Shown here one piece after another: positions 1 through 54,086 of a DNA stretch of 54,086 nt. Positions within the stretch are counted from its first letter, which is position 1. Every line of letters starts with the position of its first letter. Source of the DNA: a bacterium F11 (GTDB lineage Bacteria; Elusimicrobiota; Elusimicrobia; F11); NCBI GenBank assembly GCA_002176905.1, contig MSYE01000011.1, positions 1-54,086 on the forward strand, in the 5' to 3' direction. The notes below the pieces were generated by a model. That model did not search any database. It saw only the letters and a list, made by a program, of their open reading frames with translations, and was not told the origin of the DNA. The position numbers and the translations under genes were made by a program.

Positions 1-1
1 G

Positions 2-490
2 TTTCGGGTGATCCCAAGTAATTTGGGAGAGACCTTCTCTCGAGGTTTGAAACCCCATCAAATCGTCACTTATCTTGCCCAAAAGAAAGCGAAGGATATA
101 TCTCGGAAGTTTCCTCGTTATCTGGTTTTGGGAGCTGATACCATCGTTTTTATAGATGGGAAAATCATCGGAAAACCAAGGAATAAAAAACATGCGATTC
201 AGATTTTGAAGAAGTTGTCCGGTGCTTGGCAGAAAGTTTATACCGGTGTTGCTTTTGTGTGGAATGGGGGAAGAAAGGTCAAAGCTGGGTATGCTGTTTC
301 CCGTGTCAAAATTCGTCCATTAAGTTCGCATGATATCAAGCGGGCGGCTGTTCATCATTTGGATAAAGCAGGAGCTTATGCTATTCAGGAAAAGAAGGAT
401 CCCTTTGTTGAAAAAATAATTGGTGATTATGATAACGTCGTGGGGCTTCCGATTCGGGTTGTAAAGAAGTTGGTTAAGTTAGCTGGATAG
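2..490 (+). CDS. maf: Maf-family nucleotide pyrophosphatase, 5' truncated by window edge
   Basis: Maf proteins hydrolyse non-canonical or surplus nucleoside triphosphates to monophosphates and pyrophosphate, acting in nucleotide-pool cleaning and septum-related control. The visible part shows the family signatures in order, counting from the GTG at 8: GADTIV at 42-47 with the catalytic Asp, GKPRN at 55-59, the LSG and TGVA pair at 70-82, DKAGAYAIQ at 119-127 and GDYDNVVGLP at 139-148. The frame stays open to base 2 and reads F-R-V-I-P-S, which matches the family sequence just after the N-terminal S-x-S-P-R loop. The GTG at 8 is therefore internal, and roughly 25-30 N-terminal residues lie upstream of the window. 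Its end overlaps the end of the convergent SurA-like gene by 12 bases. I cannot assign the UTP/dTTP or m7GTP subfamily. Confidence 0.93.
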   Translation, partial: FRVIPSNLGETFSRGLKPHQIVTYLAQKKAKDISRKFPRYLVLGADTIVFIDGKIIGKPRNKKHAIQILKKLSGAWQKVYTGVAFVWNGGRKVKAGYAVSRVKIRPLSSHDIKRAAVHHLDKAGAYAIQEKKDPFVEKIIGDYDNVVGLPIRVVKKLVKLAG

Positions 491-1189
491 CCGTTTCCGA
501 AAATCATTGGAAACAATGTTGACCTTTAATTTTGTGTTAAGTTGAGAGAGCCAGTCGCCAAAAACCTGGTTGATTTCCTGTTCCCTTAGTTCTTTCCTAA
601 TAATGCTGGGATCGTCCATTAATTTTTTCTTCTCTTCCGGATCAGTCTCAATTGCCAATCTCCTTTGAAGGGCAGCCTGGACGTCCTCTTCTTGAATATG
701 GACAGCTGAGGCAATCAGTTGGTTTAACTTTCGTCCGGCGATATCCTTGCTTCTCATCTTTTCGAATTGGTCTGGTGACATATCGTAGACTTGTGTAATC
801 GTTTGGTAGTAAATTCGCGGGTCAAATTTTCCATCTTTATGAAAGGCGGTCATATTGGCGAGCATGATCTGAAGTTCTTGTCCGCTCACCACGATTCCAT
901 ATGACTTGGCTTCTTGATAAAAAGCCGCTTGTCGAACGAGTTCGTTAAAAACTTCCTGAGTTAATCTTTTCTGGTCTTCTGGTTTTAGATCTGTTTGTTG
1001 GCGAAGGGCCTGATGGTAGAGCCGATCGAAATGAAATTGGGTAATTTTTTCACCATTGACCTTTGCCAAGGTGTCATGAGGGGAGGACATAAGGGAGCTG
1101 CCCCCAATTCCAAAAAAGGGAAGGCCAATGACACATGCGGCCAGGGTCACCATCAAGATGGTTCTATGTTTTCGAAGAAATTTAAACAT
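479..1189 (-). CDS. SurA/PpiD N-terminal-like membrane-anchored chaperone without PPIase domain
   Basis: Encodes 236 residues. Residues 9-28 form one hydrophobic segment after a basic start, giving a signal anchor that places the rest in the periplasm. The remainder is helical and resembles the SurA/PpiD N-terminal chaperone domain: an A-x-V-N-G-E-x-I-T entry strand near 42-50, then long helices with the pattern L-x-x-L-I-x-x-A. No parvulin peptidyl-prolyl isomerase domain follows, so this is a chaperone-only form. It lies 66 bases downstream of the bactofilin gene on the same strand and may be co-transcribed. No clear Shine-Dalgarno precedes the ATG. The exact family is inferred from pattern, not from an alignment. 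Confidence 0.7.
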   Translation of the reverse strand: MFKFLRKHRTILMVTLAACVIGLPFFGIGGSSLMSSPHDTLAKVNGEKITQFHFDRLYHQALRQQTDLKPEDQKRLTQEVFNELVRQAAFYQEAKSYGIVVSGQELQIMLANMTAFHKDGKFDPRIYYQTITQVYDMSPDQFEKMRSKDIAGRKLNQLIASAVHIQEEDVQAALQRRLAIETDPEEKKKLMDDPSIIRKELREQEINQVFGDWLSQLNTKLKVNIVSNDFRKRLSS

Positions 1190-1255
1190 GGGATGACATT
1201 ATAATAAATCGAGGGATTGGATTATTCAATTAATTGGTGAGATACGCACGTTCTT

Positions 1256-1702
1256 TTACTTCTTTGTGTTCGAAATCACCTTGAGATTTTTTCCGTTATG
1301 CTGAGTGTCATTGCCTTCTGAAGAAACAATATCAGGGGTCATCTCAATAATTTGAGGCTCTGTCTTGACCATGTGGCAATTCCCTTCAAAAGTGGCCCCG
1401 TCAGCAATAATCAATTTGACTGTTTGAATATCACCAAAGACGTGACCATGAGAAAGAATTTCAAGGTTGGAGCCCGATGATATGTTTCCTTTCACCCGTC
1501 CCCCAACAACCACGTTATTGGTGGTAATGTTTCCCTGAATGACTCCTTTTTCACCGACGACAACGGACTCGGCACTCACTTCCCCAATCACTTTTCCATC
1601 TACCCGAACAGATTCATTGGTTCGAATATTGCCTGCCAGCTCGGTACCGGCACCAATGATGGTTTCGATTTTGGGTTGTGATTTGTCGCTCTGAAAAAAC
1701 AT
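1256..1702 (-). CDS. Bactofilin family cytoskeletal protein
   Basis: 148 residues. Bactofilins polymerise without nucleotide and scaffold cell-shape or envelope enzymes at the inner membrane. Residues about 14-112 form a run of short beta-strand repeats of the type G-x-I-x-x-x-x-x-V-x-V-x-G, as in the right-handed beta-helix of bactofilins, starting with the typical I-G-x-G-T-x-x-x-G-N-I. The termini are short and disordered, with no membrane segment. A strong Shine-Dalgarno (GGAGG, bases 1709-1713 on the minus strand) supports the ATG. The gene immediately upstream encodes an M23 peptidase, a very common partner: bactofilins localise M23 endopeptidases in several bacteria. Confidence 0.92.
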   Translation of the reverse strand: MFFQSDKSQPKIETIIGAGTELAGNIRTNESVRVDGKVIGEVSAESVVVGEKGVIQGNITTNNVVVGGRVKGNISSGSNLEILSHGHVFGDIQTVKLIIADGATFEGNCHMVKTEPQIIEMTPDIVSSEGNDTQHNGKNLKVISNTKK

Positions 1703-1877
1703 CGTAATCCTCCAAATGAGGCACTTTCCTTCTGATTCCTTAATTAGTTTAAGTGGATTAAAACCAGGTTACCAGAGGTAATTTTGAACTTTTTCAATCT
1801 CCTCGAGAAAAAATACCAAAATGATCAAGGGTAGCCCATTTTCCAACTTTGTTAGTACAAGCGTCAAGGAATAAGAA

Positions 1878-2879
1878 TTACGAATCGTTACGAGAAGGGG
1901 TTTCGATCGAGGAAAGATTTGTTTCTGATCCCAATTTGGGAAAATTTCCTTTTAAATAGGCGTAAGGGTTGTGGCGCTTTTGATACCGCCATACCTCGTA
2001 ATGACAATGGGGACCTGACGATTTTCCTGTGTTTCCTAAGAGGGCAATGGCTTGACCCCTTTTGACTTTATCCCCAACGCGAACCAGAAGACGGCCGTTA
2101 TGGGCATAGCGAGTGGAATATCCAAACTTATGTTGAATAACAATTAATTTGCCGTATCCGCTATGCCAATTGGAAATCTTGATAACCCCATCCCCTGTGG
2201 CACGCACAGGAGTTCCAATGGGGCCCGTGATATCAATTCCATAATGATATTCTCTTTTTTTCGTGAAGGGGTCTGTTCGTGCTCCGTAGGGTGAAGAAAT
2301 GCGCCCTGGGGCTGGCCAACCCCGTGGGGTTGCTCGGTAGATCGCTCGTTGCTCTTGAATCCAAGACTCAAGATCTTCATAACTCTGGATTTGATGTTGT
2401 GCTTCTGATCGAAAAGCGGCTGCTTTTTCAATGAGGCGTTCCCAAGAAACATCCATCCCCTTTTTAACCAGGAGTCCTGTGATTTCGTTTTGGTCGCGAA
2501 GGGAAGGTCCTCCTGTTGCGTTGGATGCAAGGGATTGGTTGGTGATGATGTTATATTTGCTTTTATAATCCAGAAGCCCCCGAAGTTTATGTTCCACCTG
2601 CTTAACTTCATCTAAGAAATCTCGTGATCGATCCAATTGACTGGTCAAATACTCAACCTTGAGGTTGAGGACCTTGTTGGATACTTGTGAACGCCAATAG
2701 TCGATGTGACGAGCAGACAGATAAGATCCCCAGCAGGTTATTAATGTCCAGGCAACAAAGAAAGTCAGGATGAAGGACAAGGGGATATTGGCTTGACGTG
2801 TTTTACCAGAGCCCTGATGAGGGACCACCATAAGGGTAAAACGACGAGTAAAAAATTGACGAATTTTGCGACCTTTCAA
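1878..2879 (-). CDS. M23 (LytM-type) peptidoglycan endopeptidase, membrane anchored
   Basis: 333 residues. One membrane segment at about 33-54, a coiled-coil region about 62-105, a helical linker, and a C-terminal M23 domain about 190-305. The zinc ligands and catalytic residues are visible: H212 and D216 (HYGID), H260 (YAH) and the H-C-H of residues 291-293. It should cleave peptide cross-links in the periplasm. The start is a TTG with a well-placed AGAGG six to seven bases upstream; the next ATG would cut into the basic N-terminus before the membrane segment. Bactofilin follows 175 bases downstream. A TTGACA (2967-2972, minus) lies upstream but its -10 partner is poor. Confidence 0.92.
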   Translation of the reverse strand: MKGRKIRQFFTRRFTLMVVPHQGSGKTRQANIPLSFILTFFVAWTLITCWGSYLSARHIDYWRSQVSNKVLNLKVEYLTSQLDRSRDFLDEVKQVEHKLRGLLDYKSKYNIITNQSLASNATGGPSLRDQNEITGLLVKKGMDVSWERLIEKAAAFRSEAQHQIQSYEDLESWIQEQRAIYRATPRGWPAPGRISSPYGARTDPFTKKREYHYGIDITGPIGTPVRATGDGVIKISNWHSGYGKLIVIQHKFGYSTRYAHNGRLLVRVGDKVKRGQAIALLGNTGKSSGPHCHYEVWRYQKRHNPYAYLKGNFPKLGSETNLSSIETPSRNDS

Positions 2880-3074
2880 ATTTGACCTCTTTCGGTAAGA
2901 ATGTCGCCTTTGAATGTGTTTCCGATTCTAAGACCTTATAATATGGATAACACGGTTAAGGCAGGTTGTCAATGTGAATTATATATCTAAAGCACGAATT
3001 TGAGTGGGAAAAAGAATAATATTCATTTGAAAAAAATATGGGTTTAAAAGAAACGGATCTAAAAATCAAATCAA

Positions 3075-3971
3075 TTAGTGAGGTTCCTTTTCCGATCCTT
3101 TTTTCTTGTCATCCGATAGATAGAAAACCATATTGGTTCCGCCACACTCAATAAGGGCCCCACTCTCCAATAGCGCTTGCTCATGAACAGGATTGCCATT
3201 AACTTTGGGATATCCTGGTTTTACCGCTTTTAAGAAATACCCCTCTGGTCTCTGACTAATAGCGGCGGCCAAACCTGGGGCCAGAAATCCTTTGATTTTA
3301 ATGACTGCCTGGTCGGCTGAACCTATATAAGTGACCAATCCCCTTATGGGGACCTCCGTTTGGTCTCCAACTGCCCCAGAAACGATCTTAATAACGGCAT
3401 GACTTCCCTTGGATTTTTGTTGAGGGGCTGTTGGACGTGATGGGAATGTTGGTTTTGTTGGGGGAGGTGAGGATGAAATGGGAGGGGGGGAAGAAGATGG
3501 TGGAGCCGGTGTTGGAGGAGGGGCTGGTTCCTTTTTCTCCTCTTTCTCCTCACTTTTTTCATCAATTTCCTTTTTTCCTTCTTCTGATTCTGGTGGCAAT
3601 CCCAAACTTTTTCTTAAAACTTCCTTTTTGGCTTCCTGGGTGGGATCAATAGGGATATCTAACCCTTTGGGTTTTGGGGCGTTGGAGTCTGTGTGAAACT
3701 CAAGGATATGTTTGGCCACCCGAATATTATCATTGTCTTCCAGATGGCTTTTTTTGATGCGGCGACCGTTTACGAATGTCCCATTTGTGCTATTGAGGTC
3801 CTCTACGACGTAGCCATCACCTTCTTTTTTAAATAATCCATGATAACCAGAAACAGCGGGGTTATTTATAACGATATCATTGTCTGGTTTGCGTCCAAAA
3901 CGGACTTCATTTTTGGACAATTCTACTTCGTTGATTATGGCTGCATTAAATTTAATAAAAATTTTCGCCAT
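3075..3971 (-). CDS. Double FHA-domain protein with proline-rich linker
   Basis: 298 residues, no signal peptide, so cytoplasmic. The N-terminal FHA domain (about 1-95) has the phosphothreonine-binding residues: G-R at 26-27, the S-x-x-H pair (S-G-Y-H) and N-S-T-N-G. A long Pro/Ser/Glu-rich linker follows (about 100-190). The C-terminal part (about 193-290) has the same beta pattern (Y-I-G-S, then G-Y-P-K-V-N-G) but lacks the S-x-x-H pair, so it looks like a degenerate FHA that cannot read pThr. It starts 6 bases after the PP2C gene and is the last gene of the kinase/phosphatase module, making it a likely reader of the kinase's phosphorylation. Confidence 0.9.
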   Translation of the reverse strand: MAKIFIKFNAAIINEVELSKNEVRFGRKPDNDIVINNPAVSGYHGLFKKEGDGYVVEDLNSTNGTFVNGRRIKKSHLEDNDNIRVAKHILEFHTDSNAPKPKGLDIPIDPTQEAKKEVLRKSLGLPPESEEGKKEIDEKSEEKEEKKEPAPPPTPAPPSSSPPPISSSPPPTKPTFPSRPTAPQQKSKGSHAVIKIVSGAVGDQTEVPIRGLVTYIGSADQAVIKIKGFLAPGLAAAISQRPEGYFLKAVKPGYPKVNGNPVHEQALLESGALIECGGTNMVFYLSDDKKKGSEKEPH

Positions 3972-3977
3972 CTAATA

Positions 3978-4811
3978 TTAATTCCCTTTTTTGAATAATT
4001 TCTTCAAGCGATCGGAAAGTGTTACCCAGCTTGATTTTGGACCCTGGATTTTTGCCACGATGACGGTAACGTTATCATCTCCTCCCGCTTTGTTGGCCAA
4101 TCCAACAAGGTCATCAGCAATCGCATCTGGTTTTTCCTTCTCCTGAAATGTTTGAAGAATTTTTTCATCATCGAGCATCTTTGTCAATCCATCTGAGCAA
4201 AGAAGTACATAGTCTCCCTCATCAAGGTCAATCTCGTTCACATCAACTTCTACATCATCGCTGATCCCAATGGAGCGGGTCAACATGTTTCGCATATTTG
4301 ATTTTTCGGCTTCTTCCGGTTTAATTAATCCTTTATCAACTTGTTCTTGGACAAAACTATGATCTGTTGTGCATTGGGTGATATCTCCACCCCGAACCAT
4401 GTAAAGGCGACTGTCTCCCACATGGGCCACAGCGAGTTTTCCGTCAAGCCAAAGTGCGGCCACAAGAGTGGTGCCCATGTTTCTGGTTGCTTTGTTGCTT
4501 TGTGCCGCTTCAAAGACAGCTTGATTGGAAAATTTTACGCAATCTCCTAGCAACAAACTCCTTGGGTCCAATTCAGATCTTTGAGGAACATGTTTAAAAA
4601 TTGGAACATGCCCCGTTTGCAAAGAGAGACGAAGTTGATTTGAACACACTGTTGAAGCCAATTGGCTGGCCACATCTCCAGCCGAATGCCCTCCCATCCC
4701 GTCGGCCAAAACCATAAGTCCCAGGTCAGGATCAACTATAAATGTGTCTTCATTCTTGGTTCGTTTTAAACCTTTATCTGTCTTTCCAGCTATTTCCAAC
4801 GGTAACCTCAT
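3978..4811 (-). CDS. PP2C-family Ser/Thr protein phosphatase
   Basis: 277 residues. Metal-dependent PP2C/Stp phosphatase that reverses Ser/Thr phosphorylation. All metal-binding aspartate motifs are present: R-x-x-N-E-D near residue 20, A-D-G-M-G-G-H, V-G-D-S-R, the second T-T-D-H, C-S-D-G-L-T and G-G-D-D-N-V-T near 240. It is close to the minimal bacterial PP2C length, with no membrane segment. Its ATG overlaps the stop of the upstream kinase gene as ATGA (4808-4811), so the two are translationally coupled, and it almost certainly opposes that kinase. Confidence 0.95.
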   Translation of the reverse strand: MRLPLEIAGKTDKGLKRTKNEDTFIVDPDLGLMVLADGMGGHSAGDVASQLASTVCSNQLRLSLQTGHVPIFKHVPQRSELDPRSLLLGDCVKFSNQAVFEAAQSNKATRNMGTTLVAALWLDGKLAVAHVGDSRLYMVRGGDITQCTTDHSFVQEQVDKGLIKPEEAEKSNMRNMLTRSIGISDDVEVDVNEIDLDEGDYVLLCSDGLTKMLDDEKILQTFQEKEKPDAIADDLVGLANKAGGDDNVTVIVAKIQGPKSSWVTLSDRLKKLFKKGN

Positions 4812-7800
4812 TTGTCATCAACTTGATTTTTATCTGTTGTCGGATCTTTAAAAGGGGGATGATACGTCGATTCCAAATTATCCATTAGCGGAATATTAAA
4901 ATTCGAGTCTGATTCCATTACCACAGTTTTGTCATCTTTGTCAATGATAGTCTTATCATTATCGACCATTGTCTTATCACCGACATCCAAAACGGTTTTA
5001 TCATTTTCCTGTTCGGGAATCCCCATGGCATCATCGGGTGCAGCCGGACCATTGTCAATTGTTTCAGAGTTAGAAATGAGGTCAACTCTTTCAGAAGTGT
5101 GATCCGCCTGAGGAAAATCAGTTTGGGGTTGATCGGATGTTTTGAGGACATCTTGAAGATCTGAAAGGAAACTGCTTTGTTCCAAACTGCTTTTGGGAGT
5201 TTCGGAATCTGGCACATCAGATATGGGTGGTTTGGATCCCATGGATTCTGTTGGGGGTGCTGATGCTGGTGGTTGCGCTGGTGGCGTTTGTTCGATTGGG
5301 GGTGTGGGTGCTGGTGGTTGCGCCGGTGGCATCTGTTCGACTGGCGGTTTGGGTGGAACAGATGCAATATTTTCCTTTTTGGGAGGGGCTGGCGGTTTTT
5401 CTGGATTGATGGCAATCGGAATGGGTGCGGGAGCTGTTCCGATCATTTGATTTAAGCAAGTTCTTAGATCCCGCGCCATATCGTCGGCTGTTTGGTATCG
5501 ATTCTCAAGATCTTTCGCCAGTGCCTTGTTGATAACGGGAACAATGGCCTCTGGTAACTTGGGATTAAATTCTCTTGGATCTGGATGATCCACATTCGCA
5601 ATTCGATATAAAAGGGCCGCAATGCTATCGGCAACGAATGGTTTTTCTCCTGTCAATAGTTCAAAGAGGGTGACACCCAATGAGAAGATGTCGGCCCGGC
5701 CATCGACTTTCTTTCCATTAACTTGCTCAGGGCTCATATAGGCAGGAGTCCCAAGAACTGCGCCGGTTGCTGTTTTAGATGTGGCCTGAATGCGGGCAAT
5801 TCCAAAGTCAGTAATTCGCAATGTGCCATTGGCCAACAACATGATGTTTCCGGGTTTGATATCTCGATGGACCACTCCTTGGTTGTGGGCAAACGCCAGG
5901 GCCTCGGCCACTTGGGCAACATATTCGACCACTCTTTCAAAGGGAAGGAGGTTTGCTTTTTCGCAGGATCGCTTGAGGTCTTCTCCTTCAATAAGCTCCA
6001 TCGCAATGTAAGCCACATCCTGATCTTCCCCGGCATCAAATATTCGGATGATATTGGGATGCGTTAGATTTCCTGCCGATTCGGCTTCTCTGAAAAAGCG
6101 TTCCTTTATGGATTTGGCCTGTTCCTCATCCACGTCTTCCTCAAACCGCAATGTCTTAATTGCCACTTGCCTGTTGATTTTTGGATCTTTTCCAAGATAA
6201 ACAATCCCCATGGCTCCTCGACCCAATTCCCGGACAACTTCGTAACGACCCAATGTTGTGGATTGCCCAAGACCCTCAACCACCACAGTCGCATCGGATC
6301 CTTTTTTGCCTACCGAACCAAATACCGCGCCCTCACCCGCTTTCTTAAGAAGTTCAATCTTTTTTTGAATATCTTTATATTTGAGATCGACAGATCCAAT
6401 ATGCTCGTAAACCGCTGCGGCTTTGGCAAATTGTCGTTTCCTTTCCATATCCAGTCCGAGATTATAAAGGAGATCCTTCATTTGGGAATCAAGGGGACAT
6501 TTGCGAAATTTTTCAAAAGCCAAATCCAACATGCCCTGTCCTTGGAAAGACAATCCCAACATTTTGTTTGTTTCCAGACCCTCTGCTTCCACGAGTTCTT
6601 TTCCTTTTTCAGTAAAGAGGAGCCGACGACCCAAAGAGAATAAGAATCCAACCAAGAGAAGCGAGAGTCCATAAACGGGTGTCACCCACATTCCCTTTTT
6701 TACAAAGAGAAATGCGCTGGTACCGGCAACTCCAAGAAATATGATAAGGGCAAGAGGAACGGAGAATCGTCCCCGTAGGAAAGGAAGTCCCAAAATAATG
6801 AACAAGGCACAAATTCCAATAAAACCCCATTCAAGGTGGGATGCCCAAGTCGGTCGAGACATAAAGCGTTGACTCAGGATATTATCGATATGGGTGGCCA
6901 GTAGTTCGAGACCTGTGAAGGCTTCTCCACTGGGGACCACAAAATTTTGTCCCAATCCAGGTGCTGTTAAACCCACCAGGACCATTTTGTTCATTAATTC
7001 TTTCTCGGGAACAGCGCCTGCTAAAACATCCAGGGCGGAATGCCGGTCAAAAGTTCCGGCGGGTCCGGCAAATTGGAGGAATGTCGTCCCACTATCATCT
7101 ATGGGGACCTTAAAACTTCTCAGGGCGAACTCCGTTGATGAATCCCAACCAAAAGCATCTCTAGGAAGGTTTTTGTATTCTCGAATGATCTGCAATCCAA
7201 AGGAAGGATAAACCCGATCGCCATACTTCATAACCGGTGCCATCCGTCGAACTGTCCCATCCAAATCAGGATCCAAATTGCTGTGTCCAATCGCAGCGGC
7301 AACCGAACCAAAATCCGTAAGAGGAACACCGGCCGCGATTGAGAGGGGGAGATCAATTTCTTCAGAAGTCGATCCCTTAACTTCTTCTTTTTCAAAATAG
7401 GTTGGGAGAGGATCCAGATTTTCTCCCTGAGGAACGCCCGGGGTGAAATACATGGGCAGGATCACATTCCCTGCCTCATCAATGGAGCGCGAAAGGATCT
7501 TGTCTCCATTGAGGCTCATGCGGGTGTCTTCAAGGTCTTGAAGGAATTCATCAAAGCGAACCAAGGATATCCTTTTTCGTCTTAACCGAAGTCGGGTTTC
7601 ATCTAGGATTTCTCGGAAGGATTCCTCAAGGCGGGAAATTTCTTCAAGTCCCTCATTCTGATCAGCGTCTGAGAAAAATATATTGACCCCTATGACCTTT
7701 GCGCCGTAACCAAACAGTTCGTCAATAAGGGCTGCCACAATAGACCGAGGCCAGGGCCATCGTCCCAAACTCTGGACGGATTCCTCATCAATCTCAATAA

Positions 7801-7972
7801 TTTTAATTGCATTGGATTTTGAAGCAGGGGCTCGAAAATTGATGAGGAGGTCGTACGTTTTTAAACTGGCCGTCTCAATAAAAGTGGTACGAGAAAGAAA
7901 GGACCAGGCTATTCCAACGGAAATAACCAATCCAATTGTAATCTCAATAAGAAATCGATATTTGGATCTCAT
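4808..7972 (-). CDS. CHASE2-domain transmembrane Ser/Thr protein kinase
   Basis: 1054 residues from the ATG at 7972 (a TTG at 7984 is in frame but lies before the predicted transcript start). Order: membrane segment about 8-25; extracytoplasmic CHASE2 sensor about 30-375; three membrane segments about 380-450; two TPR-like helical pairs about 470-545; kinase domain about 576-840 with G-x-G-x-x-G, catalytic K606, HRDIKPGN (Asp704), DFG 722-724 and an A-P-E equivalent (S-P-E). A Pro-rich linker with two 15-residue repeats and an acidic tail follow. The tail holds four D-K-T motifs (Thr 993, 1001, 1008, 1016). PP2C and FHA genes follow directly. The kinase has every catalytic residue and should be active; its ligand is unknown. 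Confidence 0.93.
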   Translation of the reverse strand: MRSKYRFLIEITIGLVISVGIAWSFLSRTTFIETASLKTYDLLINFRAPASKSNAIKIIEIDEESVQSLGRWPWPRSIVAALIDELFGYGAKVIGVNIFFSDADQNEGLEEISRLEESFREILDETRLRLRRKRISLVRFDEFLQDLEDTRMSLNGDKILSRSIDEAGNVILPMYFTPGVPQGENLDPLPTYFEKEEVKGSTSEEIDLPLSIAAGVPLTDFGSVAAAIGHSNLDPDLDGTVRRMAPVMKYGDRVYPSFGLQIIREYKNLPRDAFGWDSSTEFALRSFKVPIDDSGTTFLQFAGPAGTFDRHSALDVLAGAVPEKELMNKMVLVGLTAPGLGQNFVVPSGEAFTGLELLATHIDNILSQRFMSRPTWASHLEWGFIGICALFIILGLPFLRGRFSVPLALIIFLGVAGTSAFLFVKKGMWVTPVYGLSLLLVGFLFSLGRRLLFTEKGKELVEAEGLETNKMLGLSFQGQGMLDLAFEKFRKCPLDSQMKDLLYNLGLDMERKRQFAKAAAVYEHIGSVDLKYKDIQKKIELLKKAGEGAVFGSVGKKGSDATVVVEGLGQSTTLGRYEVVRELGRGAMGIVYLGKDPKINRQVAIKTLRFEEDVDEEQAKSIKERFFREAESAGNLTHPNIIRIFDAGEDQDVAYIAMELIEGEDLKRSCEKANLLPFERVVEYVAQVAEALAFAHNQGVVHRDIKPGNIMLLANGTLRITDFGIARIQATSKTATGAVLGTPAYMSPEQVNGKKVDGRADIFSLGVTLFELLTGEKPFVADSIAALLYRIANVDHPDPREFNPKLPEAIVPVINKALAKDLENRYQTADDMARDLRTCLNQMIGTAPAPIPIAINPEKPPAPPKKENIASVPPKPPVEQMPPAQPPAPTPPIEQTPPAQPPASAPPTESMGSKPPISDVPDSETPKSSLEQSSFLSDLQDVLKTSDQPQTDFPQADHTSERVDLISNSETIDNGPAAPDDAMGIPEQENDKTVLDVGDKTMVDNDKTIIDKDDKTVVMESDSNFNIPLMDNLESTYHPPFKDPTTDKNQVDDK
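4913..5005 (-). repeat. Four-copy D-K-T-(V/M/I)-(L/V/I)-(D) motif array in kinase tail
   Basis: Codons for four threonines (993, 1001, 1008, 1016 of the kinase) sit 8, 7 and 8 residues apart, each in D-K-T followed by two aliphatic residues. In the first three, Asp is at +3. pThr-x-x-Asp is a known preference of some FHA domains (for example Rad53 FHA1). That these are phosphosites is an inference. Confidence 0.6.
5255..5344 (-). repeat. Tandem 45-bp repeat (two copies) in proline-rich kinase linker
   Basis: Two adjacent 15-residue units of the form P-(V/I)-E-Q-x-P-P-A-Q-P-P-A-x-x-P are encoded by two 45-bp copies (5300-5344 and 5255-5299), with further degenerate Pro-rich sequence on both sides. 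Such in-frame minisatellites often vary in copy number between strains. Confidence 0.75.
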
Positions 7973-7984
7973 TGTCTGAAACAA

Positions 7985-8013
7985 AAGTAACCCAAAAGGG
8001 GTTTCTTTTCAAG
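7985..8013 (-). promoter_or_regulatory. Promoter for the kinase gene
   Basis: On the minus strand TTGAAA (8008-8013) is followed by a 17-base spacer and TACTTT (7985-7990). The predicted start near 7978 gives a leader of about 6 bases before the ATG at 7972, with no Shine-Dalgarno. The spacer holds a small hairpin (AACCC/GGGTT, 7990-8004). The -10 is only a partial match. Confidence 0.4.
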
Positions 8014-8031
8014 TGAAATTTTGTTGATTTT

Positions 8032-8517
8032 CTACGCTATTTCAGAAGAGTCTTCTTCCCGCTTGGCTTTTTGCTTGGACTCAATCCGCTTTTCGATGGT
8101 TGTTTGGATCTTTTGGTGTATATCGGGAAGGGTTTTGGCCAAGCGTGCCATGGCTTCGTGTGTCAATATGAGGAGATCGGCTCCCTGTTCTCCTGCCGTC
8201 GCTGTTGCGGTGGCTGATGTGGGCCTTAGCAGCGAAATCTCTCCAAAATAAGCAGGAGGAGCCAAATCCGCCAAATGGAGTTTGGCCCCCTTGTTTTTTG
8301 TGGTAATCGAGACATCCCCTTTTCGGATGATGAACATACGATTTGCTATTTCTCCTTGAAAAAGGATGGTTTTTTTGGCCGAGAAGGATTCCTTCTGAAG
8401 AGAAAATAGAATTCCTTTTAATTGGTCATCTGGAACATCCACAAGAAAATCAATTTTCTTTAGGATTTCTAGGGTTGCCGCAAACTCGCGAGGATCAAGA
8501 TCGACTGGATTACTCAA
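8032..8517 (-). CDS. Stand-alone cyclic nucleotide-binding-domain protein
   Basis: 161 residues: a single cNMP-binding beta-barrel (about 15-130) and a short charged helical tail, with no DNA-binding domain and no membrane segment. The barrel shows the usual G-E-x-x-x-x-M-F-I-I-x-x-G pattern and F-G-E-I-S-L-L of the phosphate-binding cassette. The Arg normally found in the R-(S/T)-A-T part of that cassette is replaced (T-S-A-T), so cAMP/cGMP binding may be altered or absent. The start is TTG with AGGAG six bases upstream. It lies just upstream of the kinase gene on the same strand and may feed a signal into the module. Confidence 0.85.
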   Translation of the reverse strand: MSNPVDLDPREFAATLEILKKIDFLVDVPDDQLKGILFSLQKESFSAKKTILFQGEIANRMFIIRKGDVSITTKNKGAKLHLADLAPPAYFGEISLLRPTSATATATAGEQGADLLILTHEAMARLAKTLPDIHQKIQTTIEKRIESKQKAKREEDSSEIA

Positions 8518-8596
8518 TTCAAACTCCTTTACATAAATATGGAGGCAAGAACTCTATAAAGTCAAGACTTAAAAAGAAAGTTTCAATCTGAAAAAT

Positions 8597-8605
8597 TGAT
8601 AGACT
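8597..8605 (+). promoter_or_regulatory. Extended -10 element for the glutamine amidotransferase-era pair
   Basis: TG-A-TAGACT: TG at 8597-8598 and TAGACT at 8600-8605. The expected start at about 8612 is one base before the ATG at 8613. No Shine-Dalgarno is present (the preceding bases are C-rich). No convincing -35. Confidence 0.5.
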
Positions 8606-8612
8606 CCCCCAG

Positions 8613-9347
8613 ATGATTCATGTTTTGATCCACTTTCAAACAGAAACCCTTGGCACCCTCGAAAACCGATTAAAGGAAGCCGGCCACTCTTATCGGGAAA
8701 TTCATTTATATAGGGGGGAAGCCCTTCCTTCTATAGAAGATGTGACGGGTCTCATTGTTATGGGGGGGCCAATGGGTGTCACAGAAATTGATCTCTATCC
8801 TTATATATTAGAGGAAACACAATTGATTGGATCATGCATTAGGAAGAATTTGCCGGTTCTTGGTATCTGCTTAGGGGGTCAGTTGATTGCTCACGCATTG
8901 GGTTCAAAAGTGTTTCCGAATCGTTTTAAGGAGGTGGGATGGGACCTTGTTTCACTGACCGACGAGGCCCTCTCTGACCCAGTTTTTAAGGGAACAAAGA
9001 AAGATTTTCTTGCCTTTCATTGGCATGGAGATACCTTTGATCTCCCAAAGGGAGCCATCCATCTGGCCAAAACAAGTCGATGCCGCAATCAGGCTTTTCG
9101 CTATGGAAAAACGACTTATGGTTTTCAGTTCCATCTCGAGACAAATCCGGAGATGATTCATCAATGGATTGGTTCACCTGAAGGAAAGGCGATGTTGGAA
9201 TCTGCAGGGGAGGATGCCAGTAAAGTATGGAATCAAACATCACAAGGTTGTTCCATGATGGAACCCATTGCAGATCGAATTTTTAGCCGATATCTTCGGA
9301 TGGCTTTCCCCAATAACATTGTGACGGGTTCCCCAGGTCATGTCTAG
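8613..9347 (+). CDS. Class I glutamine amidotransferase (GMP-synthase-like)
   Basis: 244 residues, a stand-alone triad glutaminase fold. The nucleophile elbow is G-I-C-L-G-G (Cys near residue 91) and the His-Glu pair is in the Q-F-H-L-E-T stretch near 173-178. V-M-G-G-P-M-G near residue 50 forms the oxyanion strand. No synthetase domain is attached, so the ammonia acceptor is unknown; homologues are often annotated as GMP synthase-like or gamma-glutamyl hydrolase-like. It overlaps era by 8 bases, which suggests one transcript. Confidence 0.88.
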   Translation: MIHVLIHFQTETLGTLENRLKEAGHSYREIHLYRGEALPSIEDVTGLIVMGGPMGVTEIDLYPYILEETQLIGSCIRKNLPVLGICLGGQLIAHALGSKVFPNRFKEVGWDLVSLTDEALSDPVFKGTKKDFLAFHWHGDTFDLPKGAIHLAKTSRCRNQAFRYGKTTYGFQFHLETNPEMIHQWIGSPEGKAMLESAGEDASKVWNQTSQGCSMMEPIADRIFSRYLRMAFPNNIVTGSPGHV

Positions 9348-10248
9348 TTCTGATGCCCCTTTTCGATGTGGATATGTGGCAATAGTGGGGTGGCCCAATG
9401 TGGGGAAATCGACTCTTCTAAATGCTCTTCTAGGGGTAAAACTCTCCATTGTCACTCCCAAACCCCAAACCACCCGGCAATCCATATTGGGTATTTTGAA
9501 TGAGCCTCAAGTTCAACTTATTTTTTTGGATACCCCAGGATGGTTAGACGCGCACAATCCTTATGAGACTTTTTTAAAAAAATCCGTTCATCGTTCCGTT
9601 TATGATGATGCGGATTTGATTGTTTGGTTAATGGATCCAAAGATACCTGAAGAAAAAGACAAGCTTCTTGCTAAAAAACTCGCTGGGATAAATAAGCCGC
9701 TTTTTGTCATTGTGAACAAATGCGATCTTCTAAATAAATCCGATATCATTGCGTCTATTAATCAAGAAATTAACTCCCTGATTTCTTCTGAATTTCATTT
9801 TGGGGTGATCTCTGCCAAAACAAAAAAGGGAATATCGGAATTGAAGAAAAAAGTGATATCTGCCCTTCCTGTCTCTCCTCCCTATTTTCCAACGGATCAG
9901 CTGACCGATCGCTGGGAGAGGTTTTATGTGAGTGAGCTCCTCCGTGAAGCCATCTTTAAACAATACCACGATGAAATACCCCATGCTTGTGCCATCTCAA
10001 TAGAGGAATTCAGGGAAAGAGAAGGGCAAAAGGACTTTATCAAAGCCACGATTTTTGTGGAGACTGAAAGCCAGAAAGGCATCCTAATTGGACAAAAAGC
10101 CCGATCTCTTCGTCAATTGGGACAAGCAACAAGAGAGGAGATCGAAAAAACCTTGGGGCGAGAAATATACCTAGAAATCAACGTGAAAGTTAAGAAAGCT
10201 TGGCGGAAAGACGCTGAGTTTATTAAGACCCTGTTTCAAGAATATTGA
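9340..10248 (+). CDS. era: GTPase Era, 16S rRNA maturation factor
   Basis: 302 residues, the normal Era length. N-terminal GTPase: G1 G-W-P-N-V-G-K-S-T (19-27), G3 D-T-P-G-W, G4 N-K-C-D near 126, G5 S-A-K. The C-terminal KH domain (about 205-295) has G-x-x-I-G-x-x-G replaced by the Era-type I-L-I-G-Q-K-A-R-S-L-R. Era binds the 3' end of 16S rRNA and helps small-subunit assembly. The ATG at 9340 overlaps the stop of the amidotransferase gene by 8 bases. Confidence 0.97.
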   Translation: MSSSDAPFRCGYVAIVGWPNVGKSTLLNALLGVKLSIVTPKPQTTRQSILGILNEPQVQLIFLDTPGWLDAHNPYETFLKKSVHRSVYDDADLIVWLMDPKIPEEKDKLLAKKLAGINKPLFVIVNKCDLLNKSDIIASINQEINSLISSEFHFGVISAKTKKGISELKKKVISALPVSPPYFPTDQLTDRWERFYVSELLREAIFKQYHDEIPHACAISIEEFREREGQKDFIKATIFVETESQKGILIGQKARSLRQLGQATREEIEKTLGREIYLEINVKVKKAWRKDAEFIKTLFQEY

Positions 10249-10307
10249 TTGGATTGCTGATGGTGCCTTTTGCGGGCATTGTGTTCGATTTTGTTAATAA
10301 TTCTTTT

Positions 10308-10316
10308 TTAGCACTC
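10308..10316 (+). promoter_or_regulatory. Half CIRCE (HrcA operator) site upstream of groESL promoter
   Basis: TTAGCACTC is an exact copy of the left arm of CIRCE. Nine bases later, where GAGTGCTAA is expected, only 4 of 9 bases match; that position instead carries the -35 hexamer. HrcA binding to a single arm is uncertain. Confidence 0.5.
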
Positions 10317-10327
10317 TTACTTTCTGC

Positions 10328-10356
10328 TTGACAGATTTGAACGGCTTAATTAAAAT
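10328..10356 (+). promoter_or_regulatory. groESL promoter (sigma-70 type)
   Basis: Perfect -35 TTGACA (10328-10333), 17-base spacer, and TAAAAT (10351-10356). The start would be near 10363, giving a 5' leader of about 117 bases before groES. Confidence 0.8.
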
Positions 10357-10406
10357 CTTCCCATCTTGAACTAACTGAGGCTTTTTTTTGGATCAGTCTC
10401 AGAGAG

Positions 10407-10439
10407 AAAAACCATCTTTCGTACTGGATGGCTTTTTTT
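10407..10439 (+). terminator. Terminator-like hairpin in groES leader (possible attenuator)
   Basis: CCATC (10412-10416) pairs with GATGG (10427-10431); flanking A/T pairs extend the stem past one mismatch, and seven T follow (10433-10439). It lies between the promoter and groES, so if it forms it would attenuate rather than end an operon. An upstream GGCTTTTT (10379-10386) could pair with AAAAACC (10407-10413) and disrupt it. Confidence 0.35.
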
Positions 10440-10479
10440 AAGTTCTAATTTTAGCAGTCTTCTATTGGAGGTGCCAATT

Positions 10480-10791
10480 ATGGCCGAAGCAACATTAAGC
10501 GGCGTTAAAATAAAACCCCTTGGAGACCGACTTTTGGTTCGACCCATTGATAAAGGGGAAACCAAAAAGAGCGGCCTCATCATTCCTGATACCGCAAAGG
10601 AAAAACCCCTTCAGGGGAAAGTGGTGTCCGTTGGATCTGGAAAAGTGACCGATGAAGGAAAAACACTCCCGATGAACGTCAAAATCGGAGATGAAGTTCT
10701 TTATGGTAAATATTCTGGAACCGAAATCAAAATCGATGACGTGGATCATCTCATATTGCAACAAGATGATGTCCTCGGCATCATTGAATAA
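10480..10791 (+). CDS. groES: Co-chaperonin GroES
   Basis: 103 residues. GroES caps the GroEL ring during folding in the cytoplasm. Typical sequence: I-K-P-L-G-D-R at the start, the mobile loop about 22-37 (K-G-E-T-K-K-S-G-L-I-I-P), G-K-V near 45, and the C-terminal V-D-x-x-x-L-I-L-x-x-D-D-V-L-G-I. The ATG at 10480 is chosen because GGAGG sits six bases upstream; an in-frame TTG at 10465 overlaps that Shine-Dalgarno and is not credible. groEL follows after 25 bases. Confidence 0.98.
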   Translation: MAEATLSGVKIKPLGDRLLVRPIDKGETKKSGLIIPDTAKEKPLQGKVVSVGSGKVTDEGKTLPMNVKIGDEVLYGKYSGTEIKIDDVDHLILQQDDVLGIIE

Positions 10792-10804
10792 TTTTTAAAG
10801 TTAA

Positions 10805-12475
<1,671 letters not shown>

Positions 12476-12489
12476 CTTATTTCCTCAAA

Positions 12490-12571
12490 CACCTGTCACT
12501 CGTCACTGGGGAAAGGGATTTCTGTTCATCCGAACTGAAATCCCTGATTCCCAGTGACGAGAGGACGGGTG
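12490..12571. repeat. Large imperfect inverted repeat between groEL and valS
   Basis: Nested arms: CACCTGTC (12490-12497) with GACGGGTG (12564-12571, one G-T pair), CTCGTCACTGGG (12499-12510) with its exact complement (12550-12561), and AGGGATTTC (12514-12522) with GAAATCCCT (12537-12545), loop 14 bases. No T tract follows, so it is not a typical intrinsic terminator. The valS -10 element begins 22 bases later. Confidence 0.8.
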
Positions 12572-12589
12572 CAGAAATGCTCCTTCTTG

Positions 12590-12598
12590 TGGTATGAT
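12590..12598 (+). promoter_or_regulatory. Extended -10 element for valS
   Basis: TG-G-TATGAT (TG 12590-12591, hexamer 12593-12598). The predicted start at about 12605 is two bases before the ATG. No Shine-Dalgarno and no clear -35. Confidence 0.55.
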
Positions 12599-12606
12599 CT
12601 TCCCTT

Positions 12607-15408
12607 ATGTCTGAATCCAACTCCTCTTCCCCATCATCCAAATCTGATACTTTTTCACTTACTAAGGTTTATCAACCCAAAGAAGTGGAAGCCCGTTGGT
12701 ATGAAGTTTGGGAGAAAAAGGGTTATTTTGAACCTTCTTCCAATAATTCGACTTATACCATTGTCATTCCGCCTCCCAACGTAACCGGTTCCCTCCATAT
12801 GGGACATGCTCTCAATTCCACCTTACAGGATGTATTAATTCGGTATCAAAAAATGAGGGGAAAAGCTGCTTTGTGGGTTCCGGGCACTGATCATGGTGGA
12901 ATCGCCACTCAAAATGTGGTTGAGAAAATTCTCAAATCGGAAAAAACAGATCGCCATCAAATGGGACGAGAAACCTTCCTGAAACGAATGTGGAAATGGC
13001 GGGAAGAAACAGGAGATTCCATCCTCTCCCAGCTGAGACGCCTTGGCACAACGTTGGATTGGAAACGGAATCGATTTACAATGGATGAGGTGTGCTCCAA
13101 AGCTGTTCGGTATGCGTTTGTTGAATTCTTTAACAAAGGGCTTCTTTACAGAGGGAATCGATTGGTGAATTGGTGTCCCCGTTGCCACACAGCTTTGGCA
13201 GATATTGAAGTCGAACACAACGAAACAAAAGGGAACCTTTGGCATATCCGTTACCCTATTGTTGAGCGTCGGAAAAAAAACCGGCAGAACAATGCCGATA
13301 CCAACCCAGATTCATCTTTCGAAAAGGGATACATCACCGTTGCGACCACTCGCCCGGAAACCATGTTGGGGGATTCGGCCGTTGCGGTTCATCCAAAAGA
13401 CCCAAGATACAAAGATGTTATTGGTCTCCATATTCAACTTCCCTTAACTTCTCGAACCATTCCCATTATTGCAGATGAGGCCGTGGATAGATCTTTTGGG
13501 TCAGGTGCTGTCAAAGTCACGCCAGCCCATGATCCCGCAGACTTTGAGATGGCTGAGCGTCATGATCTTTCCCATATCACCGTTATCGGTTTTGAAGGAA
13601 AGATGACCAAAGAGGCAGGACTTCGCTATGAGGGGACAGATCGTTTTGATGCAAGAAAAATAGTGGTTGAGGGATTAGAAGAGCTGGAACTAATTGAGAA
13701 AGTGGAGGATTACAATTTGTCAATTTCCGTTTGTTATCGGTGTGACGATATCATTGAACCTCTTGAATCCGAGCAATGGTTTCTATCCGTAAAAGAAATG
13801 GCGAAGAAAGCACGAGAAGCCAATAAAAGTGGTCAAGTTAGAATTGTTCCCAATAGTTGGGAAAGTCCTTATCAGCTTTGGCTCCGAAATTTGAAGGATT
13901 GGTGTGTTTCTCGGCAGATTTGGTGGGGACATCGCATTCCCGTTTGGTACTGTGTAAAGGAAGTCCAAGGTAAATCAATTCCAACGGACTGTCCTCCCAT
14001 GGCTGCCATCGAAGAACCCAAGCTTTGCCAACAGTGTGGAAACAAAAAACTCATCCAGGATCCTGATGTCTTGGATACCTGGTTTTCTTCAGCCCTTTGG
14101 CCGTTTTCGGTATTTGGTTGGCCCAACAATACAGAAGATCTAAAGCGGTTCTATCCCACAACGACGCTCGTAACCGGTCATGAGATTTTGTATTTGTGGG
14201 TAGCGCGAATGGTCATGTTTGGCCTTTATTTCTTGGATAAGGTTCCCTATTCGACCGTCTTCATTCATGGAATCGTTAGAGATAAAAAAGGACGAAAAAT
14301 GTCCAAATCCCTTGGGAACGTAATTGATCCCCTGGATCTCATTGCGGAATATGGGGCCGATGCGATGCGGTTTTCATTGACACAATCCGCTGCTCCTGGT
14401 CGAGATATGCAAATCTCAAAAGATAGTTTTATAGGGGCCCGCAACTTCTCAAACAAAATATGGAATGCCACCCGTTTCTCATTGACCCATCTTAAAAACA
14501 TGAAGAGTATTCCACCTTTAAAAGAAGTAAAGAATCATTTTGACTCAGTGGACAAATGGATTCTCCATGAATTTAATGAAGTGATTCGTCGAATGACCCA
14601 GGCAATGGATCAATATGATATGGATATGGCGGCCCGTGAGATATACAACTTTTTTTGGGCCCAATTTTGTGATTGGTATTTGGAAATGATCAAGCCCCGT
14701 TTGGATAAAGATTTGGCTGCACAATTTGGTTACACCTCTGAATCAGGAGAGGCGGCCAGGACTGTGCTTGCCACCATTCTTGAAGGATGCTTGCGTCTTC
14801 TTCATCCCTTTATGCCTTTTTTGTCAGAGGAATTGTGGCAAAAACTACCCAAGCCATTGGGTAATTCGGCGGAGCATGTAATGGTTAGTGAATGGCCTCA
14901 CGAATCCAAAGACAGAGAAGATAAAAAGGTTGCTGATAAGGTGGAACTGTTAAGGGAAATTATTACCAAGTTGCGTTCCCTTCGAAGTGAGATGGGAATT
15001 CCCGTGATGCAGAAAATCCAGGTTATTGCACGAACCGAGAAAAAACAAACCATTGATCTTCTCCAAGAACACCAACCCATTTTGACGTTTCTTAATAGCA
15101 AGGTGGATAAACTCACCATTGATGCGGCTTATATGCGACCCAAAGCCACGGCCGTTGCGGTGGTTCCTGGAGCTGATTTGTATGTTCCACTTGAGGGACT
15201 GATTGATTTTTCCAAGGAGAAATCTCGCTTAGAAAAAGAATTGGGGACCGTCCGAAGTGATGCGGAGCGCTTATCCAAGAAATTAACCAATCAAGATTTC
15301 CTCTCCTATGCCCCAAAAGAGGAGGTCAACAAGGCCAAGACCCGCCTTCAGGATTCAGAGGAAAGAGTAAAAAGGTTGTCAGAGAATATTAATCTTCTTA
15401 CCACCTAA
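12607..15408 (+). CDS. valS: Valyl-tRNA synthetase
   Basis: 933 residues, normal for bacterial ValRS. It charges tRNA-Val. Class I motifs: H-M-G-H at 64-67 and K-M-S-K-S at 564-568. The CP1 editing domain is inserted between (A-T-T-R-P-E-T-M-L-G-D near 245). The W-W-G-H-R-I-P block before K-M-S-K-S is typical of Val/Ile/Leu enzymes. The C-terminal approximately 65 residues form the ValRS coiled-coil arm. A Cys-x-x-Cys pair near residues 197 and 475 may bind zinc. No Shine-Dalgarno: see the extended -10 placed 8 bases upstream. Confidence 0.98.
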   Translation: MSESNSSSPSSKSDTFSLTKVYQPKEVEARWYEVWEKKGYFEPSSNNSTYTIVIPPPNVTGSLHMGHALNSTLQDVLIRYQKMRGKAALWVPGTDHGGIATQNVVEKILKSEKTDRHQMGRETFLKRMWKWREETGDSILSQLRRLGTTLDWKRNRFTMDEVCSKAVRYAFVEFFNKGLLYRGNRLVNWCPRCHTALADIEVEHNETKGNLWHIRYPIVERRKKNRQNNADTNPDSSFEKGYITVATTRPETMLGDSAVAVHPKDPRYKDVIGLHIQLPLTSRTIPIIADEAVDRSFGSGAVKVTPAHDPADFEMAERHDLSHITVIGFEGKMTKEAGLRYEGTDRFDARKIVVEGLEELELIEKVEDYNLSISVCYRCDDIIEPLESEQWFLSVKEMAKKAREANKSGQVRIVPNSWESPYQLWLRNLKDWCVSRQIWWGHRIPVWYCVKEVQGKSIPTDCPPMAAIEEPKLCQQCGNKKLIQDPDVLDTWFSSALWPFSVFGWPNNTEDLKRFYPTTTLVTGHEILYLWVARMVMFGLYFLDKVPYSTVFIHGIVRDKKGRKMSKSLGNVIDPLDLIAEYGADAMRFSLTQSAAPGRDMQISKDSFIGARNFSNKIWNATRFSLTHLKNMKSIPPLKEVKNHFDSVDKWILHEFNEVIRRMTQAMDQYDMDMAAREIYNFFWAQFCDWYLEMIKPRLDKDLAAQFGYTSESGEAARTVLATILEGCLRLLHPFMPFLSEELWQKLPKPLGNSAEHVMVSEWPHESKDREDKKVADKVELLREIITKLRSLRSEMGIPVMQKIQVIARTEKKQTIDLLQEHQPILTFLNSKVDKLTIDAAYMRPKATAVAVVPGADLYVPLEGLIDFSKEKSRLEKELGTVRSDAERLSKKLTNQDFLSYAPKEEVNKAKTRLQDSEERVKRLSENINLLTT

Positions 15409-15548
15409 AGAGGGAAGGGGGGATTGCCTGGCCAGGGGTAACAAATCTGGTTGTTTGATACATTAAATTCACAAAAAAAACCCTTGAAAAATAACGATTC
15501 GGCATAAAACTTAAAGTATGCAGCAGATTTTGAAAATATGGCCTGTTT

Positions 15549-16184
15549 ATGACACGAAAATTAAGGAATAACCTCCTAAAGATCAGTGAAATGGCCCAAA
15601 AAGCGGATGTTTTGGTGTCGACCATCCGATATTACACTGATATTGGACTCATAAAGGCCGCCACAACAACAGAGGGTGGACACCGCCTTTATGAAGAAAC
15701 CCCCACCTTGGATCGGTTGAACAAGATCAAACGCATGGTGGCCAAGGGTTTGACCTTGCCTGAGATCCAATCTCAAATCGAAAATGAGGTCGCCACAAAG
15801 AAAATCCTTGTTGTCGACGATGAACCGGAAATTGTGGATTTTCTTCGAGACTTATTGGCCGATCAATTTCCCCATCAACTTCAATCTGCTCAAGATGGAT
15901 TTACCGCAGGACGGTTGGTTCAGGTTTTTGCCCCTGATCTTGTCATTTTGGATTTGCTTCTACCGGGGGTCGATGGTTTTCAGGTATGCAAAATGATTCG
16001 GGATGACCCCGAAACAGACCGAACCAAAGTCCTCGCTGTAACAGGTTACGATTCCGATGAGATCAGAGAGAAGATTCTCGAGTCCGGAGCCGATGATTAT
16101 TTGGGGAAACCCTTGGAATATCAACCAACACTAGATAAAATAAAAAAACTGTTGGGCGTGAGTATAAAAGGGACGGTAAAATAA
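15549..16184 (+). CDS. MerR-type HTH fused to a response-regulator receiver domain
   Basis: 211 residues. Residues about 9-78 are a MerR-family winged helix (I-R-Y-Y at 26-29, then G-L-I and G-G-H-R-L-Y at 43-48). Residues about 84-203 are a complete receiver domain: acidic D90-D91, phospho-acceptor D135 (L-V-I-L-D), T165 and K187 (G-K-P). Most response regulators place the receiver first and an OmpR, NarL or Fis domain second; here a DNA-binding MerR head precedes it. The MerR dimerisation helix is short. The next gene, 6 bases downstream, encodes a kinase-like membrane protein, probably its partner. Target genes are unknown. Confidence 0.85.
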   Translation: MTRKLRNNLLKISEMAQKADVLVSTIRYYTDIGLIKAATTTEGGHRLYEETPTLDRLNKIKRMVAKGLTLPEIQSQIENEVATKKILVVDDEPEIVDFLRDLLADQFPHQLQSAQDGFTAGRLVQVFAPDLVILDLLLPGVDGFQVCKMIRDDPETDRTKVLAVTGYDSDEIREKILESGADDYLGKPLEYQPTLDKIKKLLGVSIKGTVK

Positions 16185-16190
16185 CAACTC

Positions 16191-17720
16191 TTGTCGGTTA
16201 ACTATTCTCTACGAATCTTAGAAGACAACCAATTTCGGTTCTGGATTTCGCTTTTTATCTTTTTAATTTCAGCGCTGCTCTCTTATAATGCGCCCCCTTC
16301 CCACTTTTTTTCCATAACCATCCTTTTCTTTTCATACACAACGCTCTTCGGAGTGGCTCATATTCTTGCCAGAAGAAACCAGGCTACCCATACTCATCAG
16401 TATTCCCTTATTGCTCTTGATGCCATTGTGATTACCGCCGCCATCCATTTCTCAGGCGGATTAAATAGTCCGCTTTATATCCTCTATATCGTGTTGTTGG
16501 GTGTTTGTATTTATCACGATTCTCTTTCGGATTTTCTCTATGCCTCTTTCTTATCCGTCTTTCTTTATGCAGGACTTTTGTTTTGGGGAGAACCGGTGTC
16601 TATCTCTACATTTACTTCCATCGGAGCCCAACTTCTCCTTATGGGAATTTTAACGGGTGTTTTATCTGTAATTTTAATTCGACTTAACCGCCAGCGAAAG
16701 ATGAATGAAAAAATGATCTCGCGGTCAAGAACAATGGCTTTTGTTGCTGATGTATTGAGTGGTTCCCTCAGTAATTCGCGCAATTGGGTTAGAAAAATAA
16801 CATCTATGATCGAAAAAGAAATTCGAAATGATGGACTGAAATGCCGTGTTGTCATTCATAAGGGTATTCAACCTTATTTGCCGCCCTCGGGAGGAAAAAC
16901 GGGTATCCAAATACCCATTATGGTTGGAGACGTTGTATTCGGAACGATGATCATCACCAGTGAAGAGAAGAAATCCTTAAACTCGGTTGATCAGGATTTC
17001 TTTTCATCAATTGCCCATTCCCTTGGCCTTTCTCTGCACAGGGCCCGACTCTGGGATGATCTTCAAGAACAATTGAGAAAGGTTGAGGCTACCATGTTGT
17101 TGAAGTCTGATTCCCTTTCAGGTTCTCCGTTGTCTTTGCTTGGAAATGAGGGGGATTATCAAACCCTTGACGAGATGGTTGATTTGGTCGATATGGAAAA
17201 AGGCCAAGTGAATTTGAATCTGAACCGACATTCAATCGATAAGGCCATTGAAGAGGTTGTGAATGACTTAAAAGGGCTCCCTTCGGCTCCGGATGTTGAT
17301 ATACGGGTCATGGGACCTATTCGGGCCATTCAACCTTTCCAGGCAGATTGGGGGAAGCTTAAAAGGGTTGTTGAACATATGATTAGAGAGATGATGACAG
17401 CAAATCCAAACACAAAAGAACTTCTTTTTCGGCTAAATCAACCCAATGATGATACGTTGTCGTTATCAATTCAAGATCCTTATCGAGAAAGAGGATCTAG
17501 TAAAAAAGAGGAAATCTCTTCAACCTCAGATCCTTTGTTAAATGAGGATCCGAAAAAGAGAAACTCCCATCTGTGTCTTCTTTATTGCAAAAAGGTGATC
17601 GAAGCCCATCATGGTAGGTTTTGGATTGATCATCAGGATGGAGAGACGTTTGATTTGATAAATTTTTCCATACCGCTTAATTCAAGGTTGGAAAAAATCT
17701 CACTTTCGGAAAACGCCTAA
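16191..17720 (+). CDS. Multi-pass membrane sensor with degenerate histidine-kinase core
   Basis: 509 residues. About six membrane segments lie in residues 17-165, with G-G-L-N-S-P-L-Y-I-L-Y at 89-99 as in RegB/PrrB-like sensors. A GAF-like region spans about 180-290. The segment D-S-L-S-G-S-P-L (307-314) aligns with the kinase H box S-H-E-L-R-T-P-L, with Ser308 in place of the phosphorylated His. The N box (W-G-K-L-K-R-V-V-E-H-M-I near 387-398) lacks Asn, and the G1 (I-Q-D-P-Y-R-E-R-G) and G2 boxes are eroded, although the final V-I-E-A-H-H-G-R-F-W-I-D still shows the ATPase fold. It is probably a pseudokinase or signal relay. The start is TTG at 16191; no ATG is available before the first membrane segment. 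Confidence 0.8.
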   Translation: MSVNYSLRILEDNQFRFWISLFIFLISALLSYNAPPSHFFSITILFFSYTTLFGVAHILARRNQATHTHQYSLIALDAIVITAAIHFSGGLNSPLYILYIVLLGVCIYHDSLSDFLYASFLSVFLYAGLLFWGEPVSISTFTSIGAQLLLMGILTGVLSVILIRLNRQRKMNEKMISRSRTMAFVADVLSGSLSNSRNWVRKITSMIEKEIRNDGLKCRVVIHKGIQPYLPPSGGKTGIQIPIMVGDVVFGTMIITSEEKKSLNSVDQDFFSSIAHSLGLSLHRARLWDDLQEQLRKVEATMLLKSDSLSGSPLSLLGNEGDYQTLDEMVDLVDMEKGQVNLNLNRHSIDKAIEEVVNDLKGLPSAPDVDIRVMGPIRAIQPFQADWGKLKRVVEHMIREMMTANPNTKELLFRLNQPNDDTLSLSIQDPYRERGSSKKEEISSTSDPLLNEDPKKRNSHLCLLYCKKVIEAHHGRFWIDHQDGETFDLINFSIPLNSRLEKISLSENA

Positions 17721-17721
17721 G

Positions 17722-18720
17722 TTATCCCTCGCATTGTGAGTTATGTGTTTCGATGATTTTTTTAAAACGCCAATAGGCGGGTTTTGGTGTTAAGTCGTTT
17801 CGGACAATCCCCAAATAGTCAGTGGCGTCCTTAAATTCTCCTTCCAGATCTCTATAAAAGGCCCAAAAAATCTTTTTAAGAGACGGGTGGTGTAATCTCC
17901 TTTCATAGATGATCTCCAACCAATCAGCCTGTTGTGTCTCGTTCATGCTTCCTCCAGAAAACCAGTTCTGCTGCGGTGTTCCATCGGGCAATCCGGGGCA
18001 TCCCACTTCGGTGATCCAAATAGGTTTGTTTGTGTCCGCATTCGTGTCCATGATCGATCGAATCCCCTTTATTAGGTGATCAAAATCCTCCAACACAGCG
18101 GGAGAAATGGGGTTAAAGAAAGTGTGGATATTGAGAATATCGAAAAAGGGCGCGGCACCGGCCTGATAAAGATTTGTGACATCCTCCATGACCGGAGAGG
18201 CAAGCCCGCCGTTTAAAACAAGGCATTGTGAATCGGCTTTTTTTGCGGCCAAATAACTTTCCTTAAGCAATTCGCTGTATCGTTTTAATCCATCTTTCGG
18301 TCCAGTCCAGTAGAAAGGCAAATTCGGTTCGTTCCAGATTTCCCAATGCTTTACCTGGTTTTTGAAGTGCTGGACTGTTTGGGAAACGTAGTTAGAGAAT
18401 TCCGAAAAATTCTCTGGGGGGTGATTCCAGATTTCTTGATTATTTTCATCGACTCGAAATTTGTTGTACTGCAGAAGTCCCAGTGTATCGATGTTCCTTT
18501 CTTTTAATAGGGAAATAATGTTGTGGTAGCGATCAAAATCAAATTGACCAGAGGGGAGTTGGACATCACACCAGAGAATATCCAAACGGACCATTCGAAT
18601 TCCAAGGTCGGCAATTTGATCCACCGCTTTTGGAAGGAGCTTCTCAGGGAAGTGATGGCGATTCCAGTCGTGATTCCAATGAAGGAAAGCGAGAAGACCG
18701 AAAGGATCGGACGCACTCAT
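17722..18720 (-). CDS. Clan GH-A glycoside hydrolase (GH39-like), cytoplasmic
   Basis: 332 residues with a TIM-barrel glycosidase pattern. The acid/base Glu is E131 in W-E-I-W-N-E-P-N, and the nucleophile Glu is E238 in W-I-T-E-V-G, the two catalytic strands of clan GH-A. V-R-L-D-I-L-W at 44-50 and H-T-F-F near 199 also fit. There is no signal peptide, so a cytoplasmic or non-classical role is likely. Its ATG overlaps the mnmA stop as ATGA (18717-18720), making it the last gene of the Fe-S operon, an odd place for a glycosidase. The family number and substrate are unknown. Confidence 0.8.
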   Translation of the reverse strand: MSASDPFGLLAFLHWNHDWNRHHFPEKLLPKAVDQIADLGIRMVRLDILWCDVQLPSGQFDFDRYHNIISLLKERNIDTLGLLQYNKFRVDENNQEIWNHPPENFSEFSNYVSQTVQHFKNQVKHWEIWNEPNLPFYWTGPKDGLKRYSELLKESYLAAKKADSQCLVLNGGLASPVMEDVTNLYQAGAAPFFDILNIHTFFNPISPAVLEDFDHLIKGIRSIMDTNADTNKPIWITEVGCPGLPDGTPQQNWFSGGSMNETQQADWLEIIYERRLHHPSLKKIFWAFYRDLEGEFKDATDYLGIVRNDLTPKPAYWRFKKIIETHNSQCEG

Positions 18721-19853
18721 CGGCGGACTTCCTTTAACGCGCTTTGAATTTTTCCACCCCCGATCACTTCTTTGGCTTGTAGATGATCATCCCAGCGATA
18801 AATTACCGCTGCTTGCCCAGGAGAGACAGCACGTTGGGGATCATCAAATCGAACTTCGAATGTTCCATTTTTAACAGTAATAGTGGCAGGGGTGGGTTCG
18901 TGTTTGTAACGAATTTTTACAAAAGCAGAAAAAACAGGGGCTGGGGGATCTCCCGCAATCCAGGTTGTATCGTTTGCAATGAGGCCAGTTGACAATCCTT
19001 CTTTATCGGGTCCAACGACCACGGTGTTGGATTTGGGATCAAGATTTGTAACATAGTATGGTTCTTTTGTGGTGAGCTTTAAGCCCTTCCGTTGACCAAC
19101 GGTGAAGTAAGCCACTCCTTCATGACTTCCGATGACACATCCCTGTTGGTCTTTAATTGGGCCTGAATGGGCATTGGGATGGTGGTCCCGTTTCCTTTCC
19201 AGGAGGGTTGTTTTCATGAAGGAATGATAATCACGATTGGGAACGAAGCAGATTTCTTGGCTATCCTTTTTGTCTGCATTGGGAAGAGACAATCGACGGG
19301 CTTGCTCACGGATCTCTGACTTGTTCATAAATCCGACAGGAAATAGGGTTGTTGCCAATTCTGAATTGGTTTCATGATAGAGAACATAGGATTGGTCTTT
19401 TGTCTTATCGACAGACTCATAGAGATGAAAAGTTTCTTTTTCAGTATGATTTTTTTTAATAATACGAGCATAGTGTCCTGTTGCGAGGAAGGAACAATCC
19501 AAAGTTTGAGCAAAGGTTTTTAATTTATCGAATTTGATAAATCGGTTGCAGGCCAGACAAGGATTGGGGGTTTCACCGTTAAGATAGGAGTCAACAAAGT
19601 AATTGATTACGGTATCTTCAAAATCGACGGCATAATCCAAAACATAATGAGGAACCCCAATCCTCTCGGCACCACGTTTGGCGATGGCAATGTCTTCTGG
19701 ATTGCCACAACATCCAAATTCACTTGCTCCTTTTTTAAGCAGACGGAGAGTCACCCCAATAACCTCATACCCTTCTTCTTTTAGAAGAGCAGCGGCAACA
19801 GAGGAATCAACCCCTCCAGAGAGAGCAACAAGAACCTTCTTCTTATTTTCCAT
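18717..19853 (-). CDS. mnmA: tRNA-specific 2-thiouridylase MnmA
   Basis: 378 residues, standard length. MnmA makes 2-thiouridine at U34 of tRNA-Lys, -Glu and -Gln using sulfur passed from IscS. The PP-loop is S-G-G-V-D-S-S near 10-16. The catalytic cysteines are in N-P-C-L-A-C-N (about residue 97-103) and E-I-C-F-V (about 198). The C-terminal domain has G-Q-R-K-G-L near 250. It is encoded 19 bases after the IscU-like scaffold and downstream of an IscS-type desulfurase, so its sulfur donor is in the same operon. Confidence 0.97.
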   Translation of the reverse strand: MENKKKVLVALSGGVDSSVAAALLKEEGYEVIGVTLRLLKKGASEFGCCGNPEDIAIAKRGAERIGVPHYVLDYAVDFEDTVINYFVDSYLNGETPNPCLACNRFIKFDKLKTFAQTLDCSFLATGHYARIIKKNHTEKETFHLYESVDKTKDQSYVLYHETNSELATTLFPVGFMNKSEIREQARRLSLPNADKKDSQEICFVPNRDYHSFMKTTLLERKRDHHPNAHSGPIKDQQGCVIGSHEGVAYFTVGQRKGLKLTTKEPYYVTNLDPKSNTVVVGPDKEGLSTGLIANDTTWIAGDPPAPVFSAFVKIRYKHEPTPATITVKNGTFEVRFDDPQRAVSPGQAAVIYRWDDHLQAKEVIGGGKIQSALKEVRR

Positions 19854-19872
19854 TTTGTTGAACTACTGATTA

Positions 19873-20253
19873 TTATTTTGAGGCCTTTTTGTGTTTGTCA
19901 TCGTAGATTTTGAGGGCTGACTTTAACGCATCAACGGCAAGGTCGGGACAGTGTAATTTTATGGGAGGGAGACCTCCAAGAAGATCAACCAAATCCTTGG
20001 GTTTGATTTTCTGTGCGTCTGCTACCAATTTGTTTTTTAAATGTTCGGTGAGGATCGAACCAGAGGCAATGACAGCACCGCATCCCATGGTTTTAAAAGT
20101 GGCTTGTTCAATTTTCCCATCTTTTATTATTAAGTAGAGCTTCAGGACATCTCCACAAATGGGATTGGCTCCAGTGCCATATGCATCGGGATTGTTCAAT
20201 TCAGATAAGTTGCGGGGATTTTGAAAGTGATCCAGAACAATTTGATTGTACAT
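19873..20253 (-). CDS. iscU: IscU/NifU-N-type Fe-S cluster scaffold
   Basis: 126 residues. The three cluster-binding cysteines are in P-I-C-G-D (33), M-G-C-G-A (about 59) and L-H-C-P-D-L-A (about 104), the last with the IscU His next to Cys. L-P-P-I-K just before it matches the IscU LPPVK chaperone-recognition motif of HscA. It begins Y-N-Q-I-V-L-D-H-F-x-N-P-R, typical of the family. It follows an IscS-type desulfurase by 12 bases. No hscA, hscB or fdx is present in this window. This is distinct from the SufU gene further upstream in the operon. Confidence 0.92.
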   Translation of the reverse strand: MYNQIVLDHFQNPRNLSELNNPDAYGTGANPICGDVLKLYLIIKDGKIEQATFKTMGCGAVIASGSILTEHLKNKLVADAQKIKPKDLVDLLGGLPPIKLHCPDLAVDALKSALKIYDDKHKKASK

Positions 20254-20265
20254 GATTGACCGTTC

Positions 20266-21444
20266 CTATTTATTGACCAATTCCCTCCAGAGAGGATGAG
20301 TATCTCTGATTCTTTGAACGCAGTTTTTGAGGGCTTCAATGGTCATTGATATTTCCTCGCCCGTTGTGGAAGGTCCCAAGGAAAGCCGTAAGGCGGCGTG
20401 GGCTTGATGTTGAGGAAGCCCCATTGCCAGCAGAACGTGTGAGGCCTCCACGCTTCCCGTTGCGCAAGCACTTCCATTTGAACAGGATACGCCTTTTAAA
20501 TCGAGTGCCATAAGAAGAGAAGAGCTATCCGTATAATCGAAACAAATGTTTGAGGTATTGGATATTCTTTTTTCTTGATGGCCATTTACGAAAGTATGAG
20601 AAATTTGACTCGTTACTTTTTCTTCTAAAAAATCACGTAACTCTTTTACGTGTGTGTTGTTTGAAATCCTTTTTTGGGCGATCTCGGCTGCCTTGGCCAT
20701 TCCGACGATACCCGCGACATTTTCTGTCCCGGCTCGGCGGTTTTTTTCGTGACGGCCTCCGTGAAGAAGAGATTCCAATTGGGTTCCTTTTCGTATATAA
20801 AGAAGCCCAACTCCTTTCGGTCCCCCAAATTTGTGAGCAGAGAGGCTTAAGAGATCCACTCCCCATTCCTTCACATCAATGCAAATCTTGCCCGCCGCTT
20901 GAACTGCGTCCGAATGAATAAGAACTTCCTTTTCTTTGCACATTTTGGCGATCTCTTGTATGGGCTGAATGACACCTGTTTCATTGTTAACCGCCATCAT
21001 TGAGACCAGAATGGTATCTGGGGTCAACGATTCTTCAAATGCTTCCAAATTGATCAATCCGTCTTGTTGGACCGGTGTCACCACGTGGTCAATTTGGCCC
21101 TTTTCTGCCAAGTGATACAAAATATTTCGAACAGAAGCGTGTTCGATTGAGGAAGAAACAATACGTCTGCCTTTTGAATGGTAGGCATCAAGCGTTCCTT
21201 TGATGGCCATATTGTTTGATTCGGTGGCACAAGAAGTAAACACGATTTCATCTGGATCCTCTGCGCCGATAAAGTGAGCAAGGGTTTTGCGGGCATCCTC
21301 AACGGCTTTCCTGGTCCGCTGTCCCATTTGGGTAATTGAGGACGCGTTTCCGTATTCCTCATTCAAGTAGGGAAGCATGGCCTCAAGAACCCCAGATGAG
21401 AGGGGAGAGGTGGAATTATGATCGAGATATATTTTTTTTGTCAC
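20266..21444 (-). CDS. iscS: Cysteine desulfurase, IscS/NifS class I
   Basis: 392 residues. PLP-dependent removal of sulfur from cysteine, giving a persulfide. PLP lysine in S-A-H-K-F-G-G-P-K-G; active Cys in the long mobile loop G-S-A-C-A-T-G-S, which marks class I (IscS/NifS) rather than SufS. The N-terminus is Y-L-D-H-N-S-T-S-P. It lies between sufT and the iscU-like gene, so the operon holds a second desulfurase in addition to SufS. It likely supplies IscU and MnmA. Confidence 0.95.
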   Translation of the reverse strand: MTKKIYLDHNSTSPLSSGVLEAMLPYLNEEYGNASSITQMGQRTRKAVEDARKTLAHFIGAEDPDEIVFTSCATESNNMAIKGTLDAYHSKGRRIVSSSIEHASVRNILYHLAEKGQIDHVVTPVQQDGLINLEAFEESLTPDTILVSMMAVNNETGVIQPIQEIAKMCKEKEVLIHSDAVQAAGKICIDVKEWGVDLLSLSAHKFGGPKGVGLLYIRKGTQLESLLHGGRHEKNRRAGTENVAGIVGMAKAAEIAQKRISNNTHVKELRDFLEEKVTSQISHTFVNGHQEKRISNTSNICFDYTDSSSLLMALDLKGVSCSNGSACATGSVEASHVLLAMGLPQHQAHAALRLSLGPSTTGEEISMTIEALKNCVQRIRDTHPLWRELVNK

Positions 21445-21447
21445 TTT

Positions 21448-21789
21448 CTAAATTAATCCCAGCATCATTTGTGCTGATTCTGATGCATGAACACGTGGAT
21501 CCCACTTTGGTGACCAAACGGTATTAATTTTTACATCTTTTACGTTGGGGAGTCGAGCCAGGATAGCATGGGTTTGACCCAGAAGTTGAGGACCATAGGG
21601 ACACGCAGGTGTGGTCAATGTCATGTCCACGCTTACCTGGTGGTTTATTTCATCTCGTTCAATCTTGTAGATGAGCCCAAGATCAATAATGTTGATGTGA
21701 ATTTCCGGATCTTCGACTGCCATCAAAACATTCTTAATTTCTTCTTCCGATGGGATTGTTTTGGTTTCGTCAATGTTTTTGTCGGTCAT
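21448..21789 (-). CDS. sufT: SufT/MIP18-family (DUF59) Fe-S maturation factor
   Basis: 113 residues. DUF59 fold: V-x-D-P-E-I-x-x-N-I-I-D-L-G-L-I-Y near residues 31-48 and the T-T-P-A-C-P-Y-G motif with the conserved Cys near 70. SufT-type proteins assist maturation of [4Fe-4S] proteins. The ATG overlaps the sufU stop as ATGA (21786-21789). A link to PaaD-like proteins is possible, but the operon context favours SufT. Confidence 0.9.
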   Translation of the reverse strand: MTDKNIDETKTIPSEEEIKNVLMAVEDPEIHINIIDLGLIYKIERDEINHQVSVDMTLTTPACPYGPQLLGQTHAILARLPNVKDVKINTVWSPKWDPRVHASESAQMMLGLI

Positions 21790-22271
21790 AATGATCCTTC
21801 CTTTTTTTCATGGTTTTTTATTGATTCGAGGAGTGTATTCCAGGATAGAAGGGCGCATTTGATCCGAACGGGATATTTTCTGACTCCTTCCAACGCAACG
21901 GCATCCCCTATTTCATCCAAAGGTGCAGTGGTTGTGTATTCTGGATCTTCTATTCCAAAAATTTTTTTAAAGGTGGCAGACAATTCCTTAACATCTTTAA
22001 TTAAACGTCCTTTTATAACATCTGTCATCATGGAGGCAGCCGACTGCGAAATGGCACATCCATGACCTTCAAATTTCACTTCTTTGATCGAATCATTCTC
22101 AATCAGAAGCATGACCGATATCTGGTCCCCACAAAGAGGATTGACTCCCTCGCTGTGGGTGTTGGCATTCTTGAGTTTTCCTTTGTTATGGGGGGATTTG
22201 AAGTGGTCAAGAATTACTTCGCGATACAGATCATCAACACCACCAAATGAGCCCCCTTGCAGTTTGTCCAT
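21786..22271 (-). CDS. sufU: SufU sulfur-transfer protein
   Basis: 161 residues. Fold related to IscU, with cysteines C47 (P-L-C-G-D), C72 (G-H-G-C-A-I-S) and one in I-K-C-A-L-L near 142, plus the approximately 20-residue insertion between the second and third Cys that separates SufU from IscU. In Bacillus, SufU binds zinc and takes the persulfide from SufS. It begins two bases after the sufS stop, consistent with a SufS-SufU pair. Confidence 0.93.
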   Translation of the reverse strand: MDKLQGGSFGGVDDLYREVILDHFKSPHNKGKLKNANTHSEGVNPLCGDQISVMLLIENDSIKEVKFEGHGCAISQSAASMMTDVIKGRLIKDVKELSATFKKIFGIEDPEYTTTAPLDEIGDAVALEGVRKYPVRIKCALLSWNTLLESIKNHEKKEGSL

Positions 22272-22273
22272 TG

Positions 22274-23530
22274 TTATTGTCTCTTCATGGGGGATGGGCT
22301 CAATTGAAATACATCGTTGACTTTCTGGAGACCTTCCAATAAGCGGTCAACATCATCCTTTGTATTGTAAATATAAAAACTCGCTCTCACGGTCGAAGAA
22401 ACATCAAGCGCTTTCATTAAAAGTTGGGCACAATGGTGGCCCACACGAACCGCAATTCCTTCATCACTGAGGATGGTTCCTACGTCATGGGCATGAACAA
22501 TATGATGATTGAAGGAAATTGCTCCACCTTGTTTGTTGGAATCATTCGGTCCATAAAGGGTGATATCAGGGAGTTGAGAGAGCTTCTTAAGGGCATAGTC
22601 TGTTAACTCTTTTTCGTGTTCACGAACTGCATCCATGCCGAGTTCACTCAGCGTGTCCAAAGATTCAGAAAAAGCGGCGACATCGGCATAATTGGAGGTT
22701 CCCGCTTCAAATTTGAAAGGAAGTTCGGCCCATGTAATTTCTTCCAAAGAGACTTTGCTGATCATCTCGCCACCCCCAAGAAAGGGATCCATGGTTTCGA
22801 GGATATCGGGTCGTACCCATAATACCCCCACTCCCGTTGGTCCCAACATTTTGTGACCAGAGAAGGCAAAAAAATCACATCCCATTTCTTGAAGGTTGAC
22901 GGGGTAATGTGGAACCGATTGTGCCCCATCCACCAAAACAAGAGATTTATTCTGGTGGCTCAAATTTATGATGGTTTCGAGGGGATTGATGGTTCCAAGG
23001 ACATTGGACATGGCGGTTACCGCCACGAGTTTTACCCTGGGATTGCATTTTTTTTGAAAGTCATCCAAATCAAGGGAATGCCGATCCTTGAGTTTTACGA
23101 TAGAAAGTTTAACGCCTTTTTTTTTGGAGAGAAGATACCAGGGAACAATATTGGCATGATGTTCCATTTCGGTTAGGAGGATTTCATCGCCCTCTTTTAA
23201 AAACTTTGAACCCCATGCATGTGCCACCAGATTAATGGATTCGGTGGTGCTACGGGTAAAAATGATGTTATGGGAGGAGGGGGATCCAAGAAAATCGGCA
23301 CATTTTGTTCGGGTTTTCTCATAAAGATCAGTGGCTTCTTCAGCTAAGGTGTAGACTCCGCGATGAATATTGGCATTGGATTCCCGATAGAATCGAGAAA
23401 GGGCATCAATGACACGTGTGGGTTTCTGCGTGGTCGCGGCATTATCTAAGTAAACCAAGGGTTTCCCATTCATGGAACGGGCCAGAATTGGAAAGTCGCG
23501 ATTTAATTTTATTGGATCGATTTTTTTCAT
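22274..23530 (-). CDS. sufS: Cysteine desulfurase SufS (class II)
   Basis: 418 residues. PLP lysine in F-S-G-H-K-M-L-G-P-T-G near 230. The active cysteine is in V-G-H-H-C-A-Q-L-L-M near 370, in the short loop typical of SufS/class II. It feeds sulfur to SufU and then the SufBCD scaffold. The ATG overlaps the Rieske gene stop as ATGA (23527-23530), showing tight coupling. Confidence 0.97.
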   Translation of the reverse strand: MKKIDPIKLNRDFPILARSMNGKPLVYLDNAATTQKPTRVIDALSRFYRESNANIHRGVYTLAEEATDLYEKTRTKCADFLGSPSSHNIIFTRSTTESINLVAHAWGSKFLKEGDEILLTEMEHHANIVPWYLLSKKKGVKLSIVKLKDRHSLDLDDFQKKCNPRVKLVAVTAMSNVLGTINPLETIINLSHQNKSLVLVDGAQSVPHYPVNLQEMGCDFFAFSGHKMLGPTGVGVLWVRPDILETMDPFLGGGEMISKVSLEEITWAELPFKFEAGTSNYADVAAFSESLDTLSELGMDAVREHEKELTDYALKKLSQLPDITLYGPNDSNKQGGAISFNHHIVHAHDVGTILSDEGIAVRVGHHCAQLLMKALDVSSTVRASFYIYNTKDDVDRLLEGLQKVNDVFQLSPSPMKRQ

Positions 23531-23838
23531 AACTTAATAAATATTTTCCCATCCTCCATTTTGATCTCATACAAGTGGAGCGTTTCTGTTGCGGGTAAGG
23601 TTTGCGGATTTCCGTTTGTTACATCAAATTTGGCGCCATGAAGGGGACAGGTTACTTGTCCCTCTTCAACCGGACACTCTGATAAAGGGGCGGCTGCGTG
23701 GGAGCAGGTATCTTCAAAAGCCGAATATTTGTCATTCCAATTGGCCACGCAAATATTGATCTCTCCCACCTTGACTTGTGTTGTTCGATTCTTGGGGAAA
23801 TCGTCAACGGCTCCAATCTTAATAAAATTATTAGACAT
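23527..23838 (-). CDS. Rieske-type [2Fe-2S] ferredoxin
   Basis: 103 residues, a single Rieske domain. Cluster ligands are visible: C45-x-H47 and C64-x-x-H67 (C-P-L-H-G). No membrane segment, so it is a soluble NirD/oxygenase-ferredoxin-like protein. A small Rieske gene between sufD and sufS is seen in other SUF operons; an electron-donor role in cluster assembly is inferred, not shown. Confidence 0.93.
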   Translation of the reverse strand: MSNNFIKIGAVDDFPKNRTTQVKVGEINICVANWNDKYSAFEDTCSHAAAPLSECPVEEGQVTCPLHGAKFDVTNGNPQTLPATETLHLYEIKMEDGKIFIKL

Positions 23839-23866
23839 CGTTCGAAGTCCTCATTGAGAATTCTTA

Positions 23867-25237
23867 CTATTGTTTTTGGATTTTCTCTTCAATAAACGAT
23901 CGGAGCCGATCTTGGACCGTCTCAGAAGGAAGTGCAGCTATCACGGGTTCAACAAATCCTTGAATTATAATCTTCTCGGCCAAATCTGGGGGAACACCCC
24001 GGGTTTGAAAATAGTACTTTTGGTCCTCATCCACTGGTCCCACCGCTGCTCCATGGGCACATTTGACATCGTCGGCCAATATTTCCAGGTTTGGAATGGC
24101 GTCGGCTCTTGCTTCTTTGGATAAAATCAAACTTTTTGAGGATTGATAAGCATCCGATTTTTGGGCTTCTTTGATAATAGAAACCATTCCGGAAAAGAAA
24201 GACTTGGATTGTCCTTGAAGGGCTCCTCGAAACTGAATATCACTGGTGGTGTGGGGGGCATTGTGGTTTTGCGTGATGCGATTTTCAAAGTTTTGCTTCC
24301 CATCTCCAAATAGAACACCAAGAATTTCATTTTGAGCACCAGGCCCATTTAGATACATCGTTGTTTCGTTGCGGGAGAGTCTTCCCCCAACAGAAATGGA
24401 GATGGTCTCAAGCTGGCTATCGGCTTCCTGAATTATATCCTGGAATTGAAAATGAAAAGTGTTGGCCCCCCAATGTTGAAGGTAATAGAAGGAAGCTTTC
24501 GCGTTTTTTTGAAGATGGACACTTGTCATGCTAGAAACAAAAGCAGGATTTTCAACTGATCCCTTGTTGGAATCTCTTGTTACCAATTCTTCCCAAATTT
24601 GAGCTTCAGCTCCTTCGGCAAGAAAAATAAAGTGGAGTGGAAACTGGGCAAGGGAGAGACCACCGCCAGATAGATATTGCTGAAGGGGAGCTGAGAGTTT
24701 GATGTTTTTGGGAATAAAAAGACAAAGCCCCCCGTTTCCTACCGCCAAGTTAAATAGTCGAAATTTGTTTGTTTTGGCGTTTTCAATGGCTTTGGTCCAG
24801 GCCGGTTTAAGAAATGATTCCTTTGATGTGAGTGCTTCCTCAACAGGATGCCATTCCAATCCCAGTTTCTTCAGTGATGACGGGACATCAACACGAAATC
24901 CCTTTGAATAATCCCAATTCACTTCAGCGGGCGTGTGACCATTGTATTGGAACGCATCCGTTAACGAGCTAAACGTGTCTGATAATCGTTTTGTGGTTTC
25001 AAGGGGGATATCCTGGGTTGGGAAGAATTGAAGGGTATCCCATTTGAGGGCTTTAAAATCCGTTTGGGCCCACTGTTTATCATTCTTGTTTGGCCAAGGA
25101 AGCTTATTAAATTCTTCTAATGCCCAAAGGCGAAGATCAAGAACCCACTTTGGTTCCTTTCTCTGAGCCGAAAACTCCTTTAGCCAACTCGAGTCGATAT
25201 TTTTTAAGAGAATTTTTTTATCAGAAGTTGTAATCAT
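23867..25237 (-). CDS. sufD: Fe-S cluster assembly protein SufD
   Basis: 456 residues. The beta-helix core of the SufB/SufD family is followed by the C-terminal helices. The conserved His in K-C-A-H-G-A near 400 and R-G-V-P-P-D-L-A are typical of SufD. It partners SufB and SufC in the SufBC2D scaffold. It is somewhat longer than many SufD because of an extended N-terminal helical part. It follows sufB after 41 bases. Confidence 0.95.
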   Translation of the reverse strand: MITTSDKKILLKNIDSSWLKEFSAQRKEPKWVLDLRLWALEEFNKLPWPNKNDKQWAQTDFKALKWDTLQFFPTQDIPLETTKRLSDTFSSLTDAFQYNGHTPAEVNWDYSKGFRVDVPSSLKKLGLEWHPVEEALTSKESFLKPAWTKAIENAKTNKFRLFNLAVGNGGLCLFIPKNIKLSAPLQQYLSGGGLSLAQFPLHFIFLAEGAEAQIWEELVTRDSNKGSVENPAFVSSMTSVHLQKNAKASFYYLQHWGANTFHFQFQDIIQEADSQLETISISVGGRLSRNETTMYLNGPGAQNEILGVLFGDGKQNFENRITQNHNAPHTTSDIQFRGALQGQSKSFFSGMVSIIKEAQKSDAYQSSKSLILSKEARADAIPNLEILADDVKCAHGAAVGPVDEDQKYYFQTRGVPPDLAEKIIIQGFVEPVIAALPSETVQDRLRSFIEEKIQKQ

Positions 25238-25278
25238 CTTGTCTTTTTTGATTCCTTATTCAAACGAGAGGATACATA

Positions 25279-26682
25279 TTATCCAATCGCTCCCTCCATC
25301 TCCAGTTGAATCAGACGATTCAATTCCACAGCATATTCCATGGGGAGTTCCTTAACAAAAGGTTCGATAAATCCGTTGACGATCATGGATTGGGCGTCGT
25401 TCTCGCTTAAACCTCGGCTCATCAGATAAAACATCTGTTCTTCACCTACTTTCGATACCGTTGCTTCATGACCCACGAAGGCATTTTTTTCGTTGATTTC
25501 CATTGTGGGATAGGTGTCGGAACGGGATGCTTCATCCATCAAGAGCGCATCGCAGCGAACACTGGCTTTGCATCCTTCAGCTGCTTTATTAACCCGGAGA
25601 AGGCCTCTGTACGATGTTCGGCCCCCATCTCGTGAAATGGACTTAGAAAGGATGGTTGAGGTGGTATGGGGTGCCACATGAATCATTTTGGCTCCGGCAT
25701 CCTGGTGTTGTCCTTTCCCGGCATAAGCAATGGAGAGAACCTCACCTCGGGCCCCTTTCCCCATTAGGAAAACAGCAGGGTATTTCATGGTGAGTTTTGA
25801 TCCGATGTTGCCATCCACCCATTCAACAGCCGCATCTTGATAAGCTGCGGCCCGTTTTGTCACCAAGTTGTAAACATTATTGGACCAGTTTTGAATGGTG
25901 GTGTAGCGAATTTTGGATCCAGGAAGGGCCACCAGTTCCACCACAGCCGAATGCAAGGAATCAGAGGAATAGGTTGGTGCGGTACATCCTTCAATATAAT
26001 GAACATTGCTGCCTTCATCCGTAATAATGAGAGTCCGTTCGAATTGTCCCATGTTTTCTGAGTTGATCCGAAAATAGGCTTGGAGGGGAATTTCAACATG
26101 GGTATTTTTGGGAACATAAATAAAACTTCCCCCAGACCAAACAGCTGTGTTAAGTGCGGAGAATTTATTGTCAGCAGTTGGAATAATCGTCCCAAAGTAC
26201 TTCTTAACAAGATCTGGATACTGTTTGACAGCATCATCCATCCCAAGAAAAACCACGCCCTGTTTCTCCAAGTCTTTCCGAACAGAGTGATAAACAACCT
26301 CAGATTCGTATTGTGCAGTAACACCGGCTAAGAATTTGCGTTCGGCCTCCGGAATGCCCAGCCGATCAAAAGTTTGTTTCACTTTATCAGGAACTTCGTT
26401 CCAATCGCGTTCGGTTTTTTCCGAGGGACGAACATAGTAATGAATATTTTTAAAATCCAATTCACCCAGCATTTTGGTGTTACCCCACGTCGGCATGGGT
26501 TTGGCTTCAAAAATGTCCAACGCTTTGAGGCGATTATTGAGCATCCATTTGGGTTCAGCTTTCATTTCAGACATTTCATGAATAAGTTGTGCTGTTAGGC
26601 CTTTTCCGGCCTTAAACACATTCTTCACATCATCATGAAAACCGTATTTGTAATCCTTATTTCCCAATTTGGGCTTGGCCAT
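25279..26682 (-). CDS. sufB: Fe-S cluster assembly scaffold SufB
   Basis: 467 residues, standard for Suf[11 protein letters not shown] and the S-V-R-C-D-A-L-L block (Cys near 385, the candidate cluster/sulfur site) are present, together with G-R-T-S-Y-R-G and the H-E-A-T-V-S-K-V stretch. AGGAG precedes the ATG with nine bases spacing. Gene order here is sufC-sufB-sufD, whereas many bacteria have sufB-sufC-sufD. Confidence 0.98.
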
Positions 26683-26703
26683 CTTTTCGGCTCCTTTTTC
26701 CAG

Positions 26704-26729
26704 CCCCCTTACCCTATACGGGGAGGGGG
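26704..26729. repeat. GC-rich hairpin between sufC and sufB
   Basis: CCCCCT (26704-26709) pairs with AGGGGG (26724-26729), and CCC/GGG pairs inside it with a small bulge. It lies in the 51-base gap after the sufC stop. It may shape relative expression of the two genes through mRNA stability; no T tract is present, so a terminator is unlikely. Confidence 0.5.
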
Positions 26730-26733
26730 GATA

Positions 26734-27498
26734 CTATTTCGTGGTCACGGTTTCTTTTAAAATCCAGTCATATCCCTTTGCTTCTAACTCGAGGGCCAAT
26801 TCTTTTCCTCCAGATTTCACAATTCGACCATCGGCCAAGACATGAATGAAATCAGGGTGGATGTAATTCAAAATGCGTTGATAATGGGTAATGAGCAAAA
26901 TTCCCTTTTCAGATGAACGGGTAGATTCGATTCCCTGGGCAACGACTTTTAACGCATCAATATCCAGCCCTGAGTCGGTTTCATCCAAGATGGCCAGATC
27001 CGGTTCAAGAAGAGCCAATTGAAGAATCTCATGGCGTTTCTTCTCTCCACCAGAAAATCCCTCATTAATGTATCGCCCCATAAAACTGTCTTTTATACCA
27101 AGGTGATCTGATTTTTCTTTGAGCTTTTTTCGAAATTCCAAAATGGGAATTTCTTTGCCCCGAACGGCTTGAAGACTGGTTCTTAAAAATTTGGAAACAG
27201 GCACACCTGGGATGGCCAAGGGATATTGAAAAGCCAAAAAAAGGCCCTTTTTTGCCCGTTCGTCCACATTGAAATCTTTCATATCCTCACCTTTGAAGAG
27301 GATTTTTCCCTTGGTCACAACGTACTTGGGATGTCCCATGAGAACGTTGGATAAAGTTGATTTTCCAGACCCATTGGGGCCCATAATCGCATGAACCTCA
27401 CCCCGGTTGATCGCCAAATTGACCCCTTTCAAAATGGGTTTACCATCCACTGTAACGTGAAGGTCTTCGATTGAAATCAAGTTTTCATTTTTGCTCAC
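26734..27498 (-). CDS. sufC: SUF ATPase SufC
   Basis: 254 residues. ABC-type ATPase of the SufBCD complex: Walker [10 protein letters not shown], signature F-S-G-G-E-K-K-R, Walker [13 protein letters not shown] with SufC-type D-E-T-D, and the H-loop T-H-Y. I place the start at the GTG at 27498 because AAAGGAG lies six bases upstream; an upstream in-frame start at 27558 would run into the regulator gene and adds a basic tail not found in the family. Confidence 0.97.
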
Positions 27499-27530
27499 GA
27501 TTGACTCCTTTGGGTTCAATATATTTTCGT

Positions 27531-27959
27531 TCAGTGCATTCGAGCGGCTTCTTGACAAATTTTACCGAGTGTCTTATTCGACAGAATATTCATCACGGCT
27601 CCGTCGAGTTCATTGCAGATGGTCTGACTGAGGCATCCAGCGATTTCGTGACAATTGGATGATTGGTTCTCAGGATAACTACAAAGCATGGGTTCAAATG
27701 GTCCTTCTAAGGCCGTAATAATCATGAAGAGATTAATTTCATCAAGTGGTTTGGAGATCTGAAATCCGCCCCGTGGTCCGCGAATTGCTGTCACAAGGTC
27801 TGCTTTTTTGAGTTTAGAAAAAATTTGCTCCAAATATGGAAGAGGAATATTCTGCCGTTGCGAAACAGTATGTAAATTTTCCGGTTTCCCATTGCTATAC
27901 CTAACCAGATGAATCAAGGCCCGGAGAGCATAGGTGGTTTTTGTTGATAATTTCATCAT
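27531..27959 (-). CDS. Rrf2-family (IscR/SufR-like) Fe-S regulator
   Basis: 142 residues. Winged-helix Rrf2 fold: T-T-Y-A-L-R-A-L near residue 8-15 and R-G-P-R-G-G-F at 60-66. Three cysteines, C93, C103 and C109 (spacing 9 and 5, versus 5 and 5 in E. coli IscR), could bind a [2Fe-2S] cluster; a fourth, C115, follows. It heads the Fe-S operon and probably regulates it. Its own promoter carries an IscR-type site. No Shine-Dalgarno precedes the two ATGs. Confidence 0.93.
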
Positions 27960-27968
27960 AACAAAGAC

Positions 27969-27997
27969 AGCATAATATAGTTGACTAAAAAAGTCAA
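27969..27997 (-). promoter_or_regulatory. Promoter of the Rrf2-suf-isc operon
   Basis: Minus strand: TTGACT (27992-27997), 17-base spacer, TATGCT (27969-27974). The start near 27962 gives a leader of about three bases before ATG 27959. A second TATAAT (27999-28004) lies upstream as an alternative. Confidence 0.7.
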
Positions 27998-28001
27998 CAT
28001 T
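27977..28001. promoter_or_regulatory. IscR type-1-like operator overlapping the -35
   Basis: The 25-base site has GTTGACT (27980-27986), five A, then AGTCAAC (27992-27998). It agrees with the E. coli IscR type-1 consensus (ATASYYGACT, RWWWY, AGTCRRSTAT) except for one spacer base and the last bases. It covers the -35, so bound regulator should block polymerase. Confidence 0.75.
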
Positions 28002-28059
28002 ATAGACATGGCTTTAACTATTGATAATCAATTATTTGCAAACTTTCTAGAAAATGGAA

Positions 28060-28140
28060 TTTTGATGTACAGGAAAGGTAAGAGGGTGCGGGTAATGGTT
28101 GATGTGAGAGCGGGAGAAAGGGAATGAAAAGGAGGAAACT
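28060..28140 (-). terminator. C-rich, G-poor Rho-dependent terminator candidate
   Basis: The minus-strand RNA just after the stop at 28141 is rich in C and U and poor in G for about 70 bases, as in Rho utilisation sites. No hairpin with a U tract is present. Confidence 0.3.
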
Positions 28141-28764
28141 CTATCTTGAAACGAGGATTCCGGACCCGCCGTGTTGTTCCCAAAGAGAGACCATGTTGGA
28201 GGCCCCATCTATAAGTTGTCGTAGGGCAAAATACCGAGAACCACCCGGTCGAGACATTCCGTAAATCCTAAATTTGTTTTCCACTTCACCAACTTTAACT
28301 TCGAAATGGTAGGTAAATTCATCCAATATATCCATTTTGGGATCTGGGGCATCCTTAATATGAAAAATTCGTTGTCGTTGCAGATCTCTCCATAATGAAA
28401 GATAGGTGTCCTTATCCATTTTTTCTCTTTGACGAAGAGTGGGATGACGTCGGTTTCGTTTGGGATTGTGGATGGTTTTCAGTACAGATATTTTTCCGTT
28501 TTTACAGGAAAGGATAACACCAAAGGATTTGACATTGGTGAACCCTCCAAAAGCGTTATAGGAAAGATAAGAATCCTGAAGGATGGTTTTTTCTGAAACC
28601 TGAATAACTGGAATGGGTTCGTTTTCAGCGATTTTGGCCTTTTTTCCGAAGAATCCGGCGTGGTTGGGGGCTATGACGAGAAGTTGGACCCAAACCAAAA
28701 CAATTCCTTCTTTCAGAAGGCGAGACCAGGACGGAAAATTTATTCTTTTTCCTCGGAAATTCAT
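28141..28764 (-). CDS. Secreted or membrane-anchored protein of unknown function
   Basis: 207 residues. A basic N-terminus and a hydrophobic stretch at about 19-33 (ending A-P-N-H-A) suggest a signal peptide or anchor. The rest is a mixed alpha/beta domain with many basic residues, F-G-G-F near 72-75 and R-P-G-G-S-R-Y-F near 172-179. I do not recognise a family; the 'FGGF ... W-x-x-L ... Y-G-M' pattern is reminiscent of small conserved periplasmic proteins but not diagnostic. GAGGA nine bases before the ATG supports the start. It lies alone between the Fe-S operon and murC. Confidence 0.6.
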   Translation of the reverse strand: MNFRGKRINFPSWSRLLKEGIVLVWVQLLVIAPNHAGFFGKKAKIAENEPIPVIQVSEKTILQDSYLSYNAFGGFTNVKSFGVILSCKNGKISVLKTIHNPKRNRRHPTLRQREKMDKDTYLSLWRDLQRQRIFHIKDAPDPKMDILDEFTYHFEVKVGEVENKFRIYGMSRPGGSRYFALRQLIDGASNMVSLWEQHGGSGILVSR

Positions 28765-28967
28765 TGCCGTTTTCCTCGTTTATCCCTTATATTTTGGTCC
28801 TTATCGATCCAGTATCTATGTTGCAACAAACAAGCCAGTTAAGCGTTAGGTCTGTCCTTTGGTTCAGTGTTTGTCCAAATTTCGGATTTGTCGATGTGAC
28901 TCCTGTCTCATCGAAAATAACCTGTGAAATCAGGGGTGTTTTGATCCTTCATCGACGGAGGACAGAT

Positions 28968-28983
28968 TTTGTCATATGACAAA
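28968..28983. promoter_or_regulatory. Perfect 16-bp palindrome, operator-like
   Basis: TTTGTCATATGACAAA is fully self-complementary. It lies between divergent genes and could be a binding site for a dimeric regulator. No matching regulator can be named. Confidence 0.35.
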
Positions 28984-29004
28984 TTTGGTTATTAATTCCT
29001 TTCG

Positions 29005-29063
29005 CTCACGCATTCGCGATCGCATTCGACAATGAAATTCGATTCCGATCGCGAATGCGTGAG
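29005..29063. repeat. Long inverted repeat upstream of murC-murB
   Basis: Perfect 18-bp arms at 29005-29022 and 29046-29063 (CTCACGCATTCGCGATCG and its complement). Further pairing inside (A29024-T29044 and TCGA 29026-29029 with TCGA 29039-29042) leaves a nine-base loop. No T tract follows. Confidence 0.85.
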
Positions 29064-29109
29064 GGTGAGAGAATGTGAGGTGAGCAAATGGGCAGGGGTG
29101 GTATTGTAA

Positions 29110-29118
29110 TGCTATTAT
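29110..29118 (+). promoter_or_regulatory. Extended -10 element for murC-murB
   Basis: TG-C-TATTAT (TG 29110-29111, hexamer 29113-29118). Standard spacing puts the start on the A of the ATG at 29125. No Shine-Dalgarno. Confidence 0.6.
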
Positions 29119-29124
29119 GGGCCC

Positions 29125-31386
29125 ATGTTTAAAAATATCAAGCATATCCACTTCATTGGAATTGGTGGGAGTGGAATGAGCGGGATTGCAGAAGTTTTGA
29201 TCTCATTGGGATATTCCGTATCCGGAAGTGATTTGCAGAAAAGTCCCGTGGTAAAACGATTGGAGGATTTGGGTGCCAAGGTTTGGCAGGGTCATCAAGC
29301 TTCCCACATTGGGGACGCTGATGTGGTGGTAACATCAACCGCTGTTTCCGTCCAGAATCCTGAGGTGCGCGCTGCGAAAAAAGCGGGGATCCCTGTTATC
29401 CCCCGGATCGAGATGCTGGCTGAGTTGGCCCGATTAAAATACACCATTGCAGTTGCGGGTACACATGGAAAAACAACCACATCATCTCTCGTGGCCCAGG
29501 TCTTAAAAGAATGCGGTTTGGATCCCACCGTCATTGTTGGCGGAAGATTAAAGGCTGTTGGAACAGGGGGGGTTCTTGGCAAAGGGGATTATCTGGTGGC
29601 AGAGGCTGATGAGTCGGATGGTTCCTTCCTAAAGCTCTCTCCAACAATTGCCATTGTCACCAATATCGATGATGATCATCTTGACTACTACAAGACTTTT
29701 TCCAATTTGGAAAAAGCGTTTGCGGATTTTCTCGATCGCATTCCTTTCTATGGCGTGTCCCTCTTGTGTGGAGATGATCCAACCCTGCGGAAACTGATGC
29801 CCAGACTGAAACGTCGGTATGAAACCTATGGATTTGGAATAAATTGTGATTTGCGGGCTTCAAAAGTGGTAACAAATGCAGCCAATACCCAATTTGAGGT
29901 TCATTACAAAGCACAAAAATTGGGGACACTCCATCTCTCACTCGCAGGTCGCCATAACATATTAAATGCACTGGCTACGGTGGCTGTGGGATTAAATTTG
30001 AATTTGACTTTCCTTCAAATTGCCCGTGCCATCGAACAATTTGAAGGTGTCGGTCGTCGGATGGAATTAAAAGGTAATGTGGGGGGGGTTGTTATCCTTG
30101 ATGATTATGGACACCACCCAACAGAAATGCAAGCAACCATTGAAGCCATTCGTGAACGCTGGCCCAAGAGCCGTCTTCATGTTGTTTTTCAACCACATCG
30201 GTTTTCTCGAACCCAACAACTTTACAAACAGTTTGCTAAAGTTTTGAGACAACCGGATCACGTTTTCCTCATGCCGATCTACCCCGCAGGGGAAAAGCCC
30301 ATTAAAGGGATTTCTTCTCAGCTGATATCCAAATCAATGAAAAAGAAGAATTGGTCCTTTTGGAGTTTTAAAGATTCGGAAGACGATTTGGTCAATGGTT
30401 TAAAAACCGATGATGTCCTTCTCACTCTCGGTGCAGGGGATGTCTGGAAGGCAGGAGAAGATTTGGTGTTAAAGTCGCATTCCTTGGCTGCTGCTATTGC
30501 CCAGGCTCTCCCTTCAATTGGAAAAAGAATTAAAACCGAGGAACCCCTTTCACGGCATTGTACGTGGGGGATTGGAGGACCTGCCGAGGTTTTTGTTGAG
30601 GTTCATAATGTTGAGGAATTGCAGACCGTGGTTCAATTGGGGAATGAAAAGAATATCCCGATATTCCTTTTAGGTTGGGGTTCCAATATCCTACTTCCTG
30701 ATGAGGGTTTAAGAGGATGTGTGGTTCGATTAAAAGGGGAATTTGAAAACATCCAAATTAAGGGAACAACCGTTCAGGTTGGAGCGGGGGTTCATTTGCC
30801 AAAATTGGCCCGGGTCTGTGCCAATCAAAATTTGATGGGTGTTCATCCTCTCGCCGGTGTTCCTGGAACCGTGGGAGGGGCCCTCATGACCAATGCTGGA
30901 ACCAAAAAGGGATCCATCGGAGATGTTTTGGAAGAGGTAACTGTGATGGATTCTCGGGGACAACTCAAATCGATCCCCCGCGATCAGATTCAGCTGGAAT
31001 ATCGCTCCAGTAGTTTAGAAGGACAATGGGTTATTTCGGCCAAGTTTAATTTAAAGTCAGTAAAAAATGGAGATGCGTGGAAGGGAATCAAGGAAGAATT
31101 GGAATACCGGCAAAAAACACAACCTCTTGGGACGAAAAACGTGGGATCTGTATTTCGAAATCCTCCTGGTGATTATGCCGCAAGACTCATTGAGTCGGTT
31201 GGATTAAAAGGAAAGCAAATTGGCCAACTCCGATTCTCTCCCAAACATGCCAATTTTATTGAAAATCTGGGAAGAGGAACCGCAAAAGAGGCAGGTAACC
31301 TCATTCGGATGGCACAACGATTGGTGAAAAGAAAGTTTAACATTGATCTAGAACCAGAAGTGAAAATAATAAATTCGAAGTTGTAA
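29125..31386 (+). CDS. murC-murB: MurC-MurB fusion: UDP-MurNAc--L-Ala ligase and UDP-MurNAc dehydrogenase
   Basis: 753 residues in one open frame. N-terminal MurC (about 1-460): G-I-G-G-S-G-M-S-G, P-loop G-T-H-G-K-T-T at 112-118, and D-D-Y-G-H-H-P-T-E near 330. C-terminal MurB (about 465-753): FAD-binding G-W-G-S-N near 518, P-G-T-V-G-G-A-L near 580, Y-R-S-S near 630, the catalytic Ser in N-V-G-S-V-F-R-N-P near 673, and L-E-P-E-V near 747. It joins two sequential cytoplasmic steps, UDP-GlcNAc-enolpyruvate reduction and L-Ala addition, though in reversed order along the chain. ddl and ftsQAZ follow. Confidence 0.96.
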   Translation: MFKNIKHIHFIGIGGSGMSGIAEVLISLGYSVSGSDLQKSPVVKRLEDLGAKVWQGHQASHIGDADVVVTSTAVSVQNPEVRAAKKAGIPVIPRIEMLAELARLKYTIAVAGTHGKTTTSSLVAQVLKECGLDPTVIVGGRLKAVGTGGVLGKGDYLVAEADESDGSFLKLSPTIAIVTNIDDDHLDYYKTFSNLEKAFADFLDRIPFYGVSLLCGDDPTLRKLMPRLKRRYETYGFGINCDLRASKVVTNAANTQFEVHYKAQKLGTLHLSLAGRHNILNALATVAVGLNLNLTFLQIARAIEQFEGVGRRMELKGNVGGVVILDDYGHHPTEMQATIEAIRERWPKSRLHVVFQPHRFSRTQQLYKQFAKVLRQPDHVFLMPIYPAGEKPIKGISSQLISKSMKKKNWSFWSFKDSEDDLVNGLKTDDVLLTLGAGDVWKAGEDLVLKSHSLAAAIAQALPSIGKRIKTEEPLSRHCTWGIGGPAEVFVEVHNVEELQTVVQLGNEKNIPIFLLGWGSNILLPDEGLRGCVVRLKGEFENIQIKGTTVQVGAGVHLPKLARVCANQNLMGVHPLAGVPGTVGGALMTNAGTKKGSIGDVLEEVTVMDSRGQLKSIPRDQIQLEYRSSSLEGQWVISAKFNLKSVKNGDAWKGIKEELEYRQKTQPLGTKNVGSVFRNPPGDYAARLIESVGLKGKQIGQLRFSPKHANFIENLGRGTAKEAGNLIRMAQRLVKRKFNIDLEPEVKIINSKL

Positions 31387-31398
31387 CCTCTTCTTTGC

Positions 31399-32382
31399 AT
31401 GCGAGGTGTTATCGTTAAGAATATTCTACGTTGGCTTGGGCGCCGACGCGTGGCTGTTCTCAAGGGAGGGTGGTCGCGGGAGCGCGCCATATCATTGAAA
31501 ACCGGCCAAGCTGTTGAGCAAGCCTTTCGGCGCTTGGGTGTTCGTTTTGCCTCTATTGATGTCCAAGGAAATATTGAAGAGGTTCTCAAAAAGAAAAATC
31601 CCCATTTTGCTTTTCTCTGCCTTCATGGGACCTTTGGTGAAGATGGACAGGTACAAAATCTCCTTGATCGATTAAAGATTCTTTATAACGGATCAGGAGC
31701 CCTTGCCAGTTCGCTGGCCATGAACAAAGCCTCATCAAAAGCACTGTTACAGGAAATTGGTGTTCCTACGCCTCCGTGGGTTCTTGTTTCCAAGAATTGG
31801 TTTCTTGAGAATTCGATGCAAGCCTCCAAAGAAGCCAGGCGGCTTCTTGCAAAAGGCCCTGTTTTTATTAAGCCAGTTGATCAGGGATCCGCCATTGGAG
31901 TGACCCAGGTAACCCGACCCCATCAATTGTCACAGGCTTTAACAACTTGTTTTTCCGTCTCGGACCAAGCGCTTGTTGAAGGGTTCATTAAGGGACGAGA
32001 GTTAACGGTGGGAATTTTGGGATCGAATCCTCTTCCGGTTGTTGAAATCGTTCCTGAACACTCCTTTTACGATTATCATTCCAAATACGCCAAAGGTGGA
32101 TCACGACACTTGGTTCCAGCACATCTCTCCGTTCGATCCGCCCGATTGGCTCAAAAATTGGCCTTAAAAACTTTTCGGGGATTGGGGTGCTCTGCCTATG
32201 GCCGGGTGGATATCATGATGAGACCAAATGGCCAGATGATGGTTCTTGAGATGAATACCCTGCCCGGATTAACCAAGGTTTCTCTTTTGCCTGATGCCGC
32301 AAGAGCCAGTGGTATTCCATTTGATGAATTGGTTCTCCGTATTGTTGCTCATTCGGTTGATTCAATAAAAGGATTCCGGTGA
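31399..32382 (+). CDS. ddl: D-alanine--D-alanine ligase
   Basis: 327 residues. ATP-grasp ligase making the D-Ala-D-Ala end of the peptidoglycan stem. H-G-T-F-G-E-D-G-Q near 75, the K-P-x-x-x-G-S-A-I-G-V stretch near 160, Y-H-S-K-Y-A near 225 and the metal-binding E-M-N-T-L-P-G-L near 285. It starts 12 bases after murC-murB and overlaps ftsQ by four bases (GTGA), so it is inside the division operon. Confidence 0.95.
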   Translation: MRGVIVKNILRWLGRRRVAVLKGGWSRERAISLKTGQAVEQAFRRLGVRFASIDVQGNIEEVLKKKNPHFAFLCLHGTFGEDGQVQNLLDRLKILYNGSGALASSLAMNKASSKALLQEIGVPTPPWVLVSKNWFLENSMQASKEARRLLAKGPVFIKPVDQGSAIGVTQVTRPHQLSQALTTCFSVSDQALVEGFIKGRELTVGILGSNPLPVVEIVPEHSFYDYHSKYAKGGSRHLVPAHLSVRSARLAQKLALKTFRGLGCSAYGRVDIMMRPNGQMMVLEMNTLPGLTKVSLLPDAARASGIPFDELVLRIVAHSVDSIKGFR

Positions 32383-33215
32383 AAGTATCCAATCGCTACA
32401 AAAGAAAAAAAAGGCCCCAGCGCGTTCGATTCCGACGACGTTATGCCAGTTCGCTTCTTTGGCGAACGATAAAAACCACATGGACCATTACAAAATTTGT
32501 GGTTTTTGGAGCTCTGCTTTTTGGAGGGGGGCTATGGTTGGGACGATTTTGGCACTCAAGCCCTCTTCTTAAAGTTCAACATGTTTTTTTTAAAGGAGAT
32601 CTTCCGAAGGGACTTGCCGATTTTCTTTCTCTTCATTCTGGTCAGAACATTTTTCTTGTGCCAACCGGTCGCCTGGAAAAGAACGCACTGGTCCATTTTC
32701 CTGCCCTGAAAAAAATAAATATTGCCCGTAAAAAGGATCGGTCCATTCATGTGACGGGTTTTTACCGAACCCCATTGGCCTATCTTCCAGATGGATCAGA
32801 AAAACGGGCCATTGATGAAAACGGAGTGATTTTTCCTATTCATTCTGACATGAAATCTCCTGAACATCTTCCCTCCTTTTCTGGTTTGGTATCAGATTTG
32901 GAACGAAAAAGAATGGCAGGGGCGCTTGATGTAATAAAAAAGAACCGCGGTGAATTTTACAAGCAACTCAAAGAGATAAAAACTGATAAAATGGGTCAGG
33001 TTAAAATCACGCTTATCGACGACATTGTAATATACTGGGGTAAATTTGTTTCCCAATCGGTTCTTTTAAAGTCGAAGCGGATTGATGCAACATTAAAACG
33101 GTTTCGGCCTATAATAAAAAATGCATCTATGCGTTTTGTTTTGGATAACCGAATTGTGTTGGATGAAAATTTTGTTTTACGTAAGAATGAAAAAGTGGTT
33201 TTTAATGCTCGTTAG
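32379..33215 (+). CDS. ftsQ: Cell division protein FtsQ/DivIB
   Basis: 278 residues. Very basic cytoplasmic N-terminus (about 1-30), one membrane segment about 35-55, then an extracytoplasmic POTRA domain (V-x-x-V-F-F-K-G near 70) and the beta domain typical of FtsQ. Start GTG at 32379 overlapping the ddl stop. It links early and late divisome proteins. Identification rests on layout and position between ddl and ftsA, since FtsQ sequence is poorly conserved. Confidence 0.9.
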   Translation: MKVSNRYKRKKRPQRVRFRRRYASSLLWRTIKTTWTITKFVVFGALLFGGGLWLGRFWHSSPLLKVQHVFFKGDLPKGLADFLSLHSGQNIFLVPTGRLEKNALVHFPALKKINIARKKDRSIHVTGFYRTPLAYLPDGSEKRAIDENGVIFPIHSDMKSPEHLPSFSGLVSDLERKRMAGALDVIKKNRGEFYKQLKEIKTDKMGQVKITLIDDIVIYWGKFVSQSVLLKSKRIDATLKRFRPIIKNASMRFVLDNRIVLDENFVLRKNEKVVFNAR

Positions 33216-33226
33216 AGGGGGATACC

Positions 33227-34504
33227 TTGTCAAAACCTGAACTTGTCGCTGGACTTGACGTGGGAAGTGGACAGATTGTATGTGCAATTGGTCGTCGCCA
33301 TCCTGATCAAGATCACGTGGAGGTCATCGCTGTTACCCGTCAGAATTGTCGCGGATTGAAAGGCGGCGTTGTTATCAATATTGATGAAACCGCGTTGGCC
33401 ATCGGACGGGCTGTTGAGGCGGCTGAAGAAATGGCAAAAGAAACCGTTCGGGAAATGATTATTGGTGTTCGGGGTTCCCATATCCAAACCTTTAATCATC
33501 ATGGTGCCATCAATATTGCTCGAACCGATAAGGAAATCACCACAGATGATGTTGAACAGGTCATTGAATCGACCAAAGCCGTTCCCATCTCCACAGATCG
33601 TGAAATCATTCATGTTATCCCGCAAGATTTTGTTCTCGACCGTCAACAGGGGGTCCCCAACCCGGTAGGAATGGAGGGATCCTTGTTGGAAGTCGAAGTT
33701 CATATTGTGACTGCGGGAACCAGCCATCTCAATAATATCTGGCGTTCCATTAACAATGCTGGATTTGCCATTCGAGAGCCCATTTATGGCCTTTTGGCTG
33801 TGGGGGATGTTGTTGTGACCCAAGAAGAAAAAGATTTGGGATGCGTCTTGGTGGATTTGGGTGGTGCCACAACCGGGTTGGCCATCTATATCGATGGTGG
33901 AGTCAAGCACACCAAGGAACTTCCCGTGGGAACCGATGCCATAACCAATGATTTGGCACATGCCTTGAGAACCTCTTTTTCGCAAGCCAAAATTGTGAAA
34001 GAGCGATATGGCGCGGCTGTTCGACCGTCACGAAAGAAAGTTTTGGTAACTGGTCAAGGCCACGAAGAAACCATTGACCCAGAAGAAGATGTGACTTATA
34101 CCAGCGTGGATGGACGCACCCAAAAACAGGTTTCTCGAAATACCCTATTTGAATTCATCGCTCCTCGGGTTGAAGAAATCTTTACCCTCATTCAAAGTGA
34201 GGTTGAAAGTTCCGGAATGGCAGAGCGTGTGGTGGCTGGGGGGGCCATTTTAACGGGAGGTGGATCGATGATGCCCGGAATGGTTCAAGCCTCTGAAAAA
34301 ATATTGGAACTTCCCTCTCGCCATGGGCTTCCCCAGAATATAACAGGCCTTCCCGAAATCGTTTCCCATCCCACGTATGCAACAGCGGTTGGCCTTCTTA
34401 ATTATCATTCTCTTGGAGAATGGTCAGGTTCCCAACGCGCCATTCGCCGCAGCGGCGGATCCATTTTTCAACAAATACGAGGATTCTTCTCGGATTTGTT
34501 CTAA
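33227..34504 (+). CDS. ftsA: Cell division protein FtsA
   Basis: 425 residues. Actin-like ATPase that anchors FtsZ at the membrane. A-G-L-D-V-G-S-G at 8-15 (phosphate 1), L-V-D-L-G-G-A-T-T near 206 (phosphate 2) and L-T-G-G-G-S near 343. The C-terminal amphipathic helix is I-F-Q-Q-I-R-G-F-F-S-D-L-F. TTG start with GAGGGGG five bases upstream. Located between ftsQ and ftsZ as in most bacteria. Confidence 0.97.
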   Translation: MSKPELVAGLDVGSGQIVCAIGRRHPDQDHVEVIAVTRQNCRGLKGGVVINIDETALAIGRAVEAAEEMAKETVREMIIGVRGSHIQTFNHHGAINIARTDKEITTDDVEQVIESTKAVPISTDREIIHVIPQDFVLDRQQGVPNPVGMEGSLLEVEVHIVTAGTSHLNNIWRSINNAGFAIREPIYGLLAVGDVVVTQEEKDLGCVLVDLGGATTGLAIYIDGGVKHTKELPVGTDAITNDLAHALRTSFSQAKIVKERYGAAVRPSRKKVLVTGQGHEETIDPEEDVTYTSVDGRTQKQVSRNTLFEFIAPRVEEIFTLIQSEVESSGMAERVVAGGAILTGGGSMMPGMVQASEKILELPSRHGLPQNITGLPEIVSHPTYATAVGLLNYHSLGEWSGSQRAIRRSGGSIFQQIRGFFSDLF

Positions 34505-34533
34505 TTCTCGATAGGATGGATGAGGTTAAATAA

Positions 34534-35658
34534 ATGACACGAATTAAATTCACTGATGATTTTAAAGAGCAACCGGCGATTATTCGCGTAATGGGGCTGG
34601 GGGGCGCTGGAGGGAATGCTGTTAATCGGATGATCGAGGCCGATGTGTCCCAAGTGGAATACTATGCTGCCAACACCGATGCCCAGGCTCTGCGACGACA
34701 TTTGGCCCCTGTTCGTATTCAGATGGGAGAAAGTTTAACCAAAGGGCTCGGTGTAGGGGGAAATCCCACCCTTGGTCGGCAAGCTGCCGAGGAATCAGAA
34801 CATCGTTTGCAAGAGGTTCTTTCTGGTGCTGATATGGTCTTTTTGACGGCAGGAATGGGAGGGGGAACCGGAACCGGTTCAGCCCCCATCGTTGCCAAAA
34901 TTGCCAAAAATCTGAAACCAACACCCCTGGTTGTGGCGGTTGTAACCCGGCCCTTTCAATTTGAAGGATTGGTCCGAACCCAACAAGCCAATCGGGGAAT
35001 CGATGAACTCAGGCCTTTTGTCGATACCTTGTTGGTGATCCCCAATGACCGGCTTTTTGAAATTATAGATGAGAAAACCCCGACACTCGAAGCTTACCGT
35101 GTGGCCGACGATGTGCTCCGGCAAGCCATGCAAGCCATCTCCGATGTCATCACCACGCATGGTTTGGTGAATGTTGATTTTGCTGATGTGAAAAGCATCA
35201 TGACCAATTCTGGAGAGGCCCTCATGGGGATGGGAACGGGGCTTGGTGGCGACCGTGCTGTTACCGCGGCCCGTCAAGCTGTTGAGTCACCGCTACTCGA
35301 AAATATTTCCATTGATGGTGCCAAGGGTGTCCTGGTTAATATTACGGGTAATAAGAACGTGACGATGTTTGAAGTTCGGGAAGTGATGGATTTTATTGGC
35401 GCTTCGACTTCTCCCCAGGCCCACGTTTTCTATGGACAAGTATTTGATGAATCTCTTGAAGACAAACTTAAGGTGACCGTCATGGCCACCGGTTTTCCCA
35501 CCAAGACCATTAAGAAAGGCTTGGAGGTGGGAACCACCCAAAAGAAAGAACCGGCGCTATCTGGAGTCCCAGGCAATCCATCCTCCCAAAAATCATTGAT
35601 AGATGAGGATTTGCGCCGTCCTGCTTATCTGCGTTTGCGAAACCGCAAGTTAAAATAG
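34534..35658 (+). CDS. ftsZ: Cell division GTPase FtsZ
   Basis: 374 residues. Tubulin-like GTPase forming the Z ring. G-L-G-G-A-G-G-N-A-V-N near 23, and the signature G-G-G-T-G-T-G near 110. The C-terminal tail ends R-R-P-A-Y-L-R, the usual FtsA-binding peptide, followed by a short basic extension. GAGG ten bases before the ATG. Closes the mur-fts operon; no terminator hairpin with a good T tract follows. Confidence 0.98.
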   Translation: MTRIKFTDDFKEQPAIIRVMGLGGAGGNAVNRMIEADVSQVEYYAANTDAQALRRHLAPVRIQMGESLTKGLGVGGNPTLGRQAAEESEHRLQEVLSGADMVFLTAGMGGGTGTGSAPIVAKIAKNLKPTPLVVAVVTRPFQFEGLVRTQQANRGIDELRPFVDTLLVIPNDRLFEIIDEKTPTLEAYRVADDVLRQAMQAISDVITTHGLVNVDFADVKSIMTNSGEALMGMGTGLGGDRAVTAARQAVESPLLENISIDGAKGVLVNITGNKNVTMFEVREVMDFIGASTSPQAHVFYGQVFDESLEDKLKVTVMATGFPTKTIKKGLEVGTTQKKEPALSGVPGNPSSQKSLIDEDLRRPAYLRLRNRKLK

Positions 35659-35683
35659 CCCAAAAAAATAGAATAAATAGTTG

Positions 35684-35712
35684 TTGAAGAAAGGGAAGTT
35701 CCCTTTTAGACT
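35684..35712 (+). promoter_or_regulatory. pilT promoter with a palindrome filling the spacer
   Basis: TTGAAG (35684-35689), 17-base spacer, TAGACT (35707-35712). The spacer (35690-35706) is exactly the palindrome AAAGGGAA-G-TTCCCTTT. The predicted start near 35719 lies three bases before the pilT ATG. Confidence 0.55.
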
Positions 35713-35721
35713 TTATATCGT

Positions 35722-37149
35722 ATGGACGCGCCAAATTCGCCAAATCCCAAAGATCCGGCTGAGCAATCACAACCCTCATCTATGTCAGAACAGGAGGGTG
35801 AAGAGAATTCAGAGGATCAATCACCCAAAGAGAACGAATCAACAAATGGACCGGAGAATGTGATCCACCCGGATCCTGCCCCTCCTTCGAAAAAGAAATC
35901 TCCGAAAATATCAAAGGATTTTATTTCAACTCTTTCTGGTGAGATGTCTGATGTGCCTGATATTTCTTCCCTTCAAGATCAGGATAAAGGAGAAGAGGCT
36001 GCTAAGGGGCCCTCTAGAGCTGAAAGAAAGAATCCTCTCAGTTCGTTGCCTTTGGAAAAGGTTGATGAATTGGTTCATCGGTGGCTCCGGAAAATGGTTG
36101 AAAGAAGGGCGTCTGATCTTCATATTCGCGTCGGGACTCCTGTTATTTATCGCATTGACGGCCATCTGAAATCGGAAGATCGGATTCCACTGCCACCGGA
36201 AATTGTAAGAGAAGCGCTTTACTTAATGCTCCATCCACGTCAGCGAAAAATCTTTGAGGCCAAACATGAAGTTGATTTTTCTTATGCGATTCCCGACTAT
36301 GGTCGATTTCGTGGCAATGCCTTTCAACAAAGAGGATCTGTTGCTGTTGTCTTGAGACAGATACCAACAAAGATACCGAGCTTTTCTCAACTTCAACTTC
36401 CCAAAGTGATGGAAAAGTTTTGTCAGCTTTCAAATGGCTTGGTCCTGGTTTGTGGTCCAACTGGTAGTGGAAAATCAACAACCTTGGCGGCGGGAATAGA
36501 ATATATCAATCTTGATCGCTCGGAGCACATCGTTACAGTAGAAGATCCGATTGAGTTTCTTTATCGGGATAAGAAATCCATTATTAGCCAAAGAGAGTTG
36601 GGGTCTGATACTGTCAGCTTTCAGGAAGCTCTTAAACACGTCCTTCGTCAGGATCCCGATGTTGTTCTCCTTGGTGAAATGAGAGATTTAGAGACAACAT
36701 CTACTGCCATTACCGCGGCCCAAACAGGTCATTTGGTATTTTCCACTCTCCATACGACCGATGCGGTACAAACCATCAACCGTATTGTAGACCTGTATCC
36801 TCCTCATCAACAACATCAGGTTCGCTTGCAAATATCGGATGTGTTGAAAGGTGTTATTTGTCAAAAGCTAATTCCCCACTCAAAAGGTGTCGGACGTGTC
36901 CCAAGTTGTGAAGTGTTGGTTGTTACCGCCCTCGTAAAGAAAGCCATTGCAGAAAACCAGATGCAAGACGTCTCAGACGCCATCCGACAAGGAAAATATT
37001 ATGGCATGCAGACCTTCCATCAGGCTCTTCTTTTGCTCTACAAAGAGGGGAAAATAAAGCTGGAAGATGCACTCGACGCTGCCAGCAATCCCGAAGAGCT
37101 AATGATGGCTATTCGCGGTATCACAGCGGGTACAGAAGGGGTTGGGTAG
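35722..37149 (+). CDS. pilT: PilT-like type IV pilus retraction ATPase with long N-terminal extension
   Basis: 475 residues; PilT is normally about 345-370. Residues 1-108 are an acidic, Pro/Ser/Glu-rich disordered extension. Then the PilT N-domain (D-L-H-I-R-V-G near 133), Walker A G-P-T-G-S-G-K-S-T near 248, the Asp box near 275 (V-E-D-P-I-E-F), Walker B L-L-G-E-M-R-D near 312, and H-T-T-D-A near 340. The extension could be a regulatory or partner-binding tail. No other pilus gene is present; it sits directly downstream of ftsZ with its own promoter. Confidence 0.92.
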   Translation: MDAPNSPNPKDPAEQSQPSSMSEQEGEENSEDQSPKENESTNGPENVIHPDPAPPSKKKSPKISKDFISTLSGEMSDVPDISSLQDQDKGEEAAKGPSRAERKNPLSSLPLEKVDELVHRWLRKMVERRASDLHIRVGTPVIYRIDGHLKSEDRIPLPPEIVREALYLMLHPRQRKIFEAKHEVDFSYAIPDYGRFRGNAFQQRGSVAVVLRQIPTKIPSFSQLQLPKVMEKFCQLSNGLVLVCGPTGSGKSTTLAAGIEYINLDRSEHIVTVEDPIEFLYRDKKSIISQRELGSDTVSFQEALKHVLRQDPDVVLLGEMRDLETTSTAITAAQTGHLVFSTLHTTDAVQTINRIVDLYPPHQQHQVRLQISDVLKGVICQKLIPHSKGVGRVPSCEVLVVTALVKKAIAENQMQDVSDAIRQGKYYGMQTFHQALLLLYKEGKIKLEDALDAASNPEELMMAIRGITAGTEGVG

Positions 37150-37216
37150 CATTACTCCTCCCCTGTCCCACGTCCTTTTTCACTCCTATTCTCCCTCCTT
37201 CGCCCTGGTGCTCCGA
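37150..37216 (+). terminator. C-rich, G-poor Rho-site candidate after pilT
   Basis: About 65 bases after the pilT stop are dominated by C and T with few G, and lack a hairpin. This composition fits a Rho utilisation site and would insulate the aromatic operon. Confidence 0.35.
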
Positions 37217-37228
37217 AATGAAAAACGC

Positions 37229-37234
37229 TAAAAT
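37229..37234 (+). promoter_or_regulatory. -10 element for pheA operon
   Basis: TAAAAT; expected start near 37241, five bases before the pheA ATG. No Shine-Dalgarno and no strong -35. Confidence 0.4.
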
Positions 37235-37245
37235 TCCTTTCTGTT

Positions 37246-38322
37246 ATGTCAAATGATCAGAAATTGGAAAAACAAAGAAAACGAATCGATTTGATTGATA
37301 CCAAATTGTTGGAGCTTCTAACCGAACGGGCAGATGTTGCAAAAAAGATTGGTCAGATCAAAGCCCGAAGCGGATCCGATATTTATGTGTCCGATCGGGA
37401 AGTCCAGATTCTTAACCGGATGCTGGAGGCCAACAAGGGGCCCTTAACCGATGACGATTTGGAAGATATCTTTCAAACGGTATTAACTGCTTGCCGGTCT
37501 TTGCAAAAACGGTTGGAAGTGGGTTATCTTGGACCAGAGGCCACTTTCACCCATCAATCGGCCATCAAACATTTTGGTCGAAATACCGATTATAAATCTC
37601 TTCCTAGTATCAAGGATGTTTTTGAGGAAGTGGAAAAAAAGAGGGCTGATTTCGGAGTGGTCCCAATTGAGAATTCTACCGAAGGAGTCGTCAATCACAC
37701 GCTGGATATGTTTATCAAATCTCCTCTTGTGATTGTTGCGGAAAGACAAGATCGGATTTCACACGACCTTCTATCCCTCTCCCCCACGCTTCGCAAAATT
37801 AAGAGGATTTATTCCCATCCCCAAGCCCTTGCTCAATGTCGGGGTTGGTTGGAAGTTCATTTGCCGGGAGTCGTCATACAAGAAACAAACTCCACGGCGG
37901 ATGCGGCTATACAAGCCACGCTTGATGCTTCTTGCGCCGCTGTGGCCTCAGGGCTGGCTGGACAAATTTACCATCTAAAAACAATTTCCCGTGAGATTCA
38001 GGATACGGTTGACAACGCAACCCGCTTTCTTGTTATTGGCAGGGAATCTCCTCCTGCCTCGGGTCATGACAAAACATCCATTCTTTTCTCTATTAAGGAT
38101 CGGGTTGGCGCTTTGTTTGAGATGTTGCAGCCTTTTCGTCGAGGAAAAATCAATTTAACAAAGATTGAATCACGTCCCACGAAAAAGAAAGCATGGGAAT
38201 ACATTTTTTATGTCGACTTAATCGGTCATCAATCTGAAAAAAGGGTTCAGAAAGCATTGTCTCAACTCAGACATCTCTGCAAGCACCTGAAGATTCTTGG
38301 GTCCTACCCTTATCGTGCTTAA
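37246..38322 (+). CDS. pheA: Bifunctional chorismate mutase/prephenate dehydratase
   Basis: 358 residues. AroQ-type mutase about 1-90 (R-x-x-I-D-x-I-D-x-x-L-L-E-L and K-I-G-x-I-K), dehydratase about 92-270 (G-Y-L-G-P-E-A-T-F, E-N-S-T-E-G near 144, and T-R-F near 263), ACT domain about 275-355 for Phe feedback. Converts chorismate to phenylpyruvate. First gene of the aromatic operon; hisC follows after 15 bases. Confidence 0.97.
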   Translation: MSNDQKLEKQRKRIDLIDTKLLELLTERADVAKKIGQIKARSGSDIYVSDREVQILNRMLEANKGPLTDDDLEDIFQTVLTACRSLQKRLEVGYLGPEATFTHQSAIKHFGRNTDYKSLPSIKDVFEEVEKKRADFGVVPIENSTEGVVNHTLDMFIKSPLVIVAERQDRISHDLLSLSPTLRKIKRIYSHPQALAQCRGWLEVHLPGVVIQETNSTADAAIQATLDASCAAVASGLAGQIYHLKTISREIQDTVDNATRFLVIGRESPPASGHDKTSILFSIKDRVGALFEMLQPFRRGKINLTKIESRPTKKKAWEYIFYVDLIGHQSEKRVQKALSQLRHLCKHLKILGSYPYRA

Positions 38323-38337
38323 TTTGTAATCCCTATT

Positions 38338-39459
38338 ATGAATCAAACCAATATCGATAGACAAATTGAATCTCGTTCGGAACTTAGTTTCTTTGAGCCT
38401 TATCAAGGAGGGCTTTCGATCGAACAGCTGAAACGTCAATATGGACTCAAGGAAGTTATCAAATTGGCTTCCAATGAAAATCCTTTGGGTTCTTCTCCTG
38501 TTGCGGTGAAAGCATATAAAAAGGTTGCCCGGGCATTGTTTCGTTATCCGGAATCCAAGAGCACCGATCTTCGGCAGATGTTGGCCGGTATTTTCAAGGT
38601 TGATATCGCTCAGATAATTGTCGGATCTGGCTCAGATGAAGTTATTACTCTTCTGGCCAAAGCTTATCTAACACCGGAAGATGAGATTGTGGTATCCATG
38701 GCCTCCTTTCTTCAATACAAAGCAGCGGGACATTTGATGGGTGCCAAAGTGGTTGAGGTTCCCATGAACCAGTTAAAACATGATTTGAAGGGGGTGGCGG
38801 AAGCCTGCACTGAGAAAACAAAAATGGTTTTTATCGCCAATCCCAACAATCCGACCGGAACATACAACAACCGGCAGGAGGTAGAAGATTTCCTGTCCCA
38901 GTTACCCGATCATGTTCTTCCGGTTTTTGATGAGGCATATTTTGAATACGCTGTTGTCGAAGAGGATTATCCTTCTATGTTGGATGACTTTTTTCTCAGA
39001 AGGCCAATGGTGGTCTTAAGAACCTTTTCAAAGATTTACGGATTGGCAGGCCTACGGGTGGGCTATGGCATTGGACCTGAATGGTGTATTCAAGCCCTGG
39101 AAAAGGTTAGGCCTCCCTTTAACGTCTCAACACCAGCTCAAGCGGCTGCTTTGGCAGCCCTTCAGGATAAAGACCATCTTCAGATGTCGGTGGAATTAAA
39201 TAAAGAGGAAAGAAAGAACTTACATAAAGCCCTTACCAATATGGGATTTGATGTTAAGGAATCGAATACCAATTTTCTTCTTATCTGTGTGCGGCCGCTA
39301 ACAGGTCAAGTTCTTTTCAATCGATTGTTAAGCAAAGGAATTATCACCCGTGCCGTGGATGAATATGGGCTTACAGATTATTTGCGTGTTACTGTGGGTA
39401 AACCAGCCGAAAATAAAAAATTCTTAAATGCTTTGCAGGAGGTAAATAAACAAAAATGA
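38338..39459 (+). CDS. hisC: HisC-family aminotransferase
   Basis: 373 residues. PLP-dependent fold type I enzyme: A-S-N-E-N-P-L-G near 42, N-P-N-N-P-T-G near 178, PLP lysine in F-S-K-I-Y-G-L-A-G-L-R near 230, and the second arginine near 355. The family acts on histidinol phosphate; placement between pheA and aroF suggests it also, or mainly, transaminates phenylpyruvate and hydroxyphenylpyruvate. No Shine-Dalgarno; a TGTAAT (38325-38330) may be an internal start element. Confidence 0.92.
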   Translation: MNQTNIDRQIESRSELSFFEPYQGGLSIEQLKRQYGLKEVIKLASNENPLGSSPVAVKAYKKVARALFRYPESKSTDLRQMLAGIFKVDIAQIIVGSGSDEVITLLAKAYLTPEDEIVVSMASFLQYKAAGHLMGAKVVEVPMNQLKHDLKGVAEACTEKTKMVFIANPNNPTGTYNNRQEVEDFLSQLPDHVLPVFDEAYFEYAVVEEDYPSMLDDFFLRRPMVVLRTFSKIYGLAGLRVGYGIGPEWCIQALEKVRPPFNVSTPAQAAALAALQDKDHLQMSVELNKEERKNLHKALTNMGFDVKESNTNFLLICVRPLTGQVLFNRLLSKGIITRAVDEYGLTDYLRVTVGKPAENKKFLNALQEVNKQK

Positions 39460-40472
39460 TCCTCACATTAAAATCTGGGGTTCGAAAAAAGGATGTTGAC
39501 CAGGTTATCAACAAGATTAAAAAGCTTGGGTTTAAACCTTCCATTTCCATGGGAACCCAACGCGTTGTCATCGGTGTCATCGGGGATAAAGCCATTGCTC
39601 ACAAGGACATGTTTTCCTCAATGGAGCAAGTTGATTTTGTCACTCCCATATCCAAACCCTACAAACTGGTTTCGCGTGTGTTCAAAGAAGAACCCACGGT
39701 CATTTCTATCGATAAGGGATTGAAGATGGGAAGTAAACAAGTGATTGTGATCGCTGGGCCCTGTTCGGTTGATACCAAAGAGAATCTATTCCGAAACGCC
39801 AGGGAAATCAAAAAAGCCGGTGGACATATGTTGAGAGGGGGGGCATTTAAACCAAGAACATCCCCTTATTCTTTTCAAGGTTTGGGACAAAAAGGATTGG
39901 AGCTTCTTGCTGAGGCGAGGCGATCAACAGGACTTCCGGTTGTCACCGAAATTATGGATCCCCGACAAGTGGACTTGGGGTGTCGTTATGCGGATGTTCT
40001 TCAAATTGGAGCCCGCAATGCACAAAATTTCGACCTTCTTAAAGAAGTGGGGCGGGCCAAAAAACCCATCGTGTTAAAACGGGGATTTGCGACCACGGTT
40101 GAGGAATGGCTTATGTCAGCTGAATATATTGTTTCTGAAGGTAATGACCAGGTTATTATGTGTGAGCGGGGAATCCGCACTTTTGAAACATCGACGCGAA
40201 ACACGTTAGATTTGAGTGCCATACCGGTCATCAAGAAAGAAAGTCATTTACCGGTGATTGTTGATCCATCTCATGGCTTGGGTGTTCGTGAGTATATTAT
40301 CCCAATGACACTTGCCTCGATTGCAGCAGGGGCTGATGGAATTATGGTGGAGGTTCATCCTCGTCCAGCAGAGGCCTTGTCTGATGCCCATCAGGCTCTT
40401 CTTCCTGTTCAGTTCCATACCCTCATCAAAGAAATTAAACAAATTGCTGCTGCGATTGGGCGTCATCTTTAA
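39456..40472 (+). CDS. aroF: DAHP synthase (type I-beta, ACT-like N-domain)
   Basis: 338 residues. 3-deoxy-D-arabino-heptulosonate-7-phosphate synthase, the first shikimate step. The N-terminal approximately 70 residues are a ferredoxin/ACT-like regulatory domain, as in the Thermotoga-type enzyme. The barrel has G-P-C-S-V near 104, the L-R-G-G-A-F-K-P-R-T-S-P motif near 130, K-R-G near 208 and D-P-S-H near 270. ATG overlaps the hisC stop as ATGA. Confidence 0.97.
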   Translation: MILTLKSGVRKKDVDQVINKIKKLGFKPSISMGTQRVVIGVIGDKAIAHKDMFSSMEQVDFVTPISKPYKLVSRVFKEEPTVISIDKGLKMGSKQVIVIAGPCSVDTKENLFRNAREIKKAGGHMLRGGAFKPRTSPYSFQGLGQKGLELLAEARRSTGLPVVTEIMDPRQVDLGCRYADVLQIGARNAQNFDLLKEVGRAKKPIVLKRGFATTVEEWLMSAEYIVSEGNDQVIMCERGIRTFETSTRNTLDLSAIPVIKKESHLPVIVDPSHGLGVREYIIPMTLASIAAGADGIMVEVHPRPAEALSDAHQALLPVQFHTLIKEIKQIAAAIGRHL

Positions 40473-41278
40473 TGACTTCGGTTTGCCTTGTTGGCGTTGG
40501 ATTAATTGGTGGTTCTCTGGGACAAGCTCTCAGATCAAAACGACGCAGTGGAAAAAGATTGTTTTGGGTTTCTGGATGTGGCCGATCCACCCGTCGTTTG
40601 AAAAATGCCAAACGACTTAAAGCCATTGATGAATATTCCCTCAGTATGAAGGTTTTGATTCCCAAGGCAGATATCATTGTGTTGTGTGTTCCTGTTCAGT
40701 TCATGGCAAAAACCATGAGAGAAATCCTTCCTTATCTCAAATCCGGTGCCATTGTGACGGATGTGGGGAGTGTCAAACAAAAAATCATTATAGAGGCCAA
40801 GCGGATTCTTGGAAGAAGGAAAGATGTTTTTTTTGTTGGGGCCCATCCCATTGCCGGATCGGAAAAAAGTGGAGTCATTTATTCCCGGCCCGATTTGTTT
40901 TCTAAAGCAGCATGTATATTAACCACCGATGGTATTCAGCCAAGGGCTTTTCGTACCATAAGAAAGATGTGGGAGCAGGTCGGGGCGATTTGCACTTCTT
41001 TGACGGCAAAAAAGCATGATGAGATTATGGCTCTTGTGAGTCACCTTCCTCATTTTCTTTCCTTTGCTCTTTTGTCGCTTGTGGAAAAAGAAGCGCGAAA
41101 AAATTCTCGTATTTTGTCTCTTGTCGGTAGATCCTTTCGTGATATGACGCGTGTTGGGAGATCAGATCCCATTCTTTGGAAAGGAATTTTTCGAGAGAAC
41201 CGTTTTTCGGTGAAGAGATCTCTTATGCGATTCCATCGAATATTAAAAACATTGCGGATTCAACTCTTACGTGATTAA
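40472..41278 (+). CDS. tyrA: Prephenate dehydrogenase
   Basis: 268 residues. Oxidises prephenate to 4-hydroxyphenylpyruvate. G-V-G-L-I-G-G-S-L is the NAD-binding loop (about 7-15), V-G-A-H-P-I-A-G-S-E-K-S-G the substrate block near 128, and S-H-L-P-H-F near 190. No ACT domain follows. Its ATG shares one base with the aroF stop (TAATG), and its end overlaps aroA by 8 bases. Confidence 0.95.
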   Translation: MTSVCLVGVGLIGGSLGQALRSKRRSGKRLFWVSGCGRSTRRLKNAKRLKAIDEYSLSMKVLIPKADIIVLCVPVQFMAKTMREILPYLKSGAIVTDVGSVKQKIIIEAKRILGRRKDVFFVGAHPIAGSEKSGVIYSRPDLFSKAACILTTDGIQPRAFRTIRKMWEQVGAICTSLTAKKHDEIMALVSHLPHFLSFALLSLVEKEARKNSRILSLVGRSFRDMTRVGRSDPILWKGIFRENRFSVKRSLMRFHRILKTLRIQLLRD

Positions 41279-42557
41279 GAGAATAAAACCACCCAAAAAA
41301 ATCCAGGGAATCCTAAACGTCCCTCCAGATAAATCCATCACTCACAGGGCTGTTTTGTTTTCAGCTTTGTCGAGAGGAACCTCAACAATTCATAATCCTC
41401 TTCAATCCGAAGATTGTTTATCTACCTTAAGTTGTATTGAGGCGCTCGGGTGTCGGGTTGAAAAGGCAAAAGGGACCTGGACCATTACCAGCCCTGGTTT
41501 AGGACATTTTCAGAAACCCAATAAACCTTTTGATTGTGGAAATTCAGGGACCACGATGAGACTCTTATCGGGAATCCTTGCTGCCCAGGATTTTGAATCC
41601 GTTTTAATTGGCGATCCTTCCCTCTCAAAGCGTCCGATGAACCGGATTTCAGAACCCTTAGGGCAGATGGGGGCTCTCTTTTCTCTTCATGAAGATCGTT
41701 ATCCTCCGATAAAAATAAAAGGGTCTCCCAATCCTCAACCCATTCAATGGAACAATCGCATTGCCAGTGCCCAAGTCAAATCAGCTGTCCTTCTGGCTGC
41801 TTTGCATGCCAAAGGAAAAACGGTTTATTCGGAACCCAGCTTATCGCGTGATCATACCGAACGAATGCTGTTGGCTGCCGGAGGAAAAATTGAAGAAAAA
41901 GAAGGGACCTTGGTATTAGAGGGGCCCCAGTTCTTAAAGCCTGTAAATTGGTCAATCCCAGGCGATTTCTCAAGTGCTTCCTTTTTCATTATGGCAGGGC
42001 TCCTGAAAACGGGTTCTCAAGTTGAAATTCCCTCTGTCAACATCAATCCCACACGAACCGGATTGCTGGATTTGTGTACAAATTTGGGAGCTCAGATCGA
42101 CATCAAAAACAAAAAAGAAATGGGGGGAGAACCGTTGGGAGATATCCATCTTGCGTCATCGCCTCTGCGGCCCTTCTCATTGTCTTCCAAACTTGTACCT
42201 CGTCTTATTGATGAGATTCCCATTTTGGCGGTGGCAGCCACCCAAACAAAAGGGACTTCGTCTTTTGACGGGATTGGTGAACTTCGGATTAAAGAAACCG
42301 ATCGGATCAGCGCTGTTGTAAAGAATTTGTCCGCCATGGGGGCGCAGATTGAAGAACGAGAAAATGGAATTGTTATTAAAGGTCCAACTCCCTTAAAAGG
42401 AGCGAGTCTTTCATCCTTCGGAGATCACCGAATTGCGATGGCCTTTGCGGTGGCGGCCCTCCTTGCTGAGGGGGAAACCACACTCGAAGATGCAGAGAGT
42501 GTGTCCATCTCTTACCCATCCTTCTGGAAAGACCTTGAGAAAGTTTGTGTTTCATGA
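41271..42557 (+). CDS. aroA: EPSP synthase (3-phosphoshikimate 1-carboxyvinyltransferase)
   Basis: 428 residues. Enolpyruvyl transfer to shikimate-3-phosphate. P-P-D-K-S-I-T-H-R near 18, the N-S-G-T-T-M-R-L near 91, L-S-R-D-H-T-E near 192, and R-I-K-E-T-D-R near 341. GTG start inside the tyrA end. It is followed directly by plsC; cmk, which often sits here before rpsA, is missing. Confidence 0.97.
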   Translation: MIKRIKPPKKIQGILNVPPDKSITHRAVLFSALSRGTSTIHNPLQSEDCLSTLSCIEALGCRVEKAKGTWTITSPGLGHFQKPNKPFDCGNSGTTMRLLSGILAAQDFESVLIGDPSLSKRPMNRISEPLGQMGALFSLHEDRYPPIKIKGSPNPQPIQWNNRIASAQVKSAVLLAALHAKGKTVYSEPSLSRDHTERMLLAAGGKIEEKEGTLVLEGPQFLKPVNWSIPGDFSSASFFIMAGLLKTGSQVEIPSVNINPTRTGLLDLCTNLGAQIDIKNKKEMGGEPLGDIHLASSPLRPFSLSSKLVPRLIDEIPILAVAATQTKGTSSFDGIGELRIKETDRISAVVKNLSAMGAQIEERENGIVIKGPTPLKGASLSSFGDHRIAMAFAVAALLAEGETTLEDAESVSISYPSFWKDLEKVCVS

Positions 42558-43162
42558 AATCCCATAAGGCCGAATCTTCTGCCTCTTGGTTTTATTGGAC
42601 GGCTCGGTTTGTTTGCATGGTGTTGTTCAAGGTGGGGTGGAGGCTGAGCGTACAGGGAGCCGAAAACGTTCCTCTTTCTGGATCTGTTATTTTTTCATCC
42701 AATCACCGTTCTTATGCAGATCCGCCCTTGGTTTCTGTTTCCTGTCCACGTCCCATCCACTTTTTGGCAAAAAAAGAACTCTTTCGATTTCGGCCTTTTG
42801 GATGGTTGATTACCAACCTGAATTCCCATCCCCTCAACCGCAAGAGTGGTTCAGGTGGTGTGAAAGAAATGCAAAGATTGCTTGCTCAAAGATGTGGTGT
42901 GCTGGTTTTTCCGGAAGGAAAAAGACACAAATCTCCTGGACTGGGTTCGGCCAAGCCCGGTGTTGGCCTTCTGGCAATAAAAACAAAGACGCCTGTTGTT
43001 CCCATTTATATTCATAATTCGGATTTGATGGGGTATTTTAAAAAATTGACCGTTGTCTATGGGTCCCCGATCTCTCCAGAGGGATTCTCTTCTTATCAGG
43101 ATTTTGCTGATCGTGTTTTATCGGAGATCCAAGATTTGCGAAAACGATTTTTGAAACAATAA
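42554..43162 (+). CDS. plsC: 1-acyl-glycerol-3-phosphate acyltransferase (PlsC family)
   Basis: 202 residues. Adds the second acyl chain in phosphatidic acid synthesis at the inner membrane. H-x-x-x-x-D in N-H-R-S-Y-A-D near 49-54 and F-P-E-G-K-R near 120 are the two catalytic/binding motifs; P-V-V-P-I-Y-I-H near 150 is also typical. The ATG at 42554 overlaps the aroA stop as ATGA, which is better than an upstream TTG. Confidence 0.93.
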   Translation: MKSHKAESSASWFYWTARFVCMVLFKVGWRLSVQGAENVPLSGSVIFSSNHRSYADPPLVSVSCPRPIHFLAKKELFRFRPFGWLITNLNSHPLNRKSGSGGVKEMQRLLAQRCGVLVFPEGKRHKSPGLGSAKPGVGLLAIKTKTPVVPIYIHNSDLMGYFKKLTVVYGSPISPEGFSSYQDFADRVLSEIQDLRKRFLKQ

Positions 43163-43193
43163 ATTGGTCCTACCATTTTACTGCTGCTAGGTT

Positions 43194-43199
43194 TATACT
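43194..43199 (+). promoter_or_regulatory. -10 element for hexapeptide-repeat gene
   Basis: TATACT; predicted start 43206, one base before the ATG at 43207. No Shine-Dalgarno. Confidence 0.4.
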
Positions 43200-43206
43200 T
43201 TTGGAT

Positions 43207-43917
43207 ATGAACGTAAACCGTCGATCATCGAAGAATTGGAGAGATATCCTGATTACTCCCTTTGTTGAAATTGTGATATTAGGAGGGTCATTGGGAGGCG
43301 CTTTTGCCATATATCGGCGCTGGGAACTAACCCTTTTTCTGATATTGATCTTGTTCTATGTCCTTTTTATTTTGATGACGCTTCTTGTGTTGCGAATCAT
43401 TCGGTTGGGATTAGCGGTGCGTCGAGGAATTTATTCCTATGACACCAAGCCATGGCTTTTTTATTTTTGGAACCTTCACGCCTTCTTGTGTTCTACCAAC
43501 CTGAATTTGTTTTACCTAAATGGTCTTCTTCCTCCTATATTAAGGCGATATTTTTACCAACTACTAGGAACAAAAATGAAAGGAGGATCTATTTCCGTGG
43601 CTGGAAGAATTATGGATCCCTACCTTGTCGATATTCAAGGCCCCGCCCGAATTGAAGATGATGCCCTTTTAATGCCCCATGGATATGCCGTTGGATCCTC
43701 GGACTTATTAATTCTTGATCAGATTAGTTTGGGGAAAGGTGTCTATATCGGGGCCAGATCCACTCTCATGCCGGGTGTTGTGGTCGGAGAGAATTCCATG
43801 ATCAAACCCATGTCCATTGTGCCAATGAACACAAAGATTCCCCCCAATGAGATTTGGGGGGGAAACCCCGCCTGCAAGACAGCGGATGTGGACCAACCTT
43901 ATCAAGAGGCAATCTAA
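43207..43917 (+). CDS. Membrane-anchored left-handed beta-helix (hexapeptide) acyltransferase-like protein
   Basis: 236 residues. Two membrane segments at about 16-35 and 40-63, then a basic linker, then hexapeptide repeats (about 120-225: L-G-K-G-V-Y-I-G-A-R-S-T-L-M-P-G-V-V-V-G pattern) as in LbH transferases, ending I-W-G-G-N-P-A. It resembles the terminal module of Pls/colanic-type acyltransferases, but the acceptor is unknown. An in-frame TTG at 43201 is possible; the ATG fits the -10 element better. Confidence 0.75.
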   Translation: MNVNRRSSKNWRDILITPFVEIVILGGSLGGAFAIYRRWELTLFLILILFYVLFILMTLLVLRIIRLGLAVRRGIYSYDTKPWLFYFWNLHAFLCSTNLNLFYLNGLLPPILRRYFYQLLGTKMKGGSISVAGRIMDPYLVDIQGPARIEDDALLMPHGYAVGSSDLLILDQISLGKGVYIGARSTLMPGVVVGENSMIKPMSIVPMNTKIPPNEIWGGNPACKTADVDQPYQEAI

Positions 43918-44123
43918 GCCTTCTTTGAAAGAGGTTTAAAAACCCCTTAATTATTTGCGAAAACCATTCTTAAATATGATATTCTTCACAACCTAGAAAA
44001 CCCTTTCACGTAGGTGTCCCGAACCTTCCAAAATTCTTCATATCTGGCTGTATTCGGAATCAGGGAAAATACGTAAATAGATGATAATGAACAACTTAAG
44101 GGGTATTGGTGGAGTCAATTAAC
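43918..44123. other. Intergenic gap upstream of rpsA
   Basis: 206 bases. GGTGGAG (44108-44114) nine bases before ATG 44124 is the rpsA Shine-Dalgarno. GATAAT near 44085 might be a -10. No stable hairpin or gene seen. Confidence 0.4.
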
Positions 44124-45803
44124 ATGACCGAAGAACTGGGAATGGAAGAAATACTGGCTCAAAGTATAGAGGCCAGTGCTGGATCCATTGTTGAAGGAAC
44201 TGTTGTCAGCCAAACGCAAACTCACCTATTGGTGGATGTTGGTCTCAAACAAGAGGCCACTCTTCTTTTAAAAGAATTTCCCGGTCCAATTCCTGCCACA
44301 GGAGAAAAAATTCCGGTCCTTATTATTCGTATGAGGGGGGCTGAAGGTCGCCCGATCGTTTCGTGGAAGCAAGCAAGAGAACGCACCAACTGGGATAAAA
44401 TCACAGCGTCTTATCAAAATAAGGAATCTGTTGAAGGACGTATTGTTAAGCGGATCAAAGGTGGTGTCCAAGTTGATATTGGATTGGATGCCTTTATGCC
44501 GGCCTCCCAAATTGATGAAAAACCTGTTCCCAAACCGGAAGATTGGGTAGGAAAAACCGTCCGGGTTTTGGTCCTTGAGATGGATCGAGCAAAAAGCAAT
44601 GTATTGGTATCTCGAAGGCGTGTTTTGGAACAAGAAAAGAAAGTTAAAAAAGAAGCTGTCTTAAAGACATTAAAAGAAGGCCAGGTTTACAAAGGGAAAA
44701 TAACGGGTATCACCAATTTTGGGGCCTTTATCGATATCGGAGGAGCCGAGGGATTGCTCCATGTTTCGGATATGGCTTGGACCAAAGTTGAAAATCCCAA
44801 TAAAATTTTTAAAGTGGGCGAAGAGATCGAAGTCAAAGTTTTGAAATTTGACGCAAATGCCCAAAAGTTTGCCTTGGGTCGTAAACAGCTATTGCCTCAT
44901 CCCTGGGATGGAATTGAATCCAAGTATCCCATTGGATGCACCATTAAGGGGAAGGTCAGTGCTTTTGCCTCTTTCGGGGCGTTTATTGAGGTGGTCCCTG
45001 GAATCGAAGGGATGGTCCATATCACGGAATTCTCATGGATCAACAAGCCCAAATCGCCAAAAGATATGTTCAAGTTGGGACAAGAAGTTGAGGTCAAAGT
45101 CATAGGATTGACCAGAAACCAGGAAAAGATGTCTCTGAGTCTCAAAAGAATGCAATCCAATCCTTGGGAAGAAGCTTTCAAGAAATATCCCCCAAAATCC
45201 AAGATAGAAGTGACGGTTACCCACCTCGCGCCATTTGGGGCTTTTGTTAAAACGCCTCTCGGCATTGAAGGATTGGTCAAAATACAGGACCTCTCTTGGA
45301 CAGAACGCATTGAACACCCCCATAAAGTTTTAAAAGAAGGCCAGACCTTGAAGGTTGTTGTCCTCGAAGTTGATGTGGCCAATGAAAAAATGTCACTTGG
45401 AATAAAGCAGCTCACACCAGACCCGATTGGTTCAATGAGGATTGGTACCTCCGTGAAGGGAAAGGTTACAAAGATAACGGATTTTGGTCTTTTTGTGAAA
45501 CTCGATTCGGGTCTTGAAGGTCTTGTTCGGTCTTCTGAAATTAAGTTGGATCGGTCCATGTTTGGCGGATCCAAAGAGGAACATCGTTCCAAAGATGAAC
45601 CCATAAAAAGTTTTTCAGTTGGAGAAGATGTTTCCGCTTCTGTTATTAAGATCAACAAGAAAGAACGCAAAATCGACCTTTCGATCCGTCGTTACGAAAA
45701 AAATCAAGAAAAAGAACTTCTCCGAAAATACAGCTCCAATACAGGCCGTCCGACCCTAGGCGAAACCACTGGGTGGATGGAAGATTCCGGTCCCAAAGAA
45801 TAG
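44124..45803 (+). CDS. rpsA: 30S ribosomal protein S1
   Basis: 559 residues with six S1/OB repeats: about 22-88, 103-172, 195-262, 280-350, 367-436 and 448-533. The later repeats carry the typical F-G-A-F-(I/V) and G-L-(V/L)-H or G-L-V stretches. S1 binds mRNA on the small subunit and helps translation of structured leaders. Upstream TTG/GTG starts (44106, 44109) are in frame, but the Shine-Dalgarno spacing favours the ATG at 44124. The repeat count and length match the classical long form. Confidence 0.96.
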   Translation: MTEELGMEEILAQSIEASAGSIVEGTVVSQTQTHLLVDVGLKQEATLLLKEFPGPIPATGEKIPVLIIRMRGAEGRPIVSWKQARERTNWDKITASYQNKESVEGRIVKRIKGGVQVDIGLDAFMPASQIDEKPVPKPEDWVGKTVRVLVLEMDRAKSNVLVSRRRVLEQEKKVKKEAVLKTLKEGQVYKGKITGITNFGAFIDIGGAEGLLHVSDMAWTKVENPNKIFKVGEEIEVKVLKFDANAQKFALGRKQLLPHPWDGIESKYPIGCTIKGKVSAFASFGAFIEVVPGIEGMVHITEFSWINKPKSPKDMFKLGQEVEVKVIGLTRNQEKMSLSLKRMQSNPWEEAFKKYPPKSKIEVTVTHLAPFGAFVKTPLGIEGLVKIQDLSWTERIEHPHKVLKEGQTLKVVVLEVDVANEKMSLGIKQLTPDPIGSMRIGTSVKGKVTKITDFGLFVKLDSGLEGLVRSSEIKLDRSMFGGSKEEHRSKDEPIKSFSVGEDVSASVIKINKKERKIDLSIRRYEKNQEKELLRKYSSNTGRPTLGETTGWMEDSGPKE

Positions 45804-46025
45804 AGATAGAGTTACCCTCCTTTCATATTTTCTCTAACCTTCTGCCGTTCAGATCCATCCCCCAAGTGCCATTCTCCTGCAAATTTAAGAAATTTCGGTG
45901 TTTTTTTGATTTTTTGAGCCTGTTCGTCTGCCTGTTGGACGGCAGGTGGATGGGAAATGCCCCTTTCTGGGAATTTCGGATCTCCCCTGTTTGAAATAAG
46001 AATCACCTGGTAAACTAGAGCTGAT
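45804..46025. other. 222-base intergenic region with weak terminator-like hairpin
   Basis: AAATTT-AAG-AAATTT (45881-45895) followed five bases later by seven T could be a weak terminator for rpsA. A CTGCC/GGCAG hairpin (45928-45945) also occurs. An open minus-strand frame crosses it, but I do not call a gene. Confidence 0.35.
46008..46016 (+). promoter_or_regulatory. Extended -10 element for the metallopeptidase gene
   Basis: TG-G-TAAACT (TG 46008-46009, hexamer 46011-46016). Predicted start 46023, three bases before the ATG. TTGAAA upstream is only 14 bases away, so it is not a proper -35. Confidence 0.45.
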
Positions 46026-48935
46026 ATGGCCAATGTGAAACGAATCCACCCATTCCTATTTTTCTGTTTTTTGTTTGTCTTTGCTCCCTTTTGTTTTGGT
46101 TTTGGTAACAACAATGTTCGAGTTGATCAATTTGATTGGATGAAGGTTCAGACCGAACATTTTGATCTGTATTATGATAAGTCGACGGAAAAAATGGTTC
46201 CCCATACGGCCCTTTTCCTTGAAAAAGCTTGGAAGGAGGTGGGGGATAAACTGCAATTTCACGTAAAAGAACGAACACCTTTCTTTCTTTATTCCAATCA
46301 CAACGAATTTGAACAAACCAACATTGTTCCCATTGGCGAAGGAACAGGGGGTGTCACAGAGGCTTTTAAGAATCGGTTTCTCGTTTTCAATGATGGTTCG
46401 GAGACATGGCTGAAACATGTTATTTATCATGAATTTGCCCATGTTGTTCAATTTAACGTTCTCTATGGCGGATTTTGGAAATCAATCCGTCTTCTTAAGT
46501 CGCCGTTTTATCCTCTATGGGTTATGGAGGGCATGGCAGAATGGGTCACCGAACCGATGGATGCTCCCACCGGAGATATGATGATCCGAGACTCTGTTTA
46601 TCATGGGTATCGAATTCCCATCCCGGAGCTTCAAGGATTCAACCATCTTAAACCCAACCAAATCACTTTGGCCTATAAAACCGGAACAGCCGCCATGTTG
46701 TTCTTGGAAGATGAATATGGACCGGAAACAATTGGGAAACTTCTGATAAAAATGGAGGAGCATTTCGATATTTCCGCGGCATTTGATCAATTGTTGGGTA
46801 TTGATATATATCGATTGGATTTTCGGTTTGAGGAATGGCTCAGAGATCGATATGACGAGTTTTATAAAGAAGCGAAAGTTGGGAGTTATTATGGAATCCA
46901 AATGACCCAATCGGATGGCCTTCCTCAGGCCAATCATGCCCTTATTTTTTCGGAAGATGGGAGCAAAATATATTATTTGGGTGACAAGGGAGGGCCTACC
47001 CAGGTCTATCAATTGGACATTGCCACCCAAAAAGTCCAACCTCTTCTCGGTTTGAAATGGTCAAAAATGGAAAATATCCATTCCCGTGGACGTGCCCTTT
47101 CTCTCTCAAGAGACGGAAGATGGTTGGCCTTTGCAGCAGAGAAAAAACAAAGGGATTATCTCTTTTTATTGGATCTAAAAAGGAAGAAGTTAAAGAAGAT
47201 CAAAGTTCCTCTTGAACAGATCCGATCCCCGATCTTTTCTCCGGTTGAAGATCATCTCGTTTGTGTGGGGATGACGCGGGGTTTCAATGACCTCTACTTG
47301 ATTGACCAAAAAGGAAACATTCTTAAAAGGTTGACCGATAATCCCCAAGATGAAAAAGATCCTGTTTTTTCTCCGGATGGAAAGGAGGTCATCTATTCTG
47401 GAGAGGTTCGCAATGCGGAAGGAACCGATCCAGCGGGTCGGGATCTCTTTTCTGTTTCACTTGGCAACAACGCTTTGAACCGTCTAACCTATTTAGAAGG
47501 AGATGTGACCGAACCAGAGGTTCTTCCCGATGGGTCTGTGGTTTTTGTCAGAGATCGAAATGAATCAGGAGAATATGGATTCAATTTGTATCATTATGAT
47601 CCCTCTTTCTCACATCTTACTCAGTTAACCAATTTTATCGGAGGAGGATTTTCTCCTCGATTTCACAAAGATGAAAACAAACTTTATTATATTGCCTTTG
47701 ACAAAGGAGAAAGACACCTTTATCAGGGAATTGATGGACTCCAGACCCCGATAACACCCCCTCCTCCCCAAGTGGTGGACGCTGTTGATGAAGAACCGGA
47801 GAAAAGAGATACAGACGAATCGGAGAACGAAGACGTTGATCAAATTCCCCGAAAAGATTCACTCGCGATCACACGGGCTCACCAGGCCTGGCCCAATAGC
47901 ACGGATTCCTCTCTCTTTCTGCGGCGTGCTCAACCCTATCGATTTCGCATGTCCACCGATCTCTTTTTGCCATTCTTTTTTTATTCCACACAGGATGGTT
48001 TGGTTGCAGCGGATATATGGCAATTCTCTGATTACCTTGGGAATCATCTTTTTCAACAACAGCTTCAATATGCATCTAAAAATGATCTGGTTGATTTGGC
48101 AGCCTTCTATACCTACGCTCGGTTCCGACCCAGATGGACACTGGGCTTTCGCATGGATCAATACTTTGAAGATTTCGATGAACAACATCGAACCCGCCGA
48201 ATAGACGGTATCGGTTTGATGACCTATCCTTTGGACAGAATTAAATCGGTGAGTCTTGGTGTTGGAGTTTCCGACGAGGAGGACTCCTTTTTGGATCTCT
48301 CCGATTCGGAATTGGATACCCGTCAACGTTTTTGGGTCGCCGGATTTTCACATGATACCGTCACAGGACGGTATTTGGTTCCAACCAAGGGAAGACGGCT
48401 CAGTTTGTTGTATCAAGAATCTGTTAAGACGTTAAAAGGGAATCAACAATACAAAACCGGTGTAGCTGAGGCGGTTCAATACGTCCCGTTACCAAGAGAA
48501 AGCACGCTTGCGGCTCGTCTTTTTTATGGGCGAAGTGTGGGAGATCAAGCCCAGGTTTTCAGGTTGGGGGGAAGAGATCGAATTCGGGCCGTGAACCGTT
48601 CCGGACAAAAACACAAAAAGACAAATGTCGTTATTGGCGGATCCGAGCTTCGACTACGGATGAAATATTTGAATGCCCGAACACGTTTTTTGTTTCCTGA
48701 TTTCTTTTTTAAAGCTGCTTACCTTATTCTTTTTGATGATGTGGGATACGGATGGGACAACAGGCAAGAAAGAGATGAATTTGAACAAGATCGCTTGTTG
48801 AACTCAGCCGGTGTGGCCATTTCTTGGCCCACCTTCATTCTGCAGACCTTTCAAATGAATCTAACAGTTCAATGGGCAAAACGAACCGACGATGGAACAG
48901 AGGTATGGTATGTTACGGTTGGTCCGTCATATTAG
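46026..48935 (+). CDS. Secreted HEXXH metallopeptidase with TolB-like propeller and outer-membrane-type barrel
   Basis: 969 residues. Signal peptide about 1-25. Gluzincin-like domain: HEFAH at 135-139 and a likely third ligand E168 in M-E-G-M-A-E-W. Residues about 290-570 are PD40/TolB-type beta-propeller blades (F-S-x-D-G, S-P-D-G-K-E-V-I-Y). An acidic linker (580-615) follows, then about 350 residues of amphipathic strands ending in W-Y-V-T-V-G-P-S-Y, the aromatic-ended last strand of outer-membrane barrels. It probably sits in the outer membrane with the peptidase on one side. Substrate unknown. Confidence 0.8.
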   Translation: MANVKRIHPFLFFCFLFVFAPFCFGFGNNNVRVDQFDWMKVQTEHFDLYYDKSTEKMVPHTALFLEKAWKEVGDKLQFHVKERTPFFLYSNHNEFEQTNIVPIGEGTGGVTEAFKNRFLVFNDGSETWLKHVIYHEFAHVVQFNVLYGGFWKSIRLLKSPFYPLWVMEGMAEWVTEPMDAPTGDMMIRDSVYHGYRIPIPELQGFNHLKPNQITLAYKTGTAAMLFLEDEYGPETIGKLLIKMEEHFDISAAFDQLLGIDIYRLDFRFEEWLRDRYDEFYKEAKVGSYYGIQMTQSDGLPQANHALIFSEDGSKIYYLGDKGGPTQVYQLDIATQKVQPLLGLKWSKMENIHSRGRALSLSRDGRWLAFAAEKKQRDYLFLLDLKRKKLKKIKVPLEQIRSPIFSPVEDHLVCVGMTRGFNDLYLIDQKGNILKRLTDNPQDEKDPVFSPDGKEVIYSGEVRNAEGTDPAGRDLFSVSLGNNALNRLTYLEGDVTEPEVLPDGSVVFVRDRNESGEYGFNLYHYDPSFSHLTQLTNFIGGGFSPRFHKDENKLYYIAFDKGERHLYQGIDGLQTPITPPPPQVVDAVDEEPEKRDTDESENEDVDQIPRKDSLAITRAHQAWPNSTDSSLFLRRAQPYRFRMSTDLFLPFFFYSTQDGLVAADIWQFSDYLGNHLFQQQLQYASKNDLVDLAAFYTYARFRPRWTLGFRMDQYFEDFDEQHRTRRIDGIGLMTYPLDRIKSVSLGVGVSDEEDSFLDLSDSELDTRQRFWVAGFSHDTVTGRYLVPTKGRRLSLLYQESVKTLKGNQQYKTGVAEAVQYVPLPRESTLAARLFYGRSVGDQAQVFRLGGRDRIRAVNRSGQKHKKTNVVIGGSELRLRMKYLNARTRFLFPDFFFKAAYLILFDDVGYGWDNRQERDEFEQDRLLNSAGVAISWPTFILQTFQMNLTVQWAKRTDDGTEVWYVTVGPSY

Positions 48936-48958
48936 AATGAGCTTTGTTGCTGGTGAGG

Positions 48959-48964
48959 TATAAT
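48959..48964 (+). promoter_or_regulatory. -10 element for amidase operon
   Basis: Perfect TATAAT; predicted start 48971, four bases before ATG 48975. No clear -35 and no Shine-Dalgarno. Confidence 0.55.
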
Positions 48965-48974
48965 TATTAAAGGT

Positions 48975-50732
48975 ATGATACGGTTTTTCATGAAAAAGTT
49001 TCTAATTCCTGTTGTCTCTATCCTTCTTTTTGGATCAAAAGTCCTTTGGGCTGACCCTTTTCTTCGGATTGTCCAACCTTTTGAAAATTATGATATTCCT
49101 CCCGTTGAATCCTCTTTTGTTTTTGGTTCTGTTTTGCCGGCAACCGCTTCCCTAACAATCAATGGCGCATCTGTTACTCCTCACACCAATGGCGGGTTTA
49201 TAAAAATTATTCCTTTTAACGAGGGACGGTTTAAAATAAATGCTGTTGCATTTGATGGTGTTTCAACAACAACGGTCACAAGAGAAGTCAATGTTGCTCC
49301 AATGAGGAGCAGTTTTTCATTAACGGAGAAAAAAATTCGGCCTCTCTCACCGACAACACGCGTGGTGGTTCGACCTGGTGATATTGTTGATGTTATCTTC
49401 CAAGGAGCCCCGGAAGGAAAGGCCACTTTTCGAATCGGAAAAAAAGGCCCCTATTTTCCAATGTTCGAACAGCCTGGTGATGTCCGGGGGATTTATCAAG
49501 GGGCTTATTCGATTCAGCCCAATGACAAATTTGATGGAGCCGACATTTATTTTGGGCTGAGACGCTCCGATGGGAAGAAAATCAATTCACGTGCCCGTGC
49601 GAAGATCATTGTTCAGAGACGAAAACTTCCCCGTTTCGTTGAAATTAAGGATGATGCGGTTCTTTTAACAGGTCCAGGGAGTAGTTATGGGTATCACCTT
49701 TTTCTCGATAAAGGAATTCGTCTGGAAGTTACCGGAGAATTGGGGAATTTCTTGAGAGTATTGCTGAGTCGCGATACACAGGGATGGATCAAAAAGTCTG
49801 TGGCAAAAGAGCTCCCTGCAGGAACACCAATGACACGGAGCATTACCCGGAATATGCGCATTGATTATATCGAGGGAAACACGCTTATTGAATTGCCACT
49901 AAAGAATCGACATGCGTATAAAATTGAGCAATTCCTTTTTCCACATCGTCTTCGCCTGACTCTATATGGTGTAACACCCGACACAGACCGCATTCGATTA
50001 AAATCAAAAGAAACCATTGTGGAAAGCGTAGATTGGACCCAAAACGAACCCGGATCGGTTACTTTTGAGATTCTCACCAAACAAGAATATGCTTGGGGTT
50101 ATCATGCACGGTACGAAGGAACCACCTTCATGTTGGAGATTCGGCATAAACCCGAAAATTACTCAGGGCGTGGTTTACGGGGAATTCGGGTTGCTTTGGA
50201 TGCTGGTCACACCAAGAGTAGTTTTGGAACCATTGGTCCATGGGGGAATACCGAAGCTGAGGTCAATCTGATGATCTCAAAGGTGATCAAAGTGGCCTTG
50301 GAGAGGAGGGGGGCTGAAGTTGTCATGATTCAAGATGGTACCAAGGAAATCTCGCTTCAGAACCGAGTAAATCTGGCCTGGAATGAAAAAGCGGACTTTT
50401 TTATTAGCATCCATTGTGATGCAACAGGAGAGGGTAATGATCCCTTTGAACAGCAGGGATTCAGTGTTCACTATTATCAGCCTCAAAGTCGACCTTTTGC
50501 TGAAATTCTCCATGACATTTATGGGGAACAGATGAAAATCACAGATCAAGGCCTATGGCGGTCAAATTTGGCCGTTTGTCGAATGCCTCAAATGCCTTCC
50601 CTTCTATTGGAGATGGCTTTTCTTATTCTGCCAGAATATGAAGAGCTCCTTTTAACAGAGAAGTTTCATCAATCTGTCGCCAATGTGTTAGTATCCAGCC
50701 TAATGGTTTATTTGGATGAATCAATGAAATGA
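48975..50732 (+). CDS. N-acetylmuramoyl-L-alanine amidase (Amidase_3) with N-terminal beta domains
   Basis: 585 residues. Signal peptide about 1-26; Ig-like domains about 28-215; SH3-like domain about 222-280; AMIN-like region about 290-392; C-terminal zinc amidase about 400-583. Zinc ligands H412 (D-A-G-H), E427 and H480 (S-I-H-C-D), and catalytic E546 (L-L-E-M-A-F). Cleaves stem peptides from MurNAc in the periplasm. First gene of a run whose next genes encode an NlpC/P60 enzyme and two transporters. ATGA overlap with the next gene. Confidence 0.94.
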   Translation: MIRFFMKKFLIPVVSILLFGSKVLWADPFLRIVQPFENYDIPPVESSFVFGSVLPATASLTINGASVTPHTNGGFIKIIPFNEGRFKINAVAFDGVSTTTVTREVNVAPMRSSFSLTEKKIRPLSPTTRVVVRPGDIVDVIFQGAPEGKATFRIGKKGPYFPMFEQPGDVRGIYQGAYSIQPNDKFDGADIYFGLRRSDGKKINSRARAKIIVQRRKLPRFVEIKDDAVLLTGPGSSYGYHLFLDKGIRLEVTGELGNFLRVLLSRDTQGWIKKSVAKELPAGTPMTRSITRNMRIDYIEGNTLIELPLKNRHAYKIEQFLFPHRLRLTLYGVTPDTDRIRLKSKETIVESVDWTQNEPGSVTFEILTKQEYAWGYHARYEGTTFMLEIRHKPENYSGRGLRGIRVALDAGHTKSSFGTIGPWGNTEAEVNLMISKVIKVALERRGAEVVMIQDGTKEISLQNRVNLAWNEKADFFISIHCDATGEGNDPFEQQGFSVHYYQPQSRPFAEILHDIYGEQMKITDQGLWRSNLAVCRMPQMPSLLLEMAFLILPEYEELLLTEKFHQSVANVLVSSLMVYLDESMK

Positions 50733-51538
50733 GGTTGACCCTCCTCGGCGTTTTGCTTTTGGGGATGGGGTGTGCAAGTTCCCAAAAGATTTATTTCCCC
50801 GCTCGGAGAATGGTGGTGGGCGTTCCCGTTGCCAATGTTCGATCCGAGCCTGTGCCCCACAACGGGGAATATCAGTATGACCCCCTTCAAGAAACCCAAA
50901 TCGAAAAAGGAGAGCCGGTTCTCGTTTGGGAGAAAAAAGGGAAATGGTTTCGTGTGGAAGCTCCCGAACAACTCGAATTTACCCATCGTGATGAATGGGA
51001 AGGGTATCCCGGATGGGTAAAAGCGGAATCTTTATCAACGGATCTCCTCCTCTATCGGCATATCGAACTTATCCAACTCCCTGTTACTGAACTACGTGAA
51101 AAAATATTGGAGAAGGCCTCACTTCACCTCGGAGCTCCTTATCTTTGGGGGGGACGTTCCCTTTATGAACCCGAAATAACGGATACTGTTACCGGTGTGG
51201 ATTGCTCAGGCCTCGTCAATTGGTCTTTTCGGCAGGTTGGTTGGATAGTTCCTCGAGATGCCCACGAGCAATACATGAGGGCAAAAAGTATTGAACCGAA
51301 AGAACTTAAGCCAGCAGACCTGATCTTCTTGGCAAAACCGAACAAACCAGACCGAATGGTTCATGTTATGTTTTATGAGGGAAATGAGAAGATTTTGGAA
51401 GCCCCTCAGTCAGGAGAGAAAGTAAGGCGCATCTCCATTCAGGACCGATTTGGGAAATCTCTTTCCGAATTGAAAAACGGAGTTTTGATCCAGGATCGTC
51501 TTATCTTTTTTGGTTCCTACTTCTCGGAGGACAAATGA
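50729..51538 (+). CDS. NlpC/P60 (C40) endopeptidase with SH3 domain, likely lipoprotein
   Basis: 269 residues. The N-terminus is short and hydrophobic and ends in G-M-G-C (Cys15), a weak lipobox. SH3-like domain about 28-103; NlpC/P60 about 122-265 with C159 in V-D-C-S-G-L, H212 in M-V-H-V and R-D-A-H-E-Q-Y near 176-182. The layout is like YkfC, which cuts gamma-D-Glu to diamino acid bonds in muropeptides. It overlaps amidase and permease genes by ATGA on both sides, so all are made together. Confidence 0.92.
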   Translation: MRLTLLGVLLLGMGCASSQKIYFPARRMVVGVPVANVRSEPVPHNGEYQYDPLQETQIEKGEPVLVWEKKGKWFRVEAPEQLEFTHRDEWEGYPGWVKAESLSTDLLLYRHIELIQLPVTELREKILEKASLHLGAPYLWGGRSLYEPEITDTVTGVDCSGLVNWSFRQVGWIVPRDAHEQYMRAKSIEPKELKPADLIFLAKPNKPDRMVHVMFYEGNEKILEAPQSGEKVRRISIQDRFGKSLSELKNGVLIQDRLIFFGSYFSEDK

Positions 51539-52848
51539 GTCAATTAACCCGTCAACTGGGACTTTTTACATGTATCTTGTTGGTGATTGGAAATATTATT
51601 GGTGTGGGAATTTTTACCACACCCGGTGAAATCGCAGCGGGACTTCCTTCCTCTGGCTGGATACTTTTGGCTTGGATTATTGGTGGGCTCATGGCCACCG
51701 CCGGAGCTTTAACCTATGGGGAATTGGGAGCCATGTTTCCCAAAGCTGGGGGAAATTATGTTTTTTTAAAGGAGGCCTTCGGACCGCTGTGGGGCTTTCT
51801 CTATGGAATGGCCTATTGTTTGATTACAAGTCCGGGTGCCATTGCTTTGTTGGCGATTGGATTTTCTGAATACGCTGGTCTCCCCACTGGTACTCTTTCC
51901 TCAAAAGCCATATCTATTTCGGTGGTCGCAATTCTGACGTTCTTTAATTGGCGAGGAGTAAAATTGGGTGCGGGTGTGATGGATTTTCTGACCCTTACAA
52001 AAATTGTTGTGATGCTGCTTCTTGTTGTAGTTGGGTTTGCTATTGGTAAAGGGCAAGCCACGCACTTTCAACCTCTATTCTCCGGCAATTCAGGAAATGC
52101 GTTGTTTGCCATTGCTGTGGCTTTGGTCCCAATGGCATTCGCTTATTCGGGATGGAATTCAACCGTCCTCGTTGGAGAAGAAGTTAAAAATCCTGGGAGA
52201 ATTATTCCGTTATCCCTCCTCCTGGGAACACTGGCAACAACGGCCATTTATGTATTAATGAATGCTGTTTACCTTTATGCGGTTCCGGTAGGAAAATTGG
52301 TTGGGGAAGTTCGAATTGCGGATCTCACAGCAGCCAATCTTTTTGGTTCTGGAGCACAGGTCATCACAAAAGGATTGGTGGCTCTTTCTGTTTTGGGGTG
52401 TATCAGTGCTTCTTTGCTCGCCAATCCTCGGACTGCTTTTGCGTTGGGACGTGATGGCTTATTCCTTAAGTCTTTGGGAAAGGTTCATCCCAAATACAAT
52501 ACACCCGGCAATGCGATTCTTTTCCAGGGTATATGGGCGTGTGTCCTTATTGCGTGGGGAGATTTTGGAAAGATTTTGAGTCTTTTGTCTGCTCCATTGG
52601 TGGTTATATTTACCATGACCGTTATCTCTATCTTTGTTTTTCGGTTCAAGAAACCCCAGTTGGAAAGACCCTATCGATGTTGGGGTTACCCTGTTGTTCC
52701 GGCGCTCTATGTTGTCATATCCTGTTTCATGATTTATGCCAAGTTTCAAAGTAAGGGAGTTGAAGGAATTTATGGAATTGGCATTTTCATCTTGGGTGTT
52801 CCTGTTTATTATCTTTGGAAACGGTATTATAAAACGAATGAGGGGTAA
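51535..52848 (+). CDS. APC-family amino acid permease
   Basis: 437 residues, about 12 membrane segments. The first helix has G-N-I-I-G-V-G-I-F, the APC substrate-binding G-x-G-I-F pattern, and helix 6 has F-A-Y-S-G-W-N. Likely takes up or exchanges an amino acid released from muropeptides. Overlaps the NlpC/P60 stop as ATGA. Confidence 0.93.
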   Translation: MSQLTRQLGLFTCILLVIGNIIGVGIFTTPGEIAAGLPSSGWILLAWIIGGLMATAGALTYGELGAMFPKAGGNYVFLKEAFGPLWGFLYGMAYCLITSPGAIALLAIGFSEYAGLPTGTLSSKAISISVVAILTFFNWRGVKLGAGVMDFLTLTKIVVMLLLVVVGFAIGKGQATHFQPLFSGNSGNALFAIAVALVPMAFAYSGWNSTVLVGEEVKNPGRIIPLSLLLGTLATTAIYVLMNAVYLYAVPVGKLVGEVRIADLTAANLFGSGAQVITKGLVALSVLGCISASLLANPRTAFALGRDGLFLKSLGKVHPKYNTPGNAILFQGIWACVLIAWGDFGKILSLLSAPLVVIFTMTVISIFVFRFKKPQLERPYRCWGYPVVPALYVVISCFMIYAKFQSKGVEGIYGIGIFILGVPVYYLWKRYYKTNEG

Positions 52849-52872
52849 GACCCCACTGAGGGGAATCCAACG

Positions 52873-54039
52873 TTGTCCATCCTGACTTTTCTTGTATTGT
52901 TGATCCTTGTTGCGGGTATCCTCACCTTTTTCCAAAAACCGCTCGGGCGTAAGGTCGGGAAATATTTGCCCACCCCATTTTGGGTTTATTTTTTATCCAT
53001 TGTTTTGGGATCTGTGGGTCTGCTTCCCCAAACATCACCCGTTTACTCTGTTTTGGGTCTCCATGCACTCCCCTTGGCCCTCATCCTTCTTCTCATTGGT
53101 GTTCCCATCTCTTCTCTATTGAGGCTGGGGCCCATGGCCTTATCAGCCATGGGATTGGGAATGGCCTCGATGTTTGTTGGCGTGGTGAGTTCTTTCCTTA
53201 TTTTTCTTCCCTGGTTACCAAGTGAAGGGCCCAAAATGGCTGGGGCCATGCTGGGAACATGGACAGGAGGAAGTGCCAATCTGTTAAGTGTTAAAGAAAT
53301 CGTGGGACTTTCTGACAACGGATTGGTTCCCCTCATTGTGGCCGATACCTTTTTGTCGTATGGATGGCTTGCTCTGCTCATCATGGGGGTGGCCTATCAA
53401 AAATGGTTTGATAGGAAAAATCCCAAAGAGCCAGCAAAGGAGCAGGAATATGGGGCGAAACAGGGTTCTACTGCATCTTTGTCCCTCAAGAAACCATGGA
53501 CTGTTGTTGCGGTTTTTTTCGTTGGACTTGTTTTGGCTGAAATTATGATCCTTATCGGACAATACTTAAGTCCAAAATTTCCTTTCCTCTCCGTGAAAGC
53601 TTGGGCCGTTTTGTTGTCAACCACAAGCGCAGTCTTATTTTCTTTAACAAAGTTACGGAAACTTGAAGATTGGGGGGCTTCCAAAATTGGAACCTTTGTC
53701 TTGTACATGGTATTGGCAACCATCGGCGCCAAGACACAATTGGGTGCCGCAAAAGGGGCGGGGATTGTTCTGTTGTTCGGAGCCGTGGCTTTGATTGTGC
53801 ATGGCTCAGCGCTCATGGTGCTCGGACGATTTTTTAAATTACCTATGTTTTTGCTTGCCACGGCTTCCCAGGCCAACGTTGGGGGGCCAGTTTCGGCTCC
53901 TATTGTGGCTGGTGTTTACAAACCGGGTGCGGCTCACATTGGTGTTTTGATGGCCATACTTGGAGCCATTTTTGGTACTTATATCGGAGGGTTTGGAGGA
54001 TGGGTTTGCCAAATCCTTAAGGCCTGGAGTAATAATTGA
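52873..54039 (+). CDS. DUF819 family membrane protein
   Basis: 388 residues, about 10 membrane segments, with two halves each containing G-x-W-x-G-G-S-A-N (residue ~134-142) and Q-A-N-V-G-G-P near 333-339, the repeated signatures of DUF819 (YjcL-like). TTG start with GAGGGG nine bases upstream. Function unproven; homologues occur near muropeptide-recycling genes, which fits this position. It starts 24 bases after the permease gene. Confidence 0.9.
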   Translation: MSILTFLVLLILVAGILTFFQKPLGRKVGKYLPTPFWVYFLSIVLGSVGLLPQTSPVYSVLGLHALPLALILLLIGVPISSLLRLGPMALSAMGLGMASMFVGVVSSFLIFLPWLPSEGPKMAGAMLGTWTGGSANLLSVKEIVGLSDNGLVPLIVADTFLSYGWLALLIMGVAYQKWFDRKNPKEPAKEQEYGAKQGSTASLSLKKPWTVVAVFFVGLVLAEIMILIGQYLSPKFPFLSVKAWAVLLSTTSAVLFSLTKLRKLEDWGASKIGTFVLYMVLATIGAKTQLGAAKGAGIVLLFGAVALIVHGSALMVLGRFFKLPMFLLATASQANVGGPVSAPIVAGVYKPGAAHIGVLMAILGAIFGTYIGGFGGWVCQILKAWSNN

Positions 54040-54086
54040 AGTATGATATTTGGATCTTTTTTTGGATTTTGTGCTTGGTCTTGATC
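54036..54086 (+). CDS. Start of a further gene, 3' truncated by window edge
   Basis: TTG at 54036 overlaps the DUF819 stop (TTGA) and has GGAG six bases upstream. The 17 visible codons start with a Lys-Tyr-Asp and are then hydrophobic, as in a signal peptide. Nothing more can be said; in YkfABCD-like clusters the next member would be a dipeptide epimerase, but a secreted protein fits this start better. Confidence 0.5.
   Translation, partial: MKYDIWIFFWILCLVLI

Follow-up and report, generated by a model that had tools for sequence, protein, structure and literature searches.

Do the genes that head transcription units in this contig begin translation on mRNAs with little or no leader? The window, by which we mean the whole 54,086-nucleotide stretch of Elusimicrobiota DNA (contig MSYE01000011.1), has a GC content of approximately 44%. 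It comes from an uncultured bacterium, and the relatives of its proteins place it in Elusimicrobiota. A preliminary description listed ten genes with a -10-like hexamer so near the ATG that transcription would start at it or a few bases before, and proposed widespread leaderless translation. Here we score the starts of the window by fixed rules and weigh this reading against its alternatives.

TANNNT elements before transcription-unit heads

Open reading frames of at least 80 aa gave 47 genes, of which 46 starts were scored; the gene at 8-490 was excluded because fewer than 60 nt lie upstream. Genes with a divergent neighbour or a gap of at least 35 nt were taken as likely heads, a rule of our own choosing that yields 20 heads and 26 internal genes. 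Shine-Dalgarno (SD) sequences were called by one rule for all starts (AGGA, GGAG or GAGG, 3-13 nt before the start), and dinucleotide-preserving shuffles served as the null for TANNNT counts. Four starts were reset to internal ATGs, those of the kinase (7972), the hexapeptide protein (43207), groES (10480) and rpsA (44124). Rfam and tRNA searches of the window gave no matches. The TANNNT elements found near the ATGs of heads, and one overlapping hexamer, are as follows.

1198..1203, minus: TATAAT, 8 nt before ATG 1189 of a SurA_N-domain (SurA-like) protein gene (479..1189, minus; PF13624 from residue 1; predicted leaderless-type ATG)
1201-1206, minus: TATTAT overlapping the SurA-like TATAAT, with TTGAAT 17 nt upstream
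7984..7989, minus: TACTTT, 11 nt before ATG 7972 of a CHASE2-Ser/Thr kinase gene (4808..7972, minus; start reset from TTG 7984); -35 TTGAAA at 17 nt
8600..8605, plus: TAGACT, 7 nt before ATG 8613 of a glutamine amidotransferase class I gene (8613..9347, plus); TGn extended -10, without -35
12593..12598, plus: TATGAT, 8 nt before ATG 12607 of valS (12607..15408, plus; start Met column without variation when the protein is aligned with 16 chosen relatives); TGn
27969..27974, minus: TATGCT, 9 nt before ATG 27959 of an Rrf2 regulator gene (27531..27959, minus; heads the suf gene run); -35 TTGACT at 17 nt
29113..29118, plus: TATTAT, 6 nt before ATG 29125 of a murC-murB fusion gene (29125..31386, plus; start MFK in 27 of the 38 closest relatives, P0242-P0279, counted by eye); TGn
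35707..35712, plus: TAGACT, 9 nt before ATG 35722 of pilT (35722..37149, plus; start Met column without variation when the protein is aligned with 15 chosen relatives); -35 TTGAAG at 17 nt
37229..37234, plus: TAAAAT, 11 nt before ATG 37246 of pheA (chorismate mutase/prephenate dehydratase; 37246..38322, plus); -35 and TGn not clear
43194..43199, plus: TATACT, 7 nt before ATG 43207 of a hexapeptide-repeat protein gene (43207..43917, plus; start reset from TTG 43201); -35 and TGn not clear
46011..46016, plus: TAAACT, 9 nt before ATG 46026 of a metallopeptidase/beta-propeller gene (46026..48935, plus); TGn
48959..48964, plus: TATAAT, 10 nt before ATG 48975 of an N-acetylmuramoyl-L-alanine amidase-like gene (48975..50732, plus; in-frame ATG 5 codons in); without TGn or strong -35

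All ten hexamers of the preliminary description are present, that of the kinase displaced by one base, and their claimed closeness to the ATG holds with spacers of 6-11 nt. The SurA-like gene is an eleventh case that had been missed. Across the 11 heads the first T of TANNNT lies 12-17 bp before the start and the median spacer is 9. Every one of them starts with ATG, two by choice over a nearby TTG (the kinase and hexapeptide genes, reset 2-4 codons in), and the preference for ATG reaches only p 0.088.

The proposed comparison with shuffled upstream regions, made here on the starts of the window, bears out the position of the hexamers. TANNNT occurs 6-11 nt before the ATG in 11 of the 20 heads; the shuffles average 2.78, and none of 5000 reaches 11. 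Without the two genes with reset starts it is found in 9 of 18 heads (1/5000 shuffles). Internal genes carry it in 2 of 26 cases (expected 2.38; Fisher p 6.7e-4 against heads), and non-start ATGs of the window in 102 of 1872. A sliding count over the heads peaks at 6-11 nt; the overlapping windows 9-14 and 3-8 give 8 and 5, and all other windows 0 to 5. When 64 patterns of the shape XYNNNZ were tested at 6-11 nt, TANNNT was the sole outlier (0/1000; next best 0.05). Hexamer positions 3-5 match TATAAT at 18 of 33 places, beyond the selection effect (p 0.003).

The same test on 50 kb of E. coli (46 CDS, 45 starts scored; araB, which is cut, yabR, yacM and RNA genes excluded) found TANNNT at a single head out of 22. 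For Deinococcus deserti, also over 50 kb (41 CDS, 40 starts scored), it was present in 6 of 28 heads, a count reached by 1 of 2000 shuffles.

A weak terminator-like hairpin (8003-7989) has a T-rich tail that runs into the TACTTT of the kinase and is a possible source of the hexamer. The -35 TTGACT of the Rrf2 gene sits within a palindrome (27998-27980), and the spacer of pilT is filled by an inverted repeat (AAAGGGAA/TTCCCTTT, by eye).

Shine-Dalgarno use and promoter context

By the fixed rule the SD is absent from all 11 TANNNT heads, including the ten said to lack it, and present in 7 of the 9 remaining heads (p 4.6e-4). The two features are thus mutually exclusive among heads. This exclusion, like the elements, their position and their enrichment, is established directly from the letters of the window. 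Over all starts the SD is found at 18 of 46; internal genes, said often to have a good one, carry it in 11 of 26 cases by this rule. The preliminary description omitted the SD-led heads (7 of 20), which include the following contrast cases.

10328..10356, plus: TTGACA-17-TAAAAT, contrast promoter upstream of groES; 11/12 match, top of three promoter scans
ATG 10480, plus: groES, SD-led, GGAGGTG 6 nt before the ATG
44124..45803, plus: gene for a six-S1-domain protein (rpsA-like), contrast head; SD-led, GGAG 9 nt before the ATG; start reset from TTG 44106

Starts predicted to be leaderless-type and SD-led starts coexist in the window.

A TGn or a strong -35 accompanies 8 of the 11 sites, compared with 11.9% of 1030 TANNNT (p 4.9e-6). 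The TG-n extension reported for four genes is indeed seen at the amidotransferase, valS, murC-murB and the metallopeptidase. By -35 score alone the 11 sites do not stand above all TANNNT (p 0.058). The promoter score was built on E. coli frequencies. In the sigma70 scan of the window an overall excess is not clear (27, 30 and 29 against 27.3, 26.1 and 24.6), and the scan includes only three of the 11 sites.

Further upstream (13-90 nt), 9 of the 11 TANNNT heads have no site that reaches the 90th percentile of random stretches. The Rrf2 and hexapeptide genes have promoter-like sites approximately 40 nt upstream that are at or above the 95th percentile; at Rrf2 this second site is a TATAAT 39 nt before the ATG. 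The far site of the hexapeptide gene scores above the near one, and at pheA the two score equally. Among the nine heads without TANNNT, where upstream promoters are expected, just two exceed the 90th percentile within 90 nt.

Leader length and alternative readings

We consider it highly probable that approximately half of the heads are of the leaderless type, with a sigma70-type promoter abutting the ATG and mRNA leaders of 0-5 nt. This leaderless or near-leaderless reading is preferred because TANNNT peaks at one position, does so at heads only, excludes the SD and stands in a TGn/-35 context, and because Deinococcus agrees and E. coli disagrees in the same test. From these features we infer that the hexamers act as promoters, where the RNA 5' ends lie and how translation begins. 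The widespread leaderless initiation first proposed is supported as the best reading and as a prediction, where widespread stands for 11 of the 20 heads of a single 54 kb contig.

A -10 hexamer ending 6-11 nt before the ATG would place the transcription start between the ATG and approximately 5 nt upstream, if 6 bases separate the -10 from +1 (the 7th base after the hexamer). The resulting RNA would carry its AUG at or near the 5' terminus and would lack an SD. As described for leaderless mRNAs elsewhere among bacteria, 70S or tRNA-preloaded ribosomes would load it. Heads such as groES and rpsA, and many downstream cistrons, would use SD-based initiation.

It is possible, although we think it doubtful, that most of the -10 elements are real and that they produce ultra-short leaders (3-8 nt) with an initiation distinct from true leaderless initiation. 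The median spacer of 9 agrees with this, and so does the prediction that 6 of the 11 transcripts, those with spacers of 9-11 nt, have leaders of 3-5 nt. However, the 7th base after the murC-murB hexamer is the A of the ATG, and at valS all eight bases between hexamer and ATG are pyrimidines, so the first purine is again the A of the ATG. Leaderless initiation is described, in the part of PMC9031893 that bears on it, for an AUG that opens the mRNA or lies very close to its 5' end. Within the leaderless or near-leaderless reading, the median spacing of 9, compared with the 6-7 reported for Deinococcus, means that a length of 1-5 nt, not zero, may apply to many leaders.

A less probable explanation holds that the genes are leadered and SD-independent, that transcription starts further upstream, that S1 recruits ribosomes to unstructured AT-rich leaders, and that TANNNT is a by-product of AT-richness. 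The window does encode a six-S1-domain protein, AT at -17 to -1 is slightly raised in the 11 (0.67 vs 0.61), and the relevant section of Nakagawa 2017 (PMC5397173) allows that a bias to AT at -20 to -10 could stem from S1 sites. But the shuffles, which preserve AT-richness, yield 2.78 heads instead of 11, TANNNT alone peaks among patterns of its shape, the sites stand in a TGn/-35 context and the far sites are poor at 9 of 11. Such a class also predicts an SD that is largely absent, whereas SDs are present at 7 of 20 heads and 11 of 26 internal genes.

Chance, or selection by an eye seeking -10 boxes in a small window, is very improbable: genes and range were picked post hoc, and TANNNT was unremarkable in a blind search that took every gapped 3-letter pattern within 18 nt before the heads (11 where 5.6 were expected, z 2.9, with a median of 3.4 for the shuffle maxima), but the fixed gap rule applied to all 46 starts still separates heads from internal genes, and a wider 5-12 nt range keeps the same 11 heads (0/5000 shuffles; internal genes 4 of 26, expected 3.06).

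Relation to known leaderless systems and to relatives

TA-led (leaderless) bacterial genes carry TANNNT with its first T approximately 12 bp before the start, as set out in the parts of Zheng 2011 (PMC3160421) on this class. Significance was judged there against dinucleotide shuffles, and some genomes show a TG peak before the hexamer, said to take the place of the -35. The window shares the placement of TANNNT, its excess over shuffles and the TG before the hexamer with that description, and differs in the wider placement and the median spacer given above. It also has no SD at the same starts, which belong to single genes or operon heads. Judged by these features, the putative leaderless-type heads belong to the leaderless class of Zheng 2011, and the start mode is one already known. 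In the portions of that survey that name groups with leaderless genes, Elusimicrobiota do not appear, and 'Other Bacteria', with 8 of 20 genomes, is a category given there without names (PMC3160421). Our literature search found no report of leaderless starts in Elusimicrobiota, and a limited one found no mapped transcription start sites.

In Deinococcus-Thermus, the account in PMC12340547 gives, in the part used here, -10 motifs adjoining ORFs at a spacing of 6-7 bp, for nearly one third of D. radiodurans genes. There, as in the window, TANNNT precedes ORFs alongside an RBS-motif class, and groES combines an SD with a classical promoter. In contrast, the window has spacings of 6-11 nt, found at 11 of 20 heads and 2 of 26 internal genes, at approximately 44% GC. 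Mycobacteria also combine leaderless and SD genes within one genome, although their leaderless genes were mapped by RNA-seq, according to the relevant parts of PMC3898074 and PMC4633059, and those of the window are predicted from sequence. Bacteroidetes likewise lack the SD at some genes, as far as the SD-less initiation covered in part in PMC3155529 is concerned; the window differs in that SDs stand at 18 of 46 starts and their absence among heads tracks the -10 element.

If the leaderless reading is true, it would add Elusimicrobiota to the lineages with abundant leaderless genes. The chances are about even that an Elusimicrobiota clade, marked by the murC-murB fusion, has leaderless mRNAs or leaders of 1-5 nt in at least half of its transcription units, to the same extent as Deinococcus and with a looser spacing of -10 to ATG. 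Its ribosomes would then routinely have to accept an AUG that lies a few bases into the mRNA. SD-led groES and rpsA next to the leaderless-type candidates valS and murC-murB on one contig offer a testable case for which genes use which mode.

At 17 valS loci of other phyla, taken from genome contigs of which none is titled Elusimicrobiota, the SD is present at 16 starts and TANNNT at none. Other material was set aside. Plasmid searches with murC-murB gave 154 records, each below 60% identity, which were left out of the evidence. An Endomicrobium plasmid with 15 short hypothetical genes was deemed unfit and left uncounted, and a PF01165 search of the four genomes behind the loci was unused. Viral contigs searched with the window valS protein had no valS locus, and the valS alignment found five distant loci that were not used; the 47 sufB and 80 groEL loci found in viral contigs did not enter the analysis.

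SD-based gene callers are predicted to misplace starts in Elusimicrobiota if the reading is true. The gene calls of six close relatives extend beyond the conserved start. By eye, two of these over-long calls, both PilT (P0131, P0143), spell TAY ACN at the 9-nt spacing of the window, and one further call spells TAY TTY with a spacer of 12.

The TANNNT hexamer before first genes

The gene set consists of 47 genes of at least 80 aa taken from the ORF list. Pfam or NCBIfam was searched with 44 of these (the genes at 50729, 51535 and 52873 were left out) and 43 matched a family at E 0.001 or better, some under the curated cut-off. The gene at 28141-28764 had no family match in Pfam/NCBIfam at E 0.001. 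Starts were scored for the 46 genes with at least 60 nt upstream. A gene was classed as a head, the probable first gene of a transcription unit, when its neighbour is divergent or lies 35 nt or more away; this gives 20 heads and 26 internal genes. Expected counts come from dinucleotide shuffles of the same 60-nt upstream stretches.

The preliminary description had listed ten -10-like hexamers shortly before start codons, and a lookup located all of them in the sequence. An eleventh, absent from that list, is a TATAAT 8 nt before the ATG of a SurA-like gene (ATG 1189, minus strand). A TANNNT with a spacer of 6-11 nt to the start codon is present at 11 of the 20 heads; among the 26 internal genes, 2 have one. 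A window-scale version of the genome-wide enrichment check proposed in that description supported it: shuffles gave a mean of 2.78 heads and 11 was reached in 0 of 5000, while the internal genes matched their shuffles (2.38). With the spacer widened to 5-12 nt the counts are 11 heads (0 of 5000 shuffles) and 4 internal genes (expected 3.06). Excluding two genes whose start had been shifted from TTG to a nearby ATG leaves 9 of 18 heads (1 of 5000). Non-start ATGs of the window have TANNNT at the 6-11 nt spacer in 102 of 1872 cases.

In sliding 6-nt windows the head count is maximal at 6-11 nt (n=11); the overlapping windows at 9-14 and 3-8 nt hold 8 and 5 heads, and the remaining windows 0 to 5. 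Among 64 XYNNNZ patterns at 6-11 nt, TANNNT is the sole clear excess over shuffles (0 of 1000); the second-best reached 0.05, as expected among 64 patterns. A blind search of all 3-letter gapped patterns in the last 18 nt did not single out TANNNT (11 vs 5.6, z 2.9; median of shuffle maxima 3.4), and the evidence therefore rests on knowing where a -10 element should lie. The pattern is real and is best read as a well-supported instance of the known leaderless mode, in which the mRNA would begin at or near the ATG.

Shine-Dalgarno sequences and promoter context

Shine-Dalgarno (SD) sequences were scored by a fixed rule (AGGA, GGAG or GAGG, 3-13 nt upstream of the start) and occur at 7 of 20 heads and 11 of 26 internal genes. 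Their reported absence from TANNNT heads stands (0 of 11 under this rule), and the mutual exclusion among heads has p 4.6e-4. The SD-led heads include groES and an S1-domain gene. The groES promoter (TTGACA-17-TAAAAT, 10328-10356) is the top match of the promoter scans and, given its position, would produce a leader of more than 100 nt if used. PMC12340547 likewise cites the D. radiodurans groES to illustrate a classical promoter with an RBS after it.

The extended -10 (TGn) was present at four sites as described (amidotransferase, valS, murC-murB and metallopeptidase), all without a -35 that scores among the top 5% of positions. A top-5% -35 at 17 nt is found for the kinase (TTGAAA), Rrf2 (TTGACT) and pilT (TTGAAG); that of the SurA-like gene (TTGAAT, 17 nt) belongs to an overlapping TATTAT. 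One or the other feature marks 8 of 11 sites; among all 1030 TANNNT of the window the share is 11.9% (p 4.9e-6). By -35 scores alone, the 11 sites are not above all TANNNT (p 0.058). At hexamer positions 3-5, 18 of 33 bases agree with TATAAT (background 0.305, p 0.003), or 15 of 30 excluding the SurA-like site (p 0.02).

A consensus promoter scan recovered three of the eleven sites (SurA-like via TATTAT, Rrf2, murC-murB) and gave no clear total excess of sites in the window. The top promoter-like site 13-90 nt upstream, ranked against random stretches by a score built on E. coli frequencies, falls short of the 90th percentile at 9 of the 11 heads, the exceptions being Rrf2 and the hexapeptide gene. 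Heads without TANNNT exceed that percentile in 2 of 9, which leaves most of their promoters undetected at 13-90 nt.

The palindrome GTTGACTTTTTTAGTCAAC (27980-27998) spans the -35 of the Rrf2 promoter and is probably an operator that would serve autoregulation. The 17 nt between the pilT promoter elements (35690-35706) are, by eye, occupied by the inverted repeat AAAGGGAA/TTCCCTTT; its candidate roles are ftsZ terminator or operator.

Predicted transcript starts and protein relatives

If transcription starts at the 7th base after the hexamer, the leaders would be 0-5 nt.

Predicted leader lengths of TANNNT heads
0 nt: murC-murB
1 nt: amidotransferase, hexapeptide
2 nt: SurA-like, valS
3 nt: Rrf2, pilT, metallopeptidase
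4 nt: amidase
5 nt: kinase, pheA

The bases between hexamer and ATG of valS are all pyrimidines, which would favour a start at the A of the ATG. ATG is the start codon at 11 of 11 TANNNT heads (two by choice of start) vs 25 of 35 others (p 0.088), in agreement with the AUG preference of E. coli leaderless translation (PMC9031893). The Deinococcus spacing of 6-7 bp (PMC12340547) is shorter than that of the window. With this longer spacing, the mRNAs may be strictly leaderless or may carry very short leaders.

Among the best 120 of about 8000 matches for each protein, the best named ones are Elusimicrobia/Elusimicrobiota for ValS (63-64%; an unnamed protein matches at 75%, Endomicrobiales at 52-54%), PilT (75%) and MurC-MurB (62-63%). 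The start Met column is invariant in ValS (window protein and 16 relatives picked out of 120) and PilT (window protein and 15 picked out of 119). Counted by eye, the MFK start of MurC-MurB is common to 27 of the 38 closest relatives (P0242-P0279), while 4 extend beyond it and 7 start later or are cut.

Over-long gene calls expose upstream DNA in one frame. These were sought in 41 of 120 ValS relatives, in PilT relatives P0122-P0183 other than those above 600 aa, and in MurC. Six that are at least 59% identical extend by 10 codons or more (P0006, P0131, P0143, P0166, P0253, P0254); the more distant P0050, P0281 and P0284-P0286 were excluded. Two of the six, the PilT relatives P0131 and P0143, encode Tyr-Thr (TAY ACN) with exactly the 9-nt spacer to the conserved ATG that TAGACT has in the window; an ACT codon for Thr would make this a TANNNT. 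P0254 has TAY TTY with a spacer of 12. TANNNT is permitted, not forced, in P0006 and P0166, and by eye none could be placed in P0253. This post hoc reading by eye suggests that the -10 may be conserved among relatives. The over-long calls are as expected if SD-based callers met leaderless genes.

The gene at 29125-31386 is a fusion of murC and murB. Among the 120 listed matches, 37 relatives (P0242-P0278) share it at 59-74% identity with at least 91% matched; P0279 is without the MurB part, and the matches of named Elusimicrobiota lower among the 120 cover MurC alone. Seven further, more distant fused proteins (42-44%) occur among the matches listed. From these sequences, the fusion may be a clade marker.

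Other genomes and other genes of the window

In a single E. coli K-12 stretch of 50 kb the same script found TANNNT at 1 of 22 heads (shuffles 2.75), and in 50 kb from a Deinococcus deserti plasmid of 314 kb at 6 of 28 (shuffles 1.00, 6 reached in 1 of 2000), one of the six also with an SD. The share of TANNNT heads is thus higher in the window than in D. deserti, but the excess over shuffles is about 4-fold vs 6-fold. At valS in 17 other loci, none titled Elusimicrobiota, SD was scored in 16 and TANNNT in 0, by a script that favours SD-bearing starts so that both figures lean toward SD.

Of 953 bacterial genomes, Zheng et al. (2011) reported 207 to have leaderless genes, with TANNNT some 12 bp upstream of starts; the available sections do not name Elusimicrobiota among the groups and count 8 of 20 'Other Bacteria' as having such genes (PMC3160421). 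SD-bearing mRNAs are put at 46% in Elusimicrobia and 43% in Endomicrobia (PMC10783764). What is new here is the probable use of the known leaderless mode in Elusimicrobiota, a lineage for which the accessible portions of the open-licence PMC literature yielded no report of leaderless genes.

Downstream of Rrf2 is a same-strand run (17722-27959) with SufC/B/D-like proteins, a Rieske protein, two class-V aminotransferases, two NifU-like proteins, an FeS assembly protein and a tRNA thiouridylase. Another run (3075-7972) comprises CHASE2-Ser/Thr kinase, PP2C phosphatase and FHA protein genes. In the 211-aa protein encoded at 15549-16184, a response-regulator receiver domain comes after a MerR-type HTH, a domain order that looks unusual.
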